Source: a virus. Taken from it: a stretch of DNA of 64,000 nt. A model generated the notes under the pieces. The model had not been told where the DNA came from and ran no database searches. It saw only the letters and a list, made by a program, of their open reading frames with translations. This document shows, piece after piece, positions 1-64,000 of this stretch. The DNA is taken from positions 124,001-188,000 of IMG/VR virus record IMGVR_UViG_3300040801_002290; one strand, written 5' to 3'. Positions within the stretch are counted from its first letter, which is position 1; each line of letters begins with the position of its first letter. Made by a program: the position numbers and the translations under genes.

Positions 1-529
1 TAACCCCGCTGTCACCAATTTCTATCGGGTCAGTGTATGTGAGGGGGGTTCCAGAGTCGCGCCAACCAACAACCACTAGGGAGTAGTCGTTATTATCCTC
101 ACCACTATGGCTTCTTCCTGAGCGTATGGAGTAGCTTGCAGCGGAGGTGCTAGAAATTCCGGTAGAAATCCAGTCATCATACCCGGCAGGAGAGCCCCGT
201 CTACCGCCTGAGCTTACCATATAACTGGTAGAAAAATAAGTTAGCGGTAGGGTTATACTAGCCCCTACGGAAGTCCTGTAAACAGCAGAGTTTGTGCTGG
301 CTCGGTTGGTAACTATCCAAAAAGTATCTGTATTAAGAAACTCTGCAATACCGCTAGTAATACCATTACCCCGAGTAATTGGTTTCCAACTAATAGTAAG
401 CCCAACAGATGTGATGATATACTCCCCGTTTAGATTACTTCCATACTCTATAATAGATACACCCCTATCCAGAAATGCTCCTAGTAGAGTTGAGTGTATT
501 CCACTTGACGGGTCTAGAGTTATGGCCAT
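1..529 (-). CDS. Virion-associated protein, C-terminus outside window (partial)
   Basis: The frame is open from an ATG at 529 to the window edge (176 codons visible). The start overlaps the last codons of the upstream gene (ATGGCCATAA), the coupling seen throughout this minus-strand operon, although the shorter ORF usually reported here lies on the other strand. The visible protein begins MAITLDPSSGIHSTLLGAFL and is rich in Ser, Thr, Gly and Ile, with short beta-prone stretches and no clear domain. I do not recognise the family. Its place at the end of the fibre operon suggests a tail-fibre or tail-tip component. The stop codon lies left of the window. Confidence 0.75.
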   Translation of the reverse strand, partial: MAITLDPSSGIHSTLLGAFLDRGVSIIEYGSNLNGEYIITSVGLTISWKPITRGNGITSGIAEFLNTDTFWIVTNRASTNSAVYRTSVGASITLPLTYFSTSYMVSSGGRRGSPAGYDDWISTGISSTSAASYSIRSGRSHSGEDNNDYSLVVVGWRDSGTPLTYTDPIEIGDSGV

Positions 530-774
530 TGGGGAGTTCTTTCTTTAGCCGCCGCTAATTTAGCTGGTGTTCTAGCGGCCATGACTATTGCTATACTATC
601 CTCGTCCAGACGACTCAAGTCGGGGGAGTCGTCTTCGATGTTTATAACATATCTGTGATAAGTTCTAGCTATGACCTCTTCACCCTTAACCACTTCTTTT
701 GCCTCTCTAACCTGTACAGTTCCGTCTCGTAAAACTTCTAATTGGTCGATAACAATTCTTTCTGTAATTTCCAT
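520..774 (-). CDS. Small tail-operon protein (84 aa)
   Basis: A small acidic protein with the N-terminal pattern ITERIVIDQLEVLRDGTVQV and a C-terminal helix rich in Ala and Lys. Its first 45 residues resemble the start of the 298 aa protein at 7690-8586 (KKVIVDQFVVEYGADRQSV), with the same order of a VIDQ-type strand, a turn, and an EV-rich strand. It may therefore be a stand-alone copy of that attachment segment. It sits two bases downstream of the 147 aa fibre protein and overlaps the next gene by 10 bases. Function unknown; presumed minor tail component. Confidence 0.7.
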   Translation of the reverse strand: MEITERIVIDQLEVLRDGTVQVREAKEVVKGEEVIARTYHRYVINIEDDSPDLSRLDEDSIAIVMAARTPAKLAAAKERTPQWP

Positions 775-776
775 AG

Positions 777-1220
777 TTATAACCTCACTACAGCGTTAAG
801 GATTATATCAAAATAAGTGGTTCCTTGCATAGTTCCAGTTACTACGTCCCAACCAGCAGCGGGACCGCTCTGATAAAGTGCTAGAGAAGTGGTATTTGTA
901 CACCAAAGACCCAAAACAGGCTTAGAGGAAGTTAATTGAACTCCCAAATACATCTCAACAGAACCAGCTACCTGACTCTGGGCGAAGGCAAATGGAAAAC
1001 CAGTTATAGTTATAGATGAACTACCTCCGCTAGGTGTTCCAGGTATGCGAGCCCACAAGTGCAAAATCTTACCTATTCTTATGTACTGCCCAGCCCTATT
1101 TCCGCCATATGAAATAGTCCCACACCCATTTAAAGAGGGGGTCCATGTTCCCTCTTCATAGTCCTTAAAAGAGTCTCCACCAAAACTAATTCCATCTGTA
1201 CCACTTAATGTAATAGGCAT
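777..1220 (-). CDS. Tail-fibre type protein with EEGTWTP motif (147 aa)
   Basis: The ATG at 1220 shares one base with the stop of the upstream fibre gene (TGATG), so I prefer it to the TTG five codons earlier. Residues about 20-60 carry DYEEGTWTPSL followed by GQYIRIGKILHLWARI, a signature found in many phage tail-fibre C-terminal beta-sandwich domains. The rest is Ser/Thr/Gly-rich beta sequence. It looks like a separate receptor-binding tip or fibre-knob domain translated with the long fibre encoded just upstream. The exact ligand cannot be inferred. Confidence 0.75.
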   Translation of the reverse strand: MPITLSGTDGISFGGDSFKDYEEGTWTPSLNGCGTISYGGNRAGQYIRIGKILHLWARIPGTPSGGSSSITITGFPFAFAQSQVAGSVEMYLGVQLTSSKPVLGLWCTNTTSLALYQSGPAAGWDVVTGTMQGTTYFDIILNAVVRL

Positions 1221-4200
1221 CAAACCACCGTCCAAGTAGAGCCAGAAGGTACCGTAACAGTAACGCCGTTGGCCACAGTTACCGGACCCGCTGTCATAGC
1301 GTTTTTATTTGTAGTAATTGTGTAGTCAGTAGTTATAGCAACATCATTTTCCCAGAAAATTTGGTCAGACCCACCACCCGTAGCTCCGAGGTCTTCCAGT
1401 CTAGCAAAGGTTCCGGTAGCATCGGGTAGTGTTAAGGTTCTGTCTGCTGTCAAAGTAGCAGGAACTAAAAACACTGTGCTGCCGTTAGACGCAACATCAT
1501 TACCTTGGATATTAATAGCATCTCCAGCGGCATTTTTTCTAACGGTCAAACCACCGTTAAGACCTATTAAAGCTCCTGCTGTTGTGCTTTGAATTAATTG
1601 GCCGACTGTAAATATATTTGCACTAGTTGATAAGGCAACGGTGCCAGAGTCGTTTGGTAGAGTCAAAGTTTGCGGACCAGTTAATGAGCCAGGAGTAATT
1701 GTAACCGCATAACCGTTAGTCCCCCCAGCCCTACCGGAAATAGTTACGCCATCCTGACTAGCAGAAGCTCTAACAGTTTGAGCGGCTAAAAATGTTTGTG
1801 AATTGTTTACACTAACCCAATTTTCCCAACTGGTTCCATTAAAAAGTTCAACGTAGGGGAATGTATCCTTAACTCTAAGCCTTTCAACCGGGGAGGTGGG
1901 ATTGTTTGTGTAAAATTGAAATCTACTTCCATAAAGGCGCATATCTTCTTCTGCCAGGATAAAAAGCCTACCAAGAGTAGACCCAACGTCATATGCAGCA
2001 ATCCTACCAACATTATTAACAGTGCCAGCAAAAAATGTCTGGTTGTTAGAGCTATCGTGGAACCCTATATTTGCGCTGTCCCCACTTGGGTCTTTTATAA
2101 TAACACTTTCAAATCCAGCCGTGCTACTGCCGGTATTAGAGAAGGTTTTTTCCCCGGTAATAGTTTGGTCACCGGTTAGTTTAACAGCAAAACCGTCTAC
2201 CTCTGTTTCTGTATAATACCTAGAGTCAAATCCGGTGTAAGTAGAAAGTGCTGTATTTTCTACGTTATTTATAGAAAGGTCTGTTTTTACTTCCGAAGCA
2301 GTTCTTTTTTGCAAAACCCCAGTTGCCGACGCGGTAACGAAGTCTCCAGTAGCGTTATCTATTGTTCTGGCCCGAATTCTTCCATCAATATCTAGCTGCT
2401 CTGATGGTACAATTCCCCCCACGGCTAATTTTGCGTTAACAACACGAACATCAGTGTCTCTAAAGGCAATAGTAGAGTCTGCAACACCGTCCTTTAGTCT
2501 CTTTAAGTTGCCTACTCCGTTATCAAGAAGCTCAAACCCAAGTTGATATATGGAAGTATCAGTTCCTTCTCTTTGTACCCTGATAGAGCGAAAAGCCGTC
2601 CCTCCATCGTTTGCATCGACTAGCAGGCTGTTTCTAAAGGTCTTAGCACCATCAATTGTCTGGTCTCCGGTCAATTTAACCGCGAAATTATCAACTTCAG
2701 TCTCGGTGTAATACCTAGAGTCCAACCCCGTATAGCTGGAGAGGTTGGTAATGTCTGTAGTTGTATGAGTGTGAGAGGACGCTGCCGCCCCTACGGTGTT
2801 ATAAGAAATAGTCCTAGCAGTAGTTCCGTCAAAGGTAGTGCCAGAAGCAGCGCCCGCGCCTCCATTGTTAAATGTAGCAGCAGCAAGGGTTAGGGCGTGA
2901 GTGTGTGAAGTTGCTGTCACACTGTTTGTAGTAGCCCCGGTAATTGTTCCTGGGGTGCCCAGTGTCACAGAACCAGACCCAGTAATTGTCGTAAAGTCTA
3001 GACCATTCCCTGCGGCTACAGAAGTGACCGTACCTGTCGTGGAGCTAGTACCAGCACCAATAGCACTTCTAAATGTAGCAGCGTCTAGTGCCGAGACGCT
3101 ATTATCTGCATTGATTCTAATGAAGCGAATTGCGCTAGGGTTTGTAAGCTTAACGAGATTTTGACCAACTGTCGTTGAGTCGTTAATTGTAGAAACCGGG
3201 GTAGAAAGAGTCCCACCCAGAGTAAGATTACCAGAGCTTGTGACTGTACCAGAAAGAGTAATTCCAGCAACAGTTCCCGTTCCACCAACAGAGGTTACAG
3301 TTCCTACGGTAGAGCTTGTTCCAGCGCCGATATCCCCTCTGAAATCTGCTGCTGTTCTAGCTGTTACGGTATTATCCGCATTAATTCGGATAAATCTTAT
3401 TGCGCCGGGATTAGCAAACTTTACAAGGTTCTGACCCAAAGTAGTAGAGTCAGAAACCTCGGAAACCGGGTGAGTGTGAGACGAGGCCGCTGCACCAACG
3501 TCCCCGGCGGTTAGGGTCCAGGTTCTGTTAGCCTGTAAATTTTGTGTTGTTCCATTTATGGTTATGCTTCTATCTGCTCTTACGGCAGAGGTAGAGCCAG
3601 TGCCCTGAGTTGAAAGGGTTATATCCCCAGCAATAAGCTGTAAAGTACCTTGACCTAAGGTTCCACTTCCACCAGAGGCTAGTATACGAGCATCAAAGTC
3701 AGTTAACGAGGTCCCAGAGTGAAAATCAATAAAGGGGGTACTAGCTGTCCCGTTAACCAAGCCCAGTTCTATATTTGGGTTTCCAGTGGACCCTTCAATC
3801 TTTAAAGAACCAGAACCGCCAGTAGGTATCAGGTTTACGTTACCAGTAAACGTAGCTCCAGAGAGATTAGCTTTTCCATCTAAGGAAGTCTGTAAATTGG
3901 TTATTTCACTAATTGGGTGGGTGTGACTTGAGGCAGAAGCACCAATGTCAGAAAGAGTTTCGGCAGCGGTGCGCTTTTGTAAAACCCCGGTGGCAGAAAC
4001 GGTAGCGAAGTCTCCTGTGGCATTGTTTACTGTTCTAGCCCGGAAAGTTCCATTAACATCCAAGGTGTTGGTAGGAGTGTCTACACCTATACCTACTTCG
4101 CCAGAAGTTTTTACATAAGCTACAGCAGTGTCGTTAGAGCCTAGGATTAAGTCGGTGGATGAGTATAATCCATCATTGGTTCTTATAGCCCCGGCTACAT

Positions 4201-4501
4201 CTAGTTTTTGTGTCGGGCTAGAAGTACCAATACCAACATTGCCATCAAATTCCGCTATAGAAACAGTACCATCAGCATTGACTTCAAGAGAAGGAATACC
4301 CGAGATATCGTTTACACTAAAGATAGTTCCGGTTAAATCATCGGAGATAGAAAACAACTGACCCGCGCTACCAGAATAGGATAGCGTGGGCGTAGTCAAG
4401 TCCAGCATTTCTGCTGTTATAACTTTATCGTCAAGGGTATAATCGACCTTAGGGGTCGTAACTCCAAGTTTGACCTTGAAGTTCTTCTCATTAGAAGCCA
4501 T
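1220..4501 (-). CDS. Long tail fibre protein (1093 aa)
   Basis: A very long, low-complexity fibre. After a 70-residue N-terminal region come segments with VGIGTSSPTQKLDVAGAI, repeated SSHTHP and SSHTHT elements, and two near-identical blocks reading TGDQTIDGAKTFRN and TGDQTITGEKTFSN after a YYTETEVD motif. These are classic repeats of trimeric phage tail fibres and side fibres. The C-terminal part has the Gly/Thr/Val pattern of a beta-solenoid ending in TVPSGSTWTVV. The ribosome binding site GGGAGAG lies upstream of the ATG. It shares repeat types with the 651 aa fibre at 8951-10906. Likely a shaft plus receptor-recognition part of the tail; no enzymatic motif is visible. Confidence 0.85.
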   Translation of the reverse strand: MASNEKNFKVKLGVTTPKVDYTLDDKVITAEMLDLTTPTLSYSGSAGQLFSISDDLTGTIFSVNDISGIPSLEVNADGTVSIAEFDGNVGIGTSSPTQKLDVAGAIRTNDGLYSSTDLILGSNDTAVAYVKTSGEVGIGVDTPTNTLDVNGTFRARTVNNATGDFATVSATGVLQKRTAAETLSDIGASASSHTHPISEITNLQTSLDGKANLSGATFTGNVNLIPTGGSGSLKIEGSTGNPNIELGLVNGTASTPFIDFHSGTSLTDFDARILASGGSGTLGQGTLQLIAGDITLSTQGTGSTSAVRADRSITINGTTQNLQANRTWTLTAGDVGAAASSHTHPVSEVSDSTTLGQNLVKFANPGAIRFIRINADNTVTARTAADFRGDIGAGTSSTVGTVTSVGGTGTVAGITLSGTVTSSGNLTLGGTLSTPVSTINDSTTVGQNLVKLTNPSAIRFIRINADNSVSALDAATFRSAIGAGTSSTTGTVTSVAAGNGLDFTTITGSGSVTLGTPGTITGATTNSVTATSHTHALTLAAATFNNGGAGAASGTTFDGTTARTISYNTVGAAASSHTHTTTDITNLSSYTGLDSRYYTETEVDNFAVKLTGDQTIDGAKTFRNSLLVDANDGGTAFRSIRVQREGTDTSIYQLGFELLDNGVGNLKRLKDGVADSTIAFRDTDVRVVNAKLAVGGIVPSEQLDIDGRIRARTIDNATGDFVTASATGVLQKRTASEVKTDLSINNVENTALSTYTGFDSRYYTETEVDGFAVKLTGDQTITGEKTFSNTGSSTAGFESVIIKDPSGDSANIGFHDSSNNQTFFAGTVNNVGRIAAYDVGSTLGRLFILAEEDMRLYGSRFQFYTNNPTSPVERLRVKDTFPYVELFNGTSWENWVSVNNSQTFLAAQTVRASASQDGVTISGRAGGTNGYAVTITPGSLTGPQTLTLPNDSGTVALSTSANIFTVGQLIQSTTAGALIGLNGGLTVRKNAAGDAINIQGNDVASNGSTVFLVPATLTADRTLTLPDATGTFARLEDLGATGGGSDQIFWENDVAITTDYTITTNKNAMTAGPVTVANGVTVTVPSGSTWTVV

Positions 4502-4536
4502 CAGAGTTCACTCTCCCGCTGTGGCAATTTTATCTA

Positions 4537-5859
4537 TTATACTACTCCATAAAGACCTTTGGTAGCAAGGTAATGTTGTTTCACTTCTTCTGCCGTCAAA
4601 ATTCTATTATAGATATTTAGATTTGGCAGTTTTCCTATTAACCTATAAGATGTTCCATTAGCCCTAGCTCCTAAATACCAATACCCAGTCCACCCGGCTG
4701 GGTCATATGTAGACGTAGTTTCTGACGCGAATTCTCCGTTAATATACATATTTCTATATCTGTCAGAAATGTTACATGAGAAATGTGACCATGTGTTTAA
4801 CGGAACGGAGTTTGTTGTGCTATAAATTGCGTGATTGTTAACATCAGCCGCCTCAGTTACCTGAAAGGCCAATCTTTTTTGAGAGTTGTCATATCGTATG
4901 AAATGGTCGGAACCAGCGGAACTTGGAGAAATAAAAAAGGTTGATTGGTCTCCTGGGTAAATCCATCCGGTAATGCTGAAAACATTAGGAGAAACGGACA
5001 CATTTGGTTGAGCTATTCTTATATAATCAGAAGTCCCGTTAAACTCAAATTCATTATTTGAAGAGTAAGTTAGGCTATAGGAAATCGTCTCGGTGTCACT
5101 GATTGAGTCCACAAGAGACTGAGAGTTTGTTCTATCCAGGGTGTTGCTGTACGGAGAGGGTATGTCACCAATCTCTAACTGAACGTCAGAAAGTTTTATC
5201 GTACCCCCACCACCACGGTGACCATACATGTATAAGTTAACGCTGGCGGACAGATTGACTGATGTACTGACTTGAAACGTAGCATAAATACGCTGCCATG
5301 TGTTGGCCTTTGTATTATACGCATTCGCTCCTGCGTTTGGACTCATTCCATCATAAAAAGAGCGTACTCCAGTGTCTATGTGTGCTACATATAACCCAGC
5401 GTTAATCGTCTTATTTATATCATTTGTCCATTGTAACCAAGAAAGTGTGTAATAATCCCCGTGAGAAAGACCCATACTAGTGTAGGTGGTGCTTGGTAGA
5501 GCAAAACTCTTTGCCTTCCATACATTGTCAACGTCTCTGAGGGTGACAACTGGTTTTTTTAATTCCTGTTCATAAGTCCAAATAGCGTGATAAGTAGTCT
5601 CCCACACCCCACCATTAACACCTTCGTTTACATAGTTACTTATATTACCACCGTCAGTGTTGTAAACGGTTATAGCGTCTGGATGGTTTGTATTCCAAGT
5701 TGCGGTTCTCGTGTAAGGAGCATAGGACTCATCTATTCTTGGGTTTTGGTAGTATATATGGTTTGTGGTAGGCTTTCCCCTCCATGACTTTGAATTATTC
5801 ATGTCGTAGGAAAAAACCAAACTATCAGAAACTATTCGTTTCCCTGCTACTACAGTCAT
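4537..5859 (-). CDS. LamG/concanavalin A-like lectin-fold tail protein (440 aa)
   Basis: Residues about 250-430 form a typical LamG-type jelly roll: FEFNGTSDYIRI, then FSITGWIYPGD, a WSHFSCNISDRYRNMYINGE strand pair, and RLIGKLPNLNIYNRILTAEE before the C-terminal helix. This is the layout of laminin-G/concanavalin A-like domains that bind or cleave glycans. The N-terminal half (VVAGKRIVSDSLVFSYDMNN, then a Trp/Tyr-rich sandwich) probably forms another carbohydrate-binding-like module. It is the third of three tandem paralogues; its start overlaps the previous stop (CTATGA). Likely a virion adhesin that binds cell-surface polysaccharide. No catalytic residues can be assigned. Confidence 0.8.
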   Translation of the reverse strand: MTVVAGKRIVSDSLVFSYDMNNSKSWRGKPTTNHIYYQNPRIDESYAPYTRTATWNTNHPDAITVYNTDGGNISNYVNEGVNGGVWETTYHAIWTYEQELKKPVVTLRDVDNVWKAKSFALPSTTYTSMGLSHGDYYTLSWLQWTNDINKTINAGLYVAHIDTGVRSFYDGMSPNAGANAYNTKANTWQRIYATFQVSTSVNLSASVNLYMYGHRGGGGTIKLSDVQLEIGDIPSPYSNTLDRTNSQSLVDSISDTETISYSLTYSSNNEFEFNGTSDYIRIAQPNVSVSPNVFSITGWIYPGDQSTFFISPSSAGSDHFIRYDNSQKRLAFQVTEAADVNNHAIYSTTNSVPLNTWSHFSCNISDRYRNMYINGEFASETTSTYDPAGWTGYWYLGARANGTSYRLIGKLPNLNIYNRILTAEEVKQHYLATKGLYGVV

Positions 5860-6506
5860 AGTCCGAACCTACTTTTTGTGAATAGGTAGATGGAACGTAT
5901 TTCCGCTTCGGATAGAAGCCTATAGTAAAAGGTTGCAGAAGTTATTTTCCCAGACCAATAACCTCCACCAGACCAGTTCCCTATGGAGCCAATTGGTGAG
6001 ACTGCCAAATCTAAAGAAGTACTAACCGTGGAAATAAAAACCCCGTCTACATATAAAGAGGCCGATAAACCGCTGTTGTAAAGAACTGTGTAATTATGAA
6101 ACATCCCATCTACCGGAGGTAGATAACCAAAATCCCTAAAACTCCCATCCCACACACCAAGATTTCTTGAGGTTTGCTGAGAAATTAAATGATGTATATT
6201 TGTTGATGTGGTTGCTAAAATTGTCCTCCAGCTTCCAGAACTAGAGGATTCATCTCTTTGATACCACACCGAAGCTGTAATATTAGTATTAGAAAGAGGT
6301 GAGCTTATGGTCGCCCTCTTGCCGGAAGCATCAAAATTAAAGGAGTTTTCGGAAAAACTTGGGGAGTTTAATAGAGTTGCATTGTTAAAGCTATCCACTA
6401 AATTTCCCCAAACACTCCCCGTACCAGAGTAGGACTTTTCATTAGCAGAGTCCAGAGATAAAACAAGTGCAGAAGTTGGGATTTTAGGAGAGTGAGTAAG
6501 TGCCAT
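5856..6506 (-). CDS. LamG-type lectin-fold tail protein (216 aa)
   Basis: A compact paralogue of its two neighbours, made of one LamG-like domain. It starts PKIPTSALVLSLDSANEKSY, has an ITASVWYQRDE strand, a HNYTVLYN...ASLYVDGVFIS hairpin and a SGKITSATFYYRLLSEAEIR end, then the C-terminal SRFGL tail. The ATG overlaps the stop of the upstream paralogue (TAATG), and its own stop overlaps the next start. Compared with the 440 and 393 aa relatives it lacks the extra N-terminal sandwich and keeps only the lectin fold. Predicted glycan-binding virion protein. Confidence 0.8.
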   Translation of the reverse strand: MALTHSPKIPTSALVLSLDSANEKSYSGTGSVWGNLVDSFNNATLLNSPSFSENSFNFDASGKRATISSPLSNTNITASVWYQRDESSSSGSWRTILATTSTNIHHLISQQTSRNLGVWDGSFRDFGYLPPVDGMFHNYTVLYNSGLSASLYVDGVFISTVSTSLDLAVSPIGSIGNWSGGGYWSGKITSATFYYRLLSEAEIRSIYLFTKSRFGL

Positions 6507-7687
6507 TATATACCGTACCTATGTCTTGACATTTCAAAGATATGCCTAACTTCATCGTCCGAAAGCTGCCTATTGTACACAGACGTTGAATATAAACCTC
6601 CGATAAAGTCATTAGTATACCCATCTCCAATAATTATGTTTGAGGTTCCGTTTGCTGTAGTGGTGTACCCTCCAGCGGTTCCAGAATTTGAAAAAATACC
6701 ATTCTTATACCACCTGGTAGAGTTTGTGGCTTGGTCTCTGGTTACAGCGACAAAGGCCAATTCGTTTGGCTCTACAGTAAATGTAGAAAGAAGGCTAGCG
6801 TACGGAGAAGAATTCCCACCATGAGTACCAAAGAAATATGTTAGACTTCTGTTTGTTTCATGCGTAATGGTCCCTGGACCCCCATAGGCTTGGTTATAGG
6901 GGTTCCTTCTGGCAGAAGAAGAACCTGTACCTGGCTCTATCCACATGCAAATTGTCTGGCCCAAAGAAAAATCCATAGTAGTTGCGTTATGCGGTATTGT
7001 GAGATTTGAGGTAGTACCATCAAAGGCAAATACATTTTCCGATGAATAAGAAAGGTTATTTGCTGTTAATTCATGTTTTTTAGTTAAATCTATAACTGCT
7101 TGGGTGCTGCTTCTAGTTCCTGGAGTATACGGTGTGTTATACGGCTTCTGTTCTATCTGCCCTTCTTTGATATACATAAAATCTGTAGCGGAATTGAAAA
7201 CGGTTCCGTCTGCTACCGGGCGAGAAAATATATAACCTGTCTGAGTGGTAGTAGAGACATATGCAAAACCGTACTTTCCTATCCTATGTACCCCATCACC
7301 TAAATCTTCTGTAAAAGTGGTTCCTGGCGGGTCTTGTGTCTGATTGACATATGCTATCCCTATAGAAAATAAATTATCAAACTTACTAGGGACATTTGTT
7401 TTAATCAAAACAGAGGCGCTGTGTACAACACCCGCTCCAAAAGAGTGCGAAGTAATACCAACACTGTACGGATAACTTCCACCGGCCCAAGTTCCATTTA
7501 GAGAGTATTTTTTCCAACCGTCCTCTATGCCGACATAGGCTACAGTAAGAGAGTTTATAGCTACAAGTCCCATATTAGGGGCAAGGTTAGTAGTAGGCTC
7601 TCCCTTCCACGACTTAGGATTATGCATATCATAGTAAAGCACCAACCCGTCGGTTGGCACTTTCTGGTTATTATAGGCTACCGCCAT
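6506..7687 (-). CDS. LamG-type lectin-fold tail protein (393 aa)
   Basis: First of three tandem paralogues. The start, VPTDGLVLYYDMHNPKSW, matches SDSLVFSYDMNNSKSW of the 440 aa protein. Residues about 210-385 show the LamG pattern FAFDGTTSNLTIP, FSLGQTICMWIEPG, LAFVAVTRDQ, TRWYKNGIFS, IGGLYSTSVYNRQLSDDEV, and an RHRYGI tail related to SRFGL. The middle region resembles a separate carbohydrate-binding beta-sandwich. The tandem arrangement points to duplication and divergence of one adhesin gene, giving three lectin domains with different specificities. Confidence 0.8.
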   Translation of the reverse strand: MAVAYNNQKVPTDGLVLYYDMHNPKSWKGEPTTNLAPNMGLVAINSLTVAYVGIEDGWKKYSLNGTWAGGSYPYSVGITSHSFGAGVVHSASVLIKTNVPSKFDNLFSIGIAYVNQTQDPPGTTFTEDLGDGVHRIGKYGFAYVSTTTQTGYIFSRPVADGTVFNSATDFMYIKEGQIEQKPYNTPYTPGTRSSTQAVIDLTKKHELTANNLSYSSENVFAFDGTTSNLTIPHNATTMDFSLGQTICMWIEPGTGSSSARRNPYNQAYGGPGTITHETNRSLTYFFGTHGGNSSPYASLLSTFTVEPNELAFVAVTRDQATNSTRWYKNGIFSNSGTAGGYTTTANGTSNIIIGDGYTNDFIGGLYSTSVYNRQLSDDEVRHIFEMSRHRYGI

Positions 7688-7689
7688 GT

Positions 7690-8586
7690 TTAAACAACCT
7701 CATTCCACCCGTATACTCCAGGCTCCCAGACGTTGTTTGCAACAATGCTTATCCATGTTGAGCCGTTATGGGTGACAACATCATCAATTTGGTATTCTGT
7801 ACCAGCACCACCAGGCTGTACCCAAGCTTCAATGGTAGGCTCTCCGGTAATCGTGGATTCGTCTGTCCAGCCCGAAACTCCTGGTTCCCAAACGTTTCCA
7901 TCTACATTACTAACCCACGTTATTGAATTATGAGTAACTCTAAAACCAGCGGGGTAAGCGTCGTGCGCTCCTAGTGGCTGGCTCCAAGCAGGAACCGTGT
8001 CTCCTAGATGTACTTGCTTCCAGATTGAGTAAGAAACTTCTGGAAACCAGGTTGGCTGAGAAGTGTGAGTTACTATAGCCTGGTAAAATTTTCCGCTTCT
8101 AGAAACTATGTCATCAGCAAGGTATCTCTTCCAAGCAGTCCAGGTTGGGACTATTTCCGCAACAGTGGTTAAATCTTCTTCTGTAGTGGTTTCATCCTCG
8201 ATAATATCCTGAACATACAAAGCAGACGCCCTCTGAATACTTTCAACAATTTGGTCTGTCTCAGATGGCATAGGCAAAGCGACCCAGAATAGAGAAGCCT
8301 CAACAGGTTCTTCACCAGTGCTAGTCTGAGAAGCCTGCCAGAAACCGCTGATATGAGAGACTACATCTCCCTCTGCATAGGCCGTTTCTACATCCCAAGG
8401 CCCCAGTGAAACATCTGAATATATTTCCTGTGCATCGGCTACTGGAACTGATTTTCTTACCGGGCTTAGTCTTCCTAATAGGCTTCCATCTTCGTAAACC
8501 TCAACGGTCTCAAGGTATGTAACGCTCTGTCTATCTGCCCCATACTCCACAACGAATTGGTCTACTATGACTTTTTTAGTTAACAT
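7690..8586 (-). CDS. Tail protein with four chitin-binding-like (CBM5/12-type) repeats (298 aa)
   Basis: After an N-terminal segment like that of the 84 aa protein at 520-774, this protein carries four repeats of about 50 residues: WDVETAYAEGDVVSHISGFW, WTAWKRYLADDIVSRSGKFY, a third with DAYPAGFRVTHNSITW, and a fourth with TEYQIDDVVTHNGSTW. The pattern W..x..Y..GD.V...G..(Y/W), with a closing Trp, is that of carbohydrate-binding module family 5/12. The last two repeats both contain NNVWEPGV- or GNVWEPGV-type sequence and are recent duplicates. Probable role: low-affinity, multivalent binding of amino-sugar polymer or peptidoglycan by the tail. Confidence 0.8.
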   Translation of the reverse strand: MLTKKVIVDQFVVEYGADRQSVTYLETVEVYEDGSLLGRLSPVRKSVPVADAQEIYSDVSLGPWDVETAYAEGDVVSHISGFWQASQTSTGEEPVEASLFWVALPMPSETDQIVESIQRASALYVQDIIEDETTTEEDLTTVAEIVPTWTAWKRYLADDIVSRSGKFYQAIVTHTSQPTWFPEVSYSIWKQVHLGDTVPAWSQPLGAHDAYPAGFRVTHNSITWVSNVDGNVWEPGVSGWTDESTITGEPTIEAWVQPGGAGTEYQIDDVVTHNGSTWISIVANNVWEPGVYGWNEVV

Positions 8587-8593
8587 ATCATCC

Positions 8594-8947
8594 TCACTGT
8601 AAGGTTACCGAGATTTTAAAGGTTCGTGAAGTAGCCGTGGTGGGTGTAACATACAAATGGAAATTACCCGTTGCTACATTGGCCGAAAAAACATCATCCA
8701 TCAAGTCACTAGTCTCATCTGTGGATACTATAGCATACTCAGTAATAAAACCATTAGTACCATCGTGAATAGCTAGAAACTCTCTGACAACATACTCTGT
8801 ACCTAAGGTTGCCTGCACTATGAACTTAGCGGAGCGAAAATCCGTTGTACTAAGGGAAAATAGAGATGTCAAAGAGGCGCTAGCCACGACAACCGTCTGG
8901 CTATCGTGTCTAGCATCCTTCAAGTCTATAGGTACTAATACCCGCAT
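8594..8947 (-). CDS. Conserved virion protein domain (117 aa)
   Basis: A short beta-sandwich protein. The pattern SAKFIVQATLGTEYVVREFL, then AIHDGTNGFITEYAIV and a final NFHLYVTPTTATSRTFKI, matches a C-terminal domain common in structural proteins of T4-like cyanophages and other phages, where a strand pair reads roughly YxVTExLxxHDGTxAYxTEYG. Here it is encoded as a free-standing gene directly after the 651 aa fibre, four bases away. Probably a fibre tip or accessory virion domain. No known enzyme motif is seen. Confidence 0.7.
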   Translation of the reverse strand: MRVLVPIDLKDARHDSQTVVVASASLTSLFSLSTTDFRSAKFIVQATLGTEYVVREFLAIHDGTNGFITEYAIVSTDETSDLMDDVFSANVATGNFHLYVTPTTATSRTFKISVTLQ

Positions 8948-8950
8948 TTA

Positions 8951-10906
8951 TTATCCAATCACGACTACCCTAAATTCATCCGTTGTTGGCGCTACCGAGA
9001 AACGCAGTTTTACGGCGTTGGTAGTCTCATGTTCTACTTCTGGGAAAACCCTATCGTAAGGAGTTGAGTTGTCATACACTTCGACTACAACGTCTCTAGT
9101 TCCAAAGTTGTGGGTAATGGTAAATTCTGTAGCAGAATTATTACCCACGTTAGCTACATGCCTTGTCATAAAGCCAAGGTTTGTCTTAGCCCCGGCTTCC
9201 GTAGTAGCTCCGGTACCACCCCTGGCGATAGCGATGGTGGTGCCGCTCCACGTACCAGTAGCAATTGTTCCTAGGGTAGTAATGCTCGTTGAGCCAGCCC
9301 AAGTAGAAAGAGCAACATTTTCTACGTTATTAAGAGACAAGTCGGTTTTTACTTCGGCGTAGGTGCGCTGTACTAGGTTTCCAGTTCCGTTACCCTTTAG
9401 ATAGGAGTTAGTCGTAACGGAAGTAAGACCTGTACCGCCCTTAGCTACGGTAATGGTTGGAATTCGGGCTATATCAAAGGTACCGGTTGTAATCTTATCT
9501 GCATCAAGGCTTGGAATATCGCTCGCAATCAGAGTTGTACCAGCGGTAACCAGTCCCTTTGCGTCATAAGTAATTTTTGTAGCAGTACCACCCGTGATAG
9601 CAGCATTAGCGGCTACCGCCCCAATATCCGAAAGAACCTGTGCAGGAGTACGCTGCTGTAGCGTCGATGCAGAAGCGGCATTAATGTAGTTACCAGCGGT
9701 GTAGGAGGAGATTCCAGTACCACCACGGTTGGCTGCAATTGTGGTTGCGCTCCAGGTTCCTGTAGTTACTGTACCTAGTGTAACGATTGTGGACTGACCA
9801 GCGTACGTAGAAGCAATGTCTACCGAGTCTGCTCCAACAGTGATTCTATCCGCAGTTCCACCAACGTTAAGAGTGTTTCCAGTCTTTGTTAAACCGTTAC
9901 CGGCAAGAATTTCACCCTGGCTGCTGAACTTTACGAAAGAAAGTGCAGTAGTATTTAGTGTAATTGGGTTTGCGGTGGAAAGGACCCACCCGGTGTTATC
10001 GTTCTCTGTACCTTCTTCAACGAAGGTAAACATTCCGGAATTAACTTCTTCATCGCTGTTTGCGTCGTCGGCTCGTGACCATGCACCAGCAGCCACAACG
10101 TAAATACCATTCTGAGAAGCAGTGCCCTGATTCTTGACAAGAACTCTGTCTCCTGCAATTAGAGCAACATCGTCAACCGTCTGAGTTCCTGAAAGCGTAA
10201 TGCTGCCTACGGTAGCTGCTCTTACAGACTCTTTGGCATCCAAACCACTTCTAGAAGCGTCAACGTATGCTTTGTTAGCAGCATCACTTGGGTTAACCGG
10301 GTCTGCCAAACTGGTGATTATCTGGTTATTTAGAGAGACAGAGGCTGTAGGAGCAGCCATCTGGTCGAGACGGCTTGTCCTTACCTGTGTATCAAAGTCT
10401 GAAATAGTGGAGGCAAGTTGGGTGCCTGTGTGGTTTGTTCTACTTAGATAATAAGCTCCGTTTTGGCTATCTAAGTTGGTAGCGTTCGAAGCCGTACCCG
10501 TTAGATTGGCTGTAATTGTACCGGCGGTAAAATTCCCTGAGCCATCCCTGAGTACTAACGTACTTACCGTATTAGCAGAAGTAGCATTGTTTACAAGAGT
10601 AAAGTGAGCAGAGGACATACTACCGGCGTTAGAACCACTGGCTGCTAATATGCTTACAGTAATGTCTCCGGTAGAAGCACTAACCTGAATAGGAGAGGTT
10701 GCAGCTAGGCTAGTTACACCAGAACCGCCAGCGGAGTCATCCAAATCGACCCAGGCAGAGCCGTTATAAAATCTAATCTTTCCAGAATTAGAATTAAAAT
10801 AAATTCTAGCGTCCGCTGCTGTTGGGTCCGCTGTTAGTGACTGTAAGCGAACGTTTCGTATTTCGTTTACAGTAAGGTCAATAGGTGTTAGGAACCTCTG
10901 TGCCAT
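8951..10906 (-). CDS. Tail fibre protein (651 aa)
   Basis: A fibre of repeats such as IANRGGTGISSYTAG, VAKGGTGLTSV and IARGGTGATT (three GGTG turns), plus LQQRTPAQVLSDIGA and VQRTYAEVKTDLSL linkers shared with the 1093 aa fibre. Residues about 230-330 contain a domain seen in many phage tail proteins: LIAGDRVLVKNQGTASQNGI followed by a WSRADDANSDEEVNSGMF stretch. The C-terminus, FTITHNFGTRDVVVEVYD, is a beta-sandwich found at fibre ends. A clear GGAG ribosome binding site precedes the ATG. Predicted structural and receptor-contacting fibre. Confidence 0.85.
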   Translation of the reverse strand: MAQRFLTPIDLTVNEIRNVRLQSLTADPTAADARIYFNSNSGKIRFYNGSAWVDLDDSAGGSGVTSLAATSPIQVSASTGDITVSILAASGSNAGSMSSAHFTLVNNATSANTVSTLVLRDGSGNFTAGTITANLTGTASNATNLDSQNGAYYLSRTNHTGTQLASTISDFDTQVRTSRLDQMAAPTASVSLNNQIITSLADPVNPSDAANKAYVDASRSGLDAKESVRAATVGSITLSGTQTVDDVALIAGDRVLVKNQGTASQNGIYVVAAGAWSRADDANSDEEVNSGMFTFVEEGTENDNTGWVLSTANPITLNTTALSFVKFSSQGEILAGNGLTKTGNTLNVGGTADRITVGADSVDIASTYAGQSTIVTLGTVTTGTWSATTIAANRGGTGISSYTAGNYINAASASTLQQRTPAQVLSDIGAVAANAAITGGTATKITYDAKGLVTAGTTLIASDIPSLDADKITTGTFDIARIPTITVAKGGTGLTSVTTNSYLKGNGTGNLVQRTYAEVKTDLSLNNVENVALSTWAGSTSITTLGTIATGTWSGTTIAIARGGTGATTEAGAKTNLGFMTRHVANVGNNSATEFTITHNFGTRDVVVEVYDNSTPYDRVFPEVEHETTNAVKLRFSVAPTTDEFRVVVIG

Positions 10907-10918
10907 TATTTTCTCCTA

Positions 10919-11527
10919 TTAATTCAAATAAGCCTTTCCTAGAATATTACTAGTAAGATAAAGATAGAGTTCATTAGTGTTTATATACTCCACCTGTCCT
11001 TCTATAACTCTTTCGTTACTGCTATCATACGCTGTAACAGTTGGAAACTTCCCCAAAGAGTGAACTATGTGAAACCTATAAAAAGTCAACCCCAACTCTT
11101 CATTATCCATACCAGTAAGAAACTCTGTAGTTCCAGACGTTGGTGTATATATGAATCTGGCATCTCCTGGGGTTCCAGAAAGAAGTGTATTAACTGTGTT
11201 AGTTACGAATTCGGTAGTAGCGATTCGTGTAGAATAGTCTCCTGCTGTTGGTGTCACTGAGACAGAATTTCCACGCAAGTCTGCGTCATAAAAAACAGCA
11301 GCCTCCATATCTAGACGAAGGTCCTCAAGGCTCTTTAGCAAGGCACTGTCGTATTTTATTGTCCCTTTAACCTGTTTAAGAATAGAGCGGAGATAGTTCA
11401 AATCATCTTCCAGAGACTTCTGAGAAGTGTAGGACAAGGTAGGTACAGCAAGACTATCAGTGACACTTGCGCTTTTGTCAACCTGTCTTTGTTTTACCTG
11501 TGTACCATCTGGAAGAAGTATTGGCAT
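10919..11527 (-). CDS. Tail fibre-associated protein (202 aa)
   Basis: Residues 35-80 are helical (SLEDDLNYLRSILKQVKGTI and following) and should form a short coiled coil. The middle contains GDYSTRIATTEFVTNTVNTL, a version of the TTxFVxxxV motif used by fibre shafts. The last 60 residues (FYRFHIVHSLGKFPTVTAYD) form a beta domain like the C-terminal domain of the 651 aa fibre. Position and motifs suggest a short fibre or fibre connector. Function otherwise unknown. Confidence 0.7.
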   Translation of the reverse strand: MPILLPDGTQVKQRQVDKSASVTDSLAVPTLSYTSQKSLEDDLNYLRSILKQVKGTIKYDSALLKSLEDLRLDMEAAVFYDADLRGNSVSVTPTAGDYSTRIATTEFVTNTVNTLLSGTPGDARFIYTPTSGTTEFLTGMDNEELGLTFYRFHIVHSLGKFPTVTAYDSSNERVIEGQVEYINTNELYLYLTSNILGKAYLN

Positions 11528-11528
11528 A

Positions 11529-11765
11529 TTAATTCTCTAGGGATTCTACCTCTGGTGCTACCTGTGGCTCTTCATCCGTTCCAAGAGTGTCAACATATTC
11601 AAGTATGGCCTTAACTTCCATGAGTCGGCCTTCCAGCAGGGAAATATCCTTTCTAGTAGCAACGAGAACCTTGTCAAGCTCGGCCTCCTGGCCCTTCTTT
11701 TCCTTTAGCTGGTTGAGGATGCTGTCTCTCTCACTGTTTAGGTCGGAAATGATTCTTTCTTTCAT
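11529..11765 (-). CDS. Short coiled-coil protein (78 aa)
   Basis: Residues 1-58 are almost entirely heptad-patterned and charged (SDLNSERDSILNQLKEKKGQ, then LDKVLVATRKDISLLEGRL), predicting one long coiled coil. The acidic C-terminal tail is probably flexible. It lies one base downstream of a coiled-coil-rich neighbour and upstream of the 202 aa fibre protein, so it may be a trimerisation or assembly helper for fibres. No family recognised. Confidence 0.65.
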   Translation of the reverse strand: MKERIISDLNSERDSILNQLKEKKGQEAELDKVLVATRKDISLLEGRLMEVKAILEYVDTLGTDEEPQVAPEVESLEN

Positions 11766-11779
11766 GTGTTTGTTCCTTT

Positions 11780-12490
11780 CTATGAAACGTCTACCCCTAT
11801 CAATCTTCCTAATCCATCATAAACCAATGTTTTAGTAGACGTAGGTGTGACAACCTGGGAAATATTTCCCTGTAAATCATATATTAACACGGTCTCACTG
11901 GTATCATCAAATACCAGTTTTTCAATCTGACCAAAGTCATTATACACTATTTCAAAGCCTTGTTCTACTAAAAGAGATTCTAAGGCTTGAAGTCTAGCCT
12001 CAAGAGTAACATCTAGATAATTCTGAATAGAGACTAGAGTAAGCTCTATAGTATCGACATCAGAAAACAAATCGTTGAGATTTGTTTCTAACAGGCTTAC
12101 ATCTCCTGCCAAAGTGAGCAAGTCTCCCTGAGTAGAGGTAAGGTCAATCTCTAAGTCTGAAAGCCACTGTTGCAAATCCCCGATGTCTGATTCTATGAGG
12201 TCAATCTCTGCTTGAGTTGGTAAAGCGGCTATTTCTAAATAAATATTGGAAATGTCACCGTTTATCGTCCCAATGTCGATAAGAACATCATCAACCCTCT
12301 GATGAAGAGAAACTATCTCTCCCTCATTTATAGTGACTCTACCATCTAAGGCATTTATGTCTGCAACAATATTTCCCGCATCGACAGACAAAGAATTAAT
12401 AGCGGCCTTTAGCGCCGCTATCTCTTCTAGGAGGTCGGCATATTGCGGCTCCCCTCCCCTAATTTGTCCCTGACGGACTCTAGTGGCCAT
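11780..12490 (-). CDS. Coiled-coil fibre protein with a C-terminal RHS/YD-like repeat (236 aa)
   Basis: Residues 15-170 are a long heptad repeat broken by Asp-Ile segments (DVSLLETNLNDLFSDVDTIE), giving an elongated shaft of bacteriophage whisker or fibre type. The last 60 residues are different: VYNDFGQIEKLVFDD, VLIYDLQGNISQVV, LVYDGLGRLIGVDVS. These are three tandem YD-like beta-hairpin repeats, as in RHS proteins and some fibre tips. I take this as a small beta cap on a coiled-coil stalk, not as an RHS toxin, because no toxin domain or cleavage motif is present. Confidence 0.7.
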   Translation of the reverse strand: MATRVRQGQIRGGEPQYADLLEEIAALKAAINSLSVDAGNIVADINALDGRVTINEGEIVSLHQRVDDVLIDIGTINGDISNIYLEIAALPTQAEIDLIESDIGDLQQWLSDLEIDLTSTQGDLLTLAGDVSLLETNLNDLFSDVDTIELTLVSIQNYLDVTLEARLQALESLLVEQGFEIVYNDFGQIEKLVFDDTSETVLIYDLQGNISQVVTPTSTKTLVYDGLGRLIGVDVS

Positions 12491-12492
12491 TT

Positions 12493-13086
12493 TTAAATCC
12501 TATATTGCAAGGCTACCAAATCCCCTGCTAGTGGGGTGTTGATGAACTCTATAACGTTCGTACTTCTCTTAACATAGTCGATTCCAGAGGACTGTACAAC
12601 ACCGTTCAACGCTACAAAATAAACCTCACCAGAAGCAGAAAAGACACTGGTAGTTCCATCTGCGACAAGAGTCTGCCACATGAACATTCCAACCAATTCT
12701 TGGGGAAGTGTAACAGGGTTTGGATTAATCGTCTGGTTAAGGTTACCAAGTAGAGGAGTACGCTGTTTGGGGGGAACGTAGTCCGGAAGCTCATCAAAGT
12801 CTACTACGGTAAGAGTTCCATTAACTATCTTATTATAAATGTTGGTGGTGTCCTTAACAATTTTAAAGGTGTAATAATTCTCTCTTTTTCCATCGAAGGA
12901 ACTGGGAACTAATTGAAAAGAGAATCTTCCGTAAGAGTTAGAGAACTCTCTTCTCATCTCATTTCCATAAAGAGAGGAGCTATAAGACATTTGAGAATTT
13001 AGCCATACCTCTATCAAAGCCCCGTCGTAGGGCTTTCCATTTACATCTCTTACAGTTCCGTTTACCGTTACAGTGTTAACAGGCAT
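12493..13086 (-). CDS. Virion protein with carboxypeptidase-regulatory-like domain (197 aa)
   Basis: The N-terminal 90 residues (VNGTVRDVNGKPYDGALIEV, then SNSYGRFSFQLVPS) match the carboxypeptidase-regulatory-like Ig fold: a GTVRD strand, GKP turn and YGRFSF strand. The C-terminal 60 residues, VYFVALNGVVQSSGIDYVKR and TPLAGDLVALQYRI, resemble a small beta domain repeatedly found in phage tail and neck proteins. Start is ATG with a GG-rich ribosome site. It lies six bases downstream of the related 240 aa protein. Likely an extended, non-enzymatic virion component. Confidence 0.7.
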   Translation of the reverse strand: MPVNTVTVNGTVRDVNGKPYDGALIEVWLNSQMSYSSSLYGNEMRREFSNSYGRFSFQLVPSSFDGKRENYYTFKIVKDTTNIYNKIVNGTLTVVDFDELPDYVPPKQRTPLLGNLNQTINPNPVTLPQELVGMFMWQTLVADGTTSVFSASGEVYFVALNGVVQSSGIDYVKRSTNVIEFINTPLAGDLVALQYRI

Positions 13087-13092
13087 GGTTTA

Positions 13093-13815
13093 TTACCCCG
13101 GCTGATAGCTGAGTAGTGTTTGAGTGGTCAACTCCACAGAAGGTAGATTAGGTACGAATCCTCTTGTTGTGAATCCAACAATCGGTACATTAATTGTTAC
13201 GTCTAGACCTACAACCAATGGCAGTTCAAAATACCCACTATCGTCGGTAACCGTAGTAGACGCATACCCAATAAGTCCAGCTTTGTGGGTAAAGAACCCA
13301 GCCCTATTAAGGTAAGCTTCAATCTTTTGCCCAGACAGTGGCTTCCCGGCCACATCTTTTAGGGTACCAAACACCTTACACAGACTTGGCTCTACTGTTG
13401 TCGGAGCCCCGCCGAAAAGGTGCCTTTCAAAGAAATATTCAAATGTTGATACATCAGGAATGTCGATAAACTCAACAGACTCGGGAACAAGGGGGTCATA
13501 GTCGGGGTTTGGAACTGTTTCATAATCAAAGGACTGATATTCAAAAACCAAGTCCTGAACAATGCTGGGCAAAGTAATAATGGTTCTAGTCTTTAGAAGT
13601 GGGTCACCGAAGAACACATCAAAAAGATACCAAAAATCTTCTAAATCATATGTAGCTTCCGGGTCTGCAACATCTACAAAGTTATTTAGTGCTGGGCTAA
13701 AATAAAACCCATCACGAAGCCTTCTTATTCTGACCCTAAGACCGGCTTTTGGAGTAGAGCGAACAAGTTCTAGTCGCTCATTTATTTTGTGAGTATATTC
13801 TGGTATGCTTTCCAT
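13093..13815 (-). CDS. Virion protein with C-terminal carboxypeptidase-regulatory-like domain (240 aa)
   Basis: The first 140 residues are unassigned and rich in Asp, Phe and Tyr (LRDGFYFSPALNNFVDVADP). From about residue 145, CKVFGTLKDVAGKPLSGQKI and TVTDDSGYFELPLVVG give a carboxypeptidase-regulatory-like Ig fold paralogous to that of the next gene (VNGTVRDVNGKPYDGALIEV). This is the first gene after the CCA-adding enzyme, 24 bases downstream, with a GGAG ribosome site. Probably a tail or neck structural protein. Confidence 0.65.
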   Translation of the reverse strand: MESIPEYTHKINERLELVRSTPKAGLRVRIRRLRDGFYFSPALNNFVDVADPEATYDLEDFWYLFDVFFGDPLLKTRTIITLPSIVQDLVFEYQSFDYETVPNPDYDPLVPESVEFIDIPDVSTFEYFFERHLFGGAPTTVEPSLCKVFGTLKDVAGKPLSGQKIEAYLNRAGFFTHKAGLIGYASTTVTDDSGYFELPLVVGLDVTINVPIVGFTTRGFVPNLPSVELTTQTLLSYQPG

Positions 13816-13839
13816 ATGTCTCCAATTATATCCTTAAGG

Positions 13840-15573
13840 TCAGGAGGTTTCAATTATTTTTCGTATGAAGTCCTCGCCCTTGTCCCAAAGTTGCTCCATT
13901 TCCATACCGTTTGCTTGGGCAAAAGCTATGAGAGTGTTCTTGTCTTGAGTGCTTAGGCTACTGGTATAAGAAACTGCGTTTTGGTATTGGGCCGAAAAAA
14001 GTCTAGTAGCATAGAGAATGCCACCAGCTTCATCCTCAAATAACCCCTCCATCTGAGCTTCAAATAGGGTTTTTAGAACCTCTGAATAATGCAGTCCACC
14101 GGTTTTATACTCTTCCGGTAGGTAACCATCCTGAGCCAAGCTCATCAGGTGACGGCCAAGTACAACCGGCTTTATTCTCTCTTCGGATAGGGAAAGCTGA
14201 TTTGCCATGAACAGCAACTCTTTAGCCTTCTCAGGTACTCCCTTTTCTAATGGAGGGCGACCAGAATGGTCTGCTTCTATGACTCTAACCAACATCTCAA
14301 CATTAGCTGGGTGAAGCCTTAGAGAAAGCCTTCTAACAGCCCGAGGAGTTATGTCGTTTAGGTGAGACATATGCTCAGAAACTAGAGGCCAAACCTTAGC
14401 GATTACGGTCTCCTGAACACCAATTGAGCGAAGAAAAGACTTGGTTGGGTCAACCCCGGCCTGTGCATGTCCCGGAGCATGGTACTCTCCGTTTTCTACA
14501 ATTGTGGTTGTAGGTTTTCCGAAATCGTGACATAGGGCTGCCATTAGTAGAACAAACCTATCCTCACCCTGTAGTCCGTCTCTTTCGGCAATTAGAGCGG
14601 CTTCATCAACTACATGAAGAGTATGCTCCCAAACATCTCCCTCTGGATGCCACTTCTCTTCCTGCTTTACTCCTATGAGTTCTTTTATTTCTGGATAAAA
14701 GTCAATCCATCCTGTCTGTCTAAGAACCTTTAATCCAGCACTGGGTTTTTTGCCTTTTAAAGCCCATTTCTGCCATTCAGTAAAAATTCTTTCTTTTGCA
14801 ATGGTTGGATATTCGTGCTTAATGTCGTTGGCTAGTTTCGCCGTGGAGTCATCCATAGTCATGTCAAACCTAGCGGCAAACTGCATACCACGAAGAACAC
14901 GTAGAGGGTCTTCCGAGAATTTGTCAGAGATATGACGAAGCCTTCTCTGCTGCAAGTCCTTCATTCCCCCGAAAAAGTCCAGAATTTTGCCTTCCGGAGT
15001 CATGGAGAGACCGTTAATTGTGTAGTCTCTACGTGAGGTTGCTTCCTCGGCAGACATCGTATGGTCTGGCTCAACTACGAACCCTCTGTGACCTTCACCC
15101 TCTTTGTTTTCTCTTCTGGGCAAAGAAAAGTCATAGTCACCATTCTGAGTGGTAAGTTTTATAACCCCGAAACTAGCTCCAACTACATCCACCTTTCCGT
15201 AGTTAGAAAGAATCTTTTGAAGCTCTTCTGACGGGACATTATAAACCTCTATGTCAACATCCTTATTCTCCGAGCCCATGTACCTGTCTCTCACTGCTCC
15301 ACCCACAAACAACATGTCGCCGCCAAGTTGTCTAATGTCATTTGCGATATGGTAAACCTCTTGGTCAACCTGTAGAGGCTCGTGTGTCTCAGTTTCCAGG
15401 TTGCTACTCTCTAGTGTCCAACCGGGAATAAGTCCGGTGGAAACGTCGGCAAATCTGTAAGGACCCCCGGAAAATTCACCTGGGGTCTTCACAACCTCGC
15501 CTTTTTCGGAGCTTATTCTAAGCACATAGCCAGACGGGACTACGAATCCTTTTAACGAATCTATTCTGTTCAT
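13840..15573 (-). CDS. cca: CCA-adding enzyme / tRNA nucleotidyltransferase with HD domain (577 aa)
   Basis: This enzyme family adds or repairs the CCA end of tRNAs from CTP and ATP. Residues 91-96 are GGAVRD and 105-110 DVDIEV, the nucleotidyltransferase head with its metal-binding Asp pair. RRDYTING lies at 181-188 and EDPLRVLRG at 221-229, both hallmark motifs of bacterial class II CCA-adding enzymes and poly(A) polymerases. An HD phosphohydrolase-type domain follows, with H317 and the H349-D350 pair in LCHDFGKP. The 65 residues before the head are extra and begin with a VPSGY motif shared with the 1112 aa protein upstream. The gene sits inside the virion operon, between an unknown gene and tail genes, with no tRNA genes seen nearby. 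Whether it acts on host tRNA or another RNA is not evident. Confidence 0.9.
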   Translation of the reverse strand: MNRIDSLKGFVVPSGYVLRISSEKGEVVKTPGEFSGGPYRFADVSTGLIPGWTLESSNLETETHEPLQVDQEVYHIANDIRQLGGDMLFVGGAVRDRYMGSENKDVDIEVYNVPSEELQKILSNYGKVDVVGASFGVIKLTTQNGDYDFSLPRRENKEGEGHRGFVVEPDHTMSAEEATSRRDYTINGLSMTPEGKILDFFGGMKDLQQRRLRHISDKFSEDPLRVLRGMQFAARFDMTMDDSTAKLANDIKHEYPTIAKERIFTEWQKWALKGKKPSAGLKVLRQTGWIDFYPEIKELIGVKQEEKWHPEGDVWEHTLHVVDEAALIAERDGLQGEDRFVLLMAALCHDFGKPTTTIVENGEYHAPGHAQAGVDPTKSFLRSIGVQETVIAKVWPLVSEHMSHLNDITPRAVRRLSLRLHPANVEMLVRVIEADHSGRPPLEKGVPEKAKELLFMANQLSLSEERIKPVVLGRHLMSLAQDGYLPEEYKTGGLHYSEVLKTLFEAQMEGLFEDEAGGILYATRLFSAQYQNAVSYTSSLSTQDKNTLIAFAQANGMEMEQLWDKGEDFIRKIIETS

Positions 15574-15636
15574 TCTACCTCTTCGTAGTCTTTGCCTAGT
15601 AGTTTGTATATTAGAGAGGGGTATTTCTGAGGGTTA

Positions 15637-16410
15637 CTAGTCTTTTTGTTTATCTCCATTGTCTTCATCAGTTTCAACTGCTTTAGGATTAACTCCTCCA
15701 GTTCGTATTTGTTTGCTGGCTGCATTAGTAACACCTCCCTCTAAATCCTGTCTTTCTAGTGCCTGAGCAACACCACCGGCTGCCGTCAACGCCCTAAGTA
15801 TATCGTATGTAAGGTAGTAATTTCCATCTTTTTCTACTATGGAAGTAGAGTCTAAAGCATATGGTGGAACTTCCGATGGATTAACGGGGTCTGCTAGATT
15901 CGTGAAAGAAACCGCCTTCAAAACATCTTTCTCGGAGAACTCCTTCATCATCTTCTTGGCAGTTACATTAACCTTGAATCCCAGGTAAATATCCTTAAGC
16001 AACTCTTCGTTTTCTTCCAACGCGGCTTTAAAAAGATACTTTTCTGTTATCCCCCCGAACAAAATCATTACCATAGCGTGCATGTAGAAGAAATCCCCGG
16101 TCTTTTTTAGAAGAGAAACAGCCTCTTCCACCTTATCCAAATCTACTGCTAGAGTCCATGGGGTATCATCGTAGATATTCCATGTAGGTTCATATTCTTT
16201 CCCGTTTATAGAATTATCCAGGTGCTTAAGGAGAGTTACGTATTTTGCGTCTACGGTACCAATAGAGCCGTGCTTAAATCCCGCTTCGGCTCTAAGAAAT
16301 TCGCTAACAGAGTTTGTCAACTCCCCGGTGAACTCCATATTCATGTCCCCTACGAAACTTGAGACCCACTCATTTAATTTGTCTGTACAGTAAGTCCAAA
16401 TTCTTATCAT
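15637..16410 (-). CDS. Conserved-position hypothetical protein (257 aa)
   Basis: The start overlaps the stop of the large upstream gene by four bases (ATGA), so the two are translationally coupled. The protein is mostly helical, with a hydrophobic stretch near residues 105-120 (FFYMHAMVMILFGGITEKYL) that is too polar around it to be a confident membrane segment. The C-terminus is polar (KAVETDEDNGDKQKD). I recognise no family. It lies between the portal-linked 1112 aa gene and the CCA enzyme, suggesting a head or connector-related role, but this rests on position only. Confidence 0.6.
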   Translation of the reverse strand: MIRIWTYCTDKLNEWVSSFVGDMNMEFTGELTNSVSEFLRAEAGFKHGSIGTVDAKYVTLLKHLDNSINGKEYEPTWNIYDDTPWTLAVDLDKVEEAVSLLKKTGDFFYMHAMVMILFGGITEKYLFKAALEENEELLKDIYLGFKVNVTAKKMMKEFSEKDVLKAVSFTNLADPVNPSEVPPYALDSTSIVEKDGNYYLTYDILRALTAAGGVAQALERQDLEGGVTNAASKQIRTGGVNPKAVETDEDNGDKQKD

Positions 16411-19400
16411 ATAGTCATTCTCCTTTGAAGCTCATCTGCTGTAAGTAGGTTACCATGGGACATGGTTCTTCCTGGTGCCTGAATACTCTGTACTTCATAG
16501 TTCATACTCAATTCATGCACGGCTACTGAATGGTCTTTTGAGCCGTTAGGCATATTTAGGACCATTGTTGGGTGAATATTCATTTTTCCCTTGTTAGACT
16601 TCCACATTTGAGTTACAAGTTTATTAAAGTTGTCGGAGTTTCCGTGGTGTGGAATGTTTCCTCCAGAAGACTCCATTTTACCTTCTCCTGGAAAAATATC
16701 AGTACCAGAGGGAGACTGTTTTATGACCATGTAATCAACTGTACCATTCTGAGCGTAATCCATCTTTCCAAATGTGTAAACTTCTCCACCTTTACCCGTC
16801 CAAGAGAGTCCAACCACTCCGGAGACAGAGCTTTCTCGTATGTCAGAACCAGAAGAAGATTCAAGATGTTGAAGAAGCATTGGAACTGCGCTTAGAGACT
16901 CAAGTGCGTGACCGATTGTACTTACAGAGCCAAGTCGAAGATTTTGAGAGACATAAGTTGACAAAACCTCTCCGTACTCGGGACTTAGTTTTTTAATTCT
17001 GTTTTCTACAACTGCTCGATAGTTGTTTTGTAGCTTTTCAAACTCACCCCGCCCAATTTCCCCTCTTCTATCCATATCATAAGCACGCTTGAGGGAGGTC
17101 GCAAGGGAAGAAAGGGTATACCTCTCAGAATTCTCCACAGGGCTCTCAGATAAAAGCACACCTCTTGAGGTAGCCGCGTTAGCCACTTCCCCCGCCGAAA
17201 AATTCTCCATGATTCTGGAGGCCCCACGGAGAGACTCTGTAGTCTCGGTGAGGGACTTCTTATCGAACAGGTTGGTTGACTGAACGTCTCTCATCATCTC
17301 TAGAGCCTCTTCTTCACTGTCGAGAATGGTGAGCCCGTCATCCCCTACAATTGTGGAAGCACGGGAGTGAATGTTTGCAGTGAGCATTGAGTGTGCCGGG
17401 ACAGCACTCTCATCTTGAGACATGAATCGAACGAGAGTCATATCATCAATTATCTCTCCCGTATCACCGTTTTTTCTAATGTAATTAGCTAAAACAGCTT
17501 CTCTAAGTGAGGCATCCCAGACAAAGTTATCCTCACTGTCCTGGTTGGGAAGAAACCTGGCCCTGTTCAAAGCTTCAGCAAAAAGAGCCTGAGACGCACT
17601 ATGGAAGGAGCCAGTTACACTGTTATACCCATCAACCGCATCCATCAGCACAGTTGAAAATAACCTAGCAATCTTGGGAGAGAGAGTCATTCCAACGTTA
17701 AATCTACCCGCTGCTGATTGAACCGCGTGTACAACAAGAGCAGAAAAGCCTCTTGCAGCATATTCGCTGAGTCTGGAAGTAGAAGAATTATTGAAGGCGG
17801 AATTCAAATGCCCTTGGAAAATTCCTGCTCTTTCAACTAGTCTTTGAGTAGCAGACTCGGCAAGGTCTAAAGGCACAGATAAGTCGGAGACCATAAAATC
17901 TCTGATTTTATCAGAAAATTCTGGAGTATTCATGTAGTCTATCGGAGACATTCCTGTTCTATTATTTCCTACCAATGCTGTTATTCTGCTCGCTAATTTA
18001 GGTGCAATATGCTCTTTAAAGATGGCCCCATATTGAGCATTACTGTCTCGATAGTAGTCCGTGAAAACTTTGCCCACAGAAGGAATACTGGTCCCCCTGG
18101 AACCAGACAAAACCATGGTTGTAAGAATCTTGGACGGGTCCTTTTTAAACATAGAAGTTATTTCAGAGAAAATCTCATTCTGTAGCTTAACAGAGAACTC
18201 TTCCTGTCGCTTTCCTCCACGAAGAATGAGTGGGGACTCGACTATCTTATTCTTTAAAACCTCACGAATATGTTCCATGTGGTCGGGAGTAATATCACCG
18301 GTTTTTGGTGCCAAGGAATCAAAGATTCCGGTGAAGGATAGATTCGTATCTCTGAATACAAAGATTTTGTCTAACCTATCTAGAATACCGCGAGTCATTT
18401 CAGCCCCGGAATCATTAGTCATACCGAGTTCAAGAGCCATTTGAACAACGAAGTTTCCTGTTTCTACGGAGTCTATGATGTCCCTTACGGCCTTTATCTT
18501 AGAGATATCCGAGGATATTTTCTTTATCTCGGCAGAGGTACCGGAAGAATTCTGAGCCAAAATTAAAGACTTCTCAAGGCGAAGCAAAAGCTCCTGATGC
18601 TTTAGCTTTTTCTTCTGCTCCGCGACCGTGGCGGCAGACGGTGGAGACATGTACTCTGCCATTCTAATTCCTGCTGCCAAAGCTGCTTTTCGCTCTGCTT
18701 CACGAGAGTCTGTTGGAATCTTGCTAGAATCGAGTATGTCATAAAAGGAGTCATAAGCCTCCGTCTGATTCTTACCAAAAGCCGGGAAGAGTTTTGCAAT
18801 GTTAATGCTTGCCTGAGAGTCCTTATTCCACCCGCCACGAATACCTTCAAGAAGTTTTGCCGCTTCCTGATTACCATTCTTACTAGCAACAAACAGAGCG
18901 GTTACCAGCGCCTTAGGGTGAATGTCCTTTCTGTCTGGCTTGTTTGCATCTCTTACACCGGGCCTAAACTTAATCTTAAATTTAGCCTTTATTTGCCCTG
19001 GAAAACTGATTCCTTTCTTGTCTTCCTGAGTTGGCTCGTGTACAATCTTTCCCTCTGCCTCTTTTAGCAAAGGCTCTAGTTCCTCTATCAAGCTCTGCTC
19101 CACGTTTCCACCGCTTACCTCGTGAAGTAAGTCAACTCTGTGTGCCCAAGCGTCAATCAACTCGTTAAAGGTCTCCGTTACTAGAGCTTCCTCATCGTCA
19201 ATTCTAGCTAAGGACTCTGGGTCATTTCCGTAAGCAGCCCTTTGCATGTCGTAATACTGTTGGTAGTAAGCAGCAACCTTCAAAACATCCCCGTAGGTGT
19301 AATCTAGACCCATGTACTGCTTCAACTGACTGGGATTAAAGCCTTCGGGAATTTCTTCATCGCTTGAAACTGAGTCATCGAGTTCTGGCTCTTCTTCCTC

Positions 19401-19745
19401 GCCAACGACTTCCTCTATCTTCCACCCTCGACTGGGTGCATTCTGCATGAAGGAATCCCAGTCGCTTTCTCCAGCGGCAGTGGGAACCATATGTGGGGCT
19501 CTATATTCCTTGTTTTTGTTTGGGCTATAGACTACATACCCCCTTTTTACGGGAATGGCTTTTAGTGCTTCCAATGCCAAATCTTGGTAAAGCTCGACCC
19601 CGATTCCCATTTTTTGGAGGTAGTCATAGGAATCCAAAGCAGACATATTCCCCTCTGCGTATCCAGAAGGGACTGTCATGCTTTTAAACGTGGTTAGTTT
19701 GTACTTAGAGTTCAAGGTACTCACCAACTTTTTCCACCTGAGCAT
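16407..19745 (-). CDS. Large unknown protein next to portal (up to 1112 aa)
   Basis: The frame overlaps the portal gene's 3' end. The ATG at 19745 has no ribosome site. A GTG at 19724 follows AGGTGG at good spacing and may be the real start. The protein is mainly helical, with acidic segments near residues 110-130 and Lys-rich segments such as GQIKAKFKIKFRPGVRDANK. A FKSMTVPSGYAEGN motif near the N-terminus echoes GFVVPSGY of the CCA enzyme. I find no protease, MuF or known head domain. Genes directly after a portal often encode a maturation protease, scaffold, injected protein or MuF protein. Its size suggests an ejected or internal virion protein, as inference only. Confidence 0.65.
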   Translation of the reverse strand: MLRWKKLVSTLNSKYKLTTFKSMTVPSGYAEGNMSALDSYDYLQKMGIGVELYQDLALEALKAIPVKRGYVVYSPNKNKEYRAPHMVPTAAGESDWDSFMQNAPSRGWKIEEVVGEEEEPELDDSVSSDEEIPEGFNPSQLKQYMGLDYTYGDVLKVAAYYQQYYDMQRAAYGNDPESLARIDDEEALVTETFNELIDAWAHRVDLLHEVSGGNVEQSLIEELEPLLKEAEGKIVHEPTQEDKKGISFPGQIKAKFKIKFRPGVRDANKPDRKDIHPKALVTALFVASKNGNQEAAKLLEGIRGGWNKDSQASINIAKLFPAFGKNQTEAYDSFYDILDSSKIPTDSREAERKAALAAGIRMAEYMSPPSAATVAEQKKKLKHQELLLRLEKSLILAQNSSGTSAEIKKISSDISKIKAVRDIIDSVETGNFVVQMALELGMTNDSGAEMTRGILDRLDKIFVFRDTNLSFTGIFDSLAPKTGDITPDHMEHIREVLKNKIVESPLILRGGKRQEEFSVKLQNEIFSEITSMFKKDPSKILTTMVLSGSRGTSIPSVGKVFTDYYRDSNAQYGAIFKEHIAPKLASRITALVGNNRTGMSPIDYMNTPEFSDKIRDFMVSDLSVPLDLAESATQRLVERAGIFQGHLNSAFNNSSTSRLSEYAARGFSALVVHAVQSAAGRFNVGMTLSPKIARLFSTVLMDAVDGYNSVTGSFHSASQALFAEALNRARFLPNQDSEDNFVWDASLREAVLANYIRKNGDTGEIIDDMTLVRFMSQDESAVPAHSMLTANIHSRASTIVGDDGLTILDSEEEALEMMRDVQSTNLFDKKSLTETTESLRGASRIMENFSAGEVANAATSRGVLLSESPVENSERYTLSSLATSLKRAYDMDRRGEIGRGEFEKLQNNYRAVVENRIKKLSPEYGEVLSTYVSQNLRLGSVSTIGHALESLSAVPMLLQHLESSSGSDIRESSVSGVVGLSWTGKGGEVYTFGKMDYAQNGTVDYMVIKQSPSGTDIFPGEGKMESSGGNIPHHGNSDNFNKLVTQMWKSNKGKMNIHPTMVLNMPNGSKDHSVAVHELSMNYEVQSIQAPGRTMSHGNLLTADELQRRMTI

Positions 19746-21981
19746 CCGTCAGATAGTTAGGTTGGAATTTGTAGAAATCCTCATATAGATAATTCTGTAG
19801 CGGAGCATCGAGGGACTTGTAAATAGCCCGCTCAATAGCTTCTTCCATTTGCATTGGATTTCCGATTACCTCAGAAATCTTCTGTCTCTTTTCATCAGAA
19901 AGGGTTTCTTTGATTCCCTTCGTAATAGATTTGATTAATGGCTCTTCACCATTCTCATCAACGATTACCTGTCCACTACCTACGTAGCGGGAGAAGATGA
20001 TTGGGTCTGCCGAATCAACATCAACAGACTTGTGAATTGTTATACCCGCGTTTTTGGAGAACATCTCGTAAGAATCAATAGGGGTTCTTAGGAACTGTCC
20101 ACCTGGGTAATTGTTTATGTCGTAAAGCTTCAACATGTCGTGATAGTTGGATTCATCTTCATACATGCTAGAGAATCCCTTAATCATCAACTCATGCGCC
20201 TCGTCCTCGTTCGCAGCATTCATGGAAAAGAAACGAGAAGACTTGAGGTTTGAAGGAGAGCCGACAGGAGAGGGACCTTGCGGCGGTTGCGGAGGCCCCC
20301 CTGCCATCGGGTTGTCCCCACCCATAGGCCCACCTGGGTTTTCGGGAGACGGCATTCCAGGAAGTGGTGGAAGGTTTCCGAGGTTGGGCATACCGGGCAT
20401 ACCGCCGCCCTCCTCTTCCTCGGGTTTCCAATTTCTGAGTCCCTGTAGAGGGGTATTTCCCCAAGGTACTGGGTGAAGACCCTCTTGGGCTCGATATTGG
20501 TTAATAGTTAGTACACCGGAGACAATCTTTTGCTGACTAATCATCCAGCGTTCGCGTTCTTTTTCTACATCGTCGTCTTCGAACCAAAGTCGGAGGTCAT
20601 TCTCTTCACGAAGCTCTGCAAGAACCTCTGTGGTTAGGTACTCAGAGATAACGCGCATGATGGTCTCTAGGCCCTTACTCTTTGTCATTTCGGCCTGAGT
20701 CTGAGACGTGCTTCGGTTAACGTCGGAAATAATTCCTACGTCCTGAGGAGAAACCTGATATACAGCGCAGATTTTACGAGTTAGGTATTCTGCCAACTCT
20801 CTAAACTGCATGTCCTTTCTCTTACCCTTGAAATCAATCCAGGAGACCTTACCGCCTGAAATAATCGGGACTTGAGTGTAGTCACCCATCATAATGGACT
20901 GTAGGTGACGCTGAATGGACTCTAGCTGCTCTTGGTCAATTTGTGAAATCATACCTTCGCGGGAAGGTGGGGGTTCAATAGAGATAAAGCCTTCGGGAAT
21001 GGAGCCACCCTTACGGTAGTAATCCAGATTTCCCTTGTCAATGAAGATGTCAGAAAGGACAGTGGTGTAAAGAGTCTCCATTGGAGAGAAGCCATAACCA
21101 AAGTACTTGATATCTGCCATCGGATAAGCGGAAAGAATGATTACGTCTTCCTGTCTTAGATAAACCTGTGGAGAGCCGTTAATTACCTGAACAAAGGCTT
21201 TCGTGGGGTCAACAAAACCGTACTCGTTGATTAGGGGTCGAACAGTGGTCCCGTCAACAGGCATCAATCCTTTTAGCTTGCCGTCTTCGTCCCTGATTTT
21301 AATAAGAATTCCACGGTCAATAACCAACATGTCGTTAAGAATCTTCTTAAGCATGTTTTCCCATGTCTTAGTTTGGGTAAACCACGGGTCAGGCGAAGAC
21401 AAGAGCTTTTTAATCTCTTTTATGTCACGAGTGCGCTTTCTGTAAAATTCCTCGTGCTTCTTCTGTAGAAACTTTATGGTTGAGTGTTCCAGGGAAGTAA
21501 ACTCTTCTGGCATCGCCTCGTAAAGCTCTTTTTTATCAGCTATGTAACCTTTTGGGTCCAGCCTGGTGTAAACCTTGATTAGAAATTCAACCTCATGCTC
21601 ATCGAAGGCTGGGTGATGTTCAATGTTATAGACACTGTATTCCAAAATGCTGGTTTGCTTGGGCGGCTCATCCTTGTCCTTTGGAATAACGGTAAAGGGA
21701 AGCTTGGCCACCTGGTGAGAGCGTAGCGTAAGAATGGACTTTACAACGGTGCTGTTGTAAGCAAGCATTCTTTGAGTCGGGAAATTGACTCGTCCAGGAT
21801 AGGTCTTACCAACGATATCGTTTCTGTAATAATCACTTGAAACGAAAACGCCTTCGCTACCGTGGTCTCTAGCCCCGGCCTGACCCACTCCTGCGATGCT
21901 TAAAGAGGGTTTTTGATTTTGAGAACGGGCCGAGGTTGTTCTTATTCGCCTCTTAGCCCCATTAATATCAATTTCTGCCAT
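19705..21981 (-). CDS. Portal protein (758 aa)
   Basis: The portal is the dodecameric ring at one head vertex through which DNA is packaged and ejected. The core (residues about 60-510) has the expected order for HK97/SPP1-like portals: a VVKSILTLRSHQVAKLPFTV helix and strand, DMLVIDRGILIKIRDEDGKL with PVDGTTVRPLINEYG, an EDVIILSAYPMADIKYFGYG stem region, and a YLTRKICAVYQVSPQDVGII clip/wing segment. The C-terminal part has a Gly/Pro/Met-rich linker and a further helical domain ending in YLTDAQVEKVGEYLEL. It is longer than most portals because of this extension. It has its own promoter (22008-22037). No terminase or capsid gene is adjacent, which is unusual. Confidence 0.85.
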   Translation of the reverse strand: MAEIDINGAKRRIRTTSARSQNQKPSLSIAGVGQAGARDHGSEGVFVSSDYYRNDIVGKTYPGRVNFPTQRMLAYNSTVVKSILTLRSHQVAKLPFTVIPKDKDEPPKQTSILEYSVYNIEHHPAFDEHEVEFLIKVYTRLDPKGYIADKKELYEAMPEEFTSLEHSTIKFLQKKHEEFYRKRTRDIKEIKKLLSSPDPWFTQTKTWENMLKKILNDMLVIDRGILIKIRDEDGKLKGLMPVDGTTVRPLINEYGFVDPTKAFVQVINGSPQVYLRQEDVIILSAYPMADIKYFGYGFSPMETLYTTVLSDIFIDKGNLDYYRKGGSIPEGFISIEPPPSREGMISQIDQEQLESIQRHLQSIMMGDYTQVPIISGGKVSWIDFKGKRKDMQFRELAEYLTRKICAVYQVSPQDVGIISDVNRSTSQTQAEMTKSKGLETIMRVISEYLTTEVLAELREENDLRLWFEDDDVEKERERWMISQQKIVSGVLTINQYRAQEGLHPVPWGNTPLQGLRNWKPEEEEGGGMPGMPNLGNLPPLPGMPSPENPGGPMGGDNPMAGGPPQPPQGPSPVGSPSNLKSSRFFSMNAANEDEAHELMIKGFSSMYEDESNYHDMLKLYDINNYPGGQFLRTPIDSYEMFSKNAGITIHKSVDVDSADPIIFSRYVGSGQVIVDENGEEPLIKSITKGIKETLSDEKRQKISEVIGNPMQMEEAIERAIYKSLDAPLQNYLYEDFYKFQPNYLTDAQVEKVGEYLEL

Positions 21982-22007
21982 TTACGACACTCCCGTTAAC
22001 TTTGTAC

Positions 22008-22037
22008 ATTATAAGCTATTAACACTTAAACAATCAA
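22008..22037 (-). promoter_or_regulatory. Promoter for portal operon (TTGATT-18-TATAAT)
   Basis: On the minus strand, TTGATT (22037-22032) is followed by an 18-base spacer and a perfect TATAAT (22013-22008), about 26 bases before the portal ATG at 21981. The leader contains a GGGAG ribosome site. It separates late virion transcription from the polymerase operon upstream. Confidence 0.65.
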
Positions 22038-22108
22038 GCTTGGGAATGGGTAAAAGACAGAATTGATAGTATACTCTCTATTTTACTATTTTAGTTCAAA
22101 AAAGTAGG

Positions 22109-24250
22109 TCAAAACGGTAGGGAGTCATTGGCTCTCTCAACCGCATTGACGATATCCTTGTTTTCTTTTAGCCATTCCGGGGTCTGAATTCTCAGCAACT
22201 CAGTAAGTTTTACTATCGCCCCGTTATAGTCCTTACTGGCGTCAAATCCCTGCTGAATGAGCAGACCGAATACTCTTGGCTCAACCCAAGTGTCGTTTTC
22301 CCTGACTTCTCCGTCTTTGAAAACGTGACTGTAAACAGAAAAGTCGATTCCGGTAACCTTACAGGAGCGGTGTACCTTATGTCCAAGGTCCACATCTACT
22401 GGAACAAGCATTCCAGGGAAAATCTTGGGACCCGCTTCTTCCATGATTCGAATGATGTTTGAAACAGTAGTTCCGCTGTCTTCTTCGTTAATTTCAAAGA
22501 TAACGGAGTCGTGAATTGTCAACACCATGTATCCCCTACCTGTCTCTTCAAGATACTCGTGAAGGTCTACGATGGCCTGCTTCGTAATATTAGCACTCAT
22601 GGACTGAATCTTGTGGTTCTGAGCCTGCCTAGCGGCACGATTTGTTGCCTGCCTAATCTCGTCCTCAGGCGCTCTCTTTGGAATTTCATACCAGCGAATT
22701 CTACCAAAAGGGTCCTGAGTATAACCGCGAGTCAAAGCCTCGGTAACGGAGGACTTTAGAAACTTCGCTACCTGTGGGTACTGTCCGAGGAATCCATCAA
22801 TCAAATCCTGCCCAATATCAGCGTTTTCAGCAAAACCCCGGTTAACAAGACCAACTGCGGAAATACCGTAAGGAATACCGAAAGATACACCCTTACTCAT
22901 ACGTCTAAGTGCATCACCAGGGAGAGTCTTACCTAGAGTTTCTACAGTAAACATGTCTCCCTTATTGGCGTTCTCTGGTAGCCCGAAGATTTTCTTAGCA
23001 TTCTCCCAGTGAACGTCCTTTGAGTTTACTGACTTGATAAAGTTAGCGTCGTCAGCCGCATAAGCCAAGATTCTCGACTCCATAGCCGAGTAGTCAGCAA
23101 AGACAAGCAGCTTTCCCTCTGCGGAAGAAAGGAAAGATTTAAGCATCTCAGGGGGAATATTTTGAAGGTTTGGCTTTCTGGACTTGAATCTACCGGTGGC
23201 TGTCTCTGTCTGCGGAAGAAGGGAATGAATTCTCCCGTCGGCCATGATGAAATCAAGGTATCCTTTACCGTAAGTAGAAGCAATCTTCTGACTTTCCTTG
23301 TACTTTAGAATCTTAGGAATTAGTGGGTGGTCAACCCCTTTTAGAATTGCTTCATCGGCGTTATCAAGGCCAAAGAATTTAGCTAGCTGAGTTGGAGAAG
23401 AGACCTTAAAGGATTTCGGAATGAAAGTTCCAAACACGGTTTCATTACCCTCTCGTTGAGCAAGCTCAAGTCCTAAGGCGTAGTTCAACTCTTTCTCTAA
23501 CGCTTCGGCCTCCTTGCCGTAGTCACTAGCAGCCTTTAGCCATTGATTTTTATCAATCAGAATTCCGCGATACTTCATTTCGTTAACAGCGATAGCAACC
23601 TTCATTTCAAGGGCTACAACGGCTTCCATTTTGAATCTCTTGATAAAGTCCCATTGATTTCTGGCAACCTCAACAAGATACCTAACGTCGTCCTTCGCGT
23701 ACCTAAGTTGCTCATCCGTCAACTCAGCAGCCCAGTCCGAGTTTCCCTGGTCTTTCTGTATCTTAGCCCCGTTCGCATAGCGATAAACAGTTGCCTGCAA
23801 GCTATGTGAAAATCTACCGGCTTTAGAAACACCGAGATTCTCATCATTCTCAGACAAAAGTGGTGTCCAATGTCCTAAATAATCCAGGTTCTTAGACTCA
23901 GACCGTCCAGAGACAGCCGTAGCAGAATCAACGTCAGCCTTACCGGCATTGAGAATCTGAGAAGCGAGCATAGTACACCAAATCTTATCGAACCTTAACC
24001 CGGCTTTAACCAAAAACCAGTCAAGTTCGAAAGAGGCGTTATGAATGAGAAACCTATAGTCCTCAGAGATTAGTCTCTTGATAGTGTTAAGAGTAGACTC
24101 GTTCCACCTGAGAACTTCTATTCTTCCGTCCTCATACGCTAATTGCACCAGGGCTATCTGACTACCCTCGTGTCTAGGCTCCAAAGCACCGCTACCCTTG
24201 CCATTACTCGTTTCAATGTCAAGGGCAACGAGTTTTTCGTTATCAATCAT
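22109..24250 (-). CDS. Family A DNA polymerase with 3'-5' exonuclease (713 aa)
   Basis: The replicative polymerase of the phage. The N-terminal DEDDy exonuclease has LVALDIETS (Exo I, D11 and E13), FLIHNASFELDWF (Exo II) and YAKDDVRYL (Exo III, YxxxD), so proofreading should be active. The polymerase domain has motif A as DYSAMESR near residue 390, motif B as RRMSKGVSFGIPYG near 450, and motif C as LTIHDSVIFEI near 578. All catalytic Asp and Lys residues are present. The length is close to that of T7-like polymerases and there is no 5'-3' exonuclease domain. It is the last gene of a three-gene operon with a SLOG protein and an unknown protein; five bases separate it from the preceding gene. 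Confidence 0.95.
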   Translation of the reverse strand: MIDNEKLVALDIETSNGKGSGALEPRHEGSQIALVQLAYEDGRIEVLRWNESTLNTIKRLISEDYRFLIHNASFELDWFLVKAGLRFDKIWCTMLASQILNAGKADVDSATAVSGRSESKNLDYLGHWTPLLSENDENLGVSKAGRFSHSLQATVYRYANGAKIQKDQGNSDWAAELTDEQLRYAKDDVRYLVEVARNQWDFIKRFKMEAVVALEMKVAIAVNEMKYRGILIDKNQWLKAASDYGKEAEALEKELNYALGLELAQREGNETVFGTFIPKSFKVSSPTQLAKFFGLDNADEAILKGVDHPLIPKILKYKESQKIASTYGKGYLDFIMADGRIHSLLPQTETATGRFKSRKPNLQNIPPEMLKSFLSSAEGKLLVFADYSAMESRILAYAADDANFIKSVNSKDVHWENAKKIFGLPENANKGDMFTVETLGKTLPGDALRRMSKGVSFGIPYGISAVGLVNRGFAENADIGQDLIDGFLGQYPQVAKFLKSSVTEALTRGYTQDPFGRIRWYEIPKRAPEDEIRQATNRAARQAQNHKIQSMSANITKQAIVDLHEYLEETGRGYMVLTIHDSVIFEINEEDSGTTVSNIIRIMEEAGPKIFPGMLVPVDVDLGHKVHRSCKVTGIDFSVYSHVFKDGEVRENDTWVEPRVFGLLIQQGFDASKDYNGAIVKLTELLRIQTPEWLKENKDIVNAVERANDSLPF

Positions 24251-24254
24251 AGTC

Positions 24255-24650
24255 TTACCTTTCGTGAGGGTTGAAGAAGGCGAAAACGTTCACAAAGGTG
24301 TTAAACAGTCCGAGCTTAGCCCTACCAATCGGAGTTTTAGCCTCTAAAGAAACTGCGTATCCCTGATTTTCCAACCACTCGGCAAGCATATGTGCCCCGC
24401 GAAGAAACTCTCTGAACTTATTAGACTGAACAATGGGATAAACCAAGTCTCTACGAGTTCTAAAAAGAACAACCAGAGGCCAGGAAGGGTCCTCTAGGCT
24501 GCTGTCATTACAGAAGATGTTAACTTGCCACTGCTGATTTCCAAGACTAATAACGGTATCGGTCTCGGGCCTAAACATCTCTGAATCGTAGTTTTCTATC
24601 TCCTTCTCAAAGGAGGTGCAGAGTTCGTGAAAGTCATTGTCTTCAATCAT
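24255..24650 (-). CDS. Hypothetical protein in polymerase operon (131 aa)
   Basis: An acidic N-terminal helix (HELCTSFEKEIENYDSEM) is followed by an alternating beta region (WPLVVLFRTRRDLVYPIV) and a helix with AHMLAEWLENQGYAVSLEA. No family is recognised. The start overlaps the end of the SLOG gene by eight bases, and the stop is five bases before the polymerase, so it is co-expressed with replication functions. Role unknown. Confidence 0.65.
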   Translation of the reverse strand: MIEDNDFHELCTSFEKEIENYDSEMFRPETDTVISLGNQQWQVNIFCNDSSLEDPSWPLVVLFRTRRDLVYPIVQSNKFREFLRGAHMLAEWLENQGYAVSLEAKTPIGRAKLGLFNTFVNVFAFFNPHER

Positions 24651-25089
24651 TTTGGCTCCAATGCAGATTGTGGGTTGCTCTTCCCAATCTTCTTAAGGAT
24701 AGCATGACACTATGAGCTACTGATGAGCGAGAAAGGTCAATGTAGCACAGAGCGGCATCCGAGTAAGACAACACCCAAGACGCATAGGGTTTTGGGTTCT
24801 TGAGAAACGCCATGTAGTCCTTCTCAAAGACTATCTTGTTAGACACTCCGCGAAGTGCCTTTTTTCTAGCCGCTTGGTATGCCTTGCTACCTAGCACCTC
24901 ACCGTGGGGAAAGACTCCCATGAGAGGTATCGCAAGGGCTTCGGCTTCTTCTGCTACTAGTAGTCCCCACCCATTCTCAAAGTCTGACATGACTAGAGAG
25001 GGCTTTAGGGAATAAAGAGAGCCTTTAACAAGCTCCCTCAGAATCTCCTCATTTTCTAGTTTTTTCTCTCCCAGAGCTATAAGTTTCAT
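24643..25089 (-). CDS. SLOG-fold (DprA/YspA-like) nucleotide-binding protein (148 aa)
   Basis: The pattern VMSDFENGWGLLVAEEAEAL, then AIPLMGVFPHGE, resembles the GGAxGxDxLVAExAxxxGxPV core of SLOG/Rossmann proteins (DprA, YspA, lonely-guy families). ASWVLSYSDAALCYIDLSR matches the later strand that usually reads xxxxSDxxIAxW in YspA-like phage proteins. Such proteins bind nucleotides or their derivatives; some act in DNA uptake, others in nucleotide-signal sensing. The first Gly-Gly is replaced by Glu-Asn-Gly, so ligand binding may be altered. It heads the polymerase operon and has a strong promoter with almost no leader. Confidence 0.6.
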   Translation of the reverse strand: MKLIALGEKKLENEEILRELVKGSLYSLKPSLVMSDFENGWGLLVAEEAEALAIPLMGVFPHGEVLGSKAYQAARKKALRGVSNKIVFEKDYMAFLKNPKPYASWVLSYSDAALCYIDLSRSSVAHSVMLSLRRLGRATHNLHWSQND

Positions 25090-25097
25090 ATAGGCTC

Positions 25098-25127
25098 ATT
25101 CTACTCCCTCACTAGCAGGCTGGTCAA
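25098..25127 (-). promoter_or_regulatory. Promoter for SLOG-polymerase operon (TTGACC-18-TAGAAT)
   Basis: On the minus strand, TTGACC (25127-25122), an 18-base spacer and TAGAAT (25103-25098) end eight bases before the ATG at 25089. Transcription would start within one or two bases of the start codon, giving a nearly leaderless mRNA. Confidence 0.65.
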
Positions 25128-25218
25128 GTGAGCCTGTTTGTTAGTATCTATTCTACTTTATCTATTCTTAGGAGTATGAGTGACTTCAAGACCCCCGACA
25201 AGAACGCTAGAAACCGAG

Positions 25219-25227
25219 TTATCCACA
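25219..25227 (+). promoter_or_regulatory. DnaA-box match TTATCCACA
   Basis: A perfect match to the bacterial DnaA box (TTATNCACA) lies in the divergent control region between the polymerase operon and the plus-strand genes. One box does not make an origin, but its position beside two A/T-rich palindromic repeats and the polymerase operon makes it worth noting. Confidence 0.35.
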
Positions 25228-25238
25228 GGAGAAGTTTT

Positions 25239-25279
25239 GGAAAAATTTTTCCCAACTCTCGGAAGAATTTTTCCCAACT
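25239..25279. repeat. Two 19-bp operator-like direct repeats
   Basis: GGAAAAATTTTTCCCAACT (25239-25257) and GGAAGAATTTTTCCCAACT (25261-25279) are repeated with a 22-bp period, two helical turns. Each contains the palindrome GGAAAAATTTTTCC, perfect in the first copy and with one mismatch in the second. The second copy touches the -35 box of the plus-strand promoter, as expected for a repressor or activator site. A/T-rich replication elements are an alternative. Confidence 0.6.
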
Positions 25280-25308
25280 TGCCTTCTTACCACTCCGCAG
25301 TGTAGAAT
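25279..25308 (+). promoter_or_regulatory. Plus-strand promoter (TTGCCT-18-TAGAAT)
   Basis: TTGCCT (25279-25284) and TAGAAT (25303-25308) are 18 bases apart, ahead of the ribosome site AGAAGGGAG and the ATG at 25329. The -35 box abuts the second palindromic repeat, so the promoter is probably regulated by whatever binds there. Confidence 0.6.
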
Positions 25309-25328
25309 AATTGCAGAAGGGAGTTGTT

Positions 25329-25562
25329 ATGTATATCTTCGGATTTCCCATAACAGACGACAATTCCTGGGATGAAGACCCCTTCGAAATGGTGGGTCAT
25401 GTTCCGGAGGACGATATCTGTGAAGTGTGTCATGTGTACAAGGATTCACAAGGTCAAAAGTACATAGGCATTGAGGTTGCCTTGGGCATAAGCGTATCGG
25501 ATATGAAGGACTTGTTACTCCCCTTCTCGGAGGACTTAGATATAAGAAAGGTCATAAAGTGA
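25329..25562 (+). CDS. Small acidic hypothetical protein (77 aa)
   Basis: I chose the ATG at 25329 because AGAAGGGAG lies five bases before it; the upstream in-frame TTG at 25311 would start inside the ribosome site. The protein is acidic (DDNSWDEDPFEMVGHVPEDD) with a CEVCHVYKD pair of cysteines and a beta segment YIGIEVALGI. It is the first gene of a compact plus-strand operon. Family and role unknown. Confidence 0.65.
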   Translation: MYIFGFPITDDNSWDEDPFEMVGHVPEDDICEVCHVYKDSQGQKYIGIEVALGISVSDMKDLLLPFSEDLDIRKVIK

Positions 25563-25798
25563 AAAAACTTGTTGTGCATACAAGCGAGTTAGACCAAGAA
25601 CTTACCAACCAAATCGAGCTTCATTCTACCATGCAGATGTCTTACGGTCTATACGAATTCAATAGGGACAAGCTAGTAAAAGAGTTGTGTAAGGTTTTTA
25701 ATTTGGAGATGGTAGGCGAGGAACCCCCGATATTCATCCTTCAAGATAAGGAGGGGAAAACCATAAGCCTTATCATGAAGGAAGAGTATTTTGGATAA
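25559..25798 (+). CDS. Hypothetical protein (79 aa, GTG start)
   Basis: The GTG start overlaps the previous stop (GTGA). The protein has a mixed alpha/beta pattern: VVHTSELDQELTNQIELHST, a helix DKLVKELCKVFNLEMVG, and a terminal beta pair IFILQDKEGKTISLIMKE. No known domain is seen. The overlap of both ends with neighbouring genes supports co-translation. Confidence 0.6.
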   Translation: MKKLVVHTSELDQELTNQIELHSTMQMSYGLYEFNRDKLVKELCKVFNLEMVGEEPPIFILQDKEGKTISLIMKEEYFG

Positions 25799-26003
25799 AC
25801 ATAGTCTGGAAATTTATTATAGTAGGTTCGGTGTACTCGTTAGACCCATTCTTCACACACTCGGGTTTGACTACAATCGAGTCTACTATTCTATTGATGC
25901 AGTTATCGAAGATTTTTGGAGAAACGGCTGGAAGGTGACCGATATTCAAGGAAGTATAGAGCCCCACTCTGGGAGTTTTTACACTTTCGAAAAAAGGACT
26001 TAG
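25791..26003 (+). CDS. Hypothetical protein (70 aa, TTG start)
   Basis: A TTG start overlaps the previous stop (TTGGATAA) and follows a GAAGGAAGAG ribosome site. The sequence (YYSRFGVLVRPILHTLGFDY, then VIEDFWRNGWKVTDIQGSIE) suggests a small soluble alpha/beta protein. Unknown function; three bases separate it from the membrane-protein gene downstream. Confidence 0.5.
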   Translation: MDKHSLEIYYSRFGVLVRPILHTLGFDYNRVYYSIDAVIEDFWRNGWKVTDIQGSIEPHSGSFYTFEKRT

Positions 26004-26006
26004 CCA

Positions 26007-26366
26007 ATGAAATTCCTGCAAAAAATAAACCCAGATACCTGGATGACCGTGCAAGGTTCTATTGCCTTGGTCTGGGGTATATGGTACGCAAATCCTGTGG
26101 TTAGAAACATTCTAGACGGTAGTGCTTCTTATTTTGAGCCGCCCCTTATTGTTGGTGTTTTTGCCGCCGTTTTAGGTATTCTATCTGTCACACCCATAAG
26201 AAAAACATTTAAAAGAGCCCTAGGAATAGCTCATATACTTTTTTGGACCTATTTGACTATATTCTTAGCTCTGACAAACATTGCCTCTTCTATATTTCCG
26301 GTCGGCGTTGTTTTAGTGATAGTCTCTGTTCTAGTCTACGTACTACAGGAAAGTTATGTTCGATAA
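26007..26366 (+). CDS. Four-helix membrane protein, holin candidate (119 aa)
   Basis: Four hydrophobic segments are clear: about residues 17-34 (GSIALVWGIWYANPVV), 46-61 (PLIVGVFAAVLGILSV), 72-91 (LGIAHILFWTYLTIFLAL) and 96-115 (SIFPVGVVLVIVSVLVYVLQ). The protein is short and has basic residues between the second and third segments. Small multi-spanning proteins paired with a second membrane protein are often holins or antiholins. No endolysin is visible beside it, so the lysis role is an inference. The next gene overlaps its end by 11 bases. Confidence 0.6.
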   Translation: MKFLQKINPDTWMTVQGSIALVWGIWYANPVVRNILDGSASYFEPPLIVGVFAAVLGILSVTPIRKTFKRALGIAHILFWTYLTIFLALTNIASSIFPVGVVLVIVSVLVYVLQESYVR

Positions 26367-26778
26367 TGTTCCCCCAGAAATTCTTATTCCCGCCTTGTCT
26401 GCTATAGGGTTAGCTGCTCTAGCTCATATAGTTACTATTCTTATGCAGATTAGGTCTAATAAGCATGATTTTAGCATGAAGACCTTTGAAAGCGTCACAA
26501 AAGAGTTATCAGACAAGAACGATGAACTATCTGACGAGAGGAAGGACAACAGGGAGTTGTCTGCCACAAACGTGCAATTGTTAGGAGAGAAGTACCTACT
26601 AGAAGCAAACCTACAGGTCATGCAAAACCAGAGAGACGAGTCTAGAGAAGAAGTTACAGAGCTAGAGAATGATAACAGAAGGCTAAAGGAAAAAATCTTT
26701 CAACTTAACACAGAGGTTGAAGTTCTTAAAAAGACCAATGAGAAACTGACTCAAAAAATAGAAGAGCTAGACTCATAG
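26356..26778 (+). CDS. Membrane-anchored coiled-coil protein (140 aa)
   Basis: One N-terminal membrane segment (ILIPALSAIGLAALAHIVTI, residues about 9-30) is followed by a short basic stretch and then a long heptad coiled coil to the C-terminus (DRRDN-type: NDELSDERKDNRELSATNVQ; later LEVLKKTNEKLTQKIEEL-like). Overlap with the four-helix gene suggests a two-component membrane unit, such as a holin with a spanin-like or regulatory partner. Alternatively it could be an anchor for early or replication complexes at the membrane. Confidence 0.6.
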   Translation: MFDNVPPEILIPALSAIGLAALAHIVTILMQIRSNKHDFSMKTFESVTKELSDKNDELSDERKDNRELSATNVQLLGEKYLLEANLQVMQNQRDESREEVTELENDNRRLKEKIFQLNTEVEVLKKTNEKLTQKIEELDS

Positions 26779-26808
26779 GATACTCATAGTCTCAGTGTAG
26801 ACTGAGGC

Positions 26809-27279
26809 ATGAACATCTTCGTACTAGACAGAGACCCGCGCTTAGCCGCTGAATACCACTGCGACAAGCATGTGATTAAAATGATACTAGAGACGGCACA
26901 ACTGCTGTCTGCCGCGCACCATGTTTTAGATGGTGAGAAGCCCGGACTTTACAAGCTCACTCATAAGAACCATCCCTGCTCTCTGTGGACCCGTGAGAGC
27001 CGGGAGAATTATTTTTGGACCCTCAACCTAGGGCTCTGGCTACTTTATGAGTATGAAAAAAGATATGGGAAAACCCATAAGACCTCAGAGGTAATGGAGA
27101 GGCTTAAGACGGCCCCGAAAAACACCCCCTACGGTAGACTCACCACTTTCGCCCAAGCAATGCCAGAAATATACCAAAGAGAAGATGCGGTAGAAGCCTA
27201 CCGCACCTACTACATAGCTGAAAAAGCGCCTATCTGTAAATGGAAAACTCAAACTCCCTGGTGGTTCGTCACGTCATAG
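26809..27279 (+). CDS. Conserved phage protein of the HCDKHV family (156 aa)
   Basis: The sequence follows a family present in many phages: MNIFVLDRDPRLAAEYHCDK, HVIKMILETAQLLSAAHHVL, then THKNHPCSLWTRESRENYFW, LTTFAQAMPEIYQ and a YYIAEKAPICKWK end. Members are sometimes labelled pyrimidine-dimer glycosylase-like, but I see no proof of that activity. The conserved His, Cys, Asp and Glu residues are consistent with a metal-binding or hydrolytic protein. A TAGACT box lies five bases before the ATG, so the mRNA may be leaderless. The gene overlaps the convergent 1779 aa gene by 11 bases. Confidence 0.7.
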   Translation: MNIFVLDRDPRLAAEYHCDKHVIKMILETAQLLSAAHHVLDGEKPGLYKLTHKNHPCSLWTRESRENYFWTLNLGLWLLYEYEKRYGKTHKTSEVMERLKTAPKNTPYGRLTTFAQAMPEIYQREDAVEAYRTYYIAEKAPICKWKTQTPWWFVTS

Positions 27280-30200
27280 TGTCGAACCATTCTTTTGCTA
27301 TATTTAGGGCGACCTCACTGGCTCCTAGATTTCCGCCACTAATACCGGCTGCTATAGCTGAACTTGTGGGGGCAAGAGAAAAGTCATAGGTTGCAGCATC
27401 AGAAAAATCCGGGTCTGAAATACCCAAAGTCCAGGTATTGTTTACTTCTGTAGCGTTTGCTCCGATATATCTAGGAGAAACGTCGTTGAAGGAAATACAG
27501 TCCTCGGCTCTGTTAAGATGGTTTGCTCCATCTCCACCCAAATCGTACCCGTTTAGCCCACTTCCGTAGGATGTGCAACGCTGGAAGAAGATGTTTGGGT
27601 TACTTTGAGTAGTGTTCAGAGCCTCGTTGTGAGCAAAGCCGTTTGAGCGAGAGTCGATAGAAATGCACCCAATAGCGTAGTTATTTCCAGCATCACTATC
27701 GCTACCCCCCATCTTAAACCCAGCACCATCTCCCATTGATTCACTACCTGGGTTGCCGTTCCAGTAATACCCAGCACCAATACTTACACAGTCAATCAAA
27801 CGAGTTCCACGACCACGGAATAGGTCATAATTGTCATCAGGACCGTTAGCCCCAAGACATCTTACAAAAACGTTATCTCTAGTTACGGAACCCACACTTG
27901 CCGTGACCGTGTAGGCATCCCCGGTATTGGTGCCAACAGAAACACCGTCTCCTAACCTGTATGCCCACGTATCCATAATCAGGTTTCCACCAGCGTTCTC
28001 TCCGCTGAAATTTCCAATCATGATGGCATCGCCTATACAATCGTGAATTCTAAAATCCTCTATAGTGTATTCAGTAGCTGGTCCACTTAGAAGAATAGCT
28101 GGTTCAGTGGGCTTTCCATTAATGACTTCGAAACCTTTCCAATGCTCTCTTCTTCCGTATAAATTAAGAATTCTACCCGCAGAACCAGTACCTAGATTAA
28201 CACAGTCTAGCACTGGTCTTTCATTTCCATAAGCGAAGATTTCTATACCGGTAGTCCAGTTTGTACTTCTGTTAAATCTTAGCGTAGGTGCAATGGTTCC
28301 AGAACGAACAAGGATTCTCTGTCCGTCTTGAACAGCAGAGAGCGCACTACTAAGGCTATTGAATGGGCTAGATTGGGAACCGTTTCCATTTATTGGAAGC
28401 TTAGGGTCAACCCACCAGTCTCCGGTATAAACAAGCCCTGTTTTTGGGTAATCCACTAAGCTGGTACTGAAGCTTCCAACTCCAAGTAGATTACTCCCAT
28501 CTTCGACTGGAAGCTGGTCGTTTTCTATTGCAAAAATCCATTTTTTAGCTAGGGCTAGCGAAACATTGCTTGCTCCTATGTTTCCTCCGTTGCTTGAGGA
28601 GCTTATCGCAGGACTTCCTGTGCTTAGTGACCAGTCAAACTCGCTAGTGTTAGCAAAGGAAGGGTTAGAAATCCCTAAATTCCAAGAGTTAAATGTATCA
28701 TCAACCCTAAGGGAATTCAAGCCAGGACCAGAAACATTGTTATAGTCAATATTGTCCGTAGCGATGTGCCTGTTTCCGTCTGTCGTAGCGTTGTTTAGGT
28801 TCCAGCCATACCCGTCCGAATCTACACAAGTATTTCGTAAAAAAGTAGAAGCTAATGGGGAACTATTTGGTTTTATAGCCTCACTCTTACACGCAATAGC
28901 TATACTTCCAACAAGGAAGTTATTACCAATTCCAGTTCGACTTCCACCCATTTTAAATCCGCTTCCATCCCCTGCGCTGAGCCCGTTTGAATAATACCCT
29001 CCTTTGTAAGCAACACAGTCTAGAATTAGGGTGTTAGTTCCTCCCCAAAGGTCGAATACATCATCTGCTCCGTGGGCTCCAAAGCACCTAACAAAAGACA
29101 CTCCAGAGGAAGTAGTTGAAGCGGCAACTTGATAGCAGTCTGGAGCATTGGTTCCCGTAGTAATTCCGTCCCCACAATTCCAGACAACACAATCTTGGAC
29201 AACGATTCCTACATCCACCCCACTTCTATATGCACGAATCATTCCCCTTCCCTCTGTCGTACTTAAATCTTTACCGCACTCGTGAACCCACATGTCTTCT
29301 ATCTTTATATTTTGACCTAAAATATCAAAAGCAATATTTGTCGCATTTTTTACCTCAAATCCCTTCCAATGCTCATTTCCAGAAGAAGAATCAAAGGCCA
29401 CTGCACGGCCATTATTTCCAACATTAACGTTGGTTGTGCAGTCAATGACTGGCCTCTCGTTACCATAATTAAACACCCTAACAGTTTCTATCCAATTAGA
29501 AGTTCTATAAAAAACAGTTGTGGGATACAGTGTCCCAGCACGAACTAAGATAGTCTCTCCAGAGCTTACAGAGCTTAACGCACTTTCTAAAGAGTTAAAT
29601 GGGTCTTCAAAGGAGCCAACTCCATTAGACATCGCGTTGGGGTCTACGTACCAATCTCCTATAGTCGTGCTTAAAGTTTTTGGAAAGTCCGTAAAGCTTG
29701 AACTCTGGCTTCCAACGCCCAAAAGCTCAGAAGAAGAAGATTCGACCCAAACACCATCCGCCATATCATCTGCGTAATTCTCAATAATCATTCTTCCTGT
29801 TCCACCAGAGTCTATTTCGTACCACTCCCTGGTTTCTTCATTCGCACTTCTCCAGGCATCACTTATAATTCCGTCCGACGCGGTTGGTAAAAATCCGGTA
29901 TCTAAAGCTGGGTATCCACCGGCAGAGGAAGCCGACGTGTACATGGAGGAGGGTCCCGTTGTGTTGGTTGCCTCTGAAACGGCGCGGCTATCAATAAAGT
30001 CTCTATATAAATTATTACCCGCTGTAGAAAGTACCGAAGAGTAGAATTGACTTGCGGTGAGCATAGGAAGAGTTGGAGTTCCTACACTGGAAGTAGAAAC
30101 CCACTCACTAACTATCGCCGGGTCTGACGGAACCGTTGTTGGGCTGGCGGCTAGAACTCTAGCCATTTCCTGTTGTTCCGAAAGGGTATTAATATTTGTA

Positions 30201-32608
30201 ACAAACCTACTAGCATTACCCTCTAAAAAGGTAGTAACCCTACGATTATAAATACCGCTTCTATTTCTAAATCTAATATCCTTGTCTGTGTCTGTCCACG
30301 GCCCCGCTTTATATGTATTCCTTTGAAAATCTATTGCGCTCAAAATATTGTTTGATTGAACAGTCAGAACAGAGCCAGACTTAGAATTATAGATAACATT
30401 ACCTACCCATTGAAGTTTTTCGGTGGCATAAACTTCTGGAACCCTCTCCCTAACACTGGAAATTAGATTTCTATACATTGTTGTTCTTCCGGTGTTATAT
30501 ACCAAAGCAGCATACCCGTGGGTTGTTTCTGGGTGTCCAGCGTACTCAAGCGGATAAGAAATCAAGCAATTTTGAACAGTTACCAAGTCACTGCCAGCTA
30601 TACCGACAATTTCATCTGTGGCATAACTAGCACTAACGTGGTCTACAATAATGTTAGTAGAATTAGTTATTCTCACACAGTCGTTACTAGTGTAGCCAGC
30701 GGAATTTTCCCCAGAGCGAACAGTTAGGTATCTAACAATGGCATTGCTTATTCCGCTAAGTCTCAAGTAGGCACTTATATCTTTTGGAAGAGAATCTGGT
30801 CTAATTCCAAAACCACCCGGAGCTAACTGCCCTAAAAAGGTAAAGTCTCCGGTCGCCTCTATTCTAGAAGCAAGAGGTACATATCCAGATACCCTCGGAA
30901 CAATAATTCTTTTTCCAACGGCGGTAAGAGCCTCCCTCAAACTTCCTGGGCCACTATCGTTTAGATTATCAACAAACATTATTTGAGTGCTACCAGGAGT
31001 ACCGTCTCCACGCCCACCAGTTGCATTAGCCCCATAACCAACAGCACCTCGAAAAGCTATGGTGCTGTTATAGAACGGGTCACTCGTGTAATCTCCCTCA
31101 GAAGCGGAAACAACAGAAACAGAGTGATTTAGGCTATTTCTTCCGGTAGCAGCGTCCCACATATTCACATTACTTAGACGAACCATATATCTTACGTCGT
31201 TAACCAGGGGAGTAGAAACAACTCCGCTAACCGTAGAGACAGAATTGTCTGGCATTTTAAGGTGAATGGAATATGGTTGTCCCTCTATTAGACCAGCAGG
31301 CGCAACAAACGTAAATGTAGAATCTATCGTCTGACCGCCTAGAGGCATTTTTAGTCTACAATCTGACTCAAGAGTTACTTCTACTGTGTTAGACCCTACA
31401 AACACTAAGTTAAGTGGTCTAGGATTATACATTTTACCGAAGCCTGAGTTTTTAAGTTTTAATGTTATTTCATAAGTTTGGCCAGGAATTATTGTATTTG
31501 GCAAAAGAGACTCTAGAAGAGAAATCCTGTAACCAAGTCTTCTAGTAATCTCGTCGTAGTAACCCTCGCTAATCCACCTGTTGTAGTGAGTCTCTGAATA
31601 CTCCCTGTTTAGAAGGTCTGGCCCTCCCATAAGCTCCATCTCAGCAATGGAGGCCAAGCTTTCATTGTACTCGTTCAGGCTAGTTCCGCATGTTTCAGCA
31701 GATGCAACAGTGTACGGCCCTACGGCAGAGAAGGTAGCTCTATCCAAAATAAATCTCTGCGGTTGGGGGGCGTCCCAGGTACTATAAGTTCCCGTGTTAG
31801 ACTCACCGGAAAGAAAACAATCATTCAACCAACCAACTCTGCTTCTATCGGAGCCATTAAATCTTATACTCTCATCAAATGCATAGTCTGTTGGGTATGG
31901 CTGACTGTTGTATGTAAAGCCGGTGTAAACTTCTCCCTCTGGGAAAGCCTCTCTAATATAAGGTGGGTATCTATTTCCAATCATCCTGGATACAGGAAGG
32001 GCATCTAGAAGAGCATTAAGAATGTTAGACCTTGCCTGACGAGATTCTGGGGTGTCGCTGCTCAGTCCGTTTGTGCTGCTGTGCTGCTCTCCCCACTTTC
32101 CGATAAATCCATGGTCAAGCATTGTTATAACATCTTCATACTCTTCAAAAATTGGAGTAAGTTGAGTGATGTGTTGAAGTATTATGGCTTCGCTAGCGTC
32201 CTCAGCGAATTCCGGTATAGGGTTTCCGTTATAAGCAAACCTAACCTTTATTTTTAGCCCGTTATTTCTAGCCGCCTGAAAATAGTCTCTAATCTGATTC
32301 AGTCTAGTAGTACTTATAGCACTATACCTAAACGCATCTAGCCTAAACGGAGAGCCCTCGTAGGTACTAGCCCAGACCACGGTATACCCCTGACTTCTGA
32401 GGTTAGCAAAGTCCCAAGTTCCGGTTCTAGGAACTATCCATCCCCTTTCGGGGTTGTTAAAATTGGTTGTGGTGTCCTCGGTGTAATAAACTATTTCTGT
32501 TCCGGGAGTAGGGGTTGTCAGGTGAGAAACAGTGACAGCCTTACCGTCCCTGTAACCATTCAGAGCTTTTAGGTCGCCAAAAGGCCCTTTCCACGCTCTA
32601 TAGGGCAT
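27269..32608 (-). CDS. Giant multi-domain polysaccharide-lyase-like tail protein (1779 aa)
   Basis: Probably a virion depolymerase. Residues 1-35 look like an attachment segment. Residues about 50-470 resemble the DUF4874 and DUF4832 pair of glycan-related TIM-barrel-type proteins: NPERGW at the start and DHGFIGKWGEQHSS in the middle. From about 531 a pectate-lyase-like (PL1-type) right-handed helix begins, with NLNDSGPGSLREALTAVGKR and the later stretch TNSTNIIVDHVSASYATDE. Two tandem PL9-like beta helices follow, near 984-1354 and 1398-1779. Both start DW(Y/W)VDP, contain HWKGFEV, ADDVFDLWGG or DDNYDLFRGR, and GSGFKMGG or GAGFKMGG, and end GASxVxLxxAKxW. The duplication is inside one gene. 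Catalytic lysines cannot be assigned by eye. Confidence 0.85.
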   Translation of the reverse strand: MPYRAWKGPFGDLKALNGYRDGKAVTVSHLTTPTPGTEIVYYTEDTTTNFNNPERGWIVPRTGTWDFANLRSQGYTVVWASTYEGSPFRLDAFRYSAISTTRLNQIRDYFQAARNNGLKIKVRFAYNGNPIPEFAEDASEAIILQHITQLTPIFEEYEDVITMLDHGFIGKWGEQHSSTNGLSSDTPESRQARSNILNALLDALPVSRMIGNRYPPYIREAFPEGEVYTGFTYNSQPYPTDYAFDESIRFNGSDRSRVGWLNDCFLSGESNTGTYSTWDAPQPQRFILDRATFSAVGPYTVASAETCGTSLNEYNESLASIAEMELMGGPDLLNREYSETHYNRWISEGYYDEITRRLGYRISLLESLLPNTIIPGQTYEITLKLKNSGFGKMYNPRPLNLVFVGSNTVEVTLESDCRLKMPLGGQTIDSTFTFVAPAGLIEGQPYSIHLKMPDNSVSTVSGVVSTPLVNDVRYMVRLSNVNMWDAATGRNSLNHSVSVVSASEGDYTSDPFYNSTIAFRGAVGYGANATGGRGDGTPGSTQIMFVDNLNDSGPGSLREALTAVGKRIIVPRVSGYVPLASRIEATGDFTFLGQLAPGGFGIRPDSLPKDISAYLRLSGISNAIVRYLTVRSGENSAGYTSNDCVRITNSTNIIVDHVSASYATDEIVGIAGSDLVTVQNCLISYPLEYAGHPETTHGYAALVYNTGRTTMYRNLISSVRERVPEVYATEKLQWVGNVIYNSKSGSVLTVQSNNILSAIDFQRNTYKAGPWTDTDKDIRFRNRSGIYNRRVTTFLEGNASRFVTNINTLSEQQEMARVLAASPTTVPSDPAIVSEWVSTSSVGTPTLPMLTASQFYSSVLSTAGNNLYRDFIDSRAVSEATNTTGPSSMYTSASSAGGYPALDTGFLPTASDGIISDAWRSANEETREWYEIDSGGTGRMIIENYADDMADGVWVESSSSELLGVGSQSSSFTDFPKTLSTTIGDWYVDPNAMSNGVGSFEDPFNSLESALSSVSSGETILVRAGTLYPTTVFYRTSNWIETVRVFNYGNERPVIDCTTNVNVGNNGRAVAFDSSSGNEHWKGFEVKNATNIAFDILGQNIKIEDMWVHECGKDLSTTEGRGMIRAYRSGVDVGIVVQDCVVWNCGDGITTGTNAPDCYQVAASTTSSGVSFVRCFGAHGADDVFDLWGGTNTLILDCVAYKGGYYSNGLSAGDGSGFKMGGSRTGIGNNFLVGSIAIACKSEAIKPNSSPLASTFLRNTCVDSDGYGWNLNNATTDGNRHIATDNIDYNNVSGPGLNSLRVDDTFNSWNLGISNPSFANTSEFDWSLSTGSPAISSSSNGGNIGASNVSLALAKKWIFAIENDQLPVEDGSNLLGVGSFSTSLVDYPKTGLVYTGDWWVDPKLPINGNGSQSSPFNSLSSALSAVQDGQRILVRSGTIAPTLRFNRSTNWTTGIEIFAYGNERPVLDCVNLGTGSAGRILNLYGRREHWKGFEVINGKPTEPAILLSGPATEYTIEDFRIHDCIGDAIMIGNFSGENAGGNLIMDTWAYRLGDGVSVGTNTGDAYTVTASVGSVTRDNVFVRCLGANGPDDNYDLFRGRGTRLIDCVSIGAGYYWNGNPGSESMGDGAGFKMGGSDSDAGNNYAIGCISIDSRSNGFAHNEALNTTQSNPNIFFQRCTSYGSGLNGYDLGGDGANHLNRAEDCISFNDVSPRYIGANATEVNNTWTLGISDPDFSDAATYDFSLAPTSSAIAAGISGGNLGASEVALNIAKEWFDTMT

Positions 32609-32609
32609 G

Positions 32610-33383
32610 TTAGACCTCCTGGAACCAAACGTCTTCTGCGGTCAACCACGGAGGAGCAGAGGTGTGACCTACGGCACTAACATGAACAGCTATCGGTCTT
32701 GACGCAGGCCAACCAGATGAGTAAATGACGGTTTTTGTGTCGGGAGTAACCCAAACAGCGTCATAATTTGTGGCGCTACTCTTTTCAAGAATTTGGCCTA
32801 CTGTTCCACCGGTAGGAACACCCTCTCCAGCGGGGCCTTGTGGTCCATCTGCTCCAGTCGGCCCTACCGGGCCAACGGGACCAGTTGCTCCAACTGGGCC
32901 AGTATTCCCAGTGTCACCCTTCTCTCCCTTTAGGTTTCCTCTTAATGCCCAGGTAGAAACCCCGGTTTTTTCGTAAAAGTTACCGTTACTGCCGTTTAAG
33001 TAGAAGTCTCCTACCTCTCCCAAAGCAGAGGAGGGGAAAACTGTACCGGTGTACCAAGTTGAGCCCTCTGTAGGAATTGGAGCGGTAATTGAGCTAAATA
33101 ACTCGGCTAGAATTCCCTCCAAGTCCTCAGCAGTGAAGTTGTTTGCAACATCTTCAACAGATACATCAGACGCAGCGACAGAAGTTAAAAACCCATCCAC
33201 ATAAACAGGGTTTATCTTTCCATCTATGAGAAGGGTATCAATGTCTTCCGGGCCGAGAGAATTAACCTGAGATTCTAGTGCGTTGGAAAACAGTCTTATA
33301 AGAGTTAGAGACGTGTTTAGCTTCTGTCTTCCCTGGTCTAGGGAATCAGAGATGAGAACATCATTTAATTCTGCAATCGGCAT
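32610..33383 (-). CDS. Tail fibre with collagen-like repeats (257 aa)
   Basis: The ATG at 33383 follows GGAAGG at nine bases and is preferred to an upstream TTG. The first 100 residues (LNTSLTLIRLFSNALESQVN, then DGKINPVYVDGFLTSVAASD) are homologous to the start of the 763 aa fibre (LNTSLELLRIFVNSLESYLN). In the middle is a collagen-like stretch of Gly-X-Y triplets (GEKGDTGNTGPVGATGPVG and on), which should form a triple-helical spacer. The C-terminal part (TVGQILEKSSATNYDAVWVT) is a small fibre domain. Predicted trimeric tail fibre or spike base. Confidence 0.8.
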   Translation of the reverse strand: MPIAELNDVLISDSLDQGRQKLNTSLTLIRLFSNALESQVNSLGPEDIDTLLIDGKINPVYVDGFLTSVAASDVSVEDVANNFTAEDLEGILAELFSSITAPIPTEGSTWYTGTVFPSSALGEVGDFYLNGSNGNFYEKTGVSTWALRGNLKGEKGDTGNTGPVGATGPVGPVGPTGADGPQGPAGEGVPTGGTVGQILEKSSATNYDAVWVTPDTKTVIYSSGWPASRPIAVHVSAVGHTSAPPWLTAEDVWFQEV

Positions 33384-33385
33384 TT

Positions 33386-33715
33386 TCAACCACCTTCCGT
33401 ATAAATATTTCCTTCAAAGTCAACAGGGTCTTCAAAACTAACAACTTCACTTCCCCAAGTTATATCCTCTGCCCAGTATACAAATATAAAAGTCCCTCTC
33501 TCGGTTTTTACATACATAATGTCAGTTCTCGTGCCGAGTCCCTGTTCAAGAGGCTCAAAAATCTCCTCTTCTGCGGTAGTCCCAGCGTCAAGCGCCTCCC
33601 AGGACTCAAAAACATCCTGTAGAAAAGGCTCCTCACTGAGTATGGTGAATTTCGGGTAAAAATCGTTTACAGAGTCTTTGTAAACAACTTGTCCCCTAAT
33701 TCTTTTTTTATCCAT
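33386..33715 (-). CDS. N-terminal-module protein, short member (109 aa)
   Basis: This is a nearly stand-alone copy of the N-terminal module shared by ten proteins here. SVNDFYPKFTILSEEP matches HVNDIYPKVLIHPDN (43842 gene) and ALNDYYPKVALVGED (58357 gene), and the second half keeps the IMYVKTERGTFIFVYW strand pair. No C-terminal propeller or Ig domain follows. It may be a capping or competitor version of the module, or the base to which other parts attach. Its stop is four bases upstream of the collagen-fibre ATG. Confidence 0.65.
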   Translation of the reverse strand: MDKKRIRGQVVYKDSVNDFYPKFTILSEEPFLQDVFESWEALDAGTTAEEEIFEPLEQGLGTRTDIMYVKTERGTFIFVYWAEDITWGSEVVSFEDPVDFEGNIYTEGG

Positions 33716-34037
33716 AAATCACCATTTTCATAGTTTGTATACCGGCTCTTTTCAGTTTGAGAAGAAGTTGTCTAGTACTGACGCTCTCGTCTTGATAAAT
33801 AAAAAGCCTATTTTTCCAACCCTTAGTTACACTAAGTCTCTGGTGTAGGTCGTTACCACCTACTGTTCCAGTAAAAATTATTATATCATACGAGCCGACC
33901 TGTTGACTTGGAACGGTAGTTATATCTGTTACCCAGTTAACTTCGTAACTATCCAGAGAGGGAAAGTTAAGGTCGAGCCATCTCTCTATATTTGAAAGAA
34001 ACTCTTCCCTGTCTTCAAGTACTAGAATCTTTTTCAT
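33708..34037 (-). CDS. Receiver-like (CheY-fold) small protein (109 aa)
   Basis: The sequence begins MKKILVLEDREEFLSNIERW, with the acidic pair ED at the end of the first strand as in response-regulator receiver domains. YDIIIFTGTVGGND gives the strand that normally carries the phosphorylatable Asp, here IIIFTG without an Asp at the usual place. RLFIYQDESVSTRQLLLKLK follows. The fold may be a receiver that has lost phosphorylation, or another Rossmann-like fold. It is unexpected inside a fibre operon. Overlaps the next gene by eight bases. Confidence 0.5.
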   Translation of the reverse strand: MKKILVLEDREEFLSNIERWLDLNFPSLDSYEVNWVTDITTVPSQQVGSYDIIIFTGTVGGNDLHQRLSVTKGWKNRLFIYQDESVSTRQLLLKLKRAGIQTMKMVIYG

Positions 34038-34222
34038 TACTCTACCTCTCTCGGAAATTCTAAATAAGTCACTGTGATGTCCGGGTTTTTTAGCCGGGAA
34101 GAAACATCAACTCCAAAAATAATATCTGGAACAGTCGTAGACAAAACAACCACAAATGGGTAGTTTCTCTTTTCCCACTCGTATAGTGCTATGTTGCTTT
34201 GGAATGTGGCTGTTTTTATCAT
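34037..34222 (-). CDS. Small hypothetical protein (61 aa)
   Basis: A small mixed alpha/beta sequence (SNIALYEWEKRNYPFVVVLS, then RLKNPDITVTYLEFPREVE). Its stop shares a base with the start of the receiver-like gene, so the two are coupled and may form one functional unit. No family recognised. Confidence 0.55.
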   Translation of the reverse strand: MIKTATFQSNIALYEWEKRNYPFVVVLSTTVPDIIFGVDVSSRLKNPDITVTYLEFPREVE

Positions 34223-34224
34223 GT

Positions 34225-34791
34225 TTAATAAGGAAAAAGTGTAAGGAAAAACTCAACGTCTAGTACCTGAAACCCAGCCAAATCAGACTCAAGGAACCAC
34301 ACATCTATGTAGGTAGAGGTTACGGTTACATGTGAGGGAGAAACCTGAGCAGCAGTCAGGAGGGGCTGAACTCCACCGCCAGATATAATGCTGTTGATGC
34401 GTTGAACCTGTACAGCGAAGTTTGTGTTACCTTGGCTGTGAGTAATACGGAACTGTGAATCTCCGGGAAATGCAGCTACTCCCAGATTTGCGTGCCCAGA
34501 TACCTTAGTGGGGGTCGTCGCAGCGTACGCCACTCGTATAGATTGAGGCAATTTGTCTAATTGTGGTTGAATTGCACTCGTCACACCACTCAACCACACT
34601 AGTTCCGTTGAGGTGGTCGTGGAAAAATTAATATTACCCAAACTGTCTGAAATCAAGGCCCGACTCGCAACAAGGACAGGCGCTGTGCTTAGGGTACCCC
34701 CAACAACTCCATTTGCGCTCTTTACAATAGCGTCCCCCTCTGCGACATCATCCCAACCAGGGGGAAGAAATTTCTTTAATGTGCTAGCCAT
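34225..34791 (-). CDS. Tail fibre-like protein (188 aa)
   Basis: Contains TSTELVWLSGVTSAIQPQLD, a phrase typical of fibre shafts (ELxWLxGVTSxIQxQLxxK). The C-terminal part, FRITHSQGNTNFAVQVQRIN and ending FQVLDVEFFLTLFPY, is a beta domain like the fibre tips at 8951-10906 and 10919-11527 (ITHNFGTRDVVVEVYD). The start overlaps the stop of the 49 aa membrane gene by eight bases (ATGGCTAG). Predicted short fibre or fibre-tip protein. Confidence 0.7.
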   Translation of the reverse strand: MASTLKKFLPPGWDDVAEGDAIVKSANGVVGGTLSTAPVLVASRALISDSLGNINFSTTTSTELVWLSGVTSAIQPQLDKLPQSIRVAYAATTPTKVSGHANLGVAAFPGDSQFRITHSQGNTNFAVQVQRINSIISGGGVQPLLTAAQVSPSHVTVTSTYIDVWFLESDLAGFQVLDVEFFLTLFPY

Positions 34792-34933
34792 AAATCACCT
34801 CTGCCGTGTTTACTAAAACCGCTTCATTCCATATAGCCCTTAAAGAGAGGGCAACAAAAAACCAGGTATGAGTATGCCCTATAATCACCCAGTAAAGAAT
34901 AAACAGGACTGCCAGAGCCCCATAAATCCACAT
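34784..34933 (-). CDS. Small membrane protein (49 aa)
   Basis: A gene below usual size cut-offs. The ATG at 34933 shares a base with the stop of the 763 aa fibre (TAATG), and its TAG overlaps the next start by eight bases, so both ends are fitted into the operon. It begins MWIYGALAVLFILYWVIIGH, a strong membrane segment, followed by a second hydrophobic stretch (TWFFVALSLRAIW). A role in virion attachment to, or penetration of, the membrane, or in lysis timing, is possible; no evidence decides. Confidence 0.7.
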   Translation of the reverse strand: MWIYGALAVLFILYWVIIGHTHTWFFVALSLRAIWNEAVLVNTAEVIYG

Positions 34934-37224
34934 TAAAAATCTAGCTCCGAAATATCAACTCGCGCAGTCCAAGTTATATTTTTAGCCGCTTCTCCGGTAA
35001 CCTGAATTCTGGCATTAGCAAAGTTGGCAAGCGGGTCAACAGGAGCCGGGGTAATGGTTTCTACGTCAATAGACACATCCCACGCAGGAACGTCTTTGTG
35101 AATCTCGTTAATAATCGGAGTTCCCAAGAGCCTACCAACACCCTCTCTTACATCAGTTGCGAAGGTAATCTCCCAATAGGCAGACTCGTCTGCAACTTCA
35201 TCGAAGTTGGTGGCTACTAGATAAACCTTAAATCCCGTCACGGTTCTGTCAAGTAGCGGAACGTGGTCGGAGGTATCCAGCCTCAAGTACGTGGGAGTAG
35301 CGTCAGTGGTTCTGACAAGCATCTGCATACTGCTGGCCTTTCCTCCAGTTCTTATAGCGTTAGGGGTGCCAGTCCTGTTTAAATCGGCATTAACAGAGTT
35401 ATAACCTGAAATTACAAACTCTACGTCCCTACGAGCATAAGAGGCCCTTGAAGCCGGGGAAATTCCCACGTACTCAACTCCCGCCCTGTCTATAACGTTG
35501 CTCTCTCCTCCAAGGATTGAGCGGAACCAGGCGTTTCCTGAAATTTCATTAAAAGAGCCGCCTAAAATAAAACCATGGTCAGAGGAGGTTGTTATTGAGT
35601 TACTGCTTCCGCCAAAAATAGCGTTGTTATTTCCCACATTCTCAATATTGTTTGAAACTCCGCTAACTATCATTCCATAACCATTGGCACTTGTTACTGT
35701 GGAGCCCTCAGAGGAAATTATTGCCCCTAAATAAGAGTCTGTAACAACCCCGGTGGCTGACCCTATAACAGTAGAATAGCTAGAGGTGACTACCTCTGAG
35801 CTATCTCCCCCAAAAAGACTGTTGGCAAATCCAACATTTCCCACAAGTCCGGTGATTCTGCCAAACCCGCCGTCTGAGGTTACCGTTACGCTTGAGTCCG
35901 AGTAATTTATGTATGCATTAGCACCTACAGCTACAGAGTCAGACGAGTTTCTTACCTCGGCCAACGTTCCCAATACTACACCATTAGCGGAGTCCCTAAG
36001 GTGCGTGTATGAGCCAATACTTACACCACTGTTAGAGTTTTGTAAATCTACTACTCTACCCACCCCAACAGCGTCAGTTGAGTTTCTGACTAGACCATAA
36101 CCGGGTACTATACCAATGGATGAAGTGGAGCTTTGGTCAACAATAGCTCCCCACCCCATAGAGATTGCCCCTTCTGACGTGTCTACACCCGCCTGAAAAC
36201 CTATAGCAATAGAGTTGTCAGATGTGTTTATTGAGGAATTTGCTCCAATAGCAATAGAACTATTCACAGTGTCTATAGTGGAACCGGACCCTATAGCTAA
36301 GCTGTCGTATGCATCAAAAGCGTAAACACCGTCTCCCATAACGATGTCGCTGTAGCTAGTCTGCAATCCGGGAAGAGTCGCACCAAAATATCCAGACGTG
36401 CCCCAGTAAAATGAGGTATCCACATTTTCAATGCTACTAAATGTACCAAACATTGAGCTACCGTACACAAGATAAGGGGCCAGACCAACACCCCCAATAG
36501 TGCTGTCAGACGTTTCTGAGACCACATGGTTTCTTCCTACAACCGTGTTGTCAGCGGAGGTATCCAGAACTTGTATTGCAGAGCCTATAGCAACAGAGCC
36601 AAGAGCGGTACCAGCCACTGTTGGTAGAGTAAACCCTGTTGTTCTTCCGTCGTCCGCTATGTACGGAGAGCCGCTGCCCCCGCCAGCACCTATAGCTTCA
36701 TAGGCTTCTTTCAAGGCCCCTTCAACATTTGCAGAGGTATAATAATTGTCCGCGTCGTCTATGGAGATGGAGGTGGCTGGAAAACCAGAGGGAACCGTGA
36801 TAGCTTCTATAGCATCATTTATTTCTATAAGAACGGTTTCTACATTATCTCCCGAAAAGTTTTCTCCGGTATCAGCAACTGCTATTTGAGAAGCGGTAGC
36901 AGAACTAAGAGCAATAGAAAGATTTATTATACCCCCGTATAGATAGTCAAGAGCAGCCTCTACATCCGTACTGGTAAACCCAGCCTCTGAGCTTGTAAAA
37001 GTAACAATTGAAGCATCTACCGAGGTTAGAAAAGCTTCTAAATAAGTCGGGTTTATTTTACCGCCGACAATTAAGTCTCCTACCTGTTCCGGAGTAAGAC
37101 CATTCAGATAACTCTCCAAAGAGTTAACAAAAATACGCAACAACTCCAGAGAGGTGTTGAGTTTTACTCTACCCTCCGCTAGTTTATCAGGTGCTAGAAT
37201 CTCATCAAACGGTATGAGTGGCAT
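34933..37224 (-). CDS. YadA-like beta-roll tail fibre (763 aa)
   Basis: The N-terminal 110 residues are homologous to the collagen-like fibre at 32610 and form a shared attachment region. The central 400 residues are repeats of the type SIAIGSGSTI, SIAIGANSSI, SIAIGFQAGV and SVAVGANAYI, the left-handed beta-roll of YadA-like trimeric adhesin heads, followed by a more diverged roll with FGGDSSEVVTSS and ILGGESNVI. The C-terminal 150 residues form a beta domain with LRLDTSDHVPLLDR. It looks like a trimeric adhesin fibre that binds the host surface. The stop is shared with the 49 aa gene. Confidence 0.8.
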   Translation of the reverse strand: MPLIPFDEILAPDKLAEGRVKLNTSLELLRIFVNSLESYLNGLTPEQVGDLIVGGKINPTYLEAFLTSVDASIVTFTSSEAGFTSTDVEAALDYLYGGIINLSIALSSATASQIAVADTGENFSGDNVETVLIEINDAIEAITVPSGFPATSISIDDADNYYTSANVEGALKEAYEAIGAGGGSGSPYIADDGRTTGFTLPTVAGTALGSVAIGSAIQVLDTSADNTVVGRNHVVSETSDSTIGGVGLAPYLVYGSSMFGTFSSIENVDTSFYWGTSGYFGATLPGLQTSYSDIVMGDGVYAFDAYDSLAIGSGSTIDTVNSSIAIGANSSINTSDNSIAIGFQAGVDTSEGAISMGWGAIVDQSSTSSIGIVPGYGLVRNSTDAVGVGRVVDLQNSNSGVSIGSYTHLRDSANGVVLGTLAEVRNSSDSVAVGANAYINYSDSSVTVTSDGGFGRITGLVGNVGFANSLFGGDSSEVVTSSYSTVIGSATGVVTDSYLGAIISSEGSTVTSANGYGMIVSGVSNNIENVGNNNAIFGGSSNSITTSSDHGFILGGSFNEISGNAWFRSILGGESNVIDRAGVEYVGISPASRASYARRDVEFVISGYNSVNADLNRTGTPNAIRTGGKASSMQMLVRTTDATPTYLRLDTSDHVPLLDRTVTGFKVYLVATNFDEVADESAYWEITFATDVREGVGRLLGTPIINEIHKDVPAWDVSIDVETITPAPVDPLANFANARIQVTGEAAKNITWTARVDISELDF

Positions 37225-37234
37225 TCATTTACTC

Positions 37235-37798
37235 CTAAAGTCCAGCTACAATAAGACCTTGGTTTTCCTTTACCTTCTTCTCTACGTCGAGAAGTAGCTT
37301 TCCTACCGTTCCAGGGTTGTTCATCATAGCCGTGGAAAAAATCCAAACAGCATTTGCCAACTCTGTCGGGCTGTACTGACCAGGAACATCGTACCCAAAC
37401 CCCTCTACAAGAGTAGAGACGTTGAAGGTCGTCTCAATATTAGCATTCCCAATTGGAGGAACGAAAACCGGGTCTCCCTCTTGAGTGTAGATGTTACCGT
37501 TAATAACTAGTCGATAGCTTCCAGCCCACGTCCTCATTCTCCAACCGTTGATAAGGAAGTAGGTGGAACCAAGGAAGTTTCCACCTACCGTTGGGTCCCC
37601 ACCTACGTTTCTCATAGCTTGCTCATACTTACCGTGGTCATACATTACGGACCACTCTTTCCAGGCCGAATAAATGTCTTCCTTAACATTCATCTCAGTT
37701 ACGCCTTCGTTTACAAGGACTAGTTTATTTACCCCGTCAAAAGTTACCTTATGACGATTCTCCCAATCCTGCCAGAAGGCGTAAAAGTACTGATTCAT
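37235..37798 (-). CDS. Conserved phage virion protein (187 aa)
   Basis: Shares the pattern FDGVNKLVLVNEGVTEMNVK, EDIYSAWKEWS, NVGGDPTVGGNFLGSTYFL, INGWRMRTWAG and INGNIYTQEGDPVFVPPIGN with a family found in many tailed phages, usually near tail and neck genes. No enzymatic motif is visible. It overlaps the 537 aa gene by one base and is 10 bases upstream of the YadA-like fibre. Presumed structural, perhaps tail-tip or neck. Confidence 0.75.
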   Translation of the reverse strand: MNQYFYAFWQDWENRHKVTFDGVNKLVLVNEGVTEMNVKEDIYSAWKEWSVMYDHGKYEQAMRNVGGDPTVGGNFLGSTYFLINGWRMRTWAGSYRLVINGNIYTQEGDPVFVPPIGNANIETTFNVSTLVEGFGYDVPGQYSPTELANAVWIFSTAMMNNPGTVGKLLLDVEKKVKENQGLIVAGL

Positions 37799-39411
37799 TA
37801 CTGATACTCTCTCCAGGTAATGTCCCCAGACACAGAAAGCTCGTCGGCAGGGTCAACCGGCTTTACAAACACACCAAGATAAGGGATGGTTCCATTATGC
37901 CAGGTGGACAAAAACTGATTTCCGGTGTACGGGAAAAGGTGGTCAACATTAATTGTCTTTCCTGGGTGAGTAATTCCTACGTAAATAATTCTTTCGGCCC
38001 CAGTAAGCACATCGTTTGAGTTCATGGTGTACTCAACAGCAGACTCAACGTCTTCATGAGGAATCCAGTTTGGAGTAGTTAATGTTGGGCTAAAGGCCAA
38101 CGCTACTCTAATGTTTCTTTCTGCGTCAAACGTAGTGTCTGTAGCGGAGAAGTTAAGAGCAAACGGAAGAGCAAAGATTCTGTTCTTTCTACCTTTGTAC
38201 ATGGCTGCTGTACGTATGGAGCCCAGGTGAGTATAGGATGCACCGGTAACAATCTTGGTATCCAAATCCTTACCAAAGAAATTGTGAATAGGGTCAACTA
38301 GTTGCTCCTGACCAACAGTTGCCAAATTGGCAAGAAACTCACTCGTGGAACCAGTAGTACCCAAGTTATGCTGCTCGAAAGAGACCGGAAGAGTTGCAGA
38401 GCGCATGTATGAGTAGTCCTGCTTATTGGTGTTTTCAAATATGTGAGCAGTGACTCTGGAGCCGTCTGGAGCAAATACACCAAATCTTACTCGACCACCG
38501 CCCAAATATGCTAAGTCAATCCACCAAATGTTATTTTTGGCGGGATTAACATTCATCTGAGAAATTCCCGTTCCGTCTAGCCTGTCAGTATTCCACTCAG
38601 ATTGAGGAACTCTTGTTTCTTCTACTCCGTTGCCCATATTCTTTCTCAAAACAACATTGAGAGTATGTTCATAAAGTTCGAAGAATAGACCGTCGTCCTC
38701 ATCGAAGTATCCCCAACGACGAACAACGTTGTCCTTACCTTCATCTCCCATGTCTACAGTCATTTTAATTAGCTGACTAACACCTGGGTGATATTGATGG
38801 TATTTATTGCTTCTTCGAATAATCGAATCTGTAGCACCAGTTCCGCAGCGCAGAATGTAAGTGCCCCTGTCAGAATCGTACTCACCCTCGGCTCCACCGA
38901 CAACAACATTGCTGAATAGGTGAGGAAGTTCATCGTAGGCGGGATTATAAGCACCGATTGTACGATACTGAGTAACTTGCAAAGCCCCAAAAGCATCGAA
39001 CTGACCGGAGCCTTCTGCAAATCTAATGTTGGCAGCACCTTTTACATCTACAGACTGAGCAAAGTATGGGTTATTTCCACCAACAAGTTGTGTCTGGTTT
39101 ACATGAAAGGATTCCTGACCAGAAACCTGAAAAGTCGTTCCATTAACTACGACAGTTTCTCCGACATCGAAGGAATTTAATTCAAAGCCGGGTAAAAGAA
39201 TTACATCAAGAGCCCCTGTGGTAGCAGTGGTAGGCAAGTGTTTAATAACATATCCACGAGTACCACTAACCTGACCAACAGCTTCGTCCCCAATTAGGAC
39301 TCCACTGCCAGTCGCGGCGATGTATTCTACGTGAAGGAAATGACTTATGTGAAAGCGCCTACCGGCACCATCAGGAGGCATTCCTATTGATGTTCTAGGA
39401 TGTGCGGACAT
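37798..39411 (-). CDS. Conserved virion structural protein (537 aa)
   Basis: Belongs to a recognisable phage family with DGLFFELYEHTLNVVLRKNM, LDGTGISQMNVNPAKNNIWW, and WIDLAYLGGGRVRFGVFAPD, then a YMRSATLPVSFE motif. The region from residues 150 to 360 is a beta-sandwich and is widespread in tail-associated structural proteins of diverse phages. An N-terminal IPDGAGRR-like start and Gly/Thr loops suggest an extended virion protein. It forms one unit with the 187 aa protein, as often in related phages. Confidence 0.75.
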   Translation of the reverse strand: MSAHPRTSIGMPPDGAGRRFHISHFLHVEYIAATGSGVLIGDEAVGQVSGTRGYVIKHLPTTATTGALDVILLPGFELNSFDVGETVVVNGTTFQVSGQESFHVNQTQLVGGNNPYFAQSVDVKGAANIRFAEGSGQFDAFGALQVTQYRTIGAYNPAYDELPHLFSNVVVGGAEGEYDSDRGTYILRCGTGATDSIIRRSNKYHQYHPGVSQLIKMTVDMGDEGKDNVVRRWGYFDEDDGLFFELYEHTLNVVLRKNMGNGVEETRVPQSEWNTDRLDGTGISQMNVNPAKNNIWWIDLAYLGGGRVRFGVFAPDGSRVTAHIFENTNKQDYSYMRSATLPVSFEQHNLGTTGSTSEFLANLATVGQEQLVDPIHNFFGKDLDTKIVTGASYTHLGSIRTAAMYKGRKNRIFALPFALNFSATDTTFDAERNIRVALAFSPTLTTPNWIPHEDVESAVEYTMNSNDVLTGAERIIYVGITHPGKTINVDHLFPYTGNQFLSTWHNGTIPYLGVFVKPVDPADELSVSGDITWREYQ

Positions 39412-39420
39412 TCAGCCTCC

Positions 39421-39792
39421 TTAGTTTGTTTCTTCTTCTTCTTCTTCTGACTCCTGTGGAAAAAACCAGGTCTGTTCCACGGACTCTTCTTCCTCTGGCT
39501 CCTGAGGCTGGTCGAAGGGCCAGTCCTGTGCCAACTCTAGAAGTTTTTCATTCCATCTTTCTTCGTAGGACTTTTTTAGAGGAATTACCAACCAATGACC
39601 CCTTGGCCAAGTTCCTTCTTCCCCAACATCCCACGTCTTGTTGAAGTTGTGCCAGCCGTCAAATTCTGGCTGGGTTTCAAAGTACCCCTGTAGACCATCT
39701 TCCGGGTCTACAGGGATACCATTCTGAATTCTAAAGAGTCGGTAGCGCAGCTTTCGCCTATTAAGCTCCCGAATATCTAATTTTACGGCCAT
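39421..39792 (-). CDS. Hypothetical virion-operon protein with acidic tail (123 aa)
   Basis: The first 80 residues have a basic helix (ELNRRKLRYRLFRIQNGIPV) and a Trp-rich stretch (FDGWHNFNKTWDVGEEGTW). The end is a run of Glu (EEPEEEESVEQTWFFPQESE). Such acidic tails often hold a binding partner during assembly. No family recognised. It lies between two large virion genes. Confidence 0.6.
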   Translation of the reverse strand: MAVKLDIRELNRRKLRYRLFRIQNGIPVDPEDGLQGYFETQPEFDGWHNFNKTWDVGEEGTWPRGHWLVIPLKKSYEERWNEKLLELAQDWPFDQPQEPEEEESVEQTWFFPQESEEEEEETN

Positions 39793-39810
39793 TAGTTACC
39801 ACCAATCTCA

Positions 39811-41328
39811 TTAAACTGGGTTGCTATAGTTACGTTCAAGGGCGGAAACCAAGGAGAAGGTCTGTCCTACTGACCTACCGATGGTACCGTTTAGACGCAC
39901 GAACTGTGCGGTAGAAAGTCCAATAGCGACAACTACTACACCAGCGTCTGTGGCTGGAGTACGACCCCCTTGGATATTACCGTCATAATCAAAGGTCCAG
40001 TTCACAAATGCCTGAGAATTAACAAGACCAGTAATTGGGGTACCACTGTTGTCGTTTACAATGATAGCATTAGTTGTTCCGTAGTTTCCACCTGGGTTGG
40101 TGTTGAAGAACATCCAGTACTTGGCAGAAGCGTCGTTCTGCAAGTTGTCGTTGAAGTTAATGGTTCCAGCGGCAACGAAGGGGAAGGTCTGAGAAGAGCC
40201 GTTTGCATCACGGAATTCAATTCTGTTGGTGTCGTTGGAGTTGAAGTCGTCTACGAAAACTCCAGTACCGGTAACCAACGTATCTCCAAGGAAGCTTAGT
40301 AGCTGAGGAGCGATGTTTCCGTTTACGTTTCCGAAACCATCTGTCGGAACATCATCGTTGATATTGGAAGCCTGACGGTTGCGATACTGAGTAAATTCGT
40401 ATACTCTTTCAGCTACCTGACCGTCTGCGTCAACGATAACGTTGAAGGGGTACCAGTCAGCGCCGATTTGCCTCTCCCCAATGTATGACTCCCAATTTGT
40501 GCCATCTGCACTCGGGTCAGTGGTTCCACTTGTGGCAATTAGACAACGGTACCACCTGTCGTTAATAGGTGATTGAACAACGTCTCCTGGGGTATAAGAA
40601 GTCCCGGAAACCCAAAGAGTAAACCCATCACCAATAAGGTAGCTAATCTTCATGTTGGCATAAACACCCTGTAATCCACCGTCATCAATATCAATATCAG
40701 CAGCAACAATCTTAGGGTCAAGGGCGTTAGCAAGAGGAAGCTTGTACACGGTGTAGTCAATGACATTTACGGCCTGTTCTGCAAGGCTGGACTGAGAATA
40801 AACCTTACCCTGCTCACGAAGGAAGGCTGTGAAAAAGTCTCGGTAGTCAAAATCTCCGTGAGTAGCATCGCCGTAAACCTTTACGGCTTCGTTTACTGGA
40901 CCAGTATATACCGTATCAGTAGTTGAGGCGGTATTACCAGCAACTTGCTGATAGTATGCCTGGTCCGCGAGGGGGTCATTCATAAGACCTAGAGTGATGA
41001 AACCGAAGTACTCTTCTTGCGAAACACCCACAGCGTCACGAAGAGACCAACCACCGTCACGAATCAACTCTCTGGTAGTTTGGTCATCCCAATCCCACCC
41101 GTTGATAACATCGAATTTAGCTTCCGTAATAGCTTCTAGGGGGAAGGGAAGCTTGATAAGGTTTGCGTCGTCCTTCCATTCTTCCTTACAGAAAGAGTAA
41201 ACCGCCTGTAGGGTTACACCATCGTCACTCAGGTTTCCAGCCTTTAGAAGCTGAATGGTTTTACCCGTGGTGTCGAAAATAATCTCGGTTGCCTGAGAAA
41301 GCTGGTCCGGGTCAATAATTTTTGCCAT
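39811..41328 (-). CDS. Conserved virion structural protein, probably abundant (505 aa)
   Basis: The N-terminal 120 residues (TTGKTIQLLKAGNLSDDGVT, YSFCKEEWKDDANLIKLPFP, EAKFDVINGWDWDDQTTREL) match a conserved phage structural family. Near residue 240 is a chitin-binding-like turn, LWVSGTSYTPGDVVQS. The last 9 residues, LERNYSNPV, are nearly the same as those of the next gene (FDRNYSNPV). The leader contains the very strong ribosome site AGGAGGGAGGA and a TAGAAT box, so the protein is probably made in large amounts. A tail tube, sheath or baseplate role is possible but not shown. Confidence 0.75.
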   Translation of the reverse strand: MAKIIDPDQLSQATEIIFDTTGKTIQLLKAGNLSDDGVTLQAVYSFCKEEWKDDANLIKLPFPLEAITEAKFDVINGWDWDDQTTRELIRDGGWSLRDAVGVSQEEYFGFITLGLMNDPLADQAYYQQVAGNTASTTDTVYTGPVNEAVKVYGDATHGDFDYRDFFTAFLREQGKVYSQSSLAEQAVNVIDYTVYKLPLANALDPKIVAADIDIDDGGLQGVYANMKISYLIGDGFTLWVSGTSYTPGDVVQSPINDRWYRCLIATSGTTDPSADGTNWESYIGERQIGADWYPFNVIVDADGQVAERVYEFTQYRNRQASNINDDVPTDGFGNVNGNIAPQLLSFLGDTLVTGTGVFVDDFNSNDTNRIEFRDANGSSQTFPFVAAGTINFNDNLQNDASAKYWMFFNTNPGGNYGTTNAIIVNDNSGTPITGLVNSQAFVNWTFDYDGNIQGGRTPATDAGVVVVAIGLSTAQFVRLNGTIGRSVGQTFSLVSALERNYSNPV

Positions 41329-41402
41329 GAAATCCTCCCTCCTATAGGAGATGAATGCTTAGTTTGTTCCTCATTCTATCAAAACCCCAGGATTATTACT
41401 AC

Positions 41403-42983
41403 TTAGACTGGGTTTGAATAGTTTCTATCAAATCTTTGCTGTACTGGAATAGTTACACCGTTAGAGGTTAGTGTAGAAGAGATACCCAACCACACATATT
41501 GTATGTTGTGTATGTATACGTCAACATCAACATCTCCTGTGTAGTTATATTGGAAGGAGAAGGTAGTTCCAGAGCTTTCCACACCTGCCAATTCTACACC
41601 GTCGCTCTTTCTGTAGACTCTGACCTCGCTGCCAGCGACAAGACCAGTAACAGAAAAAGTCTGAGTATTCTGAACCGTCGTTGTTGCTCCTGTGCCGTTA
41701 GTTACGCTAATACCAGAACCACCGGACACCTGTAGTGTTACAGAGCCTCCTGAGTTGTTGTAAATAGCGGCGTTTGTGGTGCCGTCTGCCCCGTAGCCTG
41801 TAAAAATAAAATTAGAAAGTACATATGTACCAGGAGAAGTGATTAGAATCGCGTGTCCAGTACCGCCAGATTGGAAGGTAATTCCGCTCATTTGCGTTGT
41901 ATCAGTGAGAAGCATCGCTCCACCCGTGTCGGTAGAGTTGGAAATTGTGTTATTTCTAAACTCAACCACTCCGGGAGAGATTCTTCCACATCCCTGGAAG
42001 GCGTTACCCGTAACTACGTGACTTTGCGCCGCCGTGTCCGTGCCAAACTGAACGGTACTACTGATTTCGGTTACGGTGTTTCCGGTAAAGGTAAAGGTAT
42101 TAACGGAGTTTGTGTTGAATTCAAGTCGGGCAAAGGGACCGGCTGTCGTGATGGTAGAGTTTCTTAGAATGAAGTGTGTTTCTCCGGTGCCGCCTTGAAC
42201 TTTTAGATAGTATTTATCATTGCTGATGTTTCTGTTCTCAAAAGCTATAACAATACCCGAGTCCTCAAACCAACTATTTCCCGTAGCCGCTCCGAAAGTA
42301 AGTGGCCCTTGCAATCCATAAACACCTGTAATCAATTCTCTTATTACTCCGTGTGCTTTGTTTGCAGCAGTGCTTCCATCCTCGGTAGATACCTCAAGGA
42401 AATTTCCCCTGTCTCCCGTCGTGCCGCCAGTAACAACTAATCCGTCATTACCAATACGTATAATATCCACCGCAACGTTAATACCTCCACCCAATCCCTT
42501 GGACTGAGTGGTAAAGTCTGAGCCAAATTGTGTAATAGCTGCCAGGTTTAGGTTGGCGAAGCTACCGGCGCGAGCTACGGTAAGACCGTTTGTGTTCATG
42601 GTAGAAGCCTGAGAGCCGTCTAGAACAAGACAATCCCAGTCTGGAGCAACTTCAAGGTGGGTAAATGTTTTTCTGTCTCCACCGGCCATTTTGAAACTTA
42701 CTCTGTCTGTACCGTCACCTAAATGCATCGCATGGGCCGGGTTAGCATCAAGCCAGGAACCTTGCTGAGCGAAATTGTTAGACCAGATATAAATCAGAGT
42801 ATTTGAAACGTTTCTTGCTGTAGTCGTAAAGTAAACTTGGCCAGTAGTAATGTTAAAAGTAGATACTACTGAGTTCGTTCCCTCCATAACAACAGTGTTA
42901 GAGGTTCCACCGGAGCCAGTCCACCCAGTAGTGTTTTCAGCGTTGGTTATCGTTGTCCTAGTGTCGGTTACGACTACTGCCAT
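41403..42983 (-). CDS. Beta-helical virion protein with NYSNPV tail (526 aa)
   Basis: Rich in Thr, Gly, Asn and Ser with regularly spaced strands (FRNNTISNSTDTGGAMLL, TGHAILITSPGTYVLSNF), typical of right-handed beta-helix or solenoid proteins. The C-terminal 100 residues form an Ig-like domain (VTGLVAGSEVRVYRKSDGVE), ending QQRFDRNYSNPV. That end nearly repeats the end of the 505 aa protein. Start is an ATG that shares its base with the stop of the 160 aa gene. A predicted fibre, spike or tail-surface protein. Confidence 0.7.
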   Translation of the reverse strand: MAVVVTDTRTTITNAENTTGWTGSGGTSNTVVMEGTNSVVSTFNITTGQVYFTTTARNVSNTLIYIWSNNFAQQGSWLDANPAHAMHLGDGTDRVSFKMAGGDRKTFTHLEVAPDWDCLVLDGSQASTMNTNGLTVARAGSFANLNLAAITQFGSDFTTQSKGLGGGINVAVDIIRIGNDGLVVTGGTTGDRGNFLEVSTEDGSTAANKAHGVIRELITGVYGLQGPLTFGAATGNSWFEDSGIVIAFENRNISNDKYYLKVQGGTGETHFILRNSTITTAGPFARLEFNTNSVNTFTFTGNTVTEISSTVQFGTDTAAQSHVVTGNAFQGCGRISPGVVEFRNNTISNSTDTGGAMLLTDTTQMSGITFQSGGTGHAILITSPGTYVLSNFIFTGYGADGTTNAAIYNNSGGSVTLQVSGGSGISVTNGTGATTTVQNTQTFSVTGLVAGSEVRVYRKSDGVELAGVESSGTTFSFQYNYTGDVDVDVYIHNIQYVWLGISSTLTSNGVTIPVQQRFDRNYSNPV

Positions 42984-43465
42984 TATAGGTTACTCCAAGG
43001 TTCTTTTTCTATCTGACCGGGAGTTTCCCAAGGCCCGGTTTTTTTGAGACGGTCATAAAGAACAATTGCTAAGGCGTGATACGGCCAAAGTAGTGCTTTG
43101 TTCTGAACAGTCTGAATGTACACGGACTTATCTTCTTCTCTCCTGTTTCCTAGAGAAGGTCGGTAGTTTGAACTTCCAAAAATATACAAAGCATTTTCCG
43201 GGTGTACGAAACTTTCTAAGTCTTCGTCTCCCCTAGGCTCTACATACACATGTGTATACTCTTTTTTCACGGCTAAAATATCTTCCATGGAGTGATACTC
43301 TTGTAAATCTACCTCTCTCCATTCACTATGGCGTATGCCTGTAACCGGAAACATGCTCCAGTCTTGCACGGCAAAATCCCTCATCATAAGGTTCCAAGAA
43401 TTCGCCTCTCGGAGTGGGTAGTCCCACCCTATGTCCCAATTTCCCGCCACAGCAATTTTCGCCAT
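42983..43465 (-). CDS. Possible SPOUT (TrmH-like) alpha/beta-knot protein (160 aa)
   Basis: Begins MAKIAVAGNWDIGWDYPLRE. Residues 70-150 read YTHVYVEPRGDEDLESFVHP, ENALYIFGSSNYRP and, later, NKALLWPYHALAIVLYDRLK. The VYVEPRG, LYIFG and final ALxxAIVLYDRL elements resemble the knotted core of SpoU/TrmH-type RNA methyltransferases, where a GxExxG loop and an LNxxxAxxIxLYE helix bind S-adenosylmethionine. The NG or NE in the classic loop is not conserved, so activity is uncertain. It is odd among virion genes. It has its own promoter and follows a terminator. Confidence 0.4.
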   Translation of the reverse strand: MAKIAVAGNWDIGWDYPLREANSWNLMMRDFAVQDWSMFPVTGIRHSEWREVDLQEYHSMEDILAVKKEYTHVYVEPRGDEDLESFVHPENALYIFGSSNYRPSLGNRREEDKSVYIQTVQNKALLWPYHALAIVLYDRLKKTGPWETPGQIEKEPWSNL

Positions 43466-43484
43466 ATGTATTACCTCTCATGGA

Positions 43485-43513
43485 ATTATACACTAGAATG
43501 ACAGCAAAGTAAA
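43485..43513 (-). promoter_or_regulatory. Promoter (TTTACT-17-TATAAT)
   Basis: On the minus strand, TTTACT (43513-43508), a 17-base spacer and TATAAT (43490-43485) precede the 160 aa gene's ribosome site. The -35 overlaps the T-run of the adjacent terminator, a compact terminator-promoter fusion. Confidence 0.55.
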
Positions 43514-43514
43514 A

Positions 43515-43533
43515 GGCCCGGATTTACCGGGCC
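43515..43533 (-). terminator. Rho-independent terminator
   Basis: GGCCCGG and CCGGGCC arms with a five-base loop are followed on the minus strand by TTTTACT. This ends the transcript of the 68 aa gene upstream. Confidence 0.75.
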
Positions 43534-43555
43534 ATAATACCACCTGATTGTATAC

Positions 43556-43762
43556 TTACTCTGGACGCTCTCTCTGCCCGCGCATAAGCTCTCTAATAGC
43601 CATATGGAACTCTCGTCTATCGCTTCCTATAATGGCCTCCTCTCCGGGCTGCTCGATAATAAAACCCTCGATTTCGCTTGAAATCTCTAGAGTTACACCC
43701 TCAATCATAGCTACTCTGAAAAGCATTGGGTTTGCTAAAGAACTATTTAGTCTAATTACCAT
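43556..43762 (-). CDS. Small hypothetical protein (68 aa)
   Basis: A strong AGGAGG ribosome site precedes the ATG. The protein reads VIRLNSSLANPMLFRVAMIE, then VTLEISSEIEGFIIEQPGEE, with a basic helical end (FHMAIRELMRGQRERPE). It is flanked by its own leader hairpin and a terminator, so it is a separate, possibly highly expressed transcription unit. No family recognised. Confidence 0.6.
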   Translation of the reverse strand: MVIRLNSSLANPMLFRVAMIEGVTLEISSEIEGFIIEQPGEEAIIGSDRREFHMAIRELMRGQRERPE

Positions 43763-43782
43763 TTTATTCCTCCTATTAAAAC

Positions 43783-43800
43783 GGGCTATAAATAAAGCCC
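43783..43800 (-). terminator. Leader hairpin / possible attenuator
   Basis: GGGCT and AGCCC arms with an eight-base A/T loop, followed on the minus strand by GTTTTA and then AGGAGG. It lies between a promoter (43819-43847) and the 68 aa gene, so it could end the upstream transcript, attenuate the downstream gene, or both. Confidence 0.5.
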
Positions 43801-43802
43801 GA

Positions 43803-43850
43803 GAATTTCTACAAACTCATTATATCATCGAGCAGGAATATCTACAAACT
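43803..43850. repeat. Two 15-bp direct repeats around a promoter
   Basis: GAATTTCTACAAACT (43803-43817) and GAATATCTACAAACT (43836-43850) differ at one base. They flank the -10 box, and the second overlaps the -35 box and the stop codon of the upstream gene. Possible operator pair. Confidence 0.5.
43819..43847 (-). promoter_or_regulatory. Promoter (TTGTAG-17-TATAAT)
   Basis: On the minus strand, TTGTAG (43847-43842) and a perfect TATAAT (43824-43819) are 17 bases apart, ahead of the leader hairpin and the 68 aa gene. Confidence 0.55.
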
Positions 43851-44150
43851 GTAAGTTACGAACTCCCCATTATAGGTTACCGGAACTCCTCCAAAAGTAA
43901 CTATACTCTCAAGCACAACACCGTTGTCAATTCTAGCAACATAGGAACCTTCTGAGGAGGTAGCGTATATTACAACGTCCTCACCAAAGAAATTTTCTAA
44001 ACTTTCCAAAATCAAATCCCCGGTGGAAAAAGCCTCAAAGTTAATCTGTGCTGGAGAAGGTATTATTTCCGAAGAATTATCAGGATGAATTAGGACTTTG
44101 GGGTATATGTCATTCACATGCTCTGGTGAGATAACTATTCTTCCTTTCAT
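43842..44150 (-). CDS. N-terminal-module protein, short member (102 aa)
   Basis: A second short copy of the module that starts the propeller proteins: HVNDIYPKVLIHPDNSSEII, then LILESLENFFGEDVVIYATS and SEGSYVARIDNGVVLES. Compare NDYYPKVALVGEDFVTIP in the 58357 gene. No domain is added after it apart from a final beta hairpin (VPVTYNGEFVTYSL). Ribosome site AGGAAC. Role inferred as attachment or capping of related adhesins. Confidence 0.65.
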   Translation of the reverse strand: MKGRIVISPEHVNDIYPKVLIHPDNSSEIIPSPAQINFEAFSTGDLILESLENFFGEDVVIYATSSEGSYVARIDNGVVLESIVTFGGVPVTYNGEFVTYSL

Positions 44151-44194
44151 CTTGTGTTCCTGCCTCTAGGATTCATACGCTAATAGGTTTGACA

Positions 44195-44605
44195 TCAGAA
44201 GGGCTCCATTTTAATGCCTAAGTCTATGGTTGCACTTCCAGTTCCTATATTCTCTATCTCTATGTTCATATTGTTATCTCCTAGGGAGTCTCTGAAATAC
44301 CAAGCTTGAGAAACATCTTCCGGGAGTGCTTCCGTGAACTCAGCAGAATATTTTATTCCTTCCGGGGAATTATCAGAAAAAGCAACTCTTACGGAATTCC
44401 CCGCTAAAAGACCAGTTGTACCCACGTACACACCGTACATCCTGTTAAAGGGTATAGCGACAGAAGTGGTGTAGGTAGTTGCCTCAGCTACAACGATATC
44501 TTCCAAAAGAATCTCAACAATATCCGGTAATTCTTTTTCGGCTATAAGTATTTCCTCCCCGTCTAAACGAAGATTTACCCCGTAGCCCTTAGTGATTTCA
44601 GGCAT
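44195..44605 (-). CDS. Beta-rich virion-type protein (136 aa)
   Basis: A beta-sandwich-like sequence: GVNLRLDGEEILIAEKELPD, YTTSVAIPFNRMYGVYVGTT, GLLAGNSVRVAFSDN and ending GTGSATIDLGIKMEPF. It overlaps the 125 aa gene upstream by eight bases. The position next to tail proteins suggests a virion accessory role. Family unknown. Confidence 0.6.
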   Translation of the reverse strand: MPEITKGYGVNLRLDGEEILIAEKELPDIVEILLEDIVVAEATTYTTSVAIPFNRMYGVYVGTTGLLAGNSVRVAFSDNSPEGIKYSAEFTEALPEDVSQAWYFRDSLGDNNMNIEIENIGTGSATIDLGIKMEPF

Positions 44606-44975
44606 TTCTACTCCTTGGTTCTATATAAATAGGAGGATAAATTCTTGGCACCTTAATAGTGGACTGCTCCTTACCCAGATTAAAACCATATTCAATATTG
44701 GCAATAGGTCCGGGAATAATAAACTCTATTGAAGTTACTGAAACGGGTATTGATGACTGTGGAAAAAGGTTGCCCTTGTCTGGGGCCAGCAGGCTGGGAC
44801 TTTCCTTTTCTCCCTTAGTGACTTGAACACCTGTATACAGGGAAGGAATTATTGCCCCAACATTACTAACCGTGTAGTTTTGTATGTTGGTGGCTATATA
44901 GGACTCCGGAAAACTATCCACCACAACACCAGTGTAGTTATCAACATAGGAGTCTATTGTACCCAAGTCAGCCAT
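44598..44975 (-). CDS. Hypothetical virion-operon protein (125 aa)
   Basis: N-terminal ADLGTIDSYVDNYTGVVVDS and a final YGFNLGKEQSTIKVPRIYPP segment. Mixed beta and loop composition with several Tyr and Pro. Its ATG shares a base with the stop of the 350 aa gene. No recognised domain. Confidence 0.6.
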   Translation of the reverse strand: MADLGTIDSYVDNYTGVVVDSFPESYIATNIQNYTVSNVGAIIPSLYTGVQVTKGEKESPSLLAPDKGNLFPQSSIPVSVTSIEFIIPGPIANIEYGFNLGKEQSTIKVPRIYPPIYIEPRSRNA

Positions 44976-46027
44976 TAAGCCACCCGTATAGCAAGTTCGT
45001 ATTTTATGTCCGTTGAGGAAGTACCCTCATCAAGGGAGGACACAATCCTATAGGACTGCCCGTTTGAAGTGAAGCTGTCAGATTTAGCTCCTCCAAACGC
45101 CCTAGTAATAAGCAAATCACCAGGCTCTCCTAGGTACCCTCTGGGGTCTATAAGTTTTGTGGAACCGTCAATGTATGCGCCAACTATCTCAGGTCTGAAT
45201 CCCTCTACAAAGGTTGCCCCACCAGACCACTCTGGGACCCTCTTATTTGGTAAAGTTAAATACACTCCTTCGTCCCTGGCATAGTAGTTAGCCCCCCTAA
45301 TCACAATTGCATAAGAACTCTGCACAGGAGTTCTTGAGGAGGAAAAAAACATTCCTCTATAGGGTACATCAATTCCATTATTCCATGTTAATGGGTGGTC
45401 AGGTAGAGACACCACGACCTTTGGTGTCTGAACATTAGTAAAATAAACACTAAAGTTCGCGTTTGTTCTGTCAAAATAGACCCCACCAACCTTGGCGTTG
45501 TTATTCCAAGACATTGGGTACCCACCCCAAAGCGGATAACTAGAGCCGTCGTCCCCCGTGTTGAGCAAGGTAACACCATCGTCTTGGACATAAGGCTCTA
45601 TACTAAACAATGATACCTCAGGCAAAACCACACTACCTTGTTCAAACCAAAACACCATATTCTTGAAATTTGGAGTGTTGCTGTGGTTAATAAGTAGGTT
45701 GACGTTTCTATCCAAATCCTGACCTATTGAATGGTAAGTCTCCACTGGAACTGTCCCAGTACCATCCGTGTAGGCAGCTTTTTCAAAAAACAACACCCTT
45801 ATTGTGGTGTTATTCACATTATTAGTGCTTTGAGTAAGGTCAACATACATGAGAATGTCTCTGCCCGTTCCCAGGTTGTTTCGATAAATTGCATAGGGGT
45901 AGGTTGGTGTAGCTCTCTGGTCTTCGTAAAGTGTCCAACCAGCTAGTGGGTCTGTGAAATTCGTATTAAGTTGAGTAAAAAGCTGTTCATCGGTCCAGGG
46001 TGCAGCTAAGTAATCTTGTGACCACAT
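44975..46027 (-). CDS. Virion-type protein (350 aa)
   Basis: I chose the ATG at 46027 because GGAGG lies eight bases before it; the in-frame TTG at 46042 overlaps that site. The protein is Trp/Tyr/Asn-rich and beta-like (QLNTNFTDPLAGWTLYEDQR, DILMYVDLTQSTNNVNNTTI). Phages of several groups have tail-associated proteins of this general style, but I cannot name a family. It is the first gene of the long minus-strand operon and has its own extended -10 promoter. Confidence 0.65.
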   Translation of the reverse strand: MWSQDYLAAPWTDEQLFTQLNTNFTDPLAGWTLYEDQRATPTYPYAIYRNNLGTGRDILMYVDLTQSTNNVNNTTIRVLFFEKAAYTDGTGTVPVETYHSIGQDLDRNVNLLINHSNTPNFKNMVFWFEQGSVVLPEVSLFSIEPYVQDDGVTLLNTGDDGSSYPLWGGYPMSWNNNAKVGGVYFDRTNANFSVYFTNVQTPKVVVSLPDHPLTWNNGIDVPYRGMFFSSSRTPVQSSYAIVIRGANYYARDEGVYLTLPNKRVPEWSGGATFVEGFRPEIVGAYIDGSTKLIDPRGYLGEPGDLLITRAFGGAKSDSFTSNGQSYRIVSSLDEGTSSTDIKYELAIRVA

Positions 46028-46052
46028 ACTTGAAACCTCCAAAATAATTCTA

Positions 46053-46058
46053 ATTATA
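46053..46058 (-). promoter_or_regulatory. Extended -10 promoter for minus-strand operon
   Basis: On the minus strand TGCTATAAT gives an extended -10, 25 bases before the ATG at 46027. No strong -35 is visible. It is back-to-back with the plus-strand promoter at 46094-46099. Confidence 0.5.
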
Positions 46059-46093
46059 GCACTACCCTACGGGCAGACACCAATAAGTTTTGG

Positions 46094-46099
46094 TATAAT
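46094..46099 (+). promoter_or_regulatory. Leaderless -10 box for 809 aa propeller gene
   Basis: TATAAT ends six bases before the ATG at 46106, so the start codon should be at or near the mRNA 5' end. The -35 is weak. The same six-base geometry recurs at 58300, 59350 and in the right-end region. Confidence 0.6.
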
Positions 46100-46105
46100 C
46101 TAGAA

Positions 46106-48535
46106 ATGAGAAGAATACCAGAAGAAAAATCCCCAATACCCAATAAAGAGTATCCCAAGATACTTATAGAACAAGACGGTAGCTACTCAGTCATATCTAC
46201 CCCAAACCAACTTCCAGAAGAAGTGAGTGGTTATTTTATTCAGCCATCAACTAGACCGAGAGATTCCTTTTTCCTAGAATCAAAAAGCACTAAGGGGACC
46301 AGGCTGGTTTTTGACTCGGTTACTCCTTACGCAACATCAACCGGAAGTAAAAATGACTACAGGGAGTCTGTTGACTTACGTATAAATTACGACTGGAACA
46401 ACATGAAGGTGTATGTGGTCACAACTCCAACAGGGGCCTATTATTTTTGGGCCGGGGTAGTTACCAGAGGAAATAAAATAATTTTAATAGGTGATAAACC
46501 TATGGCCTTTGATAGGTATACAGGTGAGGAGTTGTGGGGAAAATATGATTGGTCTGGTACGGGGGAAATAGAGTACTCAGAGGAGGACGTATCTGCGGTA
46601 CATGTTACCGAGGACGGGATGGTATACTGCCACGACTTATGGCCTCATACAGCAGAAAACGACCATTTCTTTGTCATAAATTCAGAAACTGGGGACATGA
46701 CAAAATATAATACCGGAATAAACTTTAATTCCTCGGTTTTGAAACCAAACGGGGATTTAATCCTTACAGACCAAACAGATGCTAATGCCCCATATAATTT
46801 CAATCCAAGAACTGGAGAAGTTACTCCGCTCCCAGACGAGACCATCGAGTACATATTCAGATATGATGTTGGTTTTACTGAAAAGCTATTTTTTACTCAT
46901 AGCAGCGACGGAAAAATTCTCTTTATAAACAACTATTGGAATAACATGGGTGAGGATAATCTCGTAGCTTTAGATTCTGAAACAAACACTGTAGCTTGGA
47001 AGCGAGAATATTACATTGAGGGCGTTACTAACTTCATGCCAGTTCCACAACTAAAGGTTCTGACCGACGGAAAAGGGTTGCTATTTTTAATGGGGGTAGA
47101 GTATGAGGGTGCTTGGTATGAAGAAAGATTTGTGATGTCCTGGTTAAGTGAAAAAACCGGAGAGGTAATTAAAAAAAGGGAAATAAATCGGTATGAGTAT
47201 GATTCCGAGTTAGACGACTGGTTCGAAATACCAGAAAATCAAACCTTCTTCGATAACGACTGGTTTCCCACATGGGTAGCAACCCACGATGGGGATAAGG
47301 TTATTTTTGCCTCAGACTGGCCAGCAGAATGTAGAATTATTGACAAAGATTTAAATTTCGAAATCTTCACAGATTTTGAGGTTTCTTCTGGCGTCCTCTA
47401 CCACTCAGTGGCTTCAAAGGATAACAAGCTGCTTTCTGTAGCCCGAAGTAACGAGGGAATAAACTCAGTTTTTGTATTTGACGTAGAGTCTAAAGAAATT
47501 AATTATCTAACCAAGTCAGATGATTCTTATACTAAATCTACCGCTGTAGAGGAATCCGCAATGCTGTGCCCAAATGAGGACGGGATACTTCACTTTACAG
47601 AAGGTGGTCAAGTAATACTCTATTCGGACTTAGATTTGCCGCTTAGGCGGGCTGGGAAAGTAAATTCTTCTGGTCGCAAGGGGGAATCTCTGCCAGAGGG
47701 GTGGTATACGGATACCGGTACAAACCAAATATGGACGCCCCCGTCTTACATAAGCAATTATGTCTCTGGTGAAACTTCTCCAGTATTAATAAATGATGAG
47801 CTTTATCTTCTTTTCTATGCAGACGGAACACTGACGGTTAGGGAATTTGATGGAGAGAAATACGAAGATTTTGCTAGTTATTCAGTTGGGGAAAGAAGGG
47901 CTCTCGACAAGGAAGGTTGGTGGTACACATCTGGGGAAAGATTGAATTTTGTAACGGGGGCTAGAGAGTCCATAGCAACTTCCCCTGTCACGTTCTCCGG
48001 AGAGCAGGGGACAAGGGTTGGGGATGTAGTTTATTTTGAAACCAGATTCGCCCCTCCGTCGGCAAACTCTCAAAACTACCGTTACAATGAATCCACTAAC
48101 ACATGGACAACAATGAATTCTAGAACCGGAGCTTCTTACTCCAGCTTCCATTACAATGGGTTTTTGTACAATGTGGGAGTAACCACAGTAAGTCCTAGGT
48201 ATGCAAATATATACCGTTATGACCCGGCAACAAACCTATGGTCGTTTGTGTCAGACTCTCCCGTCCCCCCAACCACTAACCCTCTTGTAATGAGGGATAA
48301 GATGAAGTTGATAGGGGATGAAATCTATATGGTTCTTGAAGGGTATAAGTATAACATACCTGGAAATGAGTGGATTCCTATAACCTCAGTGGAGGGCATG
48401 AGGGAAGTAGCTTCCGGGGTGGTGTCTTTTAGACACAGGAATATAATTTACCACTATTTTAGACACGGAACCTGGTCTAGAGTACCGTATAACACAGCGG
48501 CCTACGCCCTTCCGGGAGCGGTAGTACCGCATTAG
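46106..48535 (+). CDS. Propeller adhesin with shared N-terminal module (809 aa)
   Basis: Residues 1-70 are the shared module, NKEYPKILIEQDGSYSVIST. PQQ-like propeller blades follow (FDRYTGEELWGKYDWSG, HFFVINSETGDMTKYN, NLVALDSETNTVAWKREYY). After a GWYTDTGTNQIWTPPS linker near residue 535 come kelch-like blades (NYRYNESTNTWTTMNS, NIYRYDPATNLWSFVSD, YKYNIPGNEWIPI). Two propellers in one protein fit an adhesin or pseudo-enzyme that displays a large binding surface. There is no signal peptide, so display on the virion is more likely than secretion. It is on the opposite strand to most neighbours and has its own promoter. Confidence 0.75.
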   Translation: MRRIPEEKSPIPNKEYPKILIEQDGSYSVISTPNQLPEEVSGYFIQPSTRPRDSFFLESKSTKGTRLVFDSVTPYATSTGSKNDYRESVDLRINYDWNNMKVYVVTTPTGAYYFWAGVVTRGNKIILIGDKPMAFDRYTGEELWGKYDWSGTGEIEYSEEDVSAVHVTEDGMVYCHDLWPHTAENDHFFVINSETGDMTKYNTGINFNSSVLKPNGDLILTDQTDANAPYNFNPRTGEVTPLPDETIEYIFRYDVGFTEKLFFTHSSDGKILFINNYWNNMGEDNLVALDSETNTVAWKREYYIEGVTNFMPVPQLKVLTDGKGLLFLMGVEYEGAWYEERFVMSWLSEKTGEVIKKREINRYEYDSELDDWFEIPENQTFFDNDWFPTWVATHDGDKVIFASDWPAECRIIDKDLNFEIFTDFEVSSGVLYHSVASKDNKLLSVARSNEGINSVFVFDVESKEINYLTKSDDSYTKSTAVEESAMLCPNEDGILHFTEGGQVILYSDLDLPLRRAGKVNSSGRKGESLPEGWYTDTGTNQIWTPPSYISNYVSGETSPVLINDELYLLFYADGTLTVREFDGEKYEDFASYSVGERRALDKEGWWYTSGERLNFVTGARESIATSPVTFSGEQGTRVGDVVYFETRFAPPSANSQNYRYNESTNTWTTMNSRTGASYSSFHYNGFLYNVGVTTVSPRYANIYRYDPATNLWSFVSDSPVPPTTNPLVMRDKMKLIGDEIYMVLEGYKYNIPGNEWIPITSVEGMREVASGVVSFRHRNIIYHYFRHGTWSRVPYNTAAYALPGAVVPH

Positions 48536-48543
48536 TAGGAAAT

Positions 48544-51168
48544 ATGAAAAAACTGACACCTAAAACATCGGATTTTTTACCAGGTAGAAAAGCCTTTTTC
48601 AAAAGCGACGGAACTTACTCTGTAGAAGAGGTAGATACCTTACCAGAGAATTTTGAATTTGGTGTTGAGATACCGACAGAAAACGGAATTTACACTCTGG
48701 AAACCTCTTTTGGAGCTTTTTTGATGTCCGTTACAGTGGAGGAAGTAGTTATTCTCCCCTGGAAATCCACCAGTGGGACCGGTAATGACTATGTTTTTGA
48801 CGCTACATATGACGACCGGCTTACACAAAAGGCTGGTCTCTTGCCGGTCATACTTCCGATAGACGTTTCTCAGTTTGACCTTGACGGTTACCGGGTAAGT
48901 CCCTTAACAGAGATGAGTTCTTACTGGGAAGCACCTACACATGCTACTCATTTTGAAGCCGGTGACTTATTCGTGTTTTTCAACGGGGCTTTTGCGGTAA
49001 ACAAAAATACCTACGAAGTTGAGTGGATATTTAGCGAGGAGAACAGGTGGCCATTCCCAGCACTTGACAGAAGCTACGGTGCTGCCAATTCTTCCGGAAA
49101 TGAAGACTACTACGTGGGTATTAGTGGTTATGGAGTTGAAGGTCTATATGTACTTAAAACCCAAACCGGTACTCCCATCTACAGAGAAGAACCACTATAC
49201 TCCCAACCGTATTTAAACGAGGGTGTACACGTTTTCCCTTCCGGAAGTAACAACAAATTTTTTCTTTGGGATGGAGGGGGGTGGTCTGGGCAGGCTACTC
49301 CACAAGTGTACATACTAGAAATAGATGAACTAGATAATGTCACCATAACTCTGCATCCAGAAAACGAAACCATGTCTTCCGGTGGAAACTACCTTATGAA
49401 AGAAAGACTGTTCATGGCCTCTAAAAGTTTCTTTGTAGACAAGGAAACCGGAGAATATTACTACTCTAGTGGGGATAGTCTTACAAAGTTCAATCAAGAC
49501 GACTCAGTTTCCTGGTATCTAGACTACGACGACGGTGCTTTAGGAGCAGCAGGCTGGTTCCCACAGGGTTGGGGGGCTTTCTGTATTAAAAGAAAAGGAA
49601 AGATAATAGTTTTCTCAAGGTGGACAGTTCCTCTTATCATAGACGACGTGACAGGAACTTGGGAAATTGCAGAGATAGACCCACTAGCCACAGTAACTGG
49701 GGATTATGATGGTTTTGTAGAATACCCTCTAACTGATTTTTGGGATAGTTATGAGGTAGAAATGCCAAGAGTAGTCTCTGATGATATAGACTACCTACCG
49801 ATGCTGAATGAGTTTAGTAATTCAGGAGATTTTGTGGAGCTTCTAGTTACTGACTTGGATACATTTAATGTTAGAAGTATTGCGGTTATTCCAGGCGAAG
49901 GTGAGTCTGTGTTTTATAACCAAACAGGATGGCCAATTATAAATCACAGAACAGGGGTAGCATACATAAGGGTTTTTAACAGAAACTCCGGTGGAGACAA
50001 TTTATATAGACTAATTGGATGGTCTAACGAAGGAGTAGTAACAAATATAATTCTTTCCTACTGGAATCATGAAGGAACAAACGGGTTTTACATAGAGGAC
50101 TTGGCCCCCAGTCTAATGTTGGCCGAATCTGGAGATTTACTCATACATATAGAAAATTGCATAGCAAAATATGGAGATGAGGTTTGGACTCTAAATGTTG
50201 GACAGAACGCCCAGTTAGTGGCTGACGAATGGTATACAACTAAAAATACCACTTGGGACCCAGGAGTGCCTCTGTTTGAAGTCGGAATGACTACTAACTC
50301 ATGCGCTACCAACGTCTATGGGGAAATAAATACTAGATACTTCCCTTACTCGGTTAGAACCTTTGCAGACACAACCGACGGTTCCGGTATTTTTAATCAA
50401 TCATTGCTGCCTGGATTCTCAGCCAGTAGCTCTCTTGATATAACGAACCTGTTCCCGACTGGTGTTCCAAATGAATTCATATCCACTCCCAGAGTAAGTG
50501 GAACTACCACGTCCGCTACTGTAAGAAATTTAAACCTTGAGACCGGCTCAGTCACAGACCTTGTTCTGCCAGACATAACCACGGGATTGGTCAACGCCTC
50601 AAGGTACATAAGAGAGTCGGCAGTCATGCGACCAAATGGAAATATAGTATTCCTTTATCACAAAGTTTACAACTTTGAGTCCCCAGAGTTGAGAATGTTT
50701 GAATACGACGGGGCTTCTTGGTCGGCTAAATCAAATACTATTTACCCAGCCTCTGAAAACGACCCCAATAATCCTATCGGAAGCTCTGGCTATAGAAGAC
50801 ATCTGTCTGTTTATCACAATGATAAGGTGTACTCCATACTGTTTAAGAGAGTTGCAGGGGACGACTTCCATGTCAGAGAGTACAGCTTCGATACTGACAC
50901 CTGGACTGATTATGACTCTATCCCCGTCCCAGAAGTCCCAATAAACAGGCTATCAATTAGTGCTAGCTATAACAACGGGAAGGTATATTTTACTAACGGA
51001 TATGTGTATGACATAGATGAGAAGGTGCTATTCACACTCCCTAATTTCCCATTTCCAGATTTCAGCAGTGCGAGATATGTCACATTTAGAAATAACTGTT
51101 TGATTTTCCTTGACTGGGATTTAATACTGCACGTATATGCTTTGGAAAATACCCCGGCTCCATACTAA
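48544..51168 (+). CDS. Propeller adhesin with shared N-terminal module (874 aa)
   Basis: Eight bases after the 809 aa gene. The module is clear: KKLTPKTSDFLPGRKAFFKS, then LPENFEFGVEIPTENGIYTL and an ILPWKS end. PQQ-like blades follow (AVNKNTYEVEWIFSEENRW, FVDKETGEYYYSSGDSL). After an EWYTTKNTTWDPGVPLF linker come kelch-like blades (MFEYDGASWSAKSNTIYP, EYSFDTDTWTDYDSIPVP, GYVYDIDEKVLFTLPNFP). It is a close paralogue of the 878 aa protein on the opposite strand, with the same domain order. Ends at a bidirectional terminator. Confidence 0.75.
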   Translation: MKKLTPKTSDFLPGRKAFFKSDGTYSVEEVDTLPENFEFGVEIPTENGIYTLETSFGAFLMSVTVEEVVILPWKSTSGTGNDYVFDATYDDRLTQKAGLLPVILPIDVSQFDLDGYRVSPLTEMSSYWEAPTHATHFEAGDLFVFFNGAFAVNKNTYEVEWIFSEENRWPFPALDRSYGAANSSGNEDYYVGISGYGVEGLYVLKTQTGTPIYREEPLYSQPYLNEGVHVFPSGSNNKFFLWDGGGWSGQATPQVYILEIDELDNVTITLHPENETMSSGGNYLMKERLFMASKSFFVDKETGEYYYSSGDSLTKFNQDDSVSWYLDYDDGALGAAGWFPQGWGAFCIKRKGKIIVFSRWTVPLIIDDVTGTWEIAEIDPLATVTGDYDGFVEYPLTDFWDSYEVEMPRVVSDDIDYLPMLNEFSNSGDFVELLVTDLDTFNVRSIAVIPGEGESVFYNQTGWPIINHRTGVAYIRVFNRNSGGDNLYRLIGWSNEGVVTNIILSYWNHEGTNGFYIEDLAPSLMLAESGDLLIHIENCIAKYGDEVWTLNVGQNAQLVADEWYTTKNTTWDPGVPLFEVGMTTNSCATNVYGEINTRYFPYSVRTFADTTDGSGIFNQSLLPGFSASSSLDITNLFPTGVPNEFISTPRVSGTTTSATVRNLNLETGSVTDLVLPDITTGLVNASRYIRESAVMRPNGNIVFLYHKVYNFESPELRMFEYDGASWSAKSNTIYPASENDPNNPIGSSGYRRHLSVYHNDKVYSILFKRVAGDDFHVREYSFDTDTWTDYDSIPVPEVPINRLSISASYNNGKVYFTNGYVYDIDEKVLFTLPNFPFPDFSSARYVTFRNNCLIFLDWDLILHVYALENTPAPY

Positions 51169-51174
51169 GAAAAA

Positions 51175-51194
51175 GGGCTCCTTTTACGGAGCCC
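51175..51194. terminator. Bidirectional terminator
   Basis: GGGCTCC and GGAGCCC arms with a six-base loop, preceded by AAAAA and followed by GTTTTA, terminate both the plus-strand 874 aa gene and the convergent minus-strand 498 aa gene. Confidence 0.8.
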
Positions 51195-51206
51195 GTTTTA
51201 CTAACC

Positions 51207-52703
51207 TCATACTTGAGGCAGAATCTCTAGCCTATTTACAGTAAACTCATCGAGAGAGTAACTGTAGTGTACCCAGTAAACATAGTTTCCTATTATGGAC
51301 AGGTTTGAGTTGCCGTTATACTGCGCGTCCACCTCTCGTATAAAGAAATACCCAGAAGAATCAATTATCTCAACTTCATTGTCGTATGAGTGTGGGAGGA
51401 CAGTCCCGTCGTTATCTACGATAATTGGGATTCTAGCGTCCATGTCATACCCTGGTTGCTCATAAAAAGTAGTTATGGACACTGAGTCAGTGACTTTTGA
51501 GTCCAATTTGTATATTTTATGATAGTCCTGCAAGTATATAAACCCGTCTGGGTCAACATAGGAGATATTTCCATCCCCCTCTATAATCCCAGTGACATCC
51601 CAGGTATTAACAACCTGTCCATCCTCTCTTCGGTACTCATTTACAGTATAGGTTAGGTTACCAGAGACTCTATTGTCACCCCTAGTGCCCACGATGTTGC
51701 CGTTTGGCAGTATTCCAACAAATTCTTCGATGTATGAGCCGCCCTCACCACCAACTGCGGTACCAGTGTTATCATCTTCCCACAGTAATTCGTAGGTAGA
51801 CAGGTCTATAGCTCTAATTCTTCTTCTGGTAGGGCTTACTTGCATGTCTCCTATGCATATGGTGTTCGTGTTTTCATCAAATTTAAAATTAAACATCTGA
51901 TGGTAACCAAAGCCAATGCCGTTTTGTGTGGGAATCTCAGTGTGTACAAAATTACCAAGATGCTCCAGAGTCAAGTCCTTGAATCTGTAGACAGAGGTGT
52001 AATTATCTCCGATAATCATGAACCTGTTATTGGGCAGTTCCATGATTCCAGCGTATCTAACCGGGTCCGCATCCGGTATTGGGTAGCTATAAGAAACCTC
52101 GTTATCTGTGTCTATATAGTACAAAAGGGCCTCTGCGGTATCAAAAGCTAAAAACCCGTTGAACTGCCTGGAAAGTATATAATCAAAGGTGTAGATACTT
52201 GCTTCTGCGTCGGATAGATGGGAATTTATAAGAGTGTATGAGGAAAAATCCGTAGGAAACTTAATTACCCCGTAAGGAATGGCTGTGTTGGTATCTATGT
52301 CCCTGGTCATACAGCCGAAAACGTAATAATCCCCAAAATCTATCAGGCTGTCGTAGTAGGCTTCATAAGGTAGGCTAGGTAAGGTGTCCTTAGTAAAAAC
52401 AACTTCCTGAATCCCCAAACTGCCACCGTTTTCAAAACCCATGGAGTTATTAAGTCGAAAAGTTCCGTCACCGTAGCTGCCAGTTCTGGTTGACCACAAA
52501 ATACTTATTTCCTTCGAAATTTTTAAAACAAAGCTACCTAAAACAGAAGAGATAAAATATACTCCCTTCTCGGATGGCAACTCAACACCGAAGGAGAATC
52601 CCTCAGGTAGTGTTTCCGAATTAGAAATCTCATAGTTTCTATCGGGTTTAATAACCACGGATTTACCGGTAAAACCTTCTAACTTTGGAATGAGTCTTTT
52701 CAT
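51207..52703 (-). CDS. Propeller adhesin with shared N-terminal module (498 aa)
   Basis: The module is KRLIPKLEGFTGKSVVIKPD, then LPEGFSFGVELPSEKGVYFI. The rest is one beta-propeller of PQQ/WD-like blades (AFDTAEALLYYIDTDNEVSY, RAIDLSTYELLWEDDNTGTA, YLQDYHKIYKLDSKVTDSV). It lacks the second kelch part of the larger relatives. It is last in a minus-strand group of four module proteins that runs from 58293. Predicted virion-displayed binding protein. Confidence 0.7.
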   Translation of the reverse strand: MKRLIPKLEGFTGKSVVIKPDRNYEISNSETLPEGFSFGVELPSEKGVYFISSVLGSFVLKISKEISILWSTRTGSYGDGTFRLNNSMGFENGGSLGIQEVVFTKDTLPSLPYEAYYDSLIDFGDYYVFGCMTRDIDTNTAIPYGVIKFPTDFSSYTLINSHLSDAEASIYTFDYILSRQFNGFLAFDTAEALLYYIDTDNEVSYSYPIPDADPVRYAGIMELPNNRFMIIGDNYTSVYRFKDLTLEHLGNFVHTEIPTQNGIGFGYHQMFNFKFDENTNTICIGDMQVSPTRRRIRAIDLSTYELLWEDDNTGTAVGGEGGSYIEEFVGILPNGNIVGTRGDNRVSGNLTYTVNEYRREDGQVVNTWDVTGIIEGDGNISYVDPDGFIYLQDYHKIYKLDSKVTDSVSITTFYEQPGYDMDARIPIIVDNDGTVLPHSYDNEVEIIDSSGYFFIREVDAQYNGNSNLSIIGNYVYWVHYSYSLDEFTVNRLEILPQV

Positions 52704-52709
52704 TTAAAA

Positions 52710-53885
52710 TTACCTAACCTTTATAAAATACATTAATGGTGCTTCTTCATAGCTGGGTGCTGCATAACTTCCTGTGTAAAAAATAGCTCCGTCTACTTCT
52801 ACCATATTACCTCCATAGTCTTCGTTTGGAAAAGCCAGAACGTTATATTCTAACTCAAAAGTATTCACATCAATGGAGTGAATATAAGTAGCAGTCGCGT
52901 CTATTTGTTCATAACCCTCAAAATAAGCTTTTCCATCTACAATTGCACATGGGTAATAGTTGGTGCAGTGGTGCCAAATATTAGCGGCCTCCAAATCTGC
53001 CTGCCCAACCACCTCCCACCCAGAGGCAAATGTGTACCTATACACGTTAGTATTTAGAATTGGGTCCTCTAAAGCCACGTCTATAGACCCTCCGAAAAGA
53101 TAAATCTCTGTTTCTGTATAATAAAAGTAGGGAAATTTAATTCTTTCTGGCAACTCAGGAAGCTCTACCCAAATATCTTCTCTCGGGTCGTAGTAATGGT
53201 GAGATTTTAGGTGTCTAGTAATAGGGGGGACGTTTTGGTTACTATAGCCGCTAAATGTGTGTATATACTCAAGACCATCTCCGTGCTTTATAACGGCAAT
53301 ACTAAAATCCGTGCCAAGACTGAATTCGTCTCTATCGGCCATTCTTTTCCAAGTATTTCCCTTTTCTAAATCACAAACATAAGTATCTGGAATGTATGAG
53401 GTTGTGTCCCAATCGTATATTCCCGTAACCAGAATTTTTGTTTCATCAAAGACTATGTGAGAGGTAGAGTAAAGGTTTTTGGGGAACATTGAGAGAACGG
53501 GATAATTCCACTCTCCTGATTTTAAATCGTAGGTACCAACGAACCTATTACCTTCACTGTTTGCGTAGGAGATAAGACCAAGCCCTATATATAGTTTATC
53601 TCCTATTTTTCTAATCATGCTTGTATAGGACGAGGTAAATGGTGGCTGAGGTACAGGAAAGTAGTCCGAAGACTGGGAATAAATCCCATTTGGGAGTTCA
53701 AACTCCACTACCACCCCTTCCGAAGAAATTTTTCTGTAAAGTTGGCCCCATCTTGACTCGGTTGGAGAAAGGAGAGATTCTCCAAACCCCACTTCCGGAC
53801 TTCCAGAAGGAATAATCTCGTAGCTTTCATCGGATAATTTTATCTTGGGATACAGGTTGTTTATTTTCTTAGTAAAAACCTTCAT
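52710..53885 (-). CDS. Kelch-type propeller adhesin with shared N-terminal module (391 aa)
   Basis: The module is TKKINNLYPKIKLSDESYEI, of the NDxYPK subgroup. It is followed by about six kelch blades (TYDLKSGEWNYPVLSMFP, YVCDLEKGNTWKRMAD, HYYDPREDIWVELPELPE, NVYRYTFASGWEVV, HSIDVNTFELEYNVL). The start overlaps the stop of the upstream gene (TAATG). It combines the module of one subgroup with a propeller like that of the other, evidence for domain shuffling. Confidence 0.75.
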   Translation of the reverse strand: MKVFTKKINNLYPKIKLSDESYEIIPSGSPEVGFGESLLSPTESRWGQLYRKISSEGVVVEFELPNGIYSQSSDYFPVPQPPFTSSYTSMIRKIGDKLYIGLGLISYANSEGNRFVGTYDLKSGEWNYPVLSMFPKNLYSTSHIVFDETKILVTGIYDWDTTSYIPDTYVCDLEKGNTWKRMADRDEFSLGTDFSIAVIKHGDGLEYIHTFSGYSNQNVPPITRHLKSHHYYDPREDIWVELPELPERIKFPYFYYTETEIYLFGGSIDVALEDPILNTNVYRYTFASGWEVVGQADLEAANIWHHCTNYYPCAIVDGKAYFEGYEQIDATATYIHSIDVNTFELEYNVLAFPNEDYGGNMVEVDGAIFYTGSYAAPSYEEAPLMYFIKVR

Positions 53886-55639
53886 TAGACTACCTCAACC
53901 GTAATTATCAGAGGTTCTACTATCTGGTTATTGGTAAAATCACCAGAAATAGCACCAGGGTTAATCGTTAGGGTTAGTGTCTCTCCTGTAGTTAAGGTTA
54001 GGTTTTCTATATAGAGTCTGGATAGACCGTAACTTTCGTTAATAGTTAGGGGCTCTATATCGCCCGATACCGTGCCAGTAAGAGAAATTAAGCTGTTATC
54101 TAGAAGTAGAATATCTTCACCAAAATCAACACTTAATAAAGTATCTCCGTTCCATAACTGTGCTTCCTTTACAATTAGTTTAGGCGGTGTCTCTCCCGGA
54201 CTTCCAAAGCTCTTTATTCTATTGCCAGTTGAAATTAGAATTTTTCCGTCAAATGTTACTGTCGGAGGAGGGGAATAAGGGCTTAGAAAAGGACTTGGGT
54301 CAGAGATTCCAATAACTCCATCTTTGCTAACAAAGACCATACATCCATTGTAGTCAGTATCCTCATAAACGAAGAAACAGGCGATTCCGTTCCTGAATGT
54401 TAAAGGTAACCCCCTTATAATACTGTTAATGACATACCCAGGTAGAAACTCTTTTTTCTTAACCCGCCAATTTTTAACGTCAAAAAATGTAACTTCTAAC
54501 ATTGAAGGGTTAGACACGTCAGTGTAGTAGAAAAAAGTATCCTCATCCAAAAACGCCCCTAGCTGAACAAAACTATTATCCGGGTCACCACTCTCGTCAA
54601 GAGTGTTTCTTAAAAGTTGTCCCGTAGTTCCATCCACCTCTACAAGTCTGACCCTAGAGTCGCTGTCTGAGGTAATCCCACCATCCGTAGTACCGAAGTA
54701 AAGACCTAACAGCAAGTTCCCTGTGTATGGGTTTAGTTGCATTAGCATTATTTCATCTACATCAGTATTGGACCAAAGTATCTCTCCAGTCAAATTATCA
54801 ACTTTCGTCAATCCACCAAAACTGTCAGACATTGCGTAGGTACCGGACTGGGAAATATGGACATAATTATTTCCAAACCACTCATTAAATGGAATTATAT
54901 CATCTTTTACCAAAACTAAACTGTTATTTTCAACACGAAGAAGTCTCTCGGTACCAGCCTGTCTATTTTTATAAAAAAATGTATCCCCCTCAATGTGATT
55001 CATCATGTTTACGGTTGGTGTATTTTGATTACTATAAGGACCGAGATACTCATAATTTTCGTAAATTACATTTCCCTCGTAATCCACTACAGACAATCCA
55101 GCATAATGGTCTACACCTACCGTCTTCCTGGTGGGCATGACTATATAATTTTCCATAAATAAACATAGCCAAGCACTTCCTCCCCTGCCTCCAGAAGCAG
55201 AGTAAGACCAAATCTCCTGACCATCAGAAAAACACACTATCTTGTCAGGAGTGCCAGACCCACCATAAATGTAGGAGTACTCAAACTCCCCCCTGTTAAC
55301 CCACACTGGGTAGTAATTCCCGAAAATAGATGGAACAAAATAATCAGAGTAGTCCTCAAAGATATTATTTTCGCTAAACCGATAGTCCAACTCTATGTGA
55401 TTTCTTCTGTAGGGAGAAGACCCGTGATTATAGCCCCACTGGGAAAAGGGTCCAGTCCTAATTAACTTAGCACCGTCAGAGTCTGAAAATACGTAATTAG
55501 CTTCCTCGGGGGCTTCAAAACCCTTTTCGTATCCTTCCGGAGGAGAGGAAGACAGGGAGTATCTAACATCCTCTCCCAGAAAAAGTTTTCTACCTTCTGA
55601 AAATCCTGATGTTTTTGGCTTAATTTTTATTGTTTTCAT
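53885..55639 (-). CDS. Propeller adhesin with shared N-terminal module and Ig-like end (584 aa)
   Basis: I place the start at the ATG at 55639 (MKTIKIKPKTSGFSEGRKLF), by alignment with MKKLTPKKSGF of its paralogue. An upstream GTG at 55654 is possible. PQQ-like blades follow (LTKVDNLTGEILWSNTDVDE, LVEVDGTTGQLLRNTLDESG). The last 95 residues form an SbsA-type Ig-like domain (LTLTTGETLTLTINPGAISG) like the one in the 184 aa protein at 58357. Propeller plus Ig domain suits a surface adhesin on a stalk. Confidence 0.75.
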   Translation of the reverse strand: MKTIKIKPKTSGFSEGRKLFLGEDVRYSLSSSPPEGYEKGFEAPEEANYVFSDSDGAKLIRTGPFSQWGYNHGSSPYRRNHIELDYRFSENNIFEDYSDYFVPSIFGNYYPVWVNRGEFEYSYIYGGSGTPDKIVCFSDGQEIWSYSASGGRGGSAWLCLFMENYIVMPTRKTVGVDHYAGLSVVDYEGNVIYENYEYLGPYSNQNTPTVNMMNHIEGDTFFYKNRQAGTERLLRVENNSLVLVKDDIIPFNEWFGNNYVHISQSGTYAMSDSFGGLTKVDNLTGEILWSNTDVDEIMLMQLNPYTGNLLLGLYFGTTDGGITSDSDSRVRLVEVDGTTGQLLRNTLDESGDPDNSFVQLGAFLDEDTFFYYTDVSNPSMLEVTFFDVKNWRVKKKEFLPGYVINSIIRGLPLTFRNGIACFFVYEDTDYNGCMVFVSKDGVIGISDPSPFLSPYSPPPTVTFDGKILISTGNRIKSFGSPGETPPKLIVKEAQLWNGDTLLSVDFGEDILLLDNSLISLTGTVSGDIEPLTINESYGLSRLYIENLTLTTGETLTLTINPGAISGDFTNNQIVEPLIITVEVV

Positions 55640-55656
55640 ATTTTTATTAAACACCC

Positions 55657-58293
55657 CTAAAACGGTGGAGAAAGACTTTCTTCTAGCGGCCTAAACGCTA
55701 AATAACTTGAACCTATAGCATGATAATAGGCAATAAGATAATCCCCCCAGGCTTGAAGGGTTATTCTTGAGGCACCAATTGCTCCAGAAGGCCCATACAG
55801 GGCATTAAAGTTTGTTGAGTAGGGGACTTCTGCGAATTGCCCAGAGTCAATGTTGTACTCAAAACCATTCGAAAAATATAAAATTCCGTTCCTCTCAGTT
55901 GTGTTTACCCCGGAAAAACTTATCGGGCTGTCGTAGTAGTTGGACCCAACTGGCGTAGAAACAGATGAGTGAATAGTCCAGGAAGGCGTGTCCCAATTGT
56001 AAACAGAGAAAACGGCATCTCCACCATCTACGGCACGAAACGCATACAGAGAGTCGTTGTGAATGAAATATCTTTGGGCTGAGGCACTTGTTAGGTTGAG
56101 AGTTGGTCCAGTCAACCATGAAGAGCCGTCGTGCTGCATAATAATTGTTTGAGTGAAGCTTGCCCTAACAACTACAGGAGTGCCGTCCTGCCTAAAGAGA
56201 TATCTGTACGGCCTGATTGTTGCTGAAATTCCATAGTACGGATACCCAGGCACGTTTCCCATTTCTCCAGTAATAGCGTTAAAGAATTGTGACCCACCGC
56301 TACTTGCGGTTGAAACACAAACAACGGTCTCCTGGTCTGGTGCAAGAGTGGTTGCAAGAGACGAGAGACTTGCGGCAGAGAAACCAGTCCTGAGAAAGAA
56401 AAGCCTCCCCGTCTCCAAATTAAGAGTGTTTGTTCTCCTAGTTAAGGGTATAAAGTTAGCCGAAGATGGTAGCTGACTGGTAGATAATATGGCAGCGGGG
56501 TTTAGGGAGTAATCAGAAAACGGCCTTAATCCCGTATTCCAATGCTCGGATTTAAAATCATACCACTCATCCTTAACTAGGGTTACTGTAGACCCCTCGT
56601 TTTTTCGTGGTCTTACACTAAGAGAGGATGAGAAAATTTGGTTTGCGTAGGTCATTCCATAAATTCTACCTTGACTGGAAACAGCGGATTGTAGGGAGTA
56701 AGAGGTAACCTGGGACGTATAATCAAAACCAAAGTCTATCTTCTCATAGGATATGGTGTCAAAATTAGCCCCCAACCTCACCAAAAACTGACCACTAAAT
56801 TGGTTTCCTCCAAAATCATCTGGCTCATACAGGTTTACGAAGTAGAAATACTTCCCGTCAGCTTCTCGTTGAAGAATACCAGTACCACCATCTAATGGGT
56901 AGGCAAAGAAGGCAGAGGAACCCGGAAAAGCAAAATCTCTATAGTCAACCCACTCCAAGGTGTCGATATCAAAATGACCATATACAATAGCCTCTTGTTC
57001 CAAAAACTCTGTGTGACCTATGAAAGGTATTTTACTACCCTCTGGAGCTTTGGGGTAAACTATATTAATAAACTGTCTTTCAATAGTATATTCTCCGACT
57101 TTTTCATTTAAAGAGGTCGGTAGAGAAATCTCTAATCCAGTAGAATCGTCTAGTACGGTAAGACCAGCAGACTCCCCCACAGAAGGCATGTTTCCGTAAC
57201 ACGGCAAAAAAGCTATTCTCCCACCGGCTTTACAAAAGTTATAAAAGATGTAGTCAGGCGCATTAAATGTTGGCAAGTCATAGAGGTCGTAAATCCACTC
57301 TATGCTATGTGAAGAGTTAAACTTTATTAAACTTCCCGTCTCTTGTGACCAATTGCTGAAATAAAGCAAATAATAGGACCCTTCCTCTGTGTCCAAATAG
57401 AATCCATTGTTCCAAATACCCCAATACTGATAGTAGGAGTTTTCATACCAACCCCAAAAAACTCTCTTGCCAGAGTTCAAAGCACCACTTTCTGGATGCT
57501 CCACTATAGTCACTCTACTGCCTGGGTCAGCAGTTGGGTCAACAGTAATTATATACCCTCTACCAACATTGCTGGTATAATCATCCCCAATGTACAGAAA
57601 TTCATTCTTACCGTTTAATTGGAGTAGGTTCCCCTCTTCTGGGTAGTCAACGTTAAGAAACACGGATTGGGGAACTTCTTCTATAACAGCACCACTGGAG
57701 GTATCCAATACAACTAAGTTGGTGTCCTCATGGAGAAATATAAAAAACTCGTCATTGACCACAAACCTGCTGCTGTGCAACCCCCACGGGTAGGATGGAG
57801 AACCATTCTGGTCAAGGTAAACCCAATTTATATCTCCTGTGTCCCTGTTAATGGACATGGGGTTATGGGGAACGATAAGCGAGTTTCCGATTTCTACGAA
57901 ACTTCTTGTGTAATTAAAATTACCGTCGTCAAACCGACCACCAAAAACATATACACCGTCCTGATAAGCCCCAGTAGATTCACCGTCCGTAAGAACAAAT
58001 AAATCATGAGTATCCCTGTCTGGGATGACAGCGCCAGCAATATAAGAATTATTTCCCAATAGACCGGTGGAAGTTGACCAAGGAAGTATTTCTATACCAT
58101 CCCCCAGAATTTTTATATACATAGCCCCCAACTGAGTCCGGGCAAAATAATTGCCCTCTTCCTCGGGAAGCTCAAAGCCAAATACAGTATTCTCTGGCAA
58201 GGATTCGCTTTCGCCTATCTCGTAAGTAAAATCCTCACGTACGAATAGGGATTTTTTAGTAAACCCTGATTTTTTAGGAGTAAGCTTTTTCAT
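55657..58293 (-). CDS. Propeller adhesin with shared N-terminal module (878 aa)
   Basis: I start at the ATG at 58293 (MKKLTPKKSGFTKKSLFVRE), not at an in-frame ATG 12 codons upstream. A TATAAT ends six bases before 58293, and the shorter form aligns with its relatives. Module LPENTVFGFELPEEEGNYFA is followed by PQQ-like blades (NRDTGDINWVYLDQNGSPSY, LDTSSGAVIEEVPQSVF), an EWYDFKSEHWNTGLRPFS linker near residue 600 and kelch-like blades (ITGEMGNVPGYPYYGI, YNWDTPSWTIHSSVST, FEYNIDSGQFAEVPYST). Same architecture as the 874 aa protein. The C-terminal 90 residues are the part kept by the stub at 58923. Confidence 0.75.
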   Translation of the reverse strand: MKKLTPKKSGFTKKSLFVREDFTYEIGESESLPENTVFGFELPEEEGNYFARTQLGAMYIKILGDGIEILPWSTSTGLLGNNSYIAGAVIPDRDTHDLFVLTDGESTGAYQDGVYVFGGRFDDGNFNYTRSFVEIGNSLIVPHNPMSINRDTGDINWVYLDQNGSPSYPWGLHSSRFVVNDEFFIFLHEDTNLVVLDTSSGAVIEEVPQSVFLNVDYPEEGNLLQLNGKNEFLYIGDDYTSNVGRGYIITVDPTADPGSRVTIVEHPESGALNSGKRVFWGWYENSYYQYWGIWNNGFYLDTEEGSYYLLYFSNWSQETGSLIKFNSSHSIEWIYDLYDLPTFNAPDYIFYNFCKAGGRIAFLPCYGNMPSVGESAGLTVLDDSTGLEISLPTSLNEKVGEYTIERQFINIVYPKAPEGSKIPFIGHTEFLEQEAIVYGHFDIDTLEWVDYRDFAFPGSSAFFAYPLDGGTGILQREADGKYFYFVNLYEPDDFGGNQFSGQFLVRLGANFDTISYEKIDFGFDYTSQVTSYSLQSAVSSQGRIYGMTYANQIFSSSLSVRPRKNEGSTVTLVKDEWYDFKSEHWNTGLRPFSDYSLNPAAILSTSQLPSSANFIPLTRRTNTLNLETGRLFFLRTGFSAASLSSLATTLAPDQETVVCVSTASSGGSQFFNAITGEMGNVPGYPYYGISATIRPYRYLFRQDGTPVVVRASFTQTIIMQHDGSSWLTGPTLNLTSASAQRYFIHNDSLYAFRAVDGGDAVFSVYNWDTPSWTIHSSVSTPVGSNYYDSPISFSGVNTTERNGILYFSNGFEYNIDSGQFAEVPYSTNFNALYGPSGAIGASRITLQAWGDYLIAYYHAIGSSYLAFRPLEESLSPPF

Positions 58294-58299
58294 AAGAGT

Positions 58300-58305
58300 A
58301 TTATA
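58300..58305 (-). promoter_or_regulatory. Leaderless -10 box for 878 aa propeller gene
   Basis: On the minus strand TATAAT ends six bases before the ATG at 58293. The -35 region falls inside the terminator hairpin of the upstream gene, so terminator and promoter are fused. Confidence 0.6.
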
Positions 58306-58314
58306 CAAAAATAA

Positions 58315-58335
58315 CCCGGAGCATAACACTCCGGG
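58315..58335 (-). terminator. Terminator of the 184 aa gene
   Basis: CCCGGAG and CTCCGGG arms with a seven-base loop, followed on the minus strand by TTATTTTT. It overlaps the promoter region of the 878 aa gene. Confidence 0.75.
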
Positions 58336-58356
58336 CTATTTCGTTACTTAGTTTTA

Positions 58357-58911
58357 TTATACGCCAGCAGCTACGTACGTAATTGTGTAGACACTTTCAA
58401 GAACATTCTCGCTCGGGTCTCCGGAGAATGCGCCGACAGGAATTGTCAATACAAGCTCTGTCTGTCCAGTAGCAATGGTGGGTCCACTAATTGTAAGTGT
58501 GTCGTTAAGTACTGTAGCAGAAGCAGAAATATCTACCGGAGTTGCGGCAGGGTTTTCTACTAGAGTTACAGAAGCCAAATCCACGGCCTGAATATTCTCG
58601 CTAAACTGAATAACGATATCCGTGGCCATAGCTCCACCGGCTGTAGGGTAATTTATTGTTCCACCAGCTACAGGAGTGGCAGTTAGTACTTCCAAGAAGG
58701 TTTCTGTAGCCTTTAGAACTACAGTTCCATCATTGGTCTGAATAACGAACATATCTTCGCCGGTAACTTTTTCAGCGGGCTCCAAGACGTACTCATACTC
58801 TGCCGGTACATCTGCTACGGCGGGGATAGTAACGAAATCCTCACCAACTAGAGCTACCTTTGGGTAATAGTCGTTTAGGGCGACTCCGAATGCTTTTCTA
58901 ACGAATTCCAT
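58357..58911 (-). CDS. N-terminal-module protein with SbsA-type Ig domain (184 aa)
   Basis: Residues 1-75 are the module (ALNDYYPKVALVGEDFVTIP; DMFVIQTNDGTVVLKATET). Residues 80-180 form a Big_5/SbsA-type bacterial Ig domain: TPVAGGTINYPTAGGAMATD, VIQFSENIQAVDLASVTLVE, and a final GQTELVLTIPVGAFSGDPSE that mirrors the end of the 584 aa protein. A strong AGGAGG ribosome site precedes the ATG. It shows the module combined with an Ig domain and no propeller. Probably abundant; possibly a decoration or stalk protein. Confidence 0.75.
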   Translation of the reverse strand: MEFVRKAFGVALNDYYPKVALVGEDFVTIPAVADVPAEYEYVLEPAEKVTGEDMFVIQTNDGTVVLKATETFLEVLTATPVAGGTINYPTAGGAMATDIVIQFSENIQAVDLASVTLVENPAATPVDISASATVLNDTLTISGPTIATGQTELVLTIPVGAFSGDPSENVLESVYTITYVAAGV

Positions 58912-58922
58912 TTAATTCCTCC

Positions 58923-59306
58923 TTAATAAGGGCTTATAGTGTCAGAGATTGCGTATGCAGCTAAAGCTCCTGACGCAGTTGTCATAAACAACAAATCGCC
59001 AAGTCTAAAAATGGGGTTTTGTAAAATTCCCGAGCTGTTTGAATAGGGTCTACTGTAGTAACTGTCTCTAAAGTTGAATGGTATTATTCCAAATTCCTTA
59101 TTTTGCACGTTATAGTAGTATGAGTTTGCGAAATGTACAGTTCCCTCGTAAACGCAGTGGGTCAGGGTTTCAAACCTGAAATCATCTTGCGTATAGCTAC
59201 TATGCCCTATTATAGCATCGTATTCGGGAGACGGTAGATTTGGAACTGACTGTGTATCATACAAAGTTTGTTGAGCGGTGTTGAAATCGTATTCAGTATT
59301 ATACAT
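58923..59306 (-). pseudogene. C-terminal stub of a propeller adhesin (127 aa)
   Basis: The frame aligns only with the C-terminal end of the large propeller proteins: GTVHFANSYYYNVQNKEFGI corresponds to GILYFSNGFEYNIDSGQFAE, and the end AAYAISDTISPY to YLAFRPLEESLSPPF. A stop codon (TAG) stands two codons before the ATG, and no module or other blades precede it. An orphan AGGAGG lies about 24 bases upstream. I read it as a decayed member of the family. A functional single-blade protein cannot be excluded, since the remaining frame is intact. Confidence 0.6.
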
Positions 59307-59325
59307 AATCTAGAGGGAAATTTTT

Positions 59326-59355
59326 TTGCTACCTCCTGTGTTTTTGGAGTAAAAT
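59326..59355 (+). promoter_or_regulatory. Leaderless promoter (TTGCTA-18-TAAAAT)
   Basis: TTGCTA (59326-59331) and TAAAAT (59350-59355) precede the ATG at 59362 by six bases. Overlaps the upstream region of the stub on the other strand. Confidence 0.6.
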
Positions 59356-59361
59356 ATACCC

Positions 59362-60678
59362 ATGAAAAAACTTCAAATTAAAAGACAAGACTTCTCTTCT
59401 GGGAAAAAAATATTCTTCTTCGAAGATAATTCATTCACAGTTTTATCAGAGGCACCAGAAGAATTTTCTTTTGGTGTGGAGATACCCAATGAAGAGGGGA
59501 TTTTTACCTTTTCCTCCGGACAGTCCTCGTATGTACTAAAAACCGGAGCAAACAGACACTTCTACGTCTTCGTTAATAGAGAAGAATTTTCCCTATCAAC
59601 AACCGGAGTGTCCTTTACTAAAGTTACCTACGAAAACGAGGTAACAATAGAAGAAGAAGTATATTTTCCAGATAGGGTAGTATACTACACCCTTTTCTTA
59701 GAAAATTTTGTCGTATGCCGAGAAAGAAACGTTCACGATACGGTGTTTGTTATAAATTTAAAAGAGAAGGTTGGCAGAGAATACTCGTTTCCAATATCCG
59801 TAGTGAATGGCTCTAGACTTTTTTATGGGGCAGAAGAAGAAGACAATACCGTCTACTTATATTCAAGGGACAGAAAAACATCTGTTCCCGTAGACCACAA
59901 ACTTCATGTCTCTTTAATAGATTGGGAAGCAGACACATTTACCCCGACAGAAATAACATTTCCGGGTATTCCAACTACCGCATCATCTATAGCGGTAGAC
60001 GGTGGAATAAAAATTACAGAAGATTTTATATACCTATACGACCCCAGAGGAACACCTAGAGGGTTGATTATAAAACTAGACAAGCAACTGAACTACTTAT
60101 ATCACCAAGAAGGTCTTCCAGAAACCTATCTGGAGCCCGATGACGTATTTTTAAACTGTTACAATATGGAGGTAGGTGGAGAATACATCTATCTCCCTGG
60201 GCACTCCTACAGGGGAGATGTCTGTGAGCTTTACTTGGCGGTTTTACAAGATACAGGAACAGAATTTTTACCCAACCCCGGATTAATCAGACTAGAAGAA
60301 TTTGTAGAAGAAGCAAATGATAGTCTTGGTTTTACAGAAATATACTATTCTCAAATAGAGGGGGATAATATATATCTGGTGGGATGGAGATGGGATAATT
60401 ACTTTAACGCCGGGGCTCAATATGAAAATGGAATCTACCTAGCCTCAGTTAGTTTGAATACCCTTGAAAAAAATTGGTCACGCATATATTACGAATCTGA
60501 GGTAGACTTTCCCTTTGAAGAAGGGGGAACGTATAAATTAATCGTAATCAATGATAGAATTTATGTTGCGATAGACACTTTCTCTTCTACTAACGAAGAA
60601 AAACTTTATGTGTTTTCTATTGAAAACGGAGATTTTATTGAGAGACTAGTACCTGGGTATAGGTACGTAATCATCTAA
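59362..60678 (+). CDS. Propeller adhesin with shared N-terminal module (438 aa)
   Basis: Module: KKLQIKRQDFSSGKKIFFFE, then APEEFSFGVEIPNEEGIFTF. It is followed by one propeller with blades such as HVSLIDWEADTFTPTEITFP, IIKLDKQLNYLYHQEGLPE, LASVSLNTLEKNWSRIYYES and LYVFSIENGDFIERL. It has a leaderless promoter and ends at a hairpin terminator, so it is a self-contained unit pointing opposite to its neighbours. It is the last AT-rich gene before the composition change. Confidence 0.7.
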   Translation: MKKLQIKRQDFSSGKKIFFFEDNSFTVLSEAPEEFSFGVEIPNEEGIFTFSSGQSSYVLKTGANRHFYVFVNREEFSLSTTGVSFTKVTYENEVTIEEEVYFPDRVVYYTLFLENFVVCRERNVHDTVFVINLKEKVGREYSFPISVVNGSRLFYGAEEEDNTVYLYSRDRKTSVPVDHKLHVSLIDWEADTFTPTEITFPGIPTTASSIAVDGGIKITEDFIYLYDPRGTPRGLIIKLDKQLNYLYHQEGLPETYLEPDDVFLNCYNMEVGGEYIYLPGHSYRGDVCELYLAVLQDTGTEFLPNPGLIRLEEFVEEANDSLGFTEIYYSQIEGDNIYLVGWRWDNYFNAGAQYENGIYLASVSLNTLEKNWSRIYYESEVDFPFEEGGTYKLIVINDRIYVAIDTFSSTNEEKLYVFSIENGDFIERLVPGYRYVII

Positions 60679-60703
60679 ATTGCCAAACTAAGCACACTTA
60701 AAT

Positions 60704-60721
60704 TAGGATACTACTATCCTA
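60704..60721 (+). terminator. A/T-type terminator of propeller gene
   Basis: TAGGATA and TATCCTA arms with a four-base loop, followed by GTTTATTTATT. It closes the plus-strand 438 aa gene. Confidence 0.65.
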
Positions 60722-60793
60722 GTTTATTTATTCCACCCCCCCCCCATTTTTTACTCATATATAAAAATATTACCACCCTACTTTTTCGCAAAC

Positions 60794-60970
60794 AAACCCC
60801 CAGGGGACCCAATTTTTCTGTAAATAACCCCACCCCATAATACCCACCTATAATACCCACCTAAACTTATAATACCCACCTAAAACTTTTTAATACGTAT
60901 GAGATAGATGAGGGGAGGGGGCGGCTTTCAGAAAAAAGGGACTCCCGGTTTGCTTTTAAACCCCCAGGGG
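60794..60970. repeat. Two copies of AAACCCCCAGGGG
   Basis: Identical 13-bp copies at 60794-60806 and 60958-60970, each with a CCCCAGGGG near-palindrome. They bracket most of the spacer. Possible end, packaging or recombination-related repeats, or regulatory sites; undecided. Confidence 0.5.
60837..60882. repeat. Three copies of ATAATACCCACCTA
   Basis: Copies at 60837-60850, 60850-60863 and 60869-60882. The second and third include TATAAT or TTATAAT, so they could act as promoters or as iterated binding sites. Confidence 0.6.
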
Positions 60971-61038
60971 TGGGTGCAGCACATTCGGCCAAAGTTTGCA
61001 ATGTCGTCTACATCACACCTTTCTCACCCCACCTCTGC

Positions 61039-61044
61039 TACGAT
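61039..61044 (+). promoter_or_regulatory. Leaderless -10 box for 59 aa gene
   Basis: TACGAT ends six bases before the ATG at 61051. The GCAGCACA and CCAAAG sequence upstream resembles the GCACA and GTCAA elements of later cassettes; a -35 is not clear. Confidence 0.5.
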
Positions 61045-61050
61045 AATGGC

Positions 61051-61230
61051 ATGAAGAACCCGTTTCGCCGCCCCACCATTCCAGCGTCCGAGTCCATGGT
61101 CGTCACGCTGCACAAGATGGACAAGGCTTCGCTCATCGCACTCAAGCCTAAGTGGGCTAAGATTTTCGGCCCCACGTCGCCTCAAGTGGCACGAATCCAG
61201 GCGCTTATTACTTCCAGGGAGAATGCATGA
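61051..61230 (+). CDS. Small protein of right-end region (59 aa)
   Basis: I chose the ATG at 61051 because of the six-base distance from TACGAT; a longer in-frame GTG start at 60970 would begin inside the spacer repeat. The protein is basic: MVVTLHKMDKASLIALKPKW near the middle and a helix SPQVARIQALITSRENA at the end. It is the first GC-rich gene. No family known. Its stop overlaps a hairpin. Confidence 0.6.
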   Translation: MKNPFRRPTIPASESMVVTLHKMDKASLIALKPKWAKIFGPTSPQVARIQALITSRENA

Positions 61231-61248
61231 GCCCGAGAAATTCGGGCT
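61230..61248 (+). terminator. Intercassette hairpin
   Basis: AGCCCGA and TCGGGCT arms with a short loop (GCCCGAGAAATTCGGGC core) directly at the stop codon. The same core recurs at 61961-61977. It lacks a long T-run, so it may be a processing or weak termination site. Confidence 0.5.
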
Positions 61249-61295
61249 GCACAAAGTGTCAAAAGATTTGTGAGAATTTGATTAAGGTTTTCGTG

Positions 61296-61324
61296 TTGAC
61301 AGCCAAACGCACACCGGCTATACT
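61296..61324 (+). promoter_or_regulatory. Near-consensus promoter (TTGACA-17-TATACT)
   Basis: TTGACA (61296-61301), 17-base spacer and TATACT (61319-61324). Upstream lies GAGAATTTGATTAAGGTTTT, an element shared with the promoter at 61573. Start of transcription is expected near 61331. Confidence 0.75.
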
Positions 61325-61330
61325 TACTTC

Positions 61331-61511
61331 ATCAGGAGGCACCCCTGCTGCGAAAGTACCAGGAACACGGTGCGAGACTGATAACAAAGGATAGCAAGTC
61401 GGTCTAGTGTAAGAGCAGCACGGGCGTCTGTTGGCGCTACAGGAGCGGTGCAAATCCGCAACCGAGACTGCGAACATCCCCTCAGAGTCATGACCTGGGG
61501 GGACTTCCTTT
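61331..61511 (+). ncRNA. Putative noncoding RNA with tRNA-like T arm
   Basis: A strong promoter points into about 180 bases with no credible reading frame. An AGGAGG near 61334 is not followed by a start codon at usable distance. A T-arm-like hairpin (GCGG, loop TGCAAAT, CCGC; 61445-61459) resembles that of tRNA with one change in the loop. Upstream AGTGTAAGAGCA resembles a D arm, but no canonical anticodon arm with U33 or 7-base acceptor stem forms. The segment ends in a terminator-like hairpin. A phage regulatory RNA or decayed tRNA is likely. Confidence 0.5.
61478..61502 (+). terminator. Terminator of the putative ncRNA
   Basis: CCCCTCAG (61478-61485) and CTGGGGGG (61495-61502) pair over eight bases with one G-U, loop nine, followed by a TTCCTTTT tract. 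Confidence 0.55.
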
Positions 61512-61572
61512 TGACGACTTTGCCCGCCCAGAAAATGAGAAGAATATGAGAATTACGTTAAGGTTTTAGGGG

Positions 61573-61601
61573 TTGACGCCATTAGCCCCAGGGAGTACGA
61601 T
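61573..61601 (+). promoter_or_regulatory. Leaderless promoter (TTGACG-17-TACGAT)
   Basis: TTGACG (61573-61578) and TACGAT (61596-61601); the ATG at 61608 is six bases after the -10. GAGAATTACGTTAAGGTTTT (61548-61567) repeats the element upstream of the ncRNA promoter. Confidence 0.7.
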
Positions 61602-61607
61602 TAGAGC

Positions 61608-61949
61608 ATGAAAGACGGCCTCTACCACCGCGACCTCGGCCTTCCCGTTACCCTCGGCTTCGCCACGATGCTCCGCTACTCGCCCCACGCGATTGAGGAA
61701 GCCTCCAGCGACAAGTACGGCAACCTCGACCTTCCGAAGTCCATCGGGACGCATGAGGCCGAAGTTATCGAAGTCGAAGTACGCAACGGCAAGCCCTACA
61801 AGGCCCTTCTTCGCAAGCCTTACGACGACCGACGCGATATCTGCCTCGTCGTCCTTCTGGACCGTGGCATCGTCAAGACCGTCTGGTGCAACCTTCGCAG
61901 CGACAAGCATCGCACGCTGGATACCTCAAAGTACATGATGAGCGCATAA
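61608..61949 (+). CDS. Conserved small phage protein (113 aa)
   Basis: Contains a pattern seen in phage and mobile-element proteins: LRYSPHAIEEASSDKYG, HEAEVIEVEVRNGKPYKALL, DDRRDICLVVLLDRGIVKTV and a final DKHRTLDTSKY. The final part, with a hydrophobic strand, TVWxN and DxHxTLDxxxY, resembles the core of small BECR-type RNase-fold proteins, but catalytic residues are not established. It is encoded by a leaderless, near-consensus promoter and probably made early. Possible host-takeover function. Confidence 0.65.
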   Translation: MKDGLYHRDLGLPVTLGFATMLRYSPHAIEEASSDKYGNLDLPKSIGTHEAEVIEVEVRNGKPYKALLRKPYDDRRDICLVVLLDRGIVKTVWCNLRSDKHRTLDTSKYMMSA

Positions 61950-61960
61950 GGTTGTTTCAA

Positions 61961-61977
61961 GCCCGAGAAATTCGGGC
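61961..61977 (+). terminator. Intercassette hairpin
   Basis: GCCCGA and TCGGGC arms with the same GAAAT loop as at 61230-61248, eleven bases after the stop of the 113 aa gene. Confidence 0.5.
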
Positions 61978-62032
61978 CGGGGGAATTCGTCAAAACTCAT
62001 CATTCTCATCTAATAGTGGCATATCTTTAGTC

Positions 62033-62233
62033 ATGGCTACTTGGCATCAACGAAAGTCGGGCGTTACCCTTTACGATGAGTCGAAGTTCGCGGTCGTTAT
62101 AGACCCGCCCAACCAGTGTAGAGCCACCGTCCTGTTCTTCACACGGGAGTCTGCTGAGCGTTATGTGGACAACTACGTGTCTAAGCACCCTGCGAATAAG
62201 CCCTACACCTACATTCTCAAGCCTGCGAGGTAA
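62033..62233 (+). CDS. Small conserved phage protein (66 aa)
   Basis: The ATG at 62033 follows a TATCTT box at five bases and an ATTCTCATCTAAT element. The protein begins MATWHQRKSGVTLYDESKFA and ends PYTYILKPAR, with a VVIDPPNQCRATVLFFTRES core. Small phage proteins with the same TWHQ and DPPN pattern are familiar from actinophages, but their role is unknown. Two bases separate it from the zinc-ribbon gene. Confidence 0.6.
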   Translation: MATWHQRKSGVTLYDESKFAVVIDPPNQCRATVLFFTRESAERYVDNYVSKHPANKPYTYILKPAR

Positions 62234-62235
62234 CC

Positions 62236-62394
62236 ATGTGTTGTGATGCTATCTACAACGACGAGCCGATTGTGGGGGAATGCCCCGAGTGCGGTGCGCC
62301 TGTGGATGCCGATGGGGACGCTGTTGGAGAACACTGCGGATACTCTCCGCGATGCCCCGTGTGCGGTGACAGCCCGTGTGATGAGTCCTGCTGA
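62236..62394 (+). CDS. Zinc-ribbon microprotein (52 aa)
   Basis: A cysteine-rich frame starting MCCDAIYNDEPIVGECPECG and ending PVCGDSPCDESC. Cys pairs CPEC, CPVC and further Cys or His at conserved spacings predict one or two zinc-binding knuckles. GAGG lies five bases before the ATG, which follows the previous stop after two bases. A longer frame at 62243-62434 in another register is a shadow. Probably binds a nucleic acid or a host protein. Confidence 0.75.
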   Translation: MCCDAIYNDEPIVGECPECGAPVDADGDAVGEHCGYSPRCPVCGDSPCDESC

Positions 62395-62413
62395 AAAGCA
62401 GGCCGCACATTAC

Positions 62414-62435
62414 GTCAAAAATGTCAACGGTTGAC
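62414..62435. promoter_or_regulatory. GTCAA operator-like boxes overlapping -35
   Basis: GTCAA at 62414-62418 and 62423-62427, plus its inverse TTGAC at 62431-62435. The last two form the palindrome GTCAACGGTTGAC, which includes the -35 box. Confidence 0.6.
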
Positions 62436-62459
62436 TCCTGGGCTGGAATAGGTCATACT
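62431..62459 (+). promoter_or_regulatory. Promoter (TTGACT-17-CATACT)
   Basis: TTGACT (62431-62436) and CATACT (62454-62459). Transcription should begin near 62466, exactly at the AGGAGG ribosome site (62466-62471), so this transcript has a very short leader. Confidence 0.65.
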
Positions 62460-62477
62460 GTCATTAGGAGGCACACA

Positions 62478-62711
62478 ATGTTCATGTTCGCCCCGATGGT
62501 CGAGGTTCGCTTGCCCCGCAACACGTCCCCTCTGTTCACCGTGCGCGGCCCTCTTGACTCCGAAGGCAACCTGGACGACTCTCGTCTCGCTTCTGAGATT
62601 AAGCGAGAAATGGGTTTCGATGGGAAGGTTTCTCTCTCCTGGCTCTCTGCTGATGAGTTGGGCGTGGTGACTCACAACACCCAACCTGTTCTGACTATCC
62701 GAGTGGAATAG
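62478..62711 (+). CDS. Small protein (77 aa)
   Basis: The ATG at 62478 is seven bases after AGGAGG; a TTG upstream at 62421 lies in the promoter. The protein has MFAPMVEVRLPRNTSPLFTV, a helix DDSRLASEIKREMGF and a C-terminal strand NTQPVLTIRVE. No family known. Its leader differs from the leaderless genes around it. Confidence 0.65.
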   Translation: MFMFAPMVEVRLPRNTSPLFTVRGPLDSEGNLDDSRLASEIKREMGFDGKVSLSWLSADELGVVTHNTQPVLTIRVE

Positions 62712-62720
62712 TTTAATAAA

Positions 62721-62740
62721 GCCCGCGAGTTTATGCGGGC
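62721..62740 (+). terminator. Intercassette hairpin
   Basis: GCCCGC and GCGGGC arms with an eight-base loop, ten bases after the stop; followed by TGCACA and GTCAA (62751-62755). Confidence 0.5.
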
Positions 62741-62798
62741 TGCACATTTGGTCAAAAAATCAAGTGGCGCACTTCACATCTGTTAGCCCCTGGTGTGC

Positions 62799-62804
62799 TA
62801 GTAT
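62799..62804 (+). promoter_or_regulatory. Leaderless -10 box for 45 aa gene
   Basis: TAGTAT ends six bases before the ATG at 62811. The -35 is poor (TTCACA at 62773-62778, 20 bases away). Confidence 0.5.
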
Positions 62805-62810
62805 TAGTAC

Positions 62811-62948
62811 ATGGATAGCACCCTGTTCCTCACCGAGAACTCTGGCTACATCATCGTTGGTGTGTTCTTCGCTGGGATTTTCGCCCTCATCCTCGCTACG
62901 GGTGTCGCTGACCTCATCGCCGGGTTCTTCCGAAAGGACGAGGAATAA
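62811..62948 (+). CDS. Single-span membrane microprotein (45 aa)
   Basis: Begins MDSTLFLTENSGYIIVGVFF, with a membrane segment through about residue 38 and a charged tail (FFRKDEE). Its stop shares a base with the next start (TAATG), which supports translation. Below standard size cut-offs. Membrane-targeted early proteins of this size often alter host envelope or exclude other phages; no proof here. Confidence 0.65.
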   Translation: MDSTLFLTENSGYIIVGVFFAGIFALILATGVADLIAGFFRKDEE

Positions 62949-63151
62949 TGCTCTACTACAGCCAAACCGACTACGATATCGAAATGGCCGGTCGTAAGGC
63001 CCGTGAAAAAGCGCGTGAGGATTTCTACGCCGGTAAGCCCTACGAGAACCCTTACAGCCCTTCGGATGTTATTCATTACACCTACGAAATGGAATGGCAG
63101 CACCTCTCAAAGATGGTTGAAGTTGACATGGAGTTTGAGAAGAATGACTAA
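62948..63151 (+). CDS. Small charged protein (67 aa)
   Basis: Residues 12-40 are strongly charged (GRKAREKAREDFYAGKPYEN), then a PYSPSDVIHYTYEMEWQHLS helix and an acidic end. The FYAGKPYENPY pattern is common in small phage proteins. Coupled to the membrane microprotein by a one-base overlap. Function unknown. Confidence 0.6.
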   Translation: MLYYSQTDYDIEMAGRKAREKAREDFYAGKPYENPYSPSDVIHYTYEMEWQHLSKMVEVDMEFEKND

Positions 63152-63347
63152 CGAATACGGAACCTTCGATGTCGAAATGACCCAGCGTGGATATTCCGTC
63201 CACAACTACATCGTCACCAAGACGAGCGGTGAATGGCCTGAAAAGCGTGCTGTTGCCGCCATGTGTGATGACCGTAGCCTGGATTACTTCGGCTTCGACG
63301 TTTCCATCACGGACGACCGTGCGTCAGTTGCAATCTATGTAGACTGA
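63144..63347 (+). CDS. Small protein (67 aa)
   Basis: Starts at the ATG overlapping the previous stop by eight bases (ATGACTAA). It reads MTNEYGTFDVEMTQRGYSVH and ends SITDDRASVAIYVD. A 114-residue frame nearby in another register is a shadow of these two genes. Family unknown. Confidence 0.6.
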   Translation: MTNEYGTFDVEMTQRGYSVHNYIVTKTSGEWPEKRAVAAMCDDRSLDYFGFDVSITDDRASVAIYVD

Positions 63348-63374
63348 TGCACATATATGCGGGCCGCACAAAAG

Positions 63375-63421
63375 GTCAAAAATGTCAACGGGTTGACACT
63401 AGGGACTCTAAGGATTACACT
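63375..63421 (+). promoter_or_regulatory. Leaderless promoter with GTCAA operator (TTGACA-17-TACACT)
   Basis: GTCAA at 63375-63379 and 63384-63388. The second forms GTCAACGGGTTGAC (63384-63397) with the -35 TTGACA (63393-63398). TACACT is at 63416-63421 and the ATG at 63428 follows after six bases. Confidence 0.7.
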
Positions 63422-63427
63422 TAGTGC

Positions 63428-63607
63428 ATGGCCACCATTCAGCGTTACGTCGTTGACCTCTCAACCGAGCAGTTGGACTTCTTGGAAGAGTTGGTGAATG
63501 CTCATGGTTTTCGTGTCGCCATGGATGCTTTCCTCATTGATGAGACTTACTCGGCCCTGCGCTCTGCACGTCCTAGCCTTACCATCATTCGACCGGACGA
63601 GGAGTGA
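63428..63607 (+). CDS. Small protein (59 aa)
   Basis: Leaderless start from a near-consensus promoter. MATIQRYVVDLSTEQLDFLE, then a helix with LVNAHGFRVAMDAFLIDET and a final IIRPDEE. The first 25 residues look like a beta-alpha unit. No family recognised. Confidence 0.65.
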   Translation: MATIQRYVVDLSTEQLDFLEELVNAHGFRVAMDAFLIDETYSALRSARPSLTIIRPDEE

Positions 63608-63609
63608 TA

Positions 63610-63780
63610 ATGAACTACTCTATTCATCGCTTGCATCGTGACGAGTATGGTACGGTACTCTGGACCACCGAGTACGGCCCCTACACCAAAGAGCAGGCTG
63701 ATAGGCTCGCTGCTGAGTTTGAGCAGGACTACGGGTATGAGTGTGTAGTCCACTGTGAAGATAAGTCCATGCATAATTAA
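63610..63780 (+). CDS. Small protein (56 aa)
   Basis: Two bases after the previous stop; GAGGAG lies five bases before the ATG. Sequence MNYSIHRLHRDEYGTVLWTT, then YGPYTKEQADRLAAEFEQ and a DYGYECVVHCEDKSMHN end. This beta-helix-beta pattern occurs in small phage proteins of unknown role. Confidence 0.65.
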   Translation: MNYSIHRLHRDEYGTVLWTTEYGPYTKEQADRLAAEFEQDYGYECVVHCEDKSMHN

Positions 63781-63836
63781 GTTTATGCACGGCGGCGAAA
63801 ATCGTCAAATCTCACAATTCTCATTTAATCAGGGAG

Positions 63837-63842
63837 TAGCAT
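63837..63842 (+). promoter_or_regulatory. Leaderless -10 box for last gene
   Basis: TAGCAT ends six bases before the ATG at 63849. An ATTCTCATTTAAT element (63817-63829) like that at 62002-62014 lies upstream, after a GTCAA (63804-63808). Confidence 0.55.
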
Positions 63843-63848
63843 TACTAC

Positions 63849-64000
63849 ATGGCAACCGTTAAAGAGCATTACGCCTACATCACCCCGCCCCCGCCCATTG
63901 ACTACGTTGAGGTCGATTTGGAGGACCGGTACAACCTGGACCTCTACGTCGCCAAGACGCTGGTCGAGACTCACCTCGCCAAAGGTGTCGAAGTTCGACT
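63849..64000 (+). CDS. Small protein, truncated by window end
   Basis: Starts MATVKEHYAYITPPPPIDYV, with a helix DLYVAKTLVETHLAKG before the window ends. Open to the edge (50 codons visible). Same leaderless geometry as its neighbours. Function unknown. Confidence 0.55.
   Translation, partial: MATVKEHYAYITPPPPIDYVEVDLEDRYNLDLYVAKTLVETHLAKGVEVR

Follow-up and report, generated by a model that had tools for sequence, protein, structure and literature searches.

An N-terminal module shared by eleven proteins of a phiYS40-related phage may dock exchangeable adhesin domains on the virion

Shared N-terminal docks that carry exchangeable receptor-binding parts have been described for T7/K1F, CBA120 and phiK64-1/RaK2 (PMC6872550, PMC10253068). 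In the T7/K1F case, an N-terminal anchor of ~140 residues is conserved while the C-terminal domain is swapped, with one fibre protein per phage and the swaps occurring between phages (PMC6872550). In CBA120, phiK64-1 and RaK2, up to 11 proteins per phage combine shared N-terminal docking domains, which include T4 gp10-like domains, with exchangeable C-terminal parts that are mainly trimeric beta-helix depolymerases (PMC6872550, PMC10253068). The Ig-type capsid decoration proteins Hoc (T4), pb10 (T5) and gp17 (N4) are accessory surface proteins that are thought to aid host adhesion; one such protein is named per phage, and no family among them is known to combine a single dock with a variety of payload folds (PMC7602432). 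In Pectobacterium phage vB_PcaM_CBB (KU574722), kelch genes form part of a small cluster, and mass spectrometry detected 7 of the 9 cluster products in virions (PMC5259590). We translated CBB_536, 537 and 548-554 and found that they share an N-terminal MLPFxRhhxYGN-like peptide, with kelch, laminin-G or other domains behind it; this shared peptide was not found in the text of PMC5259590. The principle of a shared dock with exchangeable receptor-binding parts is therefore already known, and the statement in the first-pass annotation of the locus presented here, that no phage built in this way had been described, does not hold in view of T7/K1F, CBA120 and phiK64-1/RaK2 and of the parallel in CBB.

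The window analysed here is a 64-kb stretch (bases 124001-188000) of a 194,021-base IMG/VR record of a metagenomic phage, and all coordinates refer to this window unless the genome is named. The nearest isolated relative is Thermus phage phiYS40 (NC_008584), with 51% identity of the major capsid protein and 42% identity of the terminase, and the nearest relative overall is the metagenomic sister phage G001 (201,951 bp; capsid protein 78-80%). The structural genes up to ~27 kb of the window have the same order in G001; the adhesin stretch from ~27 to 60.7 kb mostly differs between the two phages. Ten genes in the window, which are open at the positions given below, start with one N-terminal module of ~70-90 residues that occurs in two subgroups, SGF and YPK. 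The family has an eleventh member, located elsewhere in the genome. The ten genes, named by their lower coordinate, and one probable gene remnant are as follows.

33386..33715, minus strand: YPK module alone, 109 aa (leave-one-out E 3e-4)
43842..44150, minus strand: YPK module alone, 102 aa (leave-one-out E 2e-8; seven strands in the AlphaFold model)
46106..48535, plus strand: YPK module (46106-46330), central region (possibly a propeller) and kelch (~48011-48406), from Kelch_6, KLHL20 and rank 2/215
48544..51168, plus strand: SGF module (48544-48762) and probable double beta-propeller, from profiles, model and fold search
51207..52703, minus strand: SGF module (52494-52703) and a region in common with 55657 to ~residue 240, from profiles and BLASTP
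52710..53885, minus strand: YPK module (53679-53885; weak, E 0.006 to 58357 and rank 3/215) and kelch (~52902-53384)
53885..55639, minus strand: SGF module (55433-55639), propeller-like region and C-terminal Ig-like domain (~53927-54136), from profiles and BLASTP, with PQQ_2 only at E 0.063
55657..58293, minus strand: SGF module (58078-58293) and probable double propeller, from profiles and BLASTP, with the start backed by a -10 box
58357..58911, minus strand: YPK module (58672-58911; leave-one-out E 2e-5) and SbsA/Big_5-like Ig (~58363-58695; Big_5 E 0.003)
58923..59306, minus strand: probable C-terminal remnant of a gene of the 48544/55657 type, with the module lost (E 0.006 to residues 779-874 of 48544)
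59362..60678, plus strand: SGF module (59362-59571) and beta-rich (propeller-like) region, from profiles

The most likely start codons of two of the genes are internal ATGs, located at 55639 for 53885 and at 58293 for 55657.

A profile of the ten N-termini retrieved exactly these ten proteins from the 194-kb genome, and all other proteins scored E >= 1. Because this search is circular, we ran leave-one-out profiles. All SGF members (48544, 51207, 53885, 55657 and 59362) were recovered with E values of 6e-17 to 1e-5, and by sequence their homology is solid and unambiguous. Among the YPK members, 33386, 43842 and 58357 were clearly recovered (E values listed above), 46106 was borderline (E ~0.01) and 52710 was weak (E ~0.1). 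BLASTP linked 52710 and 33386 to 58357 (E 0.006 and 0.003, respectively) and 46106 to 43842 (E 0.018), and by sequence the homology within the YPK subgroup is moderate to weak. A further gene, at genome position 104278, looks YPK-like and was dropped with profile scores at background level. Profiles, leave-one-out searches, BLASTP and AlphaFold thus confirm the first-pass annotation in its claim that ten genes carry one N-terminal module, with 46106 and 52710 being weak when taken singly.

The same annotation named a common fold of the N-termini as support. The profile-profile comparison between SGF and YPK was not significant. We also scored the N-termini of the complete set of 220 gene-like frames with the SGF profile; among the 215 that are non-SGF, the YPK proteins 58357, 46106 and 52710 ranked first, second and third, and 43842 sixth. 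An all-YPK top three is expected by chance in ~1 of 80,000 draws, although the whole-set rank test gave only p = 0.01 for the SGF profile and p = 0.004 in the reverse direction. AlphaFold models of one member per subgroup, made from separate alignments, contain seven strands in identical order: residues 4-6, 18-21, 27-30, 46-49, 59-65, 68-75 and 78-85 in 43842 (mean pLDDT 58.7; moderate, ~72-81, at residues 11-50 and lower elsewhere), and residues 2-4, 16-20, 25-28, 37-42, 48-54, 57-63 and 68-74 in 48544 (moderate confidence at residues 1-50, with block means of 70-83, and lower elsewhere). The rank test and the common predicted strand order favour joining SGF and YPK into one family. That they are two unrelated small N-terminal families, alike only in being short, basic at the start and rich in beta strands, would fit the non-significant comparison and the limited confidence of both models, but we regard it as unlikely given the three top ranks, the similar spacing of the seven ordered strands, the invariably N-terminal position of both modules and the occurrence of one Ig type behind both.

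Behind this common N-terminal domain the family members diverge: some have no C-terminal part, and others carry kelch, probable propellers or an SbsA/Big_5-like Ig domain. The kelch assignment is firm for 46106 (Pfam Kelch_6 E 3e-8, above the cutoff; human KLHL20 in the PDB E 7e-9) and has weaker support in 52710, from Pfam and solved kelch domains. Nearly all proteins returned by a fold search with the low-confidence model of 48544 (mean pLDDT 39.7) were beta-propellers, some of them kelch, a result suggestive of a double propeller. The variable C-termini described earlier stand for the module-only, Ig and kelch proteins, and the PQQ-like assignment drew only sub-threshold matches in the ten proteins (Pfam PQQ_2 best E 0.063, range 0.06-0.07, under the gathering score). 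The Ig domain of 58357 matched Pfam Big_5 with E 0.0033 and 18.6 bits and that of the eleventh member with E 0.00028 and 22.0 bits (cutoff 23.6 for both); the two are 46% identical. The C-terminus of 53885 also ends in an Ig-like domain, which is weakly related to that of 58357 (BLASTP E 0.018). Because one Ig type follows the YPK module in 58357 and the eleventh member and the SGF module plus a propeller-like region in 53885, domain shuffling is the reading for which this distribution argues. One pair, 48544 and 55657, is homologous over the full length, with 44% identity in the module and ~25% in the remainder, the pattern to be expected if the interface is constrained and the payloads diversify. 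No reverse transcriptase was found in the 194-kb record (no PF00078 match, with control genomes matching), so that there is no sign of retroelement hypermutation and the genes do not qualify as targets of a diversity-generating retroelement.

The eleventh member (genome 36774-37676) was picked by the YPK profile after G001 sequences had been added, in a search that is not independent since the protein was already in that profile, and leave-one-out failed to recover it. The same search weakly picked its positional ortholog in G001 (E 0.09), and both genes lie between macro-domain and PhoH genes. With this addition, the family that had been counted as ten comprises eleven members in the genome, ten in the window and one outside. 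G001 has three YPK members, two of which are at positions matching 33386 and the eleventh member, and the third (28651) is on a larger protein. The positional ortholog of 33386, at G001 24686-25102, has the same neighbours and is 30% identical (E 5e-10); leave-one-out profiles recovered 24686 and 28651 with E values of 2e-8 and 2e-4, respectively. The module family is conserved in G001 while the payloads differ. Beyond G001, we found no close relatives of the ten proteins or their modules in public phages, no relatives in viral-contig scans with 48544 and the SGF alignment as queries, and none in genome-contig scans with capsid and portal alignments. phiYS40, the closest isolated relative by capsid and terminase, differs in having no match to the module, including in its arrays of ~500 bp genes.

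The separate transcription units proposed earlier for these genes, which lie on both strands, are supported by promoter-like sites at three of them. Terminator-like hairpins were also seen, although their regional total is no higher than in shuffles.

46094..46099, plus strand: -10 box TATAAT of a putative leaderless promoter, 6 nt ahead of the ATG of 46106
51175..51194, unstranded: bidirectional terminator-like hairpin where the genes 48544 and 51207 converge
58300..58305, minus strand: -10 box TATAAT, 6 nt before the ATG of 55657 (58293)
58315..58335, unstranded: terminator-like hairpin between 58357 and 55657
59350..59355, plus strand: -10-like TAAAAT, 6 nt before the ATG of 59362

The arrangement TATAAT-N6-ATG occurs at only two sites genome-wide, at 46106 and 55657, and its presence before 58293 supports the internal start codon of 55657. 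A -10 box ~6-7 bases ahead of the start codon has been described as common in leaderless transcription of Deinococcus-Thermus (PMC12340547); these sites, together with the kinship to phiYS40, are a lead, and only a lead, to a host in that phylum.

Promoter-like boxes at three individual genes could also be read as a hint of an intracellular role, in which propeller and Ig scaffolds bind host proteins in takeover or anti-defence and the shared module acts as a tag for their recruitment. Such a role fits with kelch domains being typical scaffolds for protein binding and with no signal peptide having been seen by eye. Ig domains of the SbsA/Big_5 type, on the other hand, are typical of surfaces and virions, and the genes lie in a late adhesin neighbourhood. 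PADLOC, the library of which covers defence and not anti-defence, gave no match, and the kelch protein CBB_552 is present in virions (PMC5259590). Overall, we consider an intracellular role improbable.

The neighbourhood comprises a collagen-like tail-fibre protein (32610), a pectate-lyase-like protein and the virion structural proteins 37798 (PHROG 1645, E 3e-60) and 34225. We favour, with a probability of about 0.6, a modular adhesin rack in which the module acts as a plug for docking to the virion and exchangeable adhesins are displayed there; location, partner and binding are what we infer. This reading is supported by the module homology, the common strand order, the reused Ig domain, the fibre and virion neighbours, the conservation in G001 and the precedent in CBB. 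Counted against it are the position of the genes outside the conserved tail cluster, the three genes with promoter-like sites of their own, the two members, 46106 and 52710, that are weak singly, and the non-significant profile-profile comparison of SGF with YPK. A further point against it is that most tail fibres have a trimerisation element and none was seen by eye here. The plug-and-display arrangement suggested by the first-pass annotation is thus partly borne out, by one module with exchangeable domains among fibre and virion genes and by its conservation with differing payloads in G001. In such a rack, the module of 70-90 residues and seven predicted strands would plug into a repeated virion site, and the C-terminal Ig and propeller parts would point outwards and bind the host surface or surrounding material. 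Paralogs with a common plug could share or compete for one class of socket, resulting in a mixed coat, and SGF and YPK may each be a plug type with a socket of its own. The module-only proteins 33386 and 43842 could be blank plugs, caps or sites for payload gain.

The dock itself has no homolog among known anchors or gp10-like domains in Pfam, PHROG, the PDB and BFVD: the module has no significant Pfam match and no reliable PHROG match, and a fold search with the YPK model against the PDB and BFVD returned nothing below E 0.5. PHROG 19466 (E 0.008) matched one member only and was taken as a chance hit. An alternative is a branching tail-fibre complex, in which the module would attach to a baseplate arm or to a second receptor-binding protein, like the N-terminal domains of the CBA120 and RaK2 tailspikes, and every protein would sit at its own fixed position with no common socket. 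Such complexes are known in phages with many receptor-binding proteins (PMC6872550, PMC10253068), and adaptor steps could account for the two module subgroups and for the module-only proteins. No T4 gp10-like docking domain came up when the ten proteins and the neighbours tested were scanned with Pfam, and the ten proteins show no beta-helix or trimer signature; we therefore hold a branching complex to be an unlikely arrangement.

Compared with the described systems, the adhesin rack proposed here resembles CBA120, phiK64-1 and RaK2 in principle and differs in carrying propellers and Ig domains with no gp10-like domain found, and it differs from T7/K1F in being a family within one genome. By analogy, CBB is a closer parallel than any of these and the strongest outside support for the rack: it too is a large-genome myovirus in which an N-terminal element is common to several genes with exchangeable payloads that include kelch propellers. 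The shared element in CBB is a ~13-residue peptide, in contrast to the 70-90-residue domain in the present phage. The CBB proteins match neither module profile and none of the ten proteins starts with MLPFxRhhxYGN; going by these comparisons, the two racks would be separate inventions with unrelated docks. The present phage differs from these systems in a dock for which no match was found, propeller and Ig payloads, module-only members and the copy number on one dock family.

An extended version of the rack is a tentative proposal and rather doubtful as a whole: one beta domain would mark proteins for a repeated socket, the paralogs would compete to give each particle a mixed coat, and the module-only genes would be standing docks that gain payloads by recombination, all of which would have arisen independently of the CBB rack with an unrelated dock.

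If the adhesin rack is correct, a phage lineage that probably infects Deinococcus-Thermus hosts keeps eleven copies of one dock, some without a payload and some with as many as two propellers, and CBB would be a second phage that arrived at a comparable layout by way of another dock. The module would then provide a small and testable tag with which folded domains could be docked and displayed on a phage, possibly a thermophilic one, and the family would offer a route to seeing how phages gain adhesins.

Two proteins in the window, a collagen-like fibre protein and a larger one that is fibre-like, have another N-terminal segment in common, 'GRxKLNTSL', with 46% identity over 99 aa, and the same segment is carried by 22686-24734 of the metagenomic sister phage G001.

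Window 32610-33389 and 34933-37224: proteins with the 'GRxKLNTSL' segment

Elsewhere in the window, a single 1779-aa protein (27269-32608) joins DUF4874, DUF4832 and pectate-lyase-like parts; G001 encodes a homolog of the DUF part in a comparable position. The small protein at 33708-34037 was assigned by eye as response-regulator-receiver-like; a similar gene adjoins a G001 gene for the shared N-terminal module, a probable docking plug. Structural genes adjoin the gene of a 577-aa protein (13840-15573) that matches a phage tRNA nucleotidyltransferase family (E 2e-72).

The portal-like gene is single in the window's phage but occupies two overlapping frames in G001 (11159-13452), which result from a frameshift or sequencing error. 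At 10001-11550 of L039, the G001 DNA, the G001 module gene at 28651 stops at 272 aa and is followed by an overlapping 243-aa frame; together these are possibly a split payload.

In Pectobacterium phage vB_PcaM_CBB, an MLPFxRhhxYGN-like peptide is common to the N-termini of nine genes (CBB_536, 537 and 548-554), where it is followed by kelch, laminin-G or other domains.

L055 (CBB DNA, KU574722) 14368-15689 and 20196-25464: the nine peptide-family genes

Mass spectrometry detected seven of the nine products in virions (PMC5259590); a text search of that paper for the peptide did not find it.

In Thermus phage phiYS40, the first 77 residues are common (35%) to two large neighbouring proteins.

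phiYS40 65088-74927 (L031, the phiYS40 DNA, 5089-14928): two large adjacent proteins

This pair may be a further case of a shared N-terminal segment.
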